Positions 1 to 33,539 of a stretch of DNA of 33,539 nucleotides are shown piece by piece (position 1 is the first letter of the stretch; each line of letters starts with the position of its first letter). The stretch spans positions 1-33,539 of the forward strand of contig NZ_FOTF01000032.1 of assembly GCF_900114485.1 (NCBI RefSeq), in the 5' to 3' direction. This DNA comes from Loktanella salsilacus (lineage in GTDB: Bacteria; Pseudomonadota; Alphaproteobacteria; Rhodobacterales; Rhodobacteraceae). The position numbers were made by a program, and so were the translations under genes. The notes under the pieces are model-generated. The model was not told the DNA's origin. It made no database searches and saw only the letters and a list, made by a program, of their open reading frames with translations.

Positions 1-153
1 CAGGACAAGGCACCGCCCAAACCGCGTCGTGCGGGCAAGCAGGCGACGGTCTACGTCCCGAACGGCCGACGCAATACCGAAGGCTGGAACTCGAAACTCG
101 CCCGCCGGGCAAAGACAAAAGGTGAAACTGCCGCGCCACATCCCGCCGAATGA
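1..153 (+). pseudogene. C-terminal end of an ISNCY-type transposase (cut by window start)
   Basis: Frame 1 is open from the first base to a TGA at 151-153 and gives a basic, low-complexity 50-residue tail beginning QDKAPPKPRR. It parallels the tail of the ISNCY transposase remnant just downstream, which has EQDKAL followed by a Lys/Pro-rich stretch and then NGYVKNGR; here VPNGRR occupies the equivalent place. I therefore read it as the last part of a second, related but not identical transposase whose body lies outside the window. Only the tail is visible, so whether the full gene is intact cannot be judged. It could instead be an unrelated basic C-terminus. Confidence 0.5.
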
Positions 154-231
154 CCGAAACAGCATGGCTGTTCAGGGCTGCGATAGATGACGTCTCCGCC
201 CTGCCCAGCCATGCTGCAACACCGCACCTGA

Positions 232-283
232 GACATTTCTACTTTGCACACCGAGGGACATTCTAACTTGGTTGCAACAATGG
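232..283 (+). repeat. Putative terminal sequence of the ISNCY-type element, copy 1
   Basis: This stretch, with two GACATT-type boxes (233 and 258) and GGTTGCAACA at 270-279, lies just upstream of the transposase remnant at 371. A closely similar stretch with the same box order and spacing occurs at 5021-5072. Repeated GACATT boxes at an element end would suit an IS terminus, but the matching right end is not clear; TGACATTGG near 1537 is only a candidate. Confidence 0.5.
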
Positions 284-370
284 GCTGTAGCCGCAAAGCT
301 AAAGTGTCACCCATGTGCAATTCAGGAATGTCACTCTCCCTGCAGAGGAAAGCAAACAGAGAGAACGGAC

Positions 371-1460
371 ATGGGATGGGTGATGATGAGCGAGCGCGAC
401 TTCCACCGGATCGAGGTGTTGGCGCAGGTCGATGATGGACGGCTAAGTGTCCAGAACGGCCCGAACCTGTTGGGCGTGACCAGGCGGCAGATGTTTCGGT
501 TGCTCAAGACGTACCGTACCGAGGGCGGCGCCGGGATCCGGTATAGGGCGCGCGGCAAGGCACCTAACAACCAGATTCATGACGTCAAGCGCGACTATGC
601 CGTAGCCTTGGTCAAAGAAAAGTATGAGGATTTCGGACCGACACTGGCGGCCGAGATGCTGCGGAACACCACGGGTTCAAGGTCTCGCGTGAGACATTGC
701 GCAAATGGATGCAGGACGCAGGTCTGTGGCTGTCCCGCAAACAGCGCCGCACGTTTCATCAGCCCAGATCACGCCGTGAATGTTTTGGTGAGTTGAACAT
801 CGAGATTCTGTGCGCCAACAGCAGCCAGGTCAAGGACCGTGTAGAACGCGCCAATCGCACCCTGCAGGATCAGCTGATCAAGGAGCTGCGTCTCGCAGGT
901 GTATCCTCAATCGAAGACGGAAACGTATTTCTTCCGGGCTTCCTCGAGCGCTACAACGCCAAATTCGCAAAGGCCCCGGCCCGGTCGGACACTCTGCACC
1001 GGGCTTTGAACATCGCACCTAACCGGTTGAGCGAAGTCTTCTGCCTGCGCGACAAACGCCATGTGACCAAAGATCTGATGCTCAAATACGACCGCAAACG
1101 GATCAAGCTGGCGGTGAACGATCTGACACGCGACCTTGCCAGGACATATGTCGATGTCTACGAACTGGCCGACGGACGCATTCAGGTCCGCGCAAAAGGT
1201 GTCACCCTGCCCAACACGATCATGAACCCCAAGCGCCGGATCACCCATACCGCAATCACCGAGAACAAGCACCTCAGCGCCGTGCTGGCCCATATCAAGG
1301 CCGAGCAAGACAAGGCTCTGCACCAAAACCGAAGGTCAAACCTGTCAGTGCCAAGAACGGCTACGTCAAGAATGGCCGTTCACCCGGCCGACCGTCCAAG
1401 CTGGAGTTGCATTACGCGGCTAAACGCACAGCGGCGGCACAGACCGGGTCCGAAAGCTGA
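371..1460 (+). pseudogene. Broken ISNCY (IS1202-like) family transposase
   Basis: The N-terminus reads MGWVMMSERDFHRIEVLAQV, a typical ISNCY transposase start with a following HTH (GVTRRQMFRLLKTYR). Three lesions are visible. A one-base loss near 660 shifts the frame just before KVSRETLRKWM. A large internal deletion near 796 joins CFGEL directly to NIEILCANSS, removing the part of the DDE core that should carry the first two Asp residues. A second one-base loss near 1320 shifts the frame before the basic tail (NGYVKNGRSPGRPSKLELHY), which ends with TGA at 1458-1460. The third acidic region (VKDRVERANRTLQDQL) remains. The element cannot encode an active transposase. The family call is confident; the exact deletion endpoints are inferred from the expected family layout. 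Confidence 0.85.
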
Positions 1461-1627
1461 CGTTGGATAATTTGGCCAGAGGGCGGCTATGCGGACAAAG
1501 CGCCATGTCGCTGCGGTTGCGCCAATGCCCGGTTTTGACATTGGCACCCTAACGCCCGCACTGTCGTATTGATCCCGCGCCTTCGGAATGCCAAAGGGCG
1601 GCATCGCATTGGACGCCGGCCCTGTGT

Positions 1628-2383
1628 CTACTGCGCGGTATAGCCTCCGTCGACTAGGTGGTAGCTTCCAGTGATGAAACTGGCCTGATCCGAAAGCAGG
1701 AAACAGGTCAGTGCCGAGACCTCTGCAGCCTCGCCAAGACGTCCGACCGGATGAAGCGCGGCGATGCCATCGAGTGCCGCATCATCAAGGTTCTTTTCCA
1801 AAAGTGGCGTTGCGATGAACCCCGGACCGATCGAGTTTACCCGGACTCCGGCCTTAGCGTATTCGATCGCTGCAACTTTTGTCAGGCCGACGACGCCATG
1901 TTTTGCAGCGACGTAGGCCCCGGCCGTCGCGAAACCGACCGAGCCCAATATGGACGCCATATTGACGATCGCCCCGCCGCCCGCCTTGACCATTTCAGGA
2001 AGGCCGAAGCGCATGCCATAAAACACGCCGCTTAGGTTCACATCGATAACTTTTTGCCATCCATCTAAGGGATATTCGCCGACCGGGTTCGGCGGGCCAC
2101 CAATGCCTGCATTGTTGACAAGCAGATGGAGCGCGCCCGTCTGCGCCACGGCGAACGCCACAAGGGCCTCTACTTCAGCGGCGACGCTTGTATCGGTCTT
2201 TTGCACGAAAGCTATGCCGCCGGATGCCTTGATCTCATCAGCCACGGCGGACATTCCGGCCTCGTCCATATCGGCCAAGACGACCTTGGCCCCGAAGCGC
2301 GCCAGATCGCGCGCAATTGCGGCACCAATGCCTGACGCCGCACCAGTTACGATGGCCGTCTTATCGTTGAAATCGAAAATCAT
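1628..2383 (-). CDS. Classical SDR-family NAD(P)-dependent oxidoreductase
   Basis: A 251-residue classical short-chain dehydrogenase with a Rossmann fold. The cofactor motif TGAASGIG is at residues 13-20, NNAG at 90-93, the structural Asn at 115, and the catalytic Ser144, Tyr157 and Lys161 (YVAAK) are all present. The length is usual for the family. An acidic residue after the second strand (LADMD) would favour NAD over NADP. The substrate cannot be read from sequence; many annotated relatives are sugar, 3-oxoacyl or alcohol dehydrogenases. The ATG at 2381-2383 has a GGAG about ten bases upstream on the minus strand. The gene stands alone, divergent from pepT, so it has its own promoter in the 2384-2761 gap. 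Confidence 0.9.
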   Translation of the reverse strand: MIFDFNDKTAIVTGAASGIGAAIARDLARFGAKVVLADMDEAGMSAVADEIKASGGIAFVQKTDTSVAAEVEALVAFAVAQTGALHLLVNNAGIGGPPNPVGEYPLDGWQKVIDVNLSGVFYGMRFGLPEMVKAGGGAIVNMASILGSVGFATAGAYVAAKHGVVGLTKVAAIEYAKAGVRVNSIGPGFIATPLLEKNLDDAALDGIAALHPVGRLGEAAEVSALTCFLLSDQASFITGSYHLVDGGYTAQ

Positions 2384-2761
2384 GACGATTGCTCCCCAAA
2401 ATGGACTACCGCGAGAGGTCGCACAGTTTGAACTGCAGCGCCTTGATCTATGTCAGAGCCTTTAAGGTTCGTAATTCAAGAAGATGAAAACGGGACTGAG
2501 ACTCCTTTTCAAAATCGCGAAACACGACATGCGTTGCAACGTGGACGAACGGCAGCTACGGGCCGCCGGTTGCGCCCAGCCTGAACGAACGTTTTAAATA
2601 TCGCGAACCATCACATGACGTGCAGCCGGCAAACCCGCCTGACCACCAAGGTAATACTGGTCACGTCGCACGGCCCACGCCCATCAGGTCAGGTCTCTTG
2701 ACTTGCTTGTCGTCGCAATCTCAGATGCGGCAAAATTCCCTTCCGACACAGGACAGCCGCC
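2384..2761. other. Divergent intergenic region between the SDR gene and pepT
   Basis: About 380 bases with no credible coding frame. It must contain the promoters of the two divergent genes. I see two ATCGCGAA boxes (2514 and 2598) in direct orientation but no convincing operator, riboswitch or RNA gene. Confidence 0.5.
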
Positions 2762-4018
2762 ATGCGCACCGAATTTGATACAGAGCTCGAAGATCGCCTG
2801 GTCCGCTATGCCGTGATCGACAGCCAAAGCGACGCGCACAGCCCGACCGTTCCCAGCACGCAGATCCAGCTGAATATGTCGCGCCTGCTGATGGAAGAAC
2901 TGACAGCGATGGGCGCGCAGGATGTGACCTTAAGTCAGGACAGCGTCGTGCTGGCCACGATCCCCGCGACAGATGGGGTCAGTGCCCCGGTCATGGGCTG
3001 GCTCGCCCATGTCGATACCGCCCCTCAGTTCAACGCAAGCGGCGTGAAACCCGTGGTGCATCGCGGCTATAATGGCGGCGACATCACCTTTGCCGACGCG
3101 CCTGACCTGCGGCTGTCGCCAGAGGAATACCCATTTCTGGCTGAAAAGGTCGGCGAGGATATCATTACCGCCAGCGGCACCACCCTGCTGGGCGCAGACG
3201 ACAAAGCCGGCGTCGCCGTGGTGATGACCGCCGCACGGCACCTTTTGGAAAACCCTGATATTGCGCATGGCAAGATCCGCCTGGCCTTTGTCCCAGACGA
3301 GGAAATTGGACGCGGCGTGACGCCAAACCTGCCTGCTGATCTGGCAGCAGACTTCGCCTACACTTTTGACGGATCGATGCCGGGCGTGGTGGAATACGAA
3401 AGCTTTTCTGCGGACGCGGGCGTGGTCAAGATCACAGGCGTATCAATCCATCCCGGCTGGGCCAAAGACGAGCTTGTGAACGCCCTGCATCTGGGGGCCA
3501 AGGTGCTGATGACACTGCCCCATGTGACCATGACCCCGGAAACGACGGAAGACCGCGAAGGGTTCATCCACGCGGTGTCGATGACCGGCAGCGCCGCCGA
3601 GGTCGAGATGCATTTCATTCTGCGCGACTTTGAAATGGAAGGGCTGGAAGCCAAAGGCGCGCTTTTGCGGCAGGTCTGCGACACCGTTGCAGCGACAGAG
3701 CCCCGCGCTCGCATCACCTGCGACATCACCCACCAATATCGCAACATGCGCTATTGGCTCGAAAAGGACATGACCCCCGTCGATCTAGCCACCGCTGCCG
3801 TGCGCAAGGCCGGGATGGAGCCTGTGTCGGGCGCAATCCGGGGCGGAACGGATGGGTCGCGCCTGACCGAATTCGGCACCCCGTGCCCCAACATCTTCTG
3901 CGGCATGCAAAACGTGCATGGCCCGCTGGAATGGGTCTCGGTGCAGGATATGGCCAAGGCAACACACGTGGCGCTGAACCTTGCAACTGGCGCCGTGGAA
4001 CTGGGCGCGTCAGCATGA
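2762..4018 (+). CDS. pepT: Peptidase T (tripeptide aminopeptidase, M20B)
   Basis: A 418-residue cytosolic metallopeptidase that removes the N-terminal residue from tripeptides. The M20B landmarks are in order: HVDTAPQFNA with the metal ligand His83 and catalytic Asp85, LLGADDKAG with bridging Asp146, and VPDEEIGRG with Glu180/Glu181 as catalytic base and ligand. These are followed by the dimerisation-domain signature FDGSMPGVVEYE and the C-terminal IRGGTDGSRL and NVHGPLEW, which supplies the last His ligand. Length matches family members of about 410 residues. The ATG has AGGA about nine bases upstream. It is monocistronic: the next plus-strand gene starts nearly 290 bases later. The sequence shows nothing unusual. 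Confidence 0.95.
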   Translation: MRTEFDTELEDRLVRYAVIDSQSDAHSPTVPSTQIQLNMSRLLMEELTAMGAQDVTLSQDSVVLATIPATDGVSAPVMGWLAHVDTAPQFNASGVKPVVHRGYNGGDITFADAPDLRLSPEEYPFLAEKVGEDIITASGTTLLGADDKAGVAVVMTAARHLLENPDIAHGKIRLAFVPDEEIGRGVTPNLPADLAADFAYTFDGSMPGVVEYESFSADAGVVKITGVSIHPGWAKDELVNALHLGAKVLMTLPHVTMTPETTEDREGFIHAVSMTGSAAEVEMHFILRDFEMEGLEAKGALLRQVCDTVAATEPRARITCDITHQYRNMRYWLEKDMTPVDLATAAVRKAGMEPVSGAIRGGTDGSRLTEFGTPCPNIFCGMQNVHGPLEWVSVQDMAKATHVALNLATGAVELGASA

Positions 4019-4305
4019 TCACCAATTTCATCCAGATGTGAAATCAGCTTCATTTCATATATCGCTAGGCTTAATTTAAAGCTTCGTGATGGACATTAGG
4101 GGCAGAGAGTGAACCTTCGCTGCAGGTGGATCAAAGTTCCGTTCAGCGAACCCTCCCAAAAACGGTCCTTTTTGGAGTGGCCCGCAGGTCTTGTGTGAGT
4201 AACTTTGCGGATCTTCGTCCAGTTGACCAAAAATCGAAGTCCACGGCTTTACGTTGACGATCCTATCACAAACATTGTGACGACGATCTACCAAAAGGTT
4301 CTATC

Positions 4306-4710
4306 ATGATTACTCGCGCAGCACTTGGTGGCATTTGGATATACCAGACTTATATCTCACCTCGAAAAGGGTTCCGCTGTGCGCATTCCGTTTTACATAA
4401 CGGAACGGGTTGCTCAGGATACGCCAAACATGTGATTCGAAATCAAGGTTTTTTTCACGCAGTACCCTCAATTAGGCAGCGGTTTAAAGAGTGTAAGATC
4501 GCGTACCACACCCTACAAAGTGATCAAAGCCAGCCAGCCCGATCAGAAAAAAGTAAGAAATCAGACAGTTGTAGTAAGCAAATGCGTGATGGTTGTTGTG
4601 ATGCCGCTATCTACGAAGGTTGCAACTGTGGCTCGTCTTGCTTTGGCCGTGCTACAGTCAAAGCCTCAAAGAACTGCGACTTGGATTGCGACGTTTGTAG
4701 CTGCGGTTGA
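4306..4710 (+). CDS. YidD-like protein with cysteine-rich C-terminal tail
   Basis: A 134-residue protein whose first half matches the YidD fold pattern: IYQTYISPRKGFRCAH, then CSGYAKHVIRNQGFF and a final RQRFKECK. YidD is a small membrane-associated factor that helps insertion of inner-membrane proteins and normally sits in the rpmH-rnpA-yidC locus. This copy does not. It belongs to the variant with an RCAHS.LH insert between the two conserved cysteines, and it adds a tail of about 50 residues containing ten cysteines (DGCCDAA, EGCNCGSSC, NCDLDCDVCSCG). The tail suggests metal or iron-sulfur binding or disulfides, which is inference. The ATG has AAAGG eight bases upstream. No adjacent partner gene is evident. 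Base composition is more AT-rich than its neighbours, a hint of transfer. Confidence 0.7.
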   Translation: MITRAALGGIWIYQTYISPRKGFRCAHSVLHNGTGCSGYAKHVIRNQGFFHAVPSIRQRFKECKIAYHTLQSDQSQPARSEKSKKSDSCSKQMRDGCCDAAIYEGCNCGSSCFGRATVKASKNCDLDCDVCSCG

Positions 4711-5020
4711 ATGTCCGTCTTCAGGAAAAAAAAGCACCACAACATGCGTTCCAAAAACGCTCGTTTTTGGCACAGCTGAAAAACGGTCTAATTCCGACTG
4801 CCAAAAACCCTGTTCAAAACTCAAGCAGTTGTTGAAGGTTTTTGACCGTCACCTGATAGCTGGCATTAGCTGCGTTGCAGAAATTTGGTAGAGAGGGCTC
4901 TTTCCGGACCTTCGCCGCGTCTCGCCCGAACGTCCGCTGAGCGATCCCGCAAGGCTTATCATACCTGCGATATTTGAGGTCTCCGGGCTGCTAAGCCTTG
5001 CTGCCGCTGGCGCTCCTAGT
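4711..5020. other. Non-coding stretch downstream of the YidD-like gene
   Basis: About 310 bases without a supported gene. An overlapping open frame runs in from inside the YidD-like gene but has no recognisable protein features. The region contains the inverted repeat at 4751-4770 and then decayed sequence leading into the IS scar at 5021. Confidence 0.4.
4751..4770. repeat. Perfect 9-bp inverted repeat (CCAAAAACG / CGTTTTTGG)
   Basis: The two nine-base arms are separated by only two bases. It lies 40 bases after the stop of the YidD-like gene. It could serve as a short terminator hairpin or be a remnant of an element end. The loop is too short for a classical hairpin unless the inner pair opens. 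A related imperfect repeat with AAAACGGTC lies at about 4155-4177. Confidence 0.4.
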
Positions 5021-5072
5021 GACATTCCTGCTTTGCGCAGCGGGTGACATTTCTAAATGGTTGCAACATGGA
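5021..5072 (+). repeat. Orphan terminal sequence resembling copy 1 at 232-283
   Basis: GACATTCCTGCTTTGC, then TGACATTTCTAA and GGTTGCAACA, matches the arrangement at 232-283 almost position for position, but no ISNCY transposase follows. Instead it runs directly into an IS3-type orfA fragment. It is best read as a solo IS end left by deletion or by insertion of another element. Confidence 0.5.
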
Positions 5073-5187
5073 CGTAGGTATGCAGATGGCTGAGCTGTTC
5101 CGCGAGCATCGCATGAGCACGGCGTCTTTCTATAAGTGGCGCGCAAAGTATAACGGCATGCAGGCCGCAGAGCCTAAATCCGATTGA
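5068..5187 (+). pseudogene. IS3-family OrfA fragment (HTH part)
   Basis: A 39-residue frame reads MAELFREHRMSTASFYKWRA and then KYNGM, the helix-turn-helix region typical of IS3-family OrfA proteins (usual form ELCREHGIS.ATFYKWRAKYGGM). Both the N-terminal part and the leucine-zipper part are missing. The 3' end overlaps the stop region of the minus-strand AGE gene by 14 bases, so one junction of this scar falls inside or at the edge of that gene. Confidence 0.7.
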
Positions 5188-6313
5188 TACGTCCTGACCC
5201 TAGTTGCCACAGCCCCGCATTTTGCCCTTCCGTGGCGAATAGCACGATGTGATAAATCAGGCGACTAAGCGCGGTGGGCCAAAGGATGCTGCATTCGCGG
5301 TCCAGTTGATTGCACCAGACTGGATCCGGCCCTGCGGCAAAGTATCGTTCGAATATAATCGCCTCGATGTCGCGGGCGCGGTCCGCAGCGCCAGTGGCCG
5401 CGTCGTATTTTCCGGCCTCGGTCAGCGGCCATAGCAAGTGGCTCGCTTCGGTCACGCATCCGGCAGCATCCAAGGCGTCGAACGGTGCCCCTTTCAAAAC
5501 TCCGTCGCCGCGCAGCCCGGTCGCTTCTACGAAATGTATCATACGGTCTGCCATTGCGCGGGCCATGTCATCGCCGCCGAAAGCAACGTAGCGGTGCAAA
5601 AGCCACGCCCATTCGTACTGGTGACCTGGTTCTCGACGTGCGCCTTCCGTGGTCGCAAGCGGGGCGAGATCCGGCCCGACAAATTCTATTATCGCGCCGG
5701 TCTGGGGGTCAACGAAGTAGCGCGCGGCGAGCTGCACCAAATGCGTCGCACGGTCCATCCAAACGGGATCGGCTGTCATTTCAAAAGCCTGAAGCACAGC
5801 TTCCAGCATGTGCATATGCGGGTTTTGCGCGCGCAGGTCATCTGCCCGCGCGCCCTGCGCCGCCATTGCGCTATCTTCCCAAAGCGCCCCCGTTTCAGGA
5901 TCGGTCAAAGTCCCCTGAACAAAATCCCACAGGTCATTGATCCGGGATTCCGGAACGGTTTGCGGCGAAATTTTTCGCAATGTCGTCAGGGCCAGCAGCG
6001 CAAATGACTGGTCATAGGTCCGCCGCAGCGTGTTGTCACAATTTGCCCAATAGCCGCCGGATGGATCGCGCAACGCATCGTCCATAAACACGTATATGGT
6101 GCAGGCACCTGATCGAAATTGTTCATCCCCCGTCGCCAAATAAAGCTGCGCCAAAGCAAATATTGTGCGGGCCTGTGTCAAGGTCGATGGCGACGCGGCA
6201 TCGGCCTGGCCCTTAATATCCAGCGCTTCTACCACCGCGCCGCAAGGCGTCATGACATGATCAAGCCATCGGGGCATAAAGTCATTCACGAACCACGGCG
6301 CGTTTCGGGTCAT
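5174..6313 (-). CDS. AGE-family sugar epimerase/isomerase
   Basis: A 379-residue protein of the N-acylglucosamine 2-epimerase superfamily (alpha6/alpha6 barrel), which includes D-mannose isomerases, YihS and AGE. Expected landmarks are present: QARTIFALAQLY near residues 47-58, NPHMHMLEAVL with the His pair 166/168, and EPGHQYEWAWLL with catalytic His231. Such enzymes interconvert aldoses and ketoses or 2-epimers; the exact sugar is not readable. It is slightly shorter than the usual 390-415 residues. Its last codons overlap the IS3 fragment at 5068-5187, so the native C-terminus may have been replaced. It follows dctM by 71 bases, so it is probably the last gene of the TRAP operon and acts on the imported sugar. 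The ATG has AGG about seven bases upstream. Confidence 0.8.
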   Translation of the reverse strand: MTRNAPWFVNDFMPRWLDHVMTPCGAVVEALDIKGQADAASPSTLTQARTIFALAQLYLATGDEQFRSGACTIYVFMDDALRDPSGGYWANCDNTLRRTYDQSFALLALTTLRKISPQTVPESRINDLWDFVQGTLTDPETGALWEDSAMAAQGARADDLRAQNPHMHMLEAVLQAFEMTADPVWMDRATHLVQLAARYFVDPQTGAIIEFVGPDLAPLATTEGARREPGHQYEWAWLLHRYVAFGGDDMARAMADRMIHFVEATGLRGDGVLKGAPFDALDAAGCVTEASHLLWPLTEAGKYDAATGAADRARDIEAIIFERYFAAGPDPVWCNQLDRECSILWPTALSRLIYHIVLFATEGQNAGLWQLGSGRINRI

Positions 6314-6384
6314 ACGTTACCTAAGTGATAGTGTTTCAATACACGGCAAAGCGCTGAATTGCGGCCGTAGATCAGTGATTGGCC

Positions 6385-7695
6385 TTAGCGAAAGGTTGTC
6401 GGCATCAAGGTCTTTGGCAGCCACAACGCAATTTCGGGGAAAATAATGATCAGGAGTAGGATCAAAAGCATCGGGATAAGGATAATCACCACATCACGCA
6501 TAACCTGCACGACATTCATCCCGCCAATTGACGCCGATATAAGCAAACACAATCCATAGGGCGGTGTGACAAGCCCAAAAGCCAAAGAGACGATGCCGAT
6601 GATTGCGAACACAACCGGGTGGATATCGGCAGCCGCCGCGACAGGTAAAAGGACGGTGCCTAGAATAATAATCGTCGGGATTGCGTCGATGAACAAACCG
6701 AAGAACAAGAATAGCCCCGCGATGACCAGCGCCGTGCCATAGTAGCCAAACTCGAGACTCGTCATAAAGGTGACGATCAGGCGCGGCACATTAAAGAACG
6801 CCAGCATCCAGCCAAAGGCAGAAGCGGTGCCAATTGCGAAAAGCGAGATCGATGCGAACCGGCCCGTGTCATAGAAGATGCCGCCAAGATCGCGTAGGCT
6901 CACGGTGCGGTAGACAAACATACCAAGGATTAAGGCATAACCTGCTGCAATAATTGCGCTTTCCGTCGGTGTCACGATGCCACCTACAATACCGCCGATC
7001 ACAAGCACGGGCGTCAGCATCGCCAGCGCCGCGCCTTTGAACGCATGCCAGAATTCTGCCCAGTTCGGCCGCCCTGCTGTCGGGTAATCATAGACCTTGG
7101 CATAGCCATAGACGGTCGCCATCAGCGCAAGCCCGATCAGTAGCCCCGGGATCGCACCGGCCAAAAACAAGGCGCCGACAGACACTTGCATGACGCCGCC
7201 CCAGACCACCATCAAAATGCTGGGCGGGATAATAACGCCCATCACGGACGAACACGCTGTGATCGCGATAGCGAACCGCGTGTCGTATCCTTCGCGGACC
7301 ATTGCTGGAATCAGGATTTTGCCGCAACCGGCAGCGTCGGCGGTCGATGACCCCGAAATACCGGCGAATAGCATAGAGACCGCCACGTTTACGTGGCCTA
7401 GTCCCCCGGGCATCCAGCCTGTCAGAACGCGCGCCAGCTCGATCAGTTTGTCGGTGATCTTGCCAGAGTTCATGAGGTTCGCGGCCAATAGAAAGAATGG
7501 CACCGCAAGCAGAATGAACGAGTTGTAGGATTGAAACATCCGGTCGATCACGATGAACGGCGTCAGCCGGATGTCCAGAACGACGACAGGAATTGTCGCA
7601 ATCCCCAAGGCAAAGGCCACCGGTACCCGAAGCAGCACGAGCAAGAGGAAGCCGCCGACCAAAATGGCGCAGGCAAGTCCTGTAGAAATAATCAT
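6385..7695 (-). CDS. dctM: TRAP transporter large permease (DctM family)
   Basis: A 436-residue, strongly hydrophobic protein with about 12 membrane segments, the ion- and substrate-translocating subunit of a tripartite ATP-independent periplasmic transporter. Family marks include LRVPVAFALG at the N-terminus, GISGSSTADAAGCGKILIP and the segment MGVIIPPSILMVVWGG. The length is standard. It overlaps the upstream dctQ stop by four bases (ATGA), so the two are translationally coupled. The sequence does not reveal the substrate; the AGE-family enzyme downstream and the dehydrogenase opposite suggest a sugar or sugar acid. Confidence 0.92.
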   Translation of the reverse strand: MIISTGLACAILVGGFLLLVLLRVPVAFALGIATIPVVVLDIRLTPFIVIDRMFQSYNSFILLAVPFFLLAANLMNSGKITDKLIELARVLTGWMPGGLGHVNVAVSMLFAGISGSSTADAAGCGKILIPAMVREGYDTRFAIAITACSSVMGVIIPPSILMVVWGGVMQVSVGALFLAGAIPGLLIGLALMATVYGYAKVYDYPTAGRPNWAEFWHAFKGAALAMLTPVLVIGGIVGGIVTPTESAIIAAGYALILGMFVYRTVSLRDLGGIFYDTGRFASISLFAIGTASAFGWMLAFFNVPRLIVTFMTSLEFGYYGTALVIAGLFLFFGLFIDAIPTIIILGTVLLPVAAAADIHPVVFAIIGIVSLAFGLVTPPYGLCLLISASIGGMNVVQVMRDVVIILIPMLLILLLIIIFPEIALWLPKTLMPTTFR

Positions 7696-8183
7696 GAGGC
7701 GACCTTTTGCGAATTGCGATATAGGGTAACTGCCTCGTACAAACGGAAAGAGGCGAATACCGCCCAGACCGCACCGGCAATCGGCACAGAGATGAATGTA
7801 ATCAGTTTATTCGCCTGCATCATAACAGAATTCTGCAAATAGCCGAACTTCGCGTATTCGATACCATACCATGCGAACACGACGGCAAAGCCGCCGATAA
7901 GCACCAGTACAAGTCCATTTTGCAGTAAGATCGACAGTGGCTTTGTCGCAGTGGGGATAACCTGAACGTCGAAATGGGTGCCTTCCCAGACGGCAACCAT
8001 AGAACCGATCATCACGACCCAAACGAAGATAAACGTCGCAAGCTCTTCGGTCCACAAAAACACAGGAATTATCCCTGTATACCGGGCGATAACCTGCATC
8101 GCGACGGGAATTGCCAAGGCCGCAGTCAATACGCCCAACAGGATGCGCAGGCATTGGCAAAATGCTTCTAATATGCGTCCCAC
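7692..8183 (-). CDS. dctQ: TRAP transporter small permease (DctQ family)
   Basis: A 163-residue inner-membrane protein with four predicted membrane segments, the small subunit that pairs with DctM. The motif FLWTEELATFIFVWVVMIGS in the middle is characteristic of DctQ proteins. It starts with GTG (8181-8183), preceded by a GGGGAC box. Its stop overlaps the dctM start. It is separated from dctP by a strong hairpin, which likely makes dctQM expression lower than that of the binding protein. Confidence 0.9.
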   Translation of the reverse strand: MGRILEAFCQCLRILLGVLTAALAIPVAMQVIARYTGIIPVFLWTEELATFIFVWVVMIGSMVAVWEGTHFDVQVIPTATKPLSILLQNGLVLVLIGGFAVVFAWYGIEYAKFGYLQNSVMMQANKLITFISVPIAGAVWAVFASFRLYEAVTLYRNSQKVAS

Positions 8184-8217
8184 AATAAGTCCCCGCTCGT
8201 TGCTTCTTTAGGTCAGT

Positions 8218-8261
8218 AAAAAAGGGCTGCGTTACCCGAAATACCTTCGGGTAACGCAGCC
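8218..8261 (-). terminator. Intra-operon hairpin between dctP and dctQ
   Basis: A perfect 16-bp stem (8225-8240 with 8246-8261, five-base loop) lies 18 bases after the dctP stop. Read on the minus strand it is followed by six T (8223-8218), so it has the form of an intrinsic terminator. As dctQM lie directly beyond it, it probably acts as a partial terminator and 3' mRNA stabiliser, giving excess binding protein over permease, as is common for periplasmic-binding-protein operons. The plus-strand side also has T-rich sequence. Confidence 0.85.
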
Positions 8262-8278
8262 TTCATGTTTTTTCGGGA

Positions 8279-9280
8279 TCACATGTCGCGAATGGCTGTC
8301 AGCAATTCGACGGCGCCAAGGCTTTCGGCATAGCTGTCCTGCACAGGCACAACCATATCGAGCAGCTGCTCACGACCTTCGAATTCCAGAACGGTCAGCT
8401 GTTCGGCGTCTGCCATTTCCTGCAGCTTTTGCGCATCTTCGCGGGATTCCAGCTCTCGGCCGAATGTCCCGGCTTCTTCACCGGCAGCAAGAACGGCAGC
8501 CTGCAGGTCTTCGGGCAGCTTGCGGAAGGTTTTACCGCTCATGACGATTGGACGCACCGTGATGGCATGGCGGGTCAGCGTCAGATAAGGCGCGACCTCA
8601 TAGAACTTCAGGTTCTGAATGCTGGCCGCTTCATTTTCAAATCCAGCGATCACGCCGGTCTGAATGGCATTATACACTTCGTTATAGGCAATCGCCGACG
8701 GAGCCGCCGTCAAGGCAGAGAAAATCTGAGCCTGAATAGGCGCGCCCATCACCCGCATTTTGAAGCCGTTGAGCTCTTCTAGGTTCGCGATCGGTGCGTT
8801 CGAAATGATGTTACGCACACCGCCACCGGTATAACCGACGACCATGATGTCGGCTTTTTCCAGCAACTCTGCCTCGAGCGGGGCCAGAACATCGCTAGAC
8901 AGCACGGCCTCCCAATGGGCCTGATCGCGGAACAGGAACGGCATATCCATCAGCGGAATAGACGGCGCGAAGGTTGCCATATTGGACGGTGCCATGATGG
9001 TATAATCGACGGCAACGCCTTGCTGCAGGAACGTGACGTAGTCGGCTTCAACACCGAGTTCGCCATTCAACCGCAAATCGAACGTAACATCACCGTCATA
9101 TTTTTCGTCTACAAGTTCGGCAAACCGCACCATTGTTTTCGTGAACGCATGGTCCTCGTCAAACATGCTTGCGCCGCGCAACGTCATATCCTGCGCACTG
9201 GCCGCCGAAGCCGCCGCTGTCAAAAGGCCAGCAACGCCAGCACCCTTAAAAAAGGTTTTCGCAGTGTTAAAAGTTGTCAT
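8279..9280 (-). CDS. dctP: TRAP transporter periplasmic solute-binding protein (DctP family)
   Basis: A 333-residue secreted binding protein. The signal peptide (FKGAGVAGLLTAAASAASAQ) is followed by a mature start DMTLRGAS. DctP family features include GFKMRVMGAPIQAQIF with the carboxylate-binding Arg, and YNEVYNAIQTGVIAGFENE. I place the start at the ATG at 9278-9280 because GAGGAGG lies seven bases upstream and a signal peptide follows at once; an open frame continues 57 bases further upstream but has no such site. It is the first gene of dctP-dctQ-dctM-AGE. The conserved Arg implies a carboxylate-bearing ligand such as a sugar acid, though some TRAP systems import neutral sugars. Confidence 0.92.
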   Translation of the reverse strand: MTTFNTAKTFFKGAGVAGLLTAAASAASAQDMTLRGASMFDEDHAFTKTMVRFAELVDEKYDGDVTFDLRLNGELGVEADYVTFLQQGVAVDYTIMAPSNMATFAPSIPLMDMPFLFRDQAHWEAVLSSDVLAPLEAELLEKADIMVVGYTGGGVRNIISNAPIANLEELNGFKMRVMGAPIQAQIFSALTAAPSAIAYNEVYNAIQTGVIAGFENEAASIQNLKFYEVAPYLTLTRHAITVRPIVMSGKTFRKLPEDLQAAVLAAGEEAGTFGRELESREDAQKLQEMADAEQLTVLEFEGREQLLDMVVPVQDSYAESLGAVELLTAIRDM

Positions 9281-9686
9281 GTGTTCCTCCTCGAACAATT
9301 TCAGTGCGCATAGCTCCCGCGTGCATGATGACAGCACGCACCGAGACGGCGCTTAAGTTGTAGTAATAGTCGAATCTCCCGAAGCTGACGCTAGCAGATT
9401 GTATCCTAGTATACTAGACGGTGAAATTGACGACCAGTGGCCCCGAATCTGGGCCGCAAAACCCGGCGCAAACCGACTGGGTCCGAGCAATCAACGGAGT
9501 GGATTGAAGCTGGTCCCGAGATCTTGCCAGAGACGATCTACGCGAGCGGCGGCCCGCAGAGGTGCCAAGAAAAAAGGTGGAGCAGATGTGATAAGGCCCC
9601 TACCCTGCACCCAATAAGAGTCGCGGTTTGGGTGCCGCAAACACAAGGTTTCGTACCGCCTAACAATCGAGAATGAGGAGATAGCC
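9281..9686. other. Divergent promoter region of the TRAP operon and the Gfo/Idh gene
   Basis: About 400 bases with no gene I can support; two open frames inside it look random in composition. It must carry the promoters for the divergent dctP operon and the dehydrogenase. The palindrome at 9406-9417 is the only clear regulatory-looking element. Confidence 0.5.
9406..9417. promoter_or_regulatory. Candidate GntR-type operator (CTAGTATACTAG)
   Basis: A perfect 12-bp palindrome whose core TAGTATACTA fits the TNGTNNACNA half-site pattern of FadR/FCD-type GntR regulators, which often control TRAP and sugar-acid operons. It lies about 126 bases upstream of the dctP start. No intact GntR gene lies beside it. 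The stump at 10765-10956 derives from a MocR-type protein, a different branch of the GntR family. Confidence 0.45.
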
Positions 9687-10757
9687 TTGGCAAAGTTCAT
9701 TCAGCAGGATCGGGCAGGTGTCGCCCTCATTGGTGCTGGCATGATTGCGAAAACGCACGTCGCGGCGTTGTCAGATGCGCAGGATGTGGTCGCGCTTTGC
9801 ACCATCGTGTCGCGCCATCCCGATAAGGCGCGCTACCTCTCGGACTTCTATCATGGGCCTATACCCGACTTCTCGTCTGATTTGATGGCGGTTGCGGCCA
9901 ACCCCGATATTCCAATTGCCATCGTGGCCACGCCGCCAAGCGTGCGCAAAGAGGTCATCACCACATTGGCGCAAGCCGGCACGCATATCCTGCTAGAGAA
10001 GCCGTTAGGAAGAAACCCTCAGGAAGCGCGCGAAGTCGTCGAAATTTGCGAGCGCGCAGGCGTAAAGCTGGGCATCCTGTTCCAGCATCGCGTGCGGCCC
10101 CCTGCGATTGCAGCGGCCCGCCATGTCGCCAGCGGTGCGCTTGGGCGGTTGGGATTGGTGGAAATCGCCGTGCCGCTATGGCGCGATCAATCATACTACG
10201 ACGAGCTTGGCCGCGGCACCTATGCGCGGGACGGCGGGGGCGTCATGATTACAAACGCCATTCATTCGATCAATCTTGCCCTTAGCTTGACCGGCCCCGT
10301 CAGCCGGGTTCAGGCCATGACGGCCACGACGCCTCTGCACCGGATGGAAGCAGAGGATTTCGCAATTGCCGGATTGCAATTTCAATGCGGCGCGTCCGGG
10401 TCGTTTGTCGCAAGCACGGCGATGTTCCCGCACCGCACAGAAGTCATCCGGCTACACTTTGAACATGCGAGCCTAAAACTGGACAAAAATGCCCTTAAAA
10501 TCAGCTGGCGCGACGGGCGCGTCGCGGTTGAGGCAAAGGATAAAGCGCCGCAAAAAGTGAACCCTTTGCTGGGGGGCAAGCACGAATGGCATCAGGCCAT
10601 GATCGAAGATTTCGTCGATGCGGTCCGGCATGAGCGCAAGCCTTTGGTCACCGGCAGAGAGGCGCTTGCCTCTCATGATTTGATTGCAGCGATAGAAACA
10701 TCTTCGCGCAGCGGTCATCCAGTTAGCATCCCAGAATGCCAAGGCGAAATTCGATGA
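9687..10757 (+). CDS. Gfo/Idh/MocA family NAD(P)-dependent sugar dehydrogenase
   Basis: A 356-residue protein with an N-terminal Rossmann domain (VALIGAGMIAKTHVAAL, residues 12-28), the conserved EKPLGRNPQEA whose Lys lies in the active site, and a C-terminal substrate domain. The GGGVMITNAIHSINL segment carries the Asn/His typical of the family. Members oxidise or reduce sugars, inositols or their acids; the substrate is not readable. The start is a TTG at 9687, chosen because AGGAG lies eight bases upstream and the Rossmann motif begins at the right distance. It is divergent from the TRAP operon and is likely the first catabolic step for the imported compound. Confidence 0.9.
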   Translation: MAKFIQQDRAGVALIGAGMIAKTHVAALSDAQDVVALCTIVSRHPDKARYLSDFYHGPIPDFSSDLMAVAANPDIPIAIVATPPSVRKEVITTLAQAGTHILLEKPLGRNPQEAREVVEICERAGVKLGILFQHRVRPPAIAAARHVASGALGRLGLVEIAVPLWRDQSYYDELGRGTYARDGGGVMITNAIHSINLALSLTGPVSRVQAMTATTPLHRMEAEDFAIAGLQFQCGASGSFVASTAMFPHRTEVIRLHFEHASLKLDKNALKISWRDGRVAVEAKDKAPQKVNPLLGGKHEWHQAMIEDFVDAVRHERKPLVTGREALASHDLIAAIETSSRSGHPVSIPECQGEIR

Positions 10758-10764
10758 TGGCGTC

Positions 10765-10956
10765 TTGGGCGTGAGCCGCGCCGACATTATCGGGCGAATG
10801 GCGGGTACGGGGATCGGGATCATGCCTTCGGACGCTTTCACTGTCACGGACGAGCCGACAGAATCCATGCGTGTTTGCCTTGGCGGCCAAATCACACGCA
10901 GCCAGTTGCGCGACGCCATGGGCCTGCTGGCCTACATGATGTCGAACCCGATCTGA
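10765..10956 (+). pseudogene. C-terminal stump of a MocR-type (GntR/aminotransferase) regulator
   Basis: The frame encodes GIGIMPSDAFTV, then ESMRVCLGGQITRSQLRDAM, which matches the end of MocR/PdxR-type regulators (usual form VPSDAF...RVCLGGP..R.EL...L..LA). The N-terminal winged-helix domain and almost all of the fold-type I aminotransferase domain are missing, so it cannot function as a regulator. It begins right after the dehydrogenase stop, suggesting a deletion that fused these two regions. Confidence 0.65.
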
Positions 10957-11189
10957 CAATTCTTCAGCCTAGCCGGGTTACGTTTCACCTACAGCATCCA
11001 AAGGTGACCACGCCGGCACATGCAAGTACCGGCGATGGTCGCCCTGTTGTTACGCCGCCGCCGCCGTCCGCGCCACCTGTTGTCAGGAAGGGTAACATGC
11101 GCAGAGTGCGGCGGCAGACAGCCTAAGTGAATGATGACCTTAGCCTCATGGCGTGGCCCTTCGTCGTAGACCAAAGGCAGTGCACATGA

Positions 11190-11624
11190 TCAGGCCAGCG
11201 CCGACTTTTGCGTCTGTTTAATATAGACCCACCCAAGCACCGCACCGAATACAATGTGCAGCATCAGGGTCATGACAGGGGCCGCGACACCCATATTCAG
11301 GCCAAAAAAACCGGCCCCAGCCATTGGCATAACGGCGATCATCATCAGCAACCAAGCGGCGACGCCGAATGCAATCCCCTTCGCAATCTGACCTTGACCG
11401 GGAATGGCATCATTCAACACGGCAAATCCGCCGCCCCAAACAACGGTCCCCAGCACAAAATGGGCAACCCATCCGACAAAAACCGAAGCGCCCAGCATCC
11501 CGGCAATCATGTGGATGACATCCAGCTCAGGCATGATGCCGACAGCTGTCTTCATTATCATCATGACAGAGAGCACCACCGTGGCTGCAAATCCTGCAAT
11601 CATTCCGCTTTTGATATGGTCCAT
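11190..11624 (-). CDS. Small DUF6789-like membrane protein
   Basis: A 144-residue protein with four hydrophobic segments, beginning MDHIKSGMIAGFAATVVLSV and ending with a short charged tail. The pattern of small residues (GxxxG-like GMIAGF, GMLGAS, GTVVWGGGF) resembles the DUF6789 family of uncharacterised membrane proteins; I make that link from memory at moderate confidence. AAAAGGAAAG upstream of the ATG at 11622-11624 is a good ribosome site. It is divergent from the LysR gene at 11768, a common arrangement for a regulator and its target. No function is known. Confidence 0.7.
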   Translation of the reverse strand: MDHIKSGMIAGFAATVVLSVMMIMKTAVGIMPELDVIHMIAGMLGASVFVGWVAHFVLGTVVWGGGFAVLNDAIPGQGQIAKGIAFGVAAWLLMMIAVMPMAGAGFFGLNMGVAAPVMTLMLHIVFGAVLGWVYIKQTQKSALA

Positions 11625-11767
11625 AATTTCATCTTTCCTTTTAGGTGGGCGCGGGGGCGACCGAAAACCAATGTCGCCGCAGGACGCGCCTCGTTTTGAT
11701 TGATTTAAGATATGGTGCGTTCCGCAATATGTTGAAATTGAATAACTGAATGCGCCATATTCACTTT

Positions 11768-12688
11768 ATGAATTTACGCACACTCGACCTTAACCTGCTC
11801 GTCGTCTTTGATGCCCTGATGCGCGAACGGCACGTCACCCGAGCCGCCGCTGCAATCGGCCTATCGCAACCGGCCTTTTCGAATGCGTTAACGCGGCTTC
11901 GGGCGCGCCTGGGGGACGAGCTGTTTATTCGCACCCCGGACGGGATGAAGCCGACAGCCTGGGCGATAGAGCTAAGTGGCCCGATCAGTGCGGCATTGCA
12001 CGATATCCAGACGGCACTGAATGGTGCGCATTTCGATCCCCGCACCTCTGCCCACCGTATTACGGTTGCCACACCCGACTACGCCGCGATGACGCTTTTC
12101 CCGAAACTGATTGTCGCCTTACAAGATCAGGCCCCCGGTATCGTGTTGCAAACGATCACGCCCAGCCAGCACTGGGGCGAATACCTGGATACGCAACGTG
12201 CTGACATGGCACTGCTAAACTGGCCAAATCCGCCAGAGCGTTTTTCATCGCAGATGCTTTTCCAAGAGGATTGGGTCTGCGTGATGCGGCAGGACCATCC
12301 TTTGGCCGCGGGCACCTTCTCACTCGATCAGTTCAGTGCGGTGAATCACCTGCTTGTTAGTCCGCAGGGGGACAGACGCAACTGGGTCGATGATGCCTTG
12401 GCGCGCCATGCGCGCACCCGGCATATTGCCTATACGATGCCAGCATACGGGATGGCTCCCATGATTTTGGGGACCACAGATTTTGTGCTGACCTGTCCTG
12501 CCAGCGTGGCAAAGGTCTGCTATGAATATGGCGGATTGAGTGTGATCGATTGCCCCCTAAAGCCGCCCGATAAGATGCAAAGCATCCATATGGTTTGGCA
12601 CACCAAGCTAGGCAATCACCCGGTGCATCGTTGGTTTCGGGCGTTGTTGCAGGATGTCAGCGCCGTTGAATTAATCAATGATCATTGA
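11768..12688 (+). CDS. LysR-family transcriptional regulator
   Basis: A 306-residue protein with an N-terminal winged helix (LDLNLLVVFDALMRERHVTRAA onward) and a periplasmic-binding-like effector domain. LSQPAFSNALTRLRARLGDELF is the recognition-helix region typical of the NodD/LinR/PcpR-like LysR branch. I favour the ATG at 11768 (MNLRTLDLNLL), which gives the standard family start, over an in-frame ATG six codons upstream; neither has a strong ribosome site. It is divergent from the DUF6789-like gene, so that gene is its most likely target. It converges with the hydroxylase gene at 12798. Confidence 0.9.
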   Translation: MNLRTLDLNLLVVFDALMRERHVTRAAAAIGLSQPAFSNALTRLRARLGDELFIRTPDGMKPTAWAIELSGPISAALHDIQTALNGAHFDPRTSAHRITVATPDYAAMTLFPKLIVALQDQAPGIVLQTITPSQHWGEYLDTQRADMALLNWPNPPERFSSQMLFQEDWVCVMRQDHPLAAGTFSLDQFSAVNHLLVSPQGDRRNWVDDALARHARTRHIAYTMPAYGMAPMILGTTDFVLTCPASVAKVCYEYGGLSVIDCPLKPPDKMQSIHMVWHTKLGNHPVHRWFRALLQDVSAVELINDH

Positions 12689-12756
12689 TCGCACGGGGCC
12701 AGAGGGCAGCGAGCCTCTGCCGCGGATCACGGCCGCCGCGTCCTGCGTGCCGGGCG

Positions 12757-12782
12757 GAGGGGGGCCTCAAAGCCCCCCCCTC
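12757..12782. terminator. GC-rich hairpin between convergent genes
   Basis: GAGGGGGGCC pairs with a run of eight C followed by TC, with one small mismatch or bulge. It lies between the convergent lysR and hydroxylase stops. It lacks a clear T tract on either strand, so termination could be weak or Rho-assisted. Confidence 0.5.
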
Positions 12783-12797
12783 AGACATATCTTGAGG

Positions 12798-14306
12798 TCA
12801 GACGGCTTCGGGCGCGGGCTTTACGGGTGCTTCCAGCCACCAAAGCCGCAGACCGGGGATCAGCATGGGAACGCGGGCGGCGTAATCCTCATACTCCGGG
12901 AAGGTATGGCGCAAGACCGACTCCTCATGCTGCGCGCGGCGGACCTGCAGGACCAGCCAGATAGCGCCCAAACCTAAAGCGCCCACCGTACCGTGCCCTA
13001 CGATGACCCCCACGATCATCAGCACTTCGGCGGCATAAAGCGGGTGCCTGACGATGCTGTAGGCCCCTTGGGTCTTGAGCGCGCGCGAGGTGGCCATGAT
13101 CGAGAATGACCGCCCAAGCTGTCGCAGGCATAATATCGACATGACTGTGCCAACCGATATTATAAGCGTCGAAATGATACGCATTTCGGCGGAAATCGCC
13201 TGCGGCGGAAACACGATCAGCAGCGACATGATGAACGTGCCCACAACGGCTACGACGCGCGGCATGATCCCAGCGGTGCTGTCGCGGGGCGGCAGGCGGG
13301 TAATTGTGTAATATAAGATAAGGCCCAAAAAGGTCGCGCCGGCAATCACCGAGAAGAAGGCTAGCCCCCAAAGCGGGATTAGGTCTCGGTTCGCAACCAG
13401 AGAGATGAGCGCCGTAATCTGTTTGTAGCCAAAATAGCCAAAGATGATCAGCATGGCCAGCTTGCCCAATTTATCTTCGGTCGTGCGGGTTTTCGCGGCG
13501 GTCGGCATGGGGGTTTCCAATCGTGTTGGTGGCGCTGTTAGCGCCCATGAAGAGACAAGGCTGCGGAAGGGGTGAATGAGCTGCATGGGGTAGGACCGCG
13601 GGATGTCCTCGTTCACGCCATACGATTTCGGCGCGCGCCGCACCGGCATAAACATCGTTCGAGCAATCACATCGATGATCGACAGCTGTGCGGCAAAGTT
13701 GCGATCATAGGCATCGCGCTCATTCGCATGATGCCAGTGGTGATATTCCGGCGAAGCGACCAGCCATTTCAGCGGACCGAACTTGATGCGGACGTTCGAA
13801 TGCAACAACAGGGCATGGGCCTGATAGATCGCTTGGTGAATCACCAGCGCCTCCAGTGTGAATCCCATGCACCAGACCGGCAAGAGAGACAGAGTGCTGG
13901 AAAATATCTGGTCGACCGGGTGCACCCGGTGCGTGGCCAGCCAGTCCATCTCCTCAATGCTGTGGTGGACAGCGTGGAACTTCCACAGGGCGGGCACGGA
14001 ATGGCAGATACGGTGGGCGGCATAATAACCGATATCGGCCACCACGATGGCCATCAGCACCTGCGCCCAAAGGGGCATGGCCCCTGTCCATTGGATCGGA
14101 TTCGGCCCAACAAGCTGAACTACCCCCAGCATGAGGGCCCCCGCCACGACGGTGAACCCTGCGCGAACAACAATTCCATTAACCAGCACGTAGACTACAT
14201 CGTTCAGCCAGTCGCGTCGCAGGGTCCGTTGTTCTGGGTGCAACGGCAACAAACGCTCCAATGGAATGAAGATGCAGGCCAGAATAAAGATGGCAGTATA
14301 GTCCAT
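12798..14306 (-). CDS. Sterol desaturase-type hydroxylase fused to an ICMT-like methyltransferase domain
   Basis: A 502-residue, multi-pass membrane protein with two domains. The first (about residues 1-270) is a fatty-acid hydroxylase/sterol desaturase domain with the three His clusters that bind a di-iron centre: HRICH (98-102), HAVHH (111-115) and HHWHH (189-193). The second (about 290-490) has several membrane segments, GAYSIVRHPLYAAEVL and EYEDYAARVPMLIP, marks of isoprenylcysteine carboxyl methyltransferase/phospholipid methyltransferase-like proteins. The first domain would hydroxylate or desaturate a lipid and the second could methylate a lipid or quinone-type product. The pairing suggests successive steps on one membrane substrate, which is inference. 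The ATG is at 14304-14306 with GGAG upstream. Confidence 0.85.
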   Translation of the reverse strand: MDYTAIFILACIFIPLERLLPLHPEQRTLRRDWLNDVVYVLVNGIVVRAGFTVVAGALMLGVVQLVGPNPIQWTGAMPLWAQVLMAIVVADIGYYAAHRICHSVPALWKFHAVHHSIEEMDWLATHRVHPVDQIFSSTLSLLPVWCMGFTLEALVIHQAIYQAHALLLHSNVRIKFGPLKWLVASPEYHHWHHANERDAYDRNFAAQLSIIDVIARTMFMPVRRAPKSYGVNEDIPRSYPMQLIHPFRSLVSSWALTAPPTRLETPMPTAAKTRTTEDKLGKLAMLIIFGYFGYKQITALISLVANRDLIPLWGLAFFSVIAGATFLGLILYYTITRLPPRDSTAGIMPRVVAVVGTFIMSLLIVFPPQAISAEMRIISTLIISVGTVMSILCLRQLGRSFSIMATSRALKTQGAYSIVRHPLYAAEVLMIVGVIVGHGTVGALGLGAIWLVLQVRRAQHEESVLRHTFPEYEDYAARVPMLIPGLRLWWLEAPVKPAPEAV

Positions 14307-14592
14307 AGCCTGTGTCTCTCCGTTGGTCGTCCTCAGGAGATGACCGCAACAAAACGGCTTAAATAAGGAGTTTCCATGTCGCCTAAGTTGTCTGGCGCAT
14401 AGAACGAAGAACTTGTTCCATCGCCACAGTTAACTCCAATAAGACAGCTTCGGGCATCATGCGCACGAAGTGGAAATTTGAGCAGTTTGTCCAAGGTCTG
14501 TTGATCCCGAAAACTGAACCTTGGTCCTTATCCCACTGACCTGCTCCCGAAGAGTCCTCGTTTATGAGTTAGCTCTGATCCACTTTTGATCG

Positions 14593-15012
14593 TTAAGCAT
14601 CTTCCCGCGGCGTCAGACCAGCCAGGCTGGAAAGCAGGCGGTGGTGGTTCCAGTCATCGCACCATGCCGACACTAGTTTGCGGGCAAGGCGCAAGTTATC
14701 GCAGCGGTGCTCGTTGAGGCGTTCATAACGCATACGACTGTTAACGCTTTCAACGAAGCCGGTCTGCTTAGGTTTGCATAGGACGATGTTGTGACACTCA
14801 ACCTTCCGGTCCTCCTGCCACTTTAGGATCGCATTGCTCGTCAGCTCTGTCCCGTTGTCGCTGACCACCATTCAGGGATAGCCCCTTATCTTGGCGATCT
14901 GGTCCACCTTACGGGCGGCGCGGATGACAGCTAGCGACGTGTCGACAGCGGCCGCGAAACACGTCTGGCTGACGATGAGCCCCAAGTCGCGGCTTTGCAG
15001 AAGAGCGGGTCA
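14593..15012 (-). pseudogene. Degenerate IS3-family OrfB (integrase core)
   Basis: The minus strand reads TSLAVIRAARKVDQIAKIRG, then YP, an in-frame TGA, then MVVSDNGTELTSNAIL, followed by FVESVNSRMRYERLNE and SSLAGLTPRED. These are the second Asp (SDNGTE) and the Glu (VES) regions of the IS3 DDE core. The N-terminal half of OrfB and all of OrfA are missing, and the internal stop at 14874-14876 breaks the frame. It is the left-hand piece of IS debris that borders the polysaccharide cluster. Confidence 0.85.
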
Positions 15013-15333
15013 CATGGGCTAAGAAGCGGCCAGTATCGCACTGCGAAAGCTCAAAAACGCTTTAATAATCTGCTTATTTTAACATCTTTTCAGGTGTCAT
15101 CATGAGCAGAGGTCCAAAAAAATTTCGTTAACAGAAGGTTAAGGTTGACGGATGGCAAGGGCGCTCAATACTAAAAGCCATATTCATCACGGCTCTGTTT
15201 TTTCTGTAGCCAAACATTTTTATTTTATCATTGGCTGTCGTGAGACGCCTACTTCTAAGTATTAATTCATATCTGCGAATGCTCTAGCGCCTATTTAGGC
15301 GGATAGAAATTGCGCAGCTGCGGGAGAACTCAC
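15013..15333. other. AT-rich leader region upstream of the LuxR-type regulator
   Basis: About 320 bases with clearly lower GC than the neighbours and no supported gene. It presumably carries the promoter of the regulator. Visible items are a run of A followed by TTTCGTTAACAG near 15115-15133 and the small palindrome at 15288-15301 close to the start codon. Confidence 0.5.
15288..15301. promoter_or_regulatory. 14-bp palindrome CGCCTATTTAGGCG before the regulator gene
   Basis: Six-base arms flank TT, ending 32 bases upstream of the regulator ATG and about 20 bases before its GGGAG ribosome site. It may be an autoregulatory operator or a 5' leader hairpin. It does not share sequence with the palindrome upstream of algD. 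Confidence 0.35.
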
Positions 15334-16083
15334 ATGAGGAATACCGGCGAGAAATCTGCTTTTACAGCGGGCAGCACGCGCATTGGAATCGCAGGGTCGA
15401 TTAAAAATACTAACGAAACCAACGATGAAGCAAAACGCGACCGCGTTGACATTCTGATACTGGATAACAGCTCTGGTATGTGTGCCGTGCTCGCCCGTCA
15501 TCTATCAGAGCTTTTCAAACTGCGCTGCATTTCGTGCGCGCACGGCGATTCGCCAATCTTAGAGACTTTGGCGAGGTACCAACCAAAAATCCTTATCTTG
15601 GACCCCGCAGAGCTAACTCTTAGCCCTCAGCACGACTTGCAGGACTTCAGGCGAAGCGTACGAATCATCTCGGCCCGGACAATGCTTTTTGGATATACGG
15701 CCAGGATGGACGATGCCGTATTGCGCGGCGTTATCGGCGCACAATTTGTTGGCTGTGTCGGCAAGCAGTCGGACCTTCAGCAGTTGGAGATTGGATTGAT
15801 GGCTGTCCAATCAGGCGGCATGTATTTCGATCCTGGATATGGAAACCTGCTTCATGAGGTCGTCGCGCAAGACAGCTTGGGTAGCAACGATTTGCTAAGC
15901 AAGCGGGAGCGCGCGGTCATTATTTTGACCGCCAAAGGGCAGCCCGCAAAGCAGATTGCGCAGGAACTGCAAATCAGCGCAAAGACAGTCGAAACCTACA
16001 AAGGCAGGGCGCTGAACAAGCTGGGTCTAAGCAACCGTGCAGAGCTGCTTGATCACGCACTTTCACAAGGCTGGCTCGCCTAA
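15334..16083 (+). CDS. LuxR/FixJ-type response regulator next to the alginate-type cluster
   Basis: A 249-residue protein with an N-terminal receiver-like domain and a C-terminal LuxR HTH (LSKRERAVIILTAKGQPAKQ, then KTVETYKGRALNKLGL). The receiver keeps an acidic residue after the first strand (ILILDN), a candidate phosphorylation Asp (ILILDPAEL) and a Lys after strand five (GCVGKQ), but its surroundings are divergent, so it may be only weakly phosphorylatable. I chose ATG 15334, preceded by GGGAG at seven bases, over an in-frame TTG at 15310. It is transcribed toward algD but separated from it by an intrinsic terminator. Its position makes it the leading candidate regulator of the cluster. 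No partner histidine kinase is in the window. Confidence 0.85.
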   Translation: MRNTGEKSAFTAGSTRIGIAGSIKNTNETNDEAKRDRVDILILDNSSGMCAVLARHLSELFKLRCISCAHGDSPILETLARYQPKILILDPAELTLSPQHDLQDFRRSVRIISARTMLFGYTARMDDAVLRGVIGAQFVGCVGKQSDLQQLEIGLMAVQSGGMYFDPGYGNLLHEVVAQDSLGSNDLLSKRERAVIILTAKGQPAKQIAQELQISAKTVETYKGRALNKLGLSNRAELLDHALSQGWLA

Positions 16084-16107
16084 ATCCAACTGCATTATTA
16101 TAAAATT

Positions 16108-16150
16108 GCGGCGCTGCAGCGAATAGCTTCAGCGCCGCTTTTCATTTTTT
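16108..16150 (+). terminator. Intrinsic terminator after the LuxR-type regulator
   Basis: GCGGCGCTG (16108-16116) pairs perfectly with CAGCGCCGC (16130-16138), followed by TTTTCATTTTTT. It ends the regulator transcript before the algD promoter, so the cluster has its own promoter. Confidence 0.9.
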
Positions 16151-16193
16151 AAACGCCTGTAATAAATAACAAAATACGGCCAATAGTAATTTA

Positions 16194-16209
16194 CCTTACA
16201 CGTGTAAGG
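16194..16209. promoter_or_regulatory. Perfect 16-bp palindrome upstream of algD
   Basis: CCTTACACGTGTAAGG is fully symmetric and lies 79 bases before the algD start, between the upstream terminator and the gene. Its length and symmetry suit a dimeric HTH regulator such as the LuxR-type protein encoded just upstream. Binding by that protein is inference. I did not see a second copy elsewhere in the window. Confidence 0.6.
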
Positions 16210-16288
16210 ATGTTTCCGACTACCTGTTTTTTCTGCAGCGCGGCACGCTGACCTTAGAAGTTCAAATATTGAAACGAGAGGGATTTTC

Positions 16289-17608
16289 ATGGCGCGCATT
16301 AGCATATTTGGTATTGGCTACGTCGGGGTCGTTGCGGCTGCTTGTCTTGCGCAAGACGGGCATGACGTAATCGCCGTCGATGTGGATCAGGGCAAGATTG
16401 ACGCGATTAACGCCGCGAAGTCTCCGATCGTCGAAAAGGGGCTTGGCCCTCTTGTCAAAAAGGTCGTTGAGGCAGGCAAACTTTGTGCAACATCAGACGT
16501 TGAATGGGCCATCAACAACACCGAGGCGTCGTTCGTCTGCGTTGGCACCCCCTCTGCCGAAGACGGCTCAGTTGGGCTGATTTATGTAACGTCCGTGTGC
16601 GAAGCCATCGGCGCGGCGCTGGCCAAAAAAGACGCTTTCCATTCGGTGATCATCCGGTCGACAATCGTACCGGGTTCTTGCGAAGGCACCTGCATTCCGA
16701 CGCTCGAGGCGGCGTCAGGCAAGGTCGCAGGCCAAGGCTTCGGCGTTGGTTACTACCCCGAGTTCCTGCGGGAATCGACGGCCATCGAAGACTACTATGA
16801 TCCCGGTCTGATCGTTTTCGGATCGATGGACCGCCCCACCGAATCCATTCTGACAGAACTGAATGTATCGCTGGATTGCAAAATCCATTCGGTGGATTTG
16901 CGGACCGCCGAGATGGTAAAGTACACGTCAAACACATGGCGCGCGGTCAAGGTGACCTTTGCCAACGAAATCGGCAACATTGCAAAGTCCTGCGGACTTG
17001 ATGGTCAAACAGTGATGGAAATCCTGTGTTCTGACCTAAAGGTTAACATATCGCCTTACTTTATGCGCCCCGGCTTTGCGTTTGGCGGATCCTGCCTGCC
17101 CAAAGATGTCCGCGCCCTGCGTCACCTTGCCAAGGCAAATGGCGTCGACGCACAGGTTCTAAACGCAGTGCTAGAGGCAAATTCAGCGCAGATCACGCGT
17201 GCAGAGACGATGGTCGAACACTCTCAGGCGCGCAAGGTCGGCATGATTGGTGTCAGTTTTAAGCCCGGCACCGACGACATGCGGGAAAGCCCACTCGCCG
17301 AGTTGGCCGGTCGGCTTATCAGCTCCGGTATCGGTGTAGAGATTTACGATCCATTCGTGTTCGAGGCTTATTCGGAAGCGAACTCTACCGCTGGCCGCGG
17401 CAACGATGCTGTTCCCGATTTACAGAGCCGTCTGGTTGGTGACCTCGACACGCTGATCGCAAGTTCCGATGCGATCATCGTCGGAAACATCTACAAGGAA
17501 ACCCTGCCCGAACTGAACGAAGCTGCGCTGACCACCCCGATCATCGACCTTGCCCGGCTGGACCGGTCAAAGGTGTCCGGCGGCAGTTACGCCGGCATCT
17601 GCTGGTAA
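16289..17608 (+). CDS. algD: GDP-mannose 6-dehydrogenase
   Basis: A 439-residue cytosolic enzyme that oxidises GDP-mannose twice with NAD+ to give GDP-mannuronic acid, the committed step of alginate synthesis. It begins RISIFGIGYVGVV (Rossmann), and has PEFLRESTAIEDY, AEMVKYTSNTWRAVKVTFAN with Lys211, and GFAFGGSCLPKDVRAL with the catalytic Cys269. It ends in GICW exactly as the Pseudomonas enzyme does (436 residues), which favours AlgD over UDP-glucose dehydrogenase. GAGAGGGA lies seven bases upstream of the ATG. It heads a run of twelve co-directional genes with its own promoter region containing the 16-bp palindrome. Confidence 0.95.
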   Translation: MARISIFGIGYVGVVAAACLAQDGHDVIAVDVDQGKIDAINAAKSPIVEKGLGPLVKKVVEAGKLCATSDVEWAINNTEASFVCVGTPSAEDGSVGLIYVTSVCEAIGAALAKKDAFHSVIIRSTIVPGSCEGTCIPTLEAASGKVAGQGFGVGYYPEFLRESTAIEDYYDPGLIVFGSMDRPTESILTELNVSLDCKIHSVDLRTAEMVKYTSNTWRAVKVTFANEIGNIAKSCGLDGQTVMEILCSDLKVNISPYFMRPGFAFGGSCLPKDVRALRHLAKANGVDAQVLNAVLEANSAQITRAETMVEHSQARKVGMIGVSFKPGTDDMRESPLAELAGRLISSGIGVEIYDPFVFEAYSEANSTAGRGNDAVPDLQSRLVGDLDTLIASSDAIIVGNIYKETLPELNEAALTTPIIDLARLDRSKVSGGSYAGICW

Positions 17609-17620
17609 GGGGCCGGTCAC

Positions 17621-19090
17621 GTGCTGGGACATCTCGCCTACCTTTCGACGATCATCATTTTGGCATCCATGGCATCGTCAAACATGCTTGGTCAGGCCAA
17701 AGAGGCGGCAATGGTGGTCGGTGCTCTTGGCCTGTGGCGCTATAGCTGGGCGGCGATCAACTACACGCGCGCCATCTGGTTTCGGCGCGTCGCCCACCCG
17801 CGGCGGCGCGCCCGTGCAGAACAGCGGTTCGCCAAAGCAGGCACACCGTCGCGCGCGTTCTTTCTTGTGACATCATACAAGATCGAACCCGAGGTCACGA
17901 TGCCGGTCTACCGATCGGTATTTAAGGCCGCTGAAATCGCACGGGACGGCGCAACGATCGTGGCCTCTGTTGTTGATGGGTCAGACGAAAGGCTCATTCG
18001 CCAGCTTTTCGCAGCCAGCCGCATTTGCAATCCAGACGCAGATGTCGAACTGATCCTAGACCGCATTCCCGGCACCGGGAAACGGGACGCCCTTGCCCGA
18101 AGCCTTCAGTTGATAGCGCGGCAGGCGCCGACGGCGCATGATATTGTCATCTTCGTCGATGGCGATAGCTGCGTGCCTCAGGATTTGGTGGCACGGGCCG
18201 CGCCGGTCTTTACCGATCCCAAGGTTGGCGCTTTGACGACCGATGAAGCTGTCGACATCCCCAAGCCAGGCTTATTCCGCGACTGGTTCAGCCTTCGCTT
18301 TGACCAACGGCAGGTCATGATGTGCTCTATGGGGCTGTCAAAAAGAGTTCTCACTCTGACAGGGCGCATGTCCGTCTTTCGGGCCAGCCTGGCGACGGAC
18401 CCCGACTTTATATCCATGGTCCAGTCCGATTTCATCGAGCACTGGCGCCTTGGCAGGGTCAACTTTCTAACAGGCGACGACAAATCGACATGGTTTTGGT
18501 TGATGCGTGAGGGCTACCAGATGATTTACCTGCCCGACGTGCAATCATTGTCCGCCGAAACGCAGCCCAAGCCAGGGTTTTTCGACAGCGCTTCAGTGCT
18601 CATGGTGCGCTGGTTCGGAAATATGATGCGGACCAACGGCCGCGCGCTGCAACTGCCGCCATCGCGCATCGGCTATTTTACTTGGTGGTCGATCCTTGAT
18701 CAGCGCGTGTCGATCTGGACGACTCTCTCTGGTCCAATCCTCGCCTTGACCGCTGCCCTGATCTTCGACCTGTCCGTTTTGCCCGCCTACATCGCATGGG
18801 TCATGCTGACGCGCTACTTCTTCGTCTGGGCGATCACGCTATTTCGCGGTCGTGCAGGGTTTCCAATCACTTACCCCTTCCTGCTTTATTTCGGTCAATT
18901 GTTTGGCGCATTGGTTAAAAGCTACGTTTGTTTCCGGCTCGACCGCCAGCGTTGGACGCGTCAATCCAGCAGCAGCGGCCCCCGCCCAAGCTTTGCGCAG
19001 CGCGTCAGTGCCGCCGGTTCGTTACACATGCACGCCCTGACAATTGGTTGGCTGACACTTGGGCTATTCTGGTTCGCCGGGATGTTTTGA
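17621..19090 (+). CDS. alg8: Alginate-type polymerase, glycosyltransferase family 2
   Basis: A 489-residue inner-membrane processive glycosyltransferase that polymerises mannuronate from GDP-mannuronate. N-terminal membrane segments precede the GT2 domain with IVIFVDGDSC (Asp180/Asp182 metal and nucleotide binding) and TGDDKSTWF (284-292), the acceptor-site motif of Alg8. C-terminal membrane segments follow LFRGRAGFPITYP-type sequence. Pseudomonas Alg8 is 494 residues. The start is GTG with AAGGGG upstream, 12 bases after algD. Catalytic residues appear intact, so polymerisation should be functional. It works with Alg44, encoded next. Confidence 0.93.
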   Translation: MLGHLAYLSTIIILASMASSNMLGQAKEAAMVVGALGLWRYSWAAINYTRAIWFRRVAHPRRRARAEQRFAKAGTPSRAFFLVTSYKIEPEVTMPVYRSVFKAAEIARDGATIVASVVDGSDERLIRQLFAASRICNPDADVELILDRIPGTGKRDALARSLQLIARQAPTAHDIVIFVDGDSCVPQDLVARAAPVFTDPKVGALTTDEAVDIPKPGLFRDWFSLRFDQRQVMMCSMGLSKRVLTLTGRMSVFRASLATDPDFISMVQSDFIEHWRLGRVNFLTGDDKSTWFWLMREGYQMIYLPDVQSLSAETQPKPGFFDSASVLMVRWFGNMMRTNGRALQLPPSRIGYFTWWSILDQRVSIWTTLSGPILALTAALIFDLSVLPAYIAWVMLTRYFFVWAITLFRGRAGFPITYPFLLYFGQLFGALVKSYVCFRLDRQRWTRQSSSSGPRPSFAQRVSAAGSLHMHALTIGWLTLGLFWFAGMF

Positions 19091-19106
19091 TCCGCCCCTA
19101 TTCGTC

Positions 19107-19127
19107 AAAGATCCGATCTTTTTCTTA
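19107..19127 (+). terminator. Weak terminator-like hairpin between alg8 and alg44
   Basis: AAAGAT and ATCTTT flank CCG, followed by TTCTT. The stem is only six base pairs and AT-rich. If it works at all it would lower expression of the genes from alg44 on relative to algD-alg8. It may be chance. Confidence 0.3.
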
Positions 19128-19167
19128 AAACCCAATTACGCCCCATTTTTTCAAAAGGAGCATCACG

Positions 19168-20211
19168 ATGTCCGACGCTCAGACCAACGTTCCAGAGCTG
19201 CCGCCAAATTTTGCATACGAAGGCGAACATCCTCAAGTCCGTCTTCCGTTCGCGATCATCTTAGAAGGGCGCAAACTAAAAGGCGAAAGCCTGTCCGTGA
19301 CCCGCGCTGTTGCGACCGGCCTTGTCAATCCAAACCTTGATGGTCACCAAGTCGTAGCAACCCTACGGTTTGACCTTGAAGGGTTCACAGTCAGCTTTCC
19401 GGTGGACGTTGTCGTCGGCGTCGCCGACCGCTCCGAGGATGCCGAGGTCATTTTCGTTTTTGCGAACCCGACCGGGCAGCACCTTCCTGCCATGCGCTAT
19501 CTTCTGAACAGCTTTATCGCTGGTGACGTCGTGTCGATCGCTGGGATGCTATCCTACACCGGCCCGATAAAGATGAAGGCCGCCAGTGCAGAGGGGCAGC
19601 CCGGCGCTATCCAACGGCTCGGCCGCATTGGGCGCAAGGCGGTTGTTTTGGCCCTGACCGCTGGTCTGGTATTTCTGGCCGCCGGAGTGATCAGCGAACG
19701 CGTCATTTACGCGTACGAGCCGCGTCCGGTTCAGGTCGTCCAAGAAGGGCAGCTTTTGCGCGCGACTGCGGCCGGCCAAATTTCTTATGTGGACGCTCAA
19801 GCTGCCGAAGGCGACGTCGTCTACTCAATCCTCGCCAATTCCGGCGATCTATTAAGCGTCCGGATGCCTTGCGACTGCGATGTCACGCCAAGCGATGCTT
19901 TTGTCATCGGTGCCACCGTCCTGCCGGGCGCAGCGCTGGTTCAGCTAACGACCGACGACACCCGCGTCACCGCCACCACCGAAATCACATTCGAGGGGAC
20001 CGCGCGTCTTCTTAATGGCGATCACGCTGAACTGGTCCTGACGGATGGGCGCGTGGTCCCCGTCACACTTGAATTGTTACCGGTCGAAAATGCCAACTCT
20101 GACATGCAGCCGGTAACAGTCGTCCTTCCTGAAGACATTTCAGTCGCACCAGGAACCCCCGCGCGCCTGCGGTTTCAGCGTCAGCTGCTGCCGGACCAAT
20201 TTCAACTTTAG
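19168..20211 (+). CDS. alg44: Alg44-like co-polymerase with degenerate PilZ domain
   Basis: A 347-residue protein with a cytosolic PilZ-like domain (about residues 17-130), one membrane segment (157-175) and a periplasmic HlyD/MFP-like domain carrying the PCDCDV motif that Pseudomonas Alg44 (389 residues) also has. In known Alg44 proteins c-di-GMP binds to RxxxR and D/NxSxxG and is needed for polymerisation. Here the first motif region reads YEGEHPQVRLP, with Gly19 and Gln23 in the Arg positions, and the second reads TRAVATG, with Arg46 and Val48 in place of Asp and Ser. So c-di-GMP binding by the canonical site looks lost. AAGGAG lies upstream of the ATG, 77 bases after alg8. Confidence 0.88.
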   Translation: MSDAQTNVPELPPNFAYEGEHPQVRLPFAIILEGRKLKGESLSVTRAVATGLVNPNLDGHQVVATLRFDLEGFTVSFPVDVVVGVADRSEDAEVIFVFANPTGQHLPAMRYLLNSFIAGDVVSIAGMLSYTGPIKMKAASAEGQPGAIQRLGRIGRKAVVLALTAGLVFLAAGVISERVIYAYEPRPVQVVQEGQLLRATAAGQISYVDAQAAEGDVVYSILANSGDLLSVRMPCDCDVTPSDAFVIGATVLPGAALVQLTTDDTRVTATTEITFEGTARLLNGDHAELVLTDGRVVPVTLELLPVENANSDMQPVTVVLPEDISVAPGTPARLRFQRQLLPDQFQL

Positions 20212-20323
20212 CAAACACCAACACGCATTAAGCACGGAACCACATTTAAGACCGCCTGAATTTTCAAGTGATCCTTCACCTAAACCTCCCGCGTCTTGAT
20301 GGCGCCGATATTTGGAGATCGAG

Positions 20324-21736
20324 ATGTCTAAGATCGTCCCAGTCATTCTTTGCGGAGGCAGCGGAACGCGCCTCTGGCCTATGTCCCGCAGCCAAAGCCC
20401 AAAGCAATTTCACCCCGTTGACGGACCCGGTTCGCTCAGCTTCTTTCAAACAACGGTTCAACGGCACCGCTCTGGAATATACGACGCGCCAATCGTCGTC
20501 ACATCCGTCACCCATCTGACGACCGTGCGCCGCCAGCTTGCAGAATTGCAGTGTTCTGCAACGATCATCGCAGAACCCGTGGCCCGCAACACAGGCCCAG
20601 CGGTTTTGGCAGCAGCGTTAAAAATCGCACAAACTGATCCAAAATCGTTGATGCTCGTCCTGCCGTCCGACCACGTCATTTCTGGTGATATGGACGGCGT
20701 GATTTCTGGGCCGGTGCAGGCAGCCCACGACGGGCGCATCGTCCTTTTCGGCATCACCCCCACCTACCCCGAAACGGGTTATGGATATATCGTCGATGGC
20801 GGCGCTTTTGCGACCCATCCGGGCCTTCGGCGGGTTGCACACTTTGTCGAAAAACCACCCCTCAAGCAGGCGACTGCGTTGGTCGCAACGGGCGATGCCT
20901 TTTGGGCATCAGGCATTTCGCTGTTCGCTGCCGAAACGATTATCAGTGAAATGCGCCGATGTGATCGCAAGACCTATGACGCCGTCGTGACATCCTGCGA
21001 AAAAGGGGAAAAACGCACCGGAGAGCTGCATTTGAACACGGACGCATTGCGCCGTGCCCGCAGCGAGCCCACCGAGCGCATCGTCTTTGAGAACTCTGAA
21101 CGCGTCGTCCTATGTCCCGCAAATTTAGTCTGGAATGACGTCGGATCATGGACCTCGATCCACGGTATCGGTAGACCTGACGCCCAAGGAAACGTCTTTC
21201 ATGGGGATGTCATCGCGACAGATACCGAAGGCGCACTTGTCCACTCGCAAGATCGCCTTGTCGCGCTCGTCGGTGTTCCGGGCGTCATCGTCATCGACAC
21301 ACCTGACGCCCTTCTGGTGACGCAGCGCGGTCGGTGCCAAGACGTCAAAAAAATTGTCGAAACCTTGCGCAAAGAGGAACGCGTCGAGGCAAGCCGCCAC
21401 CGGCGCCGCGAACATGCGTGGGGTCAGTCGAGCAATTTGATGCGGTCCGGTGCCTTCGACATGTCCATTCTTCGCCTGTACGCCGGAAATACACTGGAAA
21501 TCGACCCGCTTCCGGGGCGCCGCCTAATCATGGTGGAAGGCAACGTCGACATGTTCGATGGATTGCAGCGGCGCAAACTGTCGCCCGGCGAACACGCCAC
21601 ATTGGACACTCAGGTGCTTAGCAGAGTGACGAACTTCAGCGACAAAACCGCCGAGGTGCTGCTGATGACGATGAATTCGTCAATCATGGCGGGCCCAGCC
21701 AAGTCCTTTGCCCAGGTACCGACACATGTCTCGTGA
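20324..21736 (+). CDS. algA: Mannose-1-phosphate guanylyltransferase with degenerate PMI domain
   Basis: A 470-residue AlgA/ManC-type protein that makes GDP-mannose from mannose-1-phosphate and GTP. The N-terminal nucleotidyltransferase domain has CGGSGTRLWPMSR, PKQF, ARNTGPA, LPSDHVI, FVEKPP and WNDVGSW. Two usually conserved spots differ: WASGI where WNSGM is usual, and ERIVFE where DYAVME is usual. The C-terminal cupin, which in bifunctional AlgA is a phosphomannose isomerase, lacks the QMHHHRAEHW metal-binding motif; the aligned segment is LEIDPLPGRRLIMVEG. Isomerase activity is thus unlikely. I chose the ATG at 20324 with GGAG six bases upstream rather than an in-frame TTG at 20312. Confidence 0.9.
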   Translation: MSKIVPVILCGGSGTRLWPMSRSQSPKQFHPVDGPGSLSFFQTTVQRHRSGIYDAPIVVTSVTHLTTVRRQLAELQCSATIIAEPVARNTGPAVLAAALKIAQTDPKSLMLVLPSDHVISGDMDGVISGPVQAAHDGRIVLFGITPTYPETGYGYIVDGGAFATHPGLRRVAHFVEKPPLKQATALVATGDAFWASGISLFAAETIISEMRRCDRKTYDAVVTSCEKGEKRTGELHLNTDALRRARSEPTERIVFENSERVVLCPANLVWNDVGSWTSIHGIGRPDAQGNVFHGDVIATDTEGALVHSQDRLVALVGVPGVIVIDTPDALLVTQRGRCQDVKKIVETLRKEERVEASRHRRREHAWGQSSNLMRSGAFDMSILRLYAGNTLEIDPLPGRRLIMVEGNVDMFDGLQRRKLSPGEHATLDTQVLSRVTNFSDKTAEVLLMTMNSSIMAGPAKSFAQVPTHVS

Positions 21737-23198
21737 TTTGCGGTCTTCATCGGCATTCAGGGCCAGTCTGTTACTGGCTTCGGCTTGCTTGGCCCCAAGC
21801 GGGATCTTGGCCGAACCCGTTGAACAGATCCTGTCCCAAGCGCGGGCCGACTATGAAGATCACGCAATACAAGTTGCTGGCATTGTCTCGCCGGAACAAA
21901 TGCTGGCGCGTGCGGGTCACGCGCTGGCAGCACCGCCCCCGCAGGCCGCAGCCCCTTCGGCAGAATTCGACTTAATCGACCTTCGGTTTATTCTGATCGA
22001 AATGGCCCGCGCCACCGGGACAAACGACCAACTGTCGGTCCTGCGCGCGCAGCCGCAAGGGCGCCTCAAGGCTCTCTCAATCCAAAAAGGCGATGCGGAC
22101 TTATCGACTGTCATCAAGACGGCCACCGATATGGGGTTCTATGGCGCGGATGGTTTGACCATTCCATTGGTCATTCAAGCCGGCGCCCGTTTGACGATCG
22201 CAGATACGCTCATGCTCGACCGCGCCAGCGGAGCCTTTTTGATTAATTTCGGTCGCATGGAGGTCGTCGGCGGTAGCATTATTGGGACGGGGACGGAAAA
22301 CGCGAACATCCCCGAATTTCGTCCCTTTTTCACCACGCTCGGCACCGGGAGCTTCGACGTTCGGGGCGCCGTCATCCAATCGTTAGGGTTTGGCAGCGCG
22401 CCAGCCTTTTCGGGTTTTGCTGCAATCGAAGCGGGGCTGTATCGCCCCGAAGACGTGTCATCGATCCAAGACACGTTGCTGCGCGATGTTATGTCGACCC
22501 AATTCGACGGGCTGCAGTCACCTAAGATTGTCGGATCAATTTTTGACCATAGCAGTGGCAATGCCCTTGAACTACGTCAGACACAAAATGCACAGGTTTC
22601 GCAAAATCTGTTTATCAATTCCGGCGGCGATGCTTTGCGTATTACGCACGGTTCTGTCGGAACGCGCGTCAACGACATTGAAATATATGAAGCCGGATTA
22701 AACGGCATCCGCGTTAATATCTCTAGCCATGCGACCCGCCTAGATGACGTAACGATTTGGAATGCGGCTAAGATCGGCCTGTCCGTAGATCGGTCCGATT
22801 GCGTTGCGATCAGTCACGTGTCAGTCCTGTTCCCCGGTCAAAAAGGCGTTTCCCTGCGGCGTACACGCGCAACCCAATTGACGGACAGCAGCGTCTTGGG
22901 ATCGCGCAACGCTGGCCTATTCGTAGCAGAACAGCCCGACGGAACAGTTCTGACACTTGCGCGAAACCGCATCGCCGGAAACCGTGTGGGCATTTCAACT
23001 GCAGCCCCTGCCGAAATCCATTTGGACGCTAATGACTTTTCCCAGCAGTTTCCGCGTTTCCTGAAAGGCGATCTATCAGGCAGCATCGCGACCCTCACTG
23101 CCAACCTCACAGGCTCCGCCCCGCTCGTTTTGCAAGCCGGCGGAACCGATCCGAACCTCGTGCCACCCATCACCTGCACCCAAGCAGAGGAGAGCTGA
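21726..23198 (+). CDS. algG: AlgG-like right-handed beta-helix protein lacking the epimerase motif
   Basis: A 490-residue periplasmic protein with a signal peptide (SLLLASACLAPSGILA) and a long parallel beta-helix built of repeats such as NALELRQTQNAQVSQNLFIN and NGIRVNISSHATRLDDVTIW. By operon position, length (Pseudomonas AlgG about 540) and fold it corresponds to AlgG, the mannuronan C5-epimerase. However, the DPHD motif that carries the catalytic residues is absent; the matching turn reads GNALELRQ. It may retain only a scaffold role in the periplasmic export complex, or epimerise by other residues. The ATG at 21726 overlaps the algA stop by 11 bases; an in-frame TTG at 21708 is less likely. 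Confidence 0.75.
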   Translation: MSRDLRSSSAFRASLLLASACLAPSGILAEPVEQILSQARADYEDHAIQVAGIVSPEQMLARAGHALAAPPPQAAAPSAEFDLIDLRFILIEMARATGTNDQLSVLRAQPQGRLKALSIQKGDADLSTVIKTATDMGFYGADGLTIPLVIQAGARLTIADTLMLDRASGAFLINFGRMEVVGGSIIGTGTENANIPEFRPFFTTLGTGSFDVRGAVIQSLGFGSAPAFSGFAAIEAGLYRPEDVSSIQDTLLRDVMSTQFDGLQSPKIVGSIFDHSSGNALELRQTQNAQVSQNLFINSGGDALRITHGSVGTRVNDIEIYEAGLNGIRVNISSHATRLDDVTIWNAAKIGLSVDRSDCVAISHVSVLFPGQKGVSLRRTRATQLTDSSVLGSRNAGLFVAEQPDGTVLTLARNRIAGNRVGISTAAPAEIHLDANDFSQQFPRFLKGDLSGSIATLTANLTGSAPLVLQAGGTDPNLVPPITCTQAEES

Positions 23199-23202
23199 GA
23201 CC

Positions 23203-24651
23203 ATGGTTTTTTCGTCGGAGTCCTTTCTGTTTCTGTTTCTGCCTGTGTTTCTAGCCGCCTATTACCTGACGCCTTGGAAGGCGAAATCCTATACCATCCT
23301 CGTCGGGTCTTATATTTTCTACGCATGGTGGCGGGTCGACTTCTTGGGCTTGCTGTTCCTGACGACAGGGTTTGCTTACCTTGTCGGTCAGCGCATCGCA
23401 GCAAACCGCGGCACCGCGCGCGGCAAAGCATGGTTGGCCTTGGGGGTCGCTGGATGCCTTGGTGTTCTTGGCGTTTTCAAATACCTCAACTTCTTCATCG
23501 ACAGCTTTGCGGCGCTGGTCGGGACGGACGCTGCGGGTCTTGGGGTTCATTGGCGACTTCTGCTGCCAATCGGCATCTCATTTTACGTGTTTCAGGCGCT
23601 GAGCTTTTTGATTGATGTCTGGCGGGGCGATGCGCGTGCCGATGCGCGCTTTATAGATTTCGCAGCATTTATCGCCCTATTCCCGCAACTGATTGCAGGA
23701 CCAATCCTGCGCTACAAGGATCTAGAGGACCAATTCAAAGAGCGTTCGCATTCACTAGAAATGTTCTCTGACGGGATGGCGCGGTTTCTGATCGGCCTTG
23801 CGAAAAAGGTTTTGCTAGCCGACGCTGTCGCGCCTTTGGCAAACTTGGCCTTCGACAATTCCGCGGACGTCGGCGTGACGCTCGCTTGGCTTGGCGCGAT
23901 GGCCTACATGCTTCAGCTTTACTTCGACTTTTCCGGCTATACCGATATGGCAATTGGCCTTGGCAAGATGATGGGCTTCACTTTCGCCGAAAACTTTCGC
24001 TACCCTTATATATCCAGATCAATCACCGAATTCTGGCGCCGCTGGCATATTTCCCTATCAAACTGGCTGCGCGATTACCTTTACATTTCGCTCGGCGGCA
24101 ACCGCAAGGGAAGCGCCCGCACCTACCTGAATTTAATGCTTGTGATGGTGCTTGGCGGTTTGTGGCACGGTGCCAACTGGACCTTCGTTTTATGGGGCCT
24201 CTGGCATGGCGGATTTCTCGCGCTTGAACGTGCGACGCGATACGATCGCCGCGCCTCTGGATTGACCTGGTCGCTCCCTTGGACACTGCTGTGTGTTCTG
24301 ATTGGCTGGGTGATGTTCCGCGCCATCGACGTGGGGCAGGGTTTTGAAATTTATGCCGCGATGCTTGGCGCAAACGGATGGGCCGGCGATCAGGCGCTGT
24401 GGCTGGATGTCACCCGCGAAAGCGTTGCTCTGATGATAATCGCCATCTTCATCGCCTGGGCAGAACCACATATCGCGGGCTTTCTTGCTGATGCGCCTCA
24501 GGCAAGCCTGATGCAACGCGGCAGCGCGCCCGCGGCGATCAGCACGACGTCGCAATTGGCGCTGTCCTCTTTCGTTCTTGCCGTCGGAATGCTGACGGTC
24601 CTGAAGCTTGCCGAGCAGAACTTCTCACCCTTCCTCTATTTCCAATTCTGA
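23203..24651 (+). CDS. algI: MBOAT O-acetyltransferase
   Basis: A 482-residue polytopic inner-membrane protein of the membrane-bound O-acyltransferase family. AlgI moves acetyl groups from a cytosolic donor across the membrane for transfer to the polymer. Characteristic segments are FSSESFLFLFLP at the N-terminus, FPQLIAGPILRY, EFWRRWHISLSNWLRDYLY and GLWHGANWTFVLWG with the catalytic His322, the same number as in Pseudomonas AlgI. The start lies five bases after algG with GAGGAG upstream. All expected catalytic features are intact. Confidence 0.95.
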   Translation: MVFSSESFLFLFLPVFLAAYYLTPWKAKSYTILVGSYIFYAWWRVDFLGLLFLTTGFAYLVGQRIAANRGTARGKAWLALGVAGCLGVLGVFKYLNFFIDSFAALVGTDAAGLGVHWRLLLPIGISFYVFQALSFLIDVWRGDARADARFIDFAAFIALFPQLIAGPILRYKDLEDQFKERSHSLEMFSDGMARFLIGLAKKVLLADAVAPLANLAFDNSADVGVTLAWLGAMAYMLQLYFDFSGYTDMAIGLGKMMGFTFAENFRYPYISRSITEFWRRWHISLSNWLRDYLYISLGGNRKGSARTYLNLMLVMVLGGLWHGANWTFVLWGLWHGGFLALERATRYDRRASGLTWSLPWTLLCVLIGWVMFRAIDVGQGFEIYAAMLGANGWAGDQALWLDVTRESVALMIIAIFIAWAEPHIAGFLADAPQASLMQRGSAPAAISTTSQLALSSFVLAVGMLTVLKLAEQNFSPFLYFQF

Positions 24652-24659
24652 GGTTAGAC

Positions 24660-25730
24660 ATGACACTTTCGCTTGCCCTGAAAGCCACAGTCCCCGCCGT
24701 CTTCTTTGGCTATGCCATTGCGGCCAACCTTACACTTTTCAGTAAGCCTGACACACCGATGCCGGTCCTTGAAGGCGTGTTCGACGGCAAGATCACCCAT
24801 GACATCGACACCCTTTATCGCGATAGCCTTCCGCATAAGGCGCCAGCTGTCGGGCTGATCGGTGCCGCCCGCTATGTGCTGTTGGACGAAGGCCGACCCG
24901 GCGTCGTCGTCGGGCGGGGCGGCACGCTTTTCACGTCTGAAGAGTTCCGCGCCGCCGATCCATTGACGTATAAGAAGGCGTTGCTTGAAATTGCAGCGGT
25001 CGCCAATGATCTGCAGGCACAGGGCGTTGAATTGCTGGTGGCCCCCCTGCCCGCCAAGGTCGATCTGTTGCGGGCGCAAAGCCCCAACGCGGACGAATCC
25101 CGCCGCCTCGAACTTTTCTACAGCACATTTCTGCAGGATCTGAATGAACTTGGTATTCAGGCGATCGATACACGCCCTGCACTTTTGCCGCTGTCCCAGC
25201 CGTTTTTGATAACAGACACACACTGGACCCCAGAAGGGGCATCTGCCGTGGCCCAACTGATTGCCAGCAGCGAAACGCTGACAGGCGGGACCGAACAATT
25301 TTCGACCCAGACAGACGCGACGACGAAATTTGCGGGCGACTTAGTGACTTACGTCACATCCGACGCTCTTGCGCCGCGCATTGGCCTCGCGCCAGAGCAG
25401 GTGACGCCATACCGCGCCATAGCTCAGGCGACGGATGGCGGCATCGTGGATATATTTGGCAACAGTGCGGAAGGCTCTGAAAAGGTTGATCTTGTTGGCA
25501 CGTCATACAGCGCAAATCCAAACTGGAGCTTTGCCGAAGCCTTGAAACTGGCGTTGCATCGGGACGTCATCAACTACGCCGAGGAGGGCAAAGGCCCATT
25601 TGCGCCGATGCAAAGTTACATGACCAAGCGCGACCCCTTAGATGGCGCGGCGCAGGTGATCTGGGAAATCCCAGTGCGGTACCTGACCGATCCGGCCATG
25701 CTGACAACCGGGGCGGAGGATCGGGTATGA
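24660..25730 (+). CDS. algJ: AlgJ-like SGNH acetyltransferase
   Basis: A 356-residue protein with an N-terminal signal anchor (ALKATVPAVFFGYAIAANLT) and a periplasmic SGNH-hydrolase-like domain. The triad is complete: Asp186 and His188 in ITDTHWTPEGA and Ser282 in VGTSYS. AlgJ acts between AlgI and AlgX in alginate O-acetylation. It starts eight bases after algI. Its stop overlaps the next start as ATGA, so the two are translationally coupled. Pseudomonas AlgJ is about 390 residues. It could equally be called an AlgX/AlgJ-family paralogue without the C-terminal carbohydrate-binding module. Confidence 0.88.
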   Translation: MTLSLALKATVPAVFFGYAIAANLTLFSKPDTPMPVLEGVFDGKITHDIDTLYRDSLPHKAPAVGLIGAARYVLLDEGRPGVVVGRGGTLFTSEEFRAADPLTYKKALLEIAAVANDLQAQGVELLVAPLPAKVDLLRAQSPNADESRRLELFYSTFLQDLNELGIQAIDTRPALLPLSQPFLITDTHWTPEGASAVAQLIASSETLTGGTEQFSTQTDATTKFAGDLVTYVTSDALAPRIGLAPEQVTPYRAIAQATDGGIVDIFGNSAEGSEKVDLVGTSYSANPNWSFAEALKLALHRDVINYAEEGKGPFAPMQSYMTKRDPLDGAAQVIWEIPVRYLTDPAMLTTGAEDRV

Positions 25731-26554
25731 TCGGTCGTCACTGTAGTGGATTGGGTGCCGTGGCCTTCGGCTTGGTTTTCCTGACCGCCGCGCCCGCACT
25801 TTGCGAAACTAATGCTCTGCTCAGCGGCTTTACGGCTGTTGATCAGGATGCGCCGCAGGTTTCGGTTGTTATGGTAACGGGCATCACACGGTCTGACCAA
25901 TTGCCGCCGACGCTTGTGCAAGCACGCAAGGCGTTATCCGCCAACGTCGCCTTGCGGGATTCCACCCTGCGCGATCTTGCTGACCTGATGGATGGCAATG
26001 CCGCGTTTCAGTACGCCAAACGGCTGGATTTCGTGGCGAAACCAGGGCTGGCGGCACATGCAGCGCACTATTACGGGATCGCGGCCGCGACCGGCCGTGG
26101 CGGCGCGATTTATGGCTTCATCAAAGCATTAGACGCGCTTGACCCGGCGACGACCACGCCCGGACGGCTGGCTAACTTACGGAATATTCTTGTCACATAT
26201 GCGAACGCAGGCAGTGCGCCAGCGTTAGAGGCGGTACTGCGCTACCACGCTCGAAACACCCCATTCACAGATATGCGCGCAGAGCTGGACCGGATCCTAG
26301 TTGAAACCGATGGGCCAGCTGCACATGCCGTGGCCCTGCAGCTGGCATCAGAGATATTACATTCAGATAGCCCGACGCCTGCCGAGCTACAAAAAGCCCG
26401 CCAATATCTTCTGCGCGCCGAAGACTCGGACAGCCTTCGCACACGGCTCATCTCGCAAAATTTGCTGCCGCTCGTCGAAGCGCGGGTCGTGGCGCTGCGA
26501 CCCGATCAAAGCTTTGCACTTCAAGTCGACACACAAGGGGAGATCACACCGTGA
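25727..26554 (+). CDS. Unrecognised periplasmic helical protein inside the cluster
   Basis: A 275-residue protein that I do not recognise and that has no counterpart in the Pseudomonas or Azotobacter alginate operon. It has a signal peptide (AVAFGLVFLTAAPALC) ending AALCE, so it should be periplasmic. The Cys near residue 24 lacks a convincing lipobox. The mature part is rich in Ala and Leu helices (LAAHAAHYYGIAAATGRGGA, AGSAPALEAVLRYHAR, AELQKARQYLLRAED) resembling TPR or Sel1-type helical repeats, so a scaffold role beside AlgK or AlgX is plausible. It is coupled on both sides: ATGA with algJ and GTGA with algX. Such tight coupling argues for a stoichiometric role in acetylation or export. 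Confidence 0.8.
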   Translation: MIGRHCSGLGAVAFGLVFLTAAPALCETNALLSGFTAVDQDAPQVSVVMVTGITRSDQLPPTLVQARKALSANVALRDSTLRDLADLMDGNAAFQYAKRLDFVAKPGLAAHAAHYYGIAAATGRGGAIYGFIKALDALDPATTTPGRLANLRNILVTYANAGSAPALEAVLRYHARNTPFTDMRAELDRILVETDGPAAHAVALQLASEILHSDSPTPAELQKARQYLLRAEDSDSLRTRLISQNLLPLVEARVVALRPDQSFALQVDTQGEITP

Positions 26555-27912
26555 GACACCGGATGAGACTGACTTGCGCCACGATAGCAATGTGTAGCGT
26601 TTTCACAGCGACCAGCCTTCATGCGCAAAGCGCGTTTGGCTGTTCTGGCCTTGAAGACAACCGAGAGCTTCCTGCGATTGAAGGAAAGCACGGCGTTTTC
26701 TATCGCATCAATACCGATATCAGGATGAATCATCCGTTTTCTGCAGCAATTGTTAATCACTTAGCTGAGTTGTCTCGCGCGCTGGAAAGTCGCGGAACAA
26801 CGCTTGTCTTTGCTCCGATCCCAACAAAAAGCGTCTCGATGCCCGGCGACCTGCCTGACCAGGCGCGTCTGTATGGGTTCGACCTAAATGTCGCGACCGC
26901 CGTTCATGACGATGTGTTGGACCGCCTGACGGCTGCGGGCGTTCTGACCGTCGATATCCGTCAAGCGCTGCTAAAGGCAGAGCCGGGCAAATTGCCGTTT
27001 TTCAACTCTGATTTTCACTGGTCCGCCTATGGTGCCAACCTCGGTGCCGCTGCGATTGCTGATGTGATCAAGGCGCATCCGTTTTATGAAACGCTTCCTG
27101 TCACCCAGTTCACAACCGAACCGGTGGCCGAAGAGACGGCATTTTCCGGCATGCGGCGCGTGTTGCAGACACGTTGCACCGTTACCTTGCCAGAGCCCAT
27201 CACGATGACGTGGAACACCCAGCCTGTTGGCAATGACAGTGGCCTCGATATCGGGCTCGGCGACAGTGCTGACGCCGGCATCGATATTTTCGGGCAGACC
27301 GCCGATACAATTCCAATCGTGCTCGTGGGCACATCATTCTCTGACAGCCCCATCAACAATTTCCCGAACTGGATTGCACAGCATACCAGCCTAGAGGTCG
27401 TGAATTTTGCGATTACCGGGGGCAACCAGTACGGGGCGATTACGTCCTATCTGACATCGGCTGAATTCCAAGAGGCGCCGCCGGCATTCTTGGTTTGGGA
27501 AAATCCAATCTACAACAATCTGGCGCAATACGGCGACCAGCCCCTGCGCGAATTGATTGGGGCAGCCGCAAACAACTGCGCGGCAGAGCGTCCTGTTGCG
27601 ATTGCAAAGGACCGCCTGTCAGTCACCGCAGATGTCAGCGGGCTGGACGCATCGGACACACTCTTCCTTGATACGGGTGGCAGTACGGCGCACGAAGTGG
27701 ATTACACCTTCGTCTCTGCCAACGGCGGCGAACGCCTTAAGGCACTGCGCCGCGGGGAACGCCTGCGCCGGACCGGTCGGTTTTACATGCCGATGACCGG
27801 ACTTTGGCCCGATGGCGCGCAGCAGGTGCGCATTGATCTGTCCGCGCCCTTTGGCGCCGACGCGCGACTCTACGTCTGTCACCCGTTGCCACATCAAGAG
27901 GAAAAATCATGA
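26551..27912 (+). CDS. algX: AlgX-like periplasmic acetyltransferase
   Basis: A 453-residue secreted protein (signal peptide ending TSLHAQ) with an SGNH-like catalytic domain and a C-terminal carbohydrate-binding module, as in Pseudomonas AlgX (474 residues). The triad is present: Asp154 and His156 in NSDFHWSAYGA and Ser262 in VGTSFSDS. Other matches to AlgX are VVNFAITGGNQYGAITSYL and PPAFLVWENP. AlgX binds the polymer and performs the final O-acetyl transfer. The start is GTG at 26551, overlapping the previous stop (GTGA), with GGGGAG upstream. Its stop overlaps the algF start as ATGA. Confidence 0.92.
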   Translation: MRHRMRLTCATIAMCSVFTATSLHAQSAFGCSGLEDNRELPAIEGKHGVFYRINTDIRMNHPFSAAIVNHLAELSRALESRGTTLVFAPIPTKSVSMPGDLPDQARLYGFDLNVATAVHDDVLDRLTAAGVLTVDIRQALLKAEPGKLPFFNSDFHWSAYGANLGAAAIADVIKAHPFYETLPVTQFTTEPVAEETAFSGMRRVLQTRCTVTLPEPITMTWNTQPVGNDSGLDIGLGDSADAGIDIFGQTADTIPIVLVGTSFSDSPINNFPNWIAQHTSLEVVNFAITGGNQYGAITSYLTSAEFQEAPPAFLVWENPIYNNLAQYGDQPLRELIGAAANNCAAERPVAIAKDRLSVTADVSGLDASDTLFLDTGGSTAHEVDYTFVSANGGERLKALRRGERLRRTGRFYMPMTGLWPDGAQQVRIDLSAPFGADARLYVCHPLPHQEEKS

Positions 27913-28556
27913 TGAGCTTTAGATCTGTATTCATGGCAATAGCCCTGCCCGCCGCGGCCGCCCTTATCGCAAGTGTGCCCGGTACCGCGCGATCAGCCGA
28001 CGATGCGCTTTATGAGGATGTCTACGATCCTAATTCTAGCTTTATTCGCGTGCTCGCGCCCGCCGAAGCCTTTGCAACAATCGACGGCAAAACGGTCCGG
28101 GATTTTCACGCTGGCCTGTCCGACTATGTCAACGTGATGCCGGGCACAGTTGCCGTTATGCTGTCTGGGCAAAGCATCGATATCCCTGTCGCGCCGTCCA
28201 AACACTATACGATCGTCAGCCTAAACGGCACCGATCCAGACGTCATCGAGGACATGCTCGCCTTGAGCCCCGCAAAAGCAGATGTCAGCTTTTATAACCT
28301 CACCGAAGTCTCGGGCATCGACTTGTATGTGCCGCTGGCCAACGCCGTCGCGATCGAAAGCGTCGATGCAGCGCATACGAAATCCGTCGCGCTCAAGGCA
28401 CCTTTGACGCTCGATTTCGACCTGCGCAGTGGTGAAGAGGAACTCGCAAACGTCGATGCGGTCGATTTGAAACGCAAAGGGGGTGTCACAATCGTCCTAA
28501 GCGAAGAAGGCGGTAGTTTCTCAGCATCAGCCGTCCCCAACACGTATTTTAAATAA
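27909..28556 (+). CDS. algF: Alginate O-acetylation protein AlgF
   Basis: A 215-residue periplasmic protein (Pseudomonas AlgF is 216) with a signal peptide ending TARSA and a mature start DDALYEDVYDPNSSFIRVLA, matching the AlgF pattern ALYG...SSFVRVYNA. It has two beta-rich domains and no catalytic motif. In known systems it links AlgI/AlgJ with AlgX during O-acetylation and is required for it. It is coupled to algX through an ATGA overlap. It does not depart obviously from the family. Confidence 0.9.
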   Translation: MMSFRSVFMAIALPAAAALIASVPGTARSADDALYEDVYDPNSSFIRVLAPAEAFATIDGKTVRDFHAGLSDYVNVMPGTVAVMLSGQSIDIPVAPSKHYTIVSLNGTDPDVIEDMLALSPAKADVSFYNLTEVSGIDLYVPLANAVAIESVDAAHTKSVALKAPLTLDFDLRSGEEELANVDAVDLKRKGGVTIVLSEEGGSFSASAVPNTYFK

Positions 28557-28581
28557 AGCTAAAAATTCGGGAGCCGCAGCC

Positions 28582-31359
28582 ATGATCTGTAATTATGTTA
28601 AAAGACTAACTCTATCTGTTCCCTGCGGTCTGGCGTTGAGTTTGGCAGCCGTTAATCCGTTGGCTGCGCAGGATGGGGCCAGGCTCGACTTTCGCTTTGA
28701 GCCGCCAAACATCCAGATCGAACCGATCTGCACAGCGCGGCCCCCGGATGAAGACACGATCCGCTTATGGGGCGCATGGGACGGCGGCGCGCTGCCCGAT
28801 ATGGATAGCACCCTGATTAGACGGGACATCAATCGTCTTATGCATCTTGATGGCGTGCGATGGTACGAAAAATCAATGCAAATGATTGATCGACTAGAGG
28901 CACGCAATCCATCGTTTGGTGGCCAGAATGCCTTGATGTCACGCATTGCCGCGATGGAAGTGGCGGGGCGTTTTGAAACGCTCACGAAGGCACAGCTTGT
29001 GCCCGAACTTGCCGCCTACGGGGATGCACTTTCCCCGCGCGCCCGCACCGCGTTGGCCCGCTATTACCGCGATGGCATCGGTGTGCCCCGCGATGAAGCC
29101 CGTTCCGATACGCTGCTGATTTCTGCGGGCTACGCAGGGAATGCAGACGCGTTGCTGACGCTGTCGGGGATGGTTTTAAACGGCACTGCACCCCAAGAAT
29201 GGGACGTCCCATTGGAACTTGCGGTCAGCATGGCATTCGGATCGCTTGTCGGTGAATTGAACCCGACCATCTGCGATCGCACTGCACGCATTGCTCGAGA
29301 GTATCACTCGGGCGAAATTGTCCAAAAAGACCCGCAACTAGCGCATGATTGGTTCCGCTTTACAGCCGATTTAGGGAATGCCTATTCCGCTTGGAAAGTT
29401 GTGGAATACCACCTCGAAGCCGAAGGCTTCGCGCGGGACAATGCGACCTTGCTGAAATACCTCAACATGGCCTCTGATGCCGGTCTTCCTTATGCGCAGA
29501 TAGAGCTTGGCCGTCTTTACGAGGTCGGTGCACTCGTTGAGCCAGACCTCGACAAAGCCCTTTCACTTTACGAACAAGCGGCAAGCAACGGCGAACGGCC
29601 CGGCCTGACACGCATTGCGCTTTTCCTTGAACGCTACGCGCTTGAGTATCCGAGCCAGCAGTCCCGGCGTGTCGATGCGCTCGACGCGCTGACCAAACTT
29701 CAGGACCCACCGGGATGGGCATTCACCCGGCTGTCAGAACTGGTGCTGGAAACCGAAGGCCGCTGGGCCGGCACAGAAAATGCCCGTCAGTTGCTAGAGC
29801 GTGCGGTTGAACTTGGCGATCTGGATGGAACGATCAGTTTGGCAAATCTAATCCTCGCACAGGCATCAGACCCATCCGATTTTGACCAGGCTGTGAACCT
29901 GCTTGCAAAAGCTGTGTCGGTAAACGGTGGAATAAGCCCGTTGAAGACACTCTTTTCGGCTTACACCTGCCGTGCAGTTGACGCGCCCCGCCTTGCCGAG
30001 GCGCAGCATTGGCAGGCCCTTGAACAAGCGACTGCCACAGCCAACATCGACCTATCGGCACATGAGGTCATCGCGCTGTCGCCAGACAACGATCCCCTGA
30101 CCCTGGCTGCTTTGCAGTCCCATGCCTTGTATGGACGCCCATCAGCTTTGGCGAGTTGGCTAAAGCTACTGGAATACGCGGGCTTCGCCGATGCTGAAAT
30201 GCAAGACTTCTGGACAGACTATTCCGACCGCTACTCTCTCGTGCTGAACGCGCTTGCAAAGCTGGAATTCGAGCTTGCCGAGAACCGAGAACAACGTCTC
30301 GCGGCATTTGGCCTTCTGCGCGAAGAATACAAGCGGTCTGGTCCTTCGGCTGCGCTTACACTGGCAGAGGCACTGCTTGATAGCCGCACACAAATTGATC
30401 CCACAGCGGCCGCGCAGGCGCAGGGTGAAGCGGTGACATTGCTGACCGAAATCGCAAAACTGGGCTACGGTAAAGCCATCCAGCTTATCGCAGGCTTCGC
30501 AAAAGACGATGACGGTCGCCGCGCTGTCTTTGATACTTACCGGGATATCATCGAAGTCGATGGCGATTTTTCAGCGCTATTGTTCGCCATTCCCTACGTC
30601 ACCGGCCCAGACCGAGAGCGCATGATGCAAAGAGCGCGCGGCATCATGCCATGCGACTATAAGAACGCCATGCTGATGGCAGGCGTAACCCGCCAAGTCG
30701 GGGACCGCGACGGCACGGGACACTGGCTCGATGTCGCACAGACATTGATGGAAGATAACACATGGGCCATCACCGACCTCGCAAAGGCACGTTACGATCT
30801 CGAAGGTCCCTCCGGCGCCACGCTTGCCGCTGACATGTTCGAACGCTCCTACGCGTTGGGCGACGATACCGCCGGACGAGAGCTATTTGAGCTGCGTGTG
30901 TCCCCCGAACTGGCAACCTTTTCACCTGACAAGGCTGTCGATCTGATAGCGGATGCAGTGGTCACCGAACGGATTCCGCTTTTGGCGGGCTATCTTGGAC
31001 GCTATCGCAAGGCCGATGATGCAACGCAAAGTTCGATCGCTAAAACGCTCGACATCCCTGAACTTTACCGCGTCGCCGCAAGCGGCGGGGACGTGTATTC
31101 CATGCGCAGTTACGGTCAGTATTTGATGGCCAATGCAACGGGACCGGCCGATCTGACATCGGCCACAGACTGGCTGCGCCAAGCGGCCGAATGGGGCGAC
31201 GCGACCGCGATGGCGGACTACGGTGAAGCGCTCGCCTTTGGGATCGGGGTTCCAGCAGATCCAGTACAGGCAACCGTCTGGTTAGAGCGCGCCTCTGACG
31301 GCGGAAGCCATAAAGCGGGCGAAATCACGCGTCTGATCCGACTAAGCCGAGGAGGCTAA
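28582..31359 (+). CDS. algK: Very large AlgK-like Sel1/TPR-repeat protein
   Basis: A 925-residue secreted helical-repeat protein, about twice the size of Pseudomonas AlgK (475). Sel1-like repeats are clear near residues 145-190 (ALARYYRDGIGVPRDEA), 235-345 (YAQIELGRLYEVGALVEPDL, DKALSLYEQAASNGE) and at the C-terminus (TDWLRQAAEWGDATAMADYG, AFGIGVPADPVQATVWLERA). The long middle region is more diverged TPR-like helix. The signal peptide ends at about LAAQ. The Cys at residue 15 does not sit in a canonical lipobox, so unlike AlgK it may not be a lipoprotein. AlgK scaffolds the periplasmic complex and docks on the AlgE porin, which is missing here. GGGAG lies upstream of the ATG. Confidence 0.8.
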   Translation: MICNYVKRLTLSVPCGLALSLAAVNPLAAQDGARLDFRFEPPNIQIEPICTARPPDEDTIRLWGAWDGGALPDMDSTLIRRDINRLMHLDGVRWYEKSMQMIDRLEARNPSFGGQNALMSRIAAMEVAGRFETLTKAQLVPELAAYGDALSPRARTALARYYRDGIGVPRDEARSDTLLISAGYAGNADALLTLSGMVLNGTAPQEWDVPLELAVSMAFGSLVGELNPTICDRTARIAREYHSGEIVQKDPQLAHDWFRFTADLGNAYSAWKVVEYHLEAEGFARDNATLLKYLNMASDAGLPYAQIELGRLYEVGALVEPDLDKALSLYEQAASNGERPGLTRIALFLERYALEYPSQQSRRVDALDALTKLQDPPGWAFTRLSELVLETEGRWAGTENARQLLERAVELGDLDGTISLANLILAQASDPSDFDQAVNLLAKAVSVNGGISPLKTLFSAYTCRAVDAPRLAEAQHWQALEQATATANIDLSAHEVIALSPDNDPLTLAALQSHALYGRPSALASWLKLLEYAGFADAEMQDFWTDYSDRYSLVLNALAKLEFELAENREQRLAAFGLLREEYKRSGPSAALTLAEALLDSRTQIDPTAAAQAQGEAVTLLTEIAKLGYGKAIQLIAGFAKDDDGRRAVFDTYRDIIEVDGDFSALLFAIPYVTGPDRERMMQRARGIMPCDYKNAMLMAGVTRQVGDRDGTGHWLDVAQTLMEDNTWAITDLAKARYDLEGPSGATLAADMFERSYALGDDTAGRELFELRVSPELATFSPDKAVDLIADAVVTERIPLLAGYLGRYRKADDATQSSIAKTLDIPELYRVAASGGDVYSMRSYGQYLMANATGPADLTSATDWLRQAAEWGDATAMADYGEALAFGIGVPADPVQATVWLERASDGGSHKAGEITRLIRLSRGG

Positions 31360-31363
31360 CGCC

Positions 31364-32431
31364 ATGGCACAGAAGTTTTCAAGAACACGCACGCCCAGCG
31401 GACTGCCCGCACTCGCGCTTGGCGTCATGCTTGGCAGCGCTGGCACGATGACTGCGACCCCGGCCTTCGCGGTTGACGCCGAATGCGCTGCAGCGCCAGA
31501 GCCCGTAATAAGTCTAAATTACGGAAGCCGCTACACCGACGATGACGACACGCGATCAACGCTGGACGTCGACAGTAATGAAGTGGTTAACGCGGCATTG
31601 CGCCCCGTCGACGACTTTATCCGCGACCTTGTTGCCCGCTCCAATGGCGTGTTGAACGAAAGCGACCCAACCTCTGCCAGTGGTGCAGCCGACTGCGTGC
31701 TTGCACAAATTGCGACTTGGGCGCGTGCGGAAGCGCTTTCGGATCTGGATAGCTTCACAGCACGCCTGTCGATGGGCGCACGCATTGGCGCAATTGCCGA
31801 GGCGTATCGCCAAGTCCGGCCGCTTATCACAGACCTAAAGGCGGTCGCGGACGTGGACCAATGGCTGATCCAGCGGGCCCAAGAACAGTTAGAGTTTTGG
31901 GAAAAAGAAGCAACATCAGGGGCAAGGACGGGAAACCTTCGCGCCTGGGCCGCGCTCGCACTGCTTAATATCGGCGAAGTGACAAACACCGACACGTTCG
32001 TCTGGTGGGCAAGCGCGTCTGCCGTGCGCATTCTATGTACAGCCCGCGAGGATGGCAGCCTACCGCAGGAAACAAAGCGCGGATCATATGGGCTGCACTA
32101 CCAATTCCATGCCCTGTCCCCGCTTGTCACCATCGCGGCGCGCCTTGACCGTGCCGGTCTGCCCATGACCACCAGTTGCAACAATGCCCTGCCCCGCGTT
32201 GTGGAATATGCCTTCAACGACTTCGAACAAGAAGGTGCACTGACACAAGAATATAGCGGCGCGCGTCAAAGCTACTTTGACGGGACCGAGACCCTGGAGG
32301 ACCACGAGCTTGCGTTTCTGGGAGCTTATGTGTCGCTGTTTCCCAATTCCCCTTTGGTTGATCGCGCGCAAAAGACGGAAAATCTGTCTAACTCAAAGCT
32401 TGGTGGTGACCAGCGGTTGTTGTGGCAGTAG
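31364..32431 (+). CDS. algL: AlgL-like (PL5) protein with altered catalytic residues
   Basis: A 355-residue periplasmic protein with a signal peptide ending ATPAFAV and the alpha/alpha-barrel pattern of PL5 alginate lyases (Pseudomonas AlgL 367 residues). Matching landmarks are LNYGSRYTDDDDTRSTLD, ATWARAEAL, TGNLRAWAALALLN and QETKRGSYGLHYQFHALSPL. Hand alignment shows Asn191, Arg239 and Tyr246 kept, but the catalytic His (PaAlgL His202) is Leu192 and the active-site Lys (PaAlgL Lys66) is Arg56. Lyase activity is therefore doubtful. AlgL normally clears stray polymer from the periplasm and contributes to the export complex. GAGGAGG overlaps the algK end. It is the last gene of the run, and no strong terminator follows. 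Confidence 0.85.
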   Translation: MAQKFSRTRTPSGLPALALGVMLGSAGTMTATPAFAVDAECAAAPEPVISLNYGSRYTDDDDTRSTLDVDSNEVVNAALRPVDDFIRDLVARSNGVLNESDPTSASGAADCVLAQIATWARAEALSDLDSFTARLSMGARIGAIAEAYRQVRPLITDLKAVADVDQWLIQRAQEQLEFWEKEATSGARTGNLRAWAALALLNIGEVTNTDTFVWWASASAVRILCTAREDGSLPQETKRGSYGLHYQFHALSPLVTIAARLDRAGLPMTTSCNNALPRVVEYAFNDFEQEGALTQEYSGARQSYFDGTETLEDHELAFLGAYVSLFPNSPLVDRAQKTENLSNSKLGGDQRLLWQ

Positions 32432-32575
32432 GAGATTTCATCGGAGCCGCATTGGATTAGTCGAAATCGAGCATTCCTTAGTCTCATAGGATGATGACTT
32501 CGCTGGGTAATCTTCCCCAAAACTAAGGGGATGCAGATGCTGAGTTTTCTTAGTAAAATGACCGGGTAAAATCTG

Positions 32576-32671
32576 ATGAATCTGACAAGATTTAGCAAAC
32601 CCCAAATCCTTGCGTTCCTGCCCCAAACTTAAGGCACCATGCCTGAGCTTTGCCGTGAGTATGGCATCTGA
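32576..32671 (+). pseudogene. IS3-family OrfA N-terminal remnant
   Basis: Translation gives MNLTRFSKPQILAFLPQT, an in-frame TAA, then GTMPELCREYGI and TGA. This matches the start of IS3-family OrfA (TRF...QIL.FL...E.G....ELCREHGI) broken by a stop in the expected position of the E.G segment. It begins about 145 bases after the algL stop. The rest of OrfA and OrfB are absent. Confidence 0.65.
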
Positions 32672-32811
32672 GGTGCCCCTAGATTTGTAGACGCTATGTT
32701 TGGTATTTTTGAAACCAAGATGAGGTGATCCTCATTCCTTGGACAAGATCCGGCGTCTTTTGAGCTCGGATCTGCTCCTGCCGATCGGGTTGGGATTTCA
32801 ACTACTCAGTG

Positions 32812-33245
32812 AGTTGACCACCGCTGGCGTTTGGCCGCCAAGCGCCTTGTGTGGGCGGCGGTGGTTGTAGAATTTCATACAATTCCGGACACCCGCGCGA
32901 GCCTGAGAACCGGTCACAAGCACGCAGATAGGCACACTCTTATTTCAGGGTGCGCCGCTCGCCCATTTTCCATAGAAAAATGGCGGACAAGGACTGGCCA
33001 TTCAATGAATAGTTGCCCAAGTATCGACCCTTGCCGTCCATTAAGAAGTGGACGCCTGACCGGCATCTTGCGGCTAACGCGTTCAAAAGTACCGGACGCC
33101 GCGTAAGTTTCGATTGCCTGACCATCGCCGCATGCACGCCCCGACCTGCTCGCCAGCTCAGACACGGCCTACCCGCCTTTCAGCGCCTCAAGCACCACCT
33201 TCGCTTTGAACTCGCGTGCATGATGCGGTGTTTGTCAAACATGTT
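32812..33245 (-). pseudogene. Collapsed IS3-family OrfA/OrfB remnant
   Basis: On the minus strand an OrfA piece is visible at about 33110-33245 (REFKAKVVLEALKGG, stop, AVSELASR, then a frameshift). It runs into the end of OrfB: MDGKGRYLGNYS with a frameshifted LFIE, then TLK, stop, ECAYLRAC, and finally KFYNHRRPHKALGGQTPAVV. Family members read MDGKGRYLDNIFIERLWRSL, then KYECVYL and FYNHRRPHKALGG. The middle of OrfB is deleted and there are several frameshifts and stops, so this is dead. Confidence 0.75.
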
Positions 33246-33256
33246 GTCCGCCGATT

Positions 33257-33539
33257 TCATGCGGCGTCTCTGATTTCAGGGGCGCTGATTTCGGTTTCTG
33301 GGTTGAGCCAGACGGGTCCGGCGGGTTGCCAGTTGCGGGTTTTGCCTGACCAGCGTTCTGGGTTTTGCGCACGCGCATTTGCATAGAGCATGGCGCGGTT
33401 TGCCAGCGTTGCGCGGTCATGGCCAGCGTGGCGTGCGCCCGGAGTGACGAAGCGGATGGCGCTGTGCAGATGCTCGCCGTTATACCAATTGGCGAAGGAT
33501 TTTACCCAAGCCTGAGCATCTGTTTTTGTGGCAAAGCCC
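33257..33539 (-). CDS. IS3-family OrfB transposase, C-terminal part (runs off the window)
   Basis: The minus-strand frame is open from the window edge to a TGA at 33257-33259, giving about 93 residues. It reads WVKSFANWYNGEHLHSAIRF and VTPGARH, then RNPERWSG-like QNPERWSGKTRNWQPAGPVW and LNPE, the C-terminus of a common IS3-family OrfB. Unlike its neighbours this portion is uninterrupted, so a more recent and possibly intact copy may extend beyond the window. The DDE residues lie outside. Confidence 0.85.
   Translation of the reverse strand, partial: GFATKTDAQAWVKSFANWYNGEHLHSAIRFVTPGARHAGHDRATLANRAMLYANARAQNPERWSGKTRNWQPAGPVWLNPETEISAPEIRDAA

What the first reader, a model, noticed from the sequence alone, without database searches (positions are those of the whole stretch)
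15334..32431. Complete-looking alginate-type cluster in an alphaproteobacterium with a new gene order
Twelve co-directional genes match algD, alg8, alg44, algA, algG, algI, algJ, an unknown, algX, algF, algK and algL. Well-characterised alginate operons are from Pseudomonas and Azotobacter with order D-8-44-K-E-G-X-L-I-J-F-A. Here algA follows alg44, algI and algJ precede algX and algF, algK and algL are last, and algE is missing. I do not know of a characterised version in Rhodobacterales.
Basis: partly seen in the sequence, partly recalled or inferred. Interest (0 to 1): 0.88.

Follow-up and report, generated by a model that had tools for sequence, protein, structure and literature searches.

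The report
Variant alginate-type polymer cluster in alphaproteobacteria
A bacterium, probably of the genus Loktanella, carries genes for making and exporting a polymer like seaweed alginate; they belong to an alphaproteobacterial lineage that has lost the usual control switch, the usual sugar-editing active site and the usual export pore, so it probably makes a simpler polymer that leaves by an unknown route.

Summary
The cluster is real. A LuxR-type regulator and algD-8-44-A-G-I-J-unknown-X-F-K-L lie co-directionally at 15310-32431, near-identical to two Loktanella salsilacus plasmid copies. Profiles grown from this lineage find the genes of seven reference Pseudomonas-type operons, algK only weakly and nothing at algE. 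The order is not peculiar to this strain: 43 of 72 spanning Rhodobacterales/Rhizobiales loci share it. Alg44 lacks the c-di-GMP-binding PilZ motifs (0 of 83; references 7 of 7). AlgG lacks DPHD (0 of 78; 7 of 7). AlgL has Leu for the active-site His (27 of 27 aligned rows). AlgA lacks its isomerase domain, AlgK is a long Sel1 protein, and no AlgE was found in the genome. AlgX keeps Asp-His-Ser in 46 of 46 spanning loci with algI/J/F and has lost the His in 26 of 26 without. Most likely product: O-acetylated polymannuronate, not gated by c-di-GMP at the synthase, leaving by an unidentified pore. New variant of a known kind; an Allorhizobium plasmid alginate cluster is already mentioned in print. 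Chemistry untested.

The parts
15334..16083 (+). LuxR-type response-regulator gene, likely local transcriptional regulator (ORF opens at TTG 15310)
   Evidence: PF00196 GerE E 6.5e-18; near-identical plasmid copy annotated 'response regulator transcription factor'; such a gene within 2.5 kb upstream of algD in 36 of 43 spanning type-A loci (6 without, 1 no room), in 0 of 26 type-B (1 no room) and 0 of 3 type-C
16289..17608 (+). algD, GDP-mannose 6-dehydrogenase
   Evidence: 1mfz residues 3-439, E 2.1e-125, 422 bits against 239 for the next best chain, a UDP-glucose dehydrogenase; GGSCLPKD kept in all aligned rows
17621..19090 (+). alg8, GT2 polymerase
   Evidence: 43% identity to a reference Alg8 over 454 aa, E 3e-125; DGD[ST] in all aligned rows
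19168..20211 (+). alg44-like copolymerase, PilZ-like N-terminus without the c-di-GMP-binding motifs
   Evidence: no Pfam hit even at E 1, while one reference and two other alphaproteobacterial Alg44 hit PilZ and HlyD; lineage profile hits the Alg44 PilZ structure 4xrn at E 0.0016, behind 5nen (E 3e-5, another part of the profile); 25% identity to reference Alg44, E 6e-7; motifs absent
20324..21736 (+). algA, mannose-1-phosphate guanylyltransferase without the C-terminal isomerase (cupin) domain (ORF opens at TTG 20312)
   Evidence: NTP_transferase + ManC beta-helix only, while reference AlgA also has MannoseP_isomer PF01050; isomerase motif 0 of 79 against 7 of 7 references
21726..23198 (+). 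algG-like periplasmic beta-helix protein without DPHD, probably a scaffold (ORF opens at TTG 21708)
   Evidence: lineage profile hits AlgG structures 4ozz/4nk8 at E about 1e-38; DPHD 0 of 78; no invariant His/Asp/Arg/Tyr in 25 aligned rows
23203..24651 (+). algI, MBOAT acetyl-transfer membrane protein
   Evidence: PF03062 E 2.6e-32; 50% identity to reference AlgI; both WH motifs kept in the window
24660..25730 (+). algJ, SGNH O-acetyltransferase
   Evidence: PF16822 E 4e-53; DTHW and GTSYS kept
25727..26554 (+). lineage-specific periplasmic protein (the 'unknown'); signal peptide by eye; possibly distantly TPR/Sel1-like
   Evidence: found in 70 of 72 spanning loci; hhalign to reference AlgK only 20% probability
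26563..27912 (+). algX, SGNH O-acetyltransferase with intact triad (ORF opens at GTG 26551)
   Evidence: AlgX 4knc E 6e-26 over 48-447; D-H-S kept
27909..28556 (+). algF
   Evidence: PF11182 E 1.8e-11
28582..31359 (+). long Sel1-repeat protein in the place of algK; signal peptide by eye, no lipobox by a simple pattern
   Evidence: PF08238 Sel1 E 1e-25; lineage profile hits many Sel1 structures and, more weakly, AlgK 7ula E 3e-7; lipobox pattern
31364..32431 (+). algL-like PL5-family lyase with NLRAW where the references have NH[SN]YW
   Evidence: PF05426 E 4e-16; 4ozw E 1.9e-22; His replaced by Leu, Arg249 and Tyr256 equivalents kept

Best explanation
A synthase-dependent exopolysaccharide system of the alginate kind. 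AlgA makes GDP-mannose, AlgD oxidises it to GDP-mannuronate, Alg8 with Alg44 polymerises and moves the chain across the inner membrane, AlgG and AlgX hold it in the periplasm, AlgI/J/X/F O-acetylate it, and AlgL clears stray polymer. In this lineage Alg44 no longer binds c-di-GMP, so production is probably set by transcription (the LuxR-type regulator in type-A clusters) and not by allosteric gating. AlgG has become a scaffold, so the product is mostly O-acetylated polymannuronate, not M/G alginate. A long Sel1 protein stands in for AlgK, and export uses a pore encoded elsewhere. Shown: gene content, homology, motif losses and retentions, co-variation of the AlgX triad with the acetylation genes. 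Inferred: product, regulation, scaffold role, export route.
For: Homology of D, 8, 44, A, G, I, J, X, F and L to reference operons. Site changes uniform in the focal lineage, with controls. Alg44: both aligned motifs 0 of 83 and 0 of 30 in a second, partly overlapping set (29 loci and the window), against 8 of 8 other alphaproteobacterial and 4 of 4 reference Alg44 in that alignment and 7 of 7 references. AlgG DPHD: 0 of 78 against 7 of 7 references and 2 of 2 other alphaproteobacteria. AlgL His: Leu in 27 of 27 rows aligned there, 2 more gapped, NL in 30 of 30 loci fetched for algL, against His in 7 of 7 references and 3 of 3 other alphaproteobacteria. The DPHD His probably abstracts the proton (PMC4444821, passages seen). 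AlgX triad kept in 46 of 46 spanning loci with I/J/F, His lost in 26 of 26 without, at least two losses on the Alg8 tree. The genome has 14 GGDEF matches, so c-di-GMP is probably made.
Against: No chemistry. 'AlgK' and the unknown are tied to AlgK only weakly, and no pore was found. One locus left out of the AlgX count because it lacks alg44, L033, has algF but no algI or algJ in the stretch held and still keeps the AlgX triad. In the second Alg44 alignment the Ser of the DxSxxG motif is kept while the Asp and Gly are not. AlgL H202A of P. aeruginosa had no detectable activity in vitro but grew normally in vivo (PMC8829089, passages seen), so His-to-Leu need not mean a dead AlgL. AlgG might epimerise with other residues, or a secreted epimerase encoded elsewhere might add G. 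In a strain related to CCB-MM3 (which carries a type-A cluster) bulk exopolysaccharide was about 96% neutral sugars with a minor acidic part (PMC7892980, passages seen); whether that strain has the cluster is unknown.
Confidence: 0.6

Rival explanations
1. Ordinary alginate (M and G): AlgG still epimerises with a rearranged active site, or a secreted epimerase elsewhere in the genome adds G, and Alg44 binds c-di-GMP in another way.
For: AlgG keeps the beta-helix and about 300 positions of similarity to AlgG structures. Several related clusters have an RTX gene upstream; secreted Azotobacter epimerases combine a beta-helix A-module with Ca2+-binding R-modules (PMC4444821 passages; that these are RTX repeats is recalled, and one search lists epimerase R-modules among the RTX matches).
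Against: No DPHD in 78 of 78 AlgG and no invariant His/Asp/Arg/Tyr over 25 rows; none of the 19 ORFs of the RTX group has DPHD; in the window's own genome 31 matches to one such protein all lie beyond its residue 346, nearly all in the RTX part.
Confidence: 0.2
2. A different uronate or hexose polymer that only borrows alginate-type parts: the changed AlgL and AlgG sites reflect a different substrate.
For: AlgL carries an alternative motif (NLR[AGQ]W in 30 of 30 loci), not random decay; AlgG, AlgL and Alg44 are only 24-25% identical to the references.
Against: AlgD is clearly a GDP-mannose dehydrogenase, with algD and algA both present in 69 of 72 spanning loci; Alg8 is 43% identical to a reference Alg8.
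Confidence: 0.15
3. A decaying cluster without function.
For: Several catalytic motifs are missing; PilZ-motif, isomerase and pore functions are lost.
Against: All genes are open in the window; the order and the losses recur over 72 spanning loci with 72 distinct AlgX sequences; the AlgJ and AlgX sites of the window and the AlgD and Alg8 sites of all rows are kept.
Confidence: 0.05

Closest known systems
Pseudomonas/Azotobacter alginate operon (algD-8-44-K-E-G-X-L-I-J-F-A)
   Same: Homologues of D, 8, 44, G, X, L, I, J, F and A; acetylation sites kept
   Different: Gene order; no AlgE; long Sel1 protein for AlgK; an extra lineage-specific periplasmic protein; PilZ motifs, DPHD, AlgL His and AlgA isomerase domain lost
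'Atypical' alginate operons of Bundalovic-Torma et al. 2020 (PMC7112194, passages seen)
   Same: Rearranged operons that have lost algKE or parts of the modification machinery
   Different: The passages speak of environmental and deep-sea bacteria and do not describe this alphaproteobacterial lineage or its site losses; the supplementary tables were not seen
Alginate cluster on a 407-kb putative plasmid contig cobinned with an Allorhizobium MAG (PMC12368963, passages seen)
   Same: Alphaproteobacterial, plasmid-borne, called an alginate cluster; perhaps the same lineage (not compared here)
   Different: Noted by annotation; no gene order, motif or export analysis in the passages seen
   Same: Alphaproteobacterial alginate-type clusters
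   Different: PilZ motifs and DPHD intact; L164 also has an AlgK-AlgE fusion with Alginate_exp at 110 bits

Membership tests
Bacterial alginate biosynthesis system | AlgD GDP-mannose dehydrogenase | tested here: met
   1mfz, E 2.1e-125 over residues 3-439; site kept
Bacterial alginate biosynthesis system | Alg8 polymerase | tested here: met
   43% identity to a reference Alg8; DGD[ST] in all aligned rows
Bacterial alginate biosynthesis system | Alg44 with c-di-GMP-binding PilZ (RxxxR, [DN]xSxxG; consensus recalled) | tested here: not met
   0 of 83 in aligned columns, one match elsewhere in 84 unaligned sequences; 0 of 30 in a second, partly overlapping set, controls intact
Bacterial alginate biosynthesis system | AlgG C-5 epimerase with DPHD | tested here: not met
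   0 of 78; equivalog NF038177 not hit by the window protein at E<=0.001 but 963 bits for a reference AlgG
Bacterial alginate biosynthesis system | AlgE outer-membrane pore (PF13372) | tested here: not met
   none in own genome at E<=1; over cut-off in 2 of 33 related genomes, at places where no alg profile hits (L107-L109); no hit of one reference AlgE among the focal loci's ORFs by a single-sequence search that also missed the Sel1 proteins, so of limited reach
Bacterial alginate biosynthesis system | AlgK TPR lipoprotein | tested here: inconclusive
   Sel1 protein, 29.9 of 700 bits to the equivalog, hhalign 69% over 84 columns only, no lipobox by pattern
Bacterial alginate biosynthesis system | AlgI/J/F/X O-acetylation with AlgX and AlgJ sites | tested here: met
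Bacterial alginate biosynthesis system | AlgL PL5 lyase with His202/Arg249/Tyr256 | tested here: not met
   fold family met; Arg and Tyr kept, His is Leu
Bacterial alginate biosynthesis system | AlgA bifunctional isomerase/guanylyltransferase | tested here: not met
   guanylyltransferase part only; isomerase motif 0 of 79
Bacterial alginate biosynthesis system | Polymer of mannuronate and guluronate | not testable with these tools
   needs sugar analysis

The most novel reading that the evidence does not exclude
A distinct class of alginate-type machine, spread over Rhodobacterales and Rhizobiales, that makes mannuronate-only polymer, is not gated by c-di-GMP although the cell makes it, uses catalytically dead AlgG (and, in acetylation-free branches, dead AlgX) purely as scaffolds, and exports through a new kind of outer-membrane route built on a 900-residue Sel1 protein.
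Probability: 0.35. Interest if true: 0.75.

Novelty: new variant of a known kind. Interest (0 to 1): 0.6.

Why it matters
In Pseudomonas the scaffold and catalytic roles of AlgG and AlgX sit in the same proteins. Here nature seems to have separated them: AlgX keeps its triad in 46 of 46 spanning loci with the acetylation genes and has lost the His in 26 of 26 without, and AlgG persists without its epimerase motif. The lineage also offers an alginate-type synthase without c-di-GMP-binding motifs in a cell that has GGDEF proteins, and an export step without a recognisable AlgE. It could be a bacterial source of polymannuronate, and it shows that alginate annotations in these orders need re-examination before a product is assumed.

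Tried and rejected
Rejected: that the order is a peculiarity of this strain; that an AlgE of the known family lies elsewhere in the genome; that the missing motifs are alignment artefacts (searched also without alignment: DPHD anywhere 0 of 78; PilZ motif pair anywhere 1 of 84; second, partly overlapping set); that alphaproteobacteria in general lack them (outgroups keep them). That the AlgK-like protein hides a pore: only Sel1 was seen by Pfam and PDB profile; no structure model could be made.

Led nowhere: conserved neighbour genes as a candidate pore (many groups look like shadow frames of alg genes; the clear ones were RTX proteins and ABC transporters); PDB searches with single Alg44, AlgG and Alg8 sequences (nothing useful); literature on alginate in these orders (no characterised system seen in the listings). 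Papers opened, as passages only: PMC7112194, PMC4149021, PMC12368963, PMC4444821, PMC8829089, PMC7892980, PMC4148975; PMC4149021 and PMC4148975 had nothing on alginate synthesis. A simple RTX count found 8 of 44 type-A/C and 0 of 22 type-B loci; the BLAST group holds 19 loci, 18 type A, and includes protease-like members, so I give no firm prevalence.

Limits of counts: loci are not independent. Several rows are near-copies on the tree (for example L056/L057/L089, L050/L052/L062, L060/L087); loss of I/J/F is at least two events, the main type-B clade and L073 (quick method, SH-aLRT only, midpoint root). Left out before counting: L001, L002, L082, L083, L086 (own or same species) and the short reference loci L090-L099. 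Dropped: 12 of 84 loci that do not hold all of alg44, algG, algX and algK (listed; L009, L025, L027 and others are cut contigs and count as 'B' only because algI is out of range). In one search single rows are gapped or misaligned at AlgI, AlgJ and AlgX, and 2 to 4 rows at AlgL. The genome scan kept the best 80 of 202 relatives.

Full report
What is there. The window most likely comes from Loktanella (inferred): two genes tested are near-identical to two L. salsilacus plasmid copies (alg8 99.6-99.8% and alg44 99.1-99.7% protein identity). One of them, NZ_CP072993.1 (597,811 bp), shows the same run of genes, with AlgF and alginate lyase named and the others annotated only generically. Whether the window's own contig is a plasmid was not tested. 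Of eight other same-genus genomes sampled, one has the cluster's alg44. The window's thirteen ORFs are open. There is no tRNA, tmRNA or Rfam match at gathering score in the window.

Identity of the genes. Pfam and PDB searches support AlgD, A, I, J, X, F and L. Profiles grown from the window proteins on 85 loci find algD, 8, 44, A, G, I, J, X, F and L in seven of seven reference operons, the algK place weakly or not at all, and nothing at algE. Identity of the window proteins to them runs from 50% (AlgI) and 48% (AlgD) to about 25% (Alg44, AlgG, AlgL, AlgF). The AlgG profile reaches AlgG structures at E about 1e-38, and the Alg44 profile reaches the Alg44 PilZ domain at E 0.0016. The 'AlgK' is a long Sel1 protein whose special tie to AlgK is weak; the unknown is conserved but unnamed.

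The lineage. Of 84 loci, 72 hold alg44, algG, algX and algK: 43 have D-8-44-A-G-I-J-unk-X-F-K (type A), 26 lack I/J/F (type B, one of them also without the unknown) and 3 lack D and A (type C, one also without the unknown). Most type-A stretches end inside algK; for 30 loci fetched around algL an AlgK-profile ORF lies in the same 4-kb stretch in 30 of 30. The three type-C loci lie in genomes that also hold a type-B cluster (G067, G069, G070). On the Alg8 tree the 83 focal rows form one side of a branch with SH-aLRT 100, against five reference and seven other alphaproteobacterial Alg8. The Alg44 profile is found in 30 of 394 sampled genomes of the family at E<=1e-15, the own genome included, and in 10 of 385 of the class at E<=1e-8: the own genome and nine others, of which eight were looked at and all eight have intact PilZ motifs.

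What changed. (1) Alg44: both PilZ motifs are missing in 83 of 83 aligned rows and in a second, partly overlapping set of 30, and present in 7 of 7 references and 8 of 8 outgroup alphaproteobacteria; in the second alignment the motif's Ser remains. The genome has 14 GGDEF matches. (2) AlgG: no DPHD in 78 of 78; its His probably abstracts the proton in AlgG (PMC4444821, passages). (3) AlgL: His to Leu in 27 of 27 rows aligned there, with Arg249 and Tyr256 equivalents kept in 25 of 25, and NLR[AGQ]W in 30 of 30 loci (the two sets overlap in part). P. aeruginosa H202A had no detectable activity in vitro but grew normally in vivo (PMC8829089, passages), so AlgL may still work. (4) AlgA lacks the isomerase domain. 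(5) No AlgE of the known family in the own genome; two of 33 related genomes have a match over the cut-off, away from alg genes. (6) AlgX: Asp-His-Ser in 46 of 46 spanning loci with I/J/F; His lost in 26 of 26 without, Ser lost in 25 of 26, by at least two independent losses. L033, left out of that count, has algF but no algI or algJ in the stretch held and keeps the triad.

How it probably works. Mannose-1-phosphate to GDP-mannose (AlgA), to GDP-mannuronate (AlgD), polymerisation (Alg8/Alg44), periplasmic passage along AlgG, AlgX, the unknown and the Sel1 protein, O-acetylation (AlgI/J/F/X), clearance (AlgL), and export by an unknown pore. Control in type-A clusters is probably transcriptional: a LuxR-type regulator sits within 2.5 kb upstream of algD in 36 of 43 type-A loci and in none of 26 type-B or 3 type-C loci (one A and one B had no room). 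The steps up to gene identity are shown; product, control and export are inferred.

Compared with the known. Rearranged alginate operons that lost algKE are known (PMC7112194, passages), and an alginate cluster on an Allorhizobium putative plasmid has been mentioned (PMC12368963, passages). In my searches and the passages read I saw no description of this lineage, of its site losses or of a characterised product; the library holds only open-licence papers, and supplements were not readable. It works like an alginate system but fails several tested defining features, so I file it as a variant of the kind, not as a bona fide alginate operon.

Noticed in passing
L164:5965-7935 (unnamed alphaproteobacterial genome G597): A Sel1 (AlgK-like) and Alginate_exp (AlgE) fusion protein in an alginate cluster with intact PilZ, DPHD and NNH motifs.
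   Followed up: partly
L006:5031-7424 (-), L019:5417-7456, L056:4234-7002 and others: RTX proteins, several with a beta-helix-like N-terminal part by eye, lie upstream of many type-A clusters; the layout recalls secreted Azotobacter epimerases, but none of the 19 in the group has DPHD. In the window's genome no match reached the first 346 residues of the L006 protein.
   Followed up: partly
L011, L013, L014: Type-C clusters without algD and algA sit in genomes that also hold a type-B cluster, suggesting precursor supply in trans.
   Followed up: partly
L087:23416-24756 (Tateyamaria omphalii plasmid pDOK1-4-5): algX is split over several frames and not annotated there; real break or sequencing error not told apart.
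   Followed up: no
L140:4071-19025 (NZ_CP072993.1 150070-165024): A 15-kb 'hypothetical protein' gene lies beyond algL and an IS3 transposase on the L. salsilacus plasmid.
   Followed up: no
window 12798-14306 (-): A 502-aa ORF matching fatty-acid hydroxylase and phospholipid methyltransferase; beside the same LysR and regulator genes the plasmid copy has only a 795-bp methyltransferase CDS annotated.
   Followed up: no
window 5174-9337 (-): TRAP transporter (DctM, DctP) with a GlcNAc 2-epimerase-family gene, a likely sugar-acid uptake unit.
   Followed up: no
L033: Metagenome-assembled Cognatishimia locus with algD-8-X-F-K-L and a luxR gene, no alg44, algI or algJ seen, AlgX triad intact.
   Followed up: no
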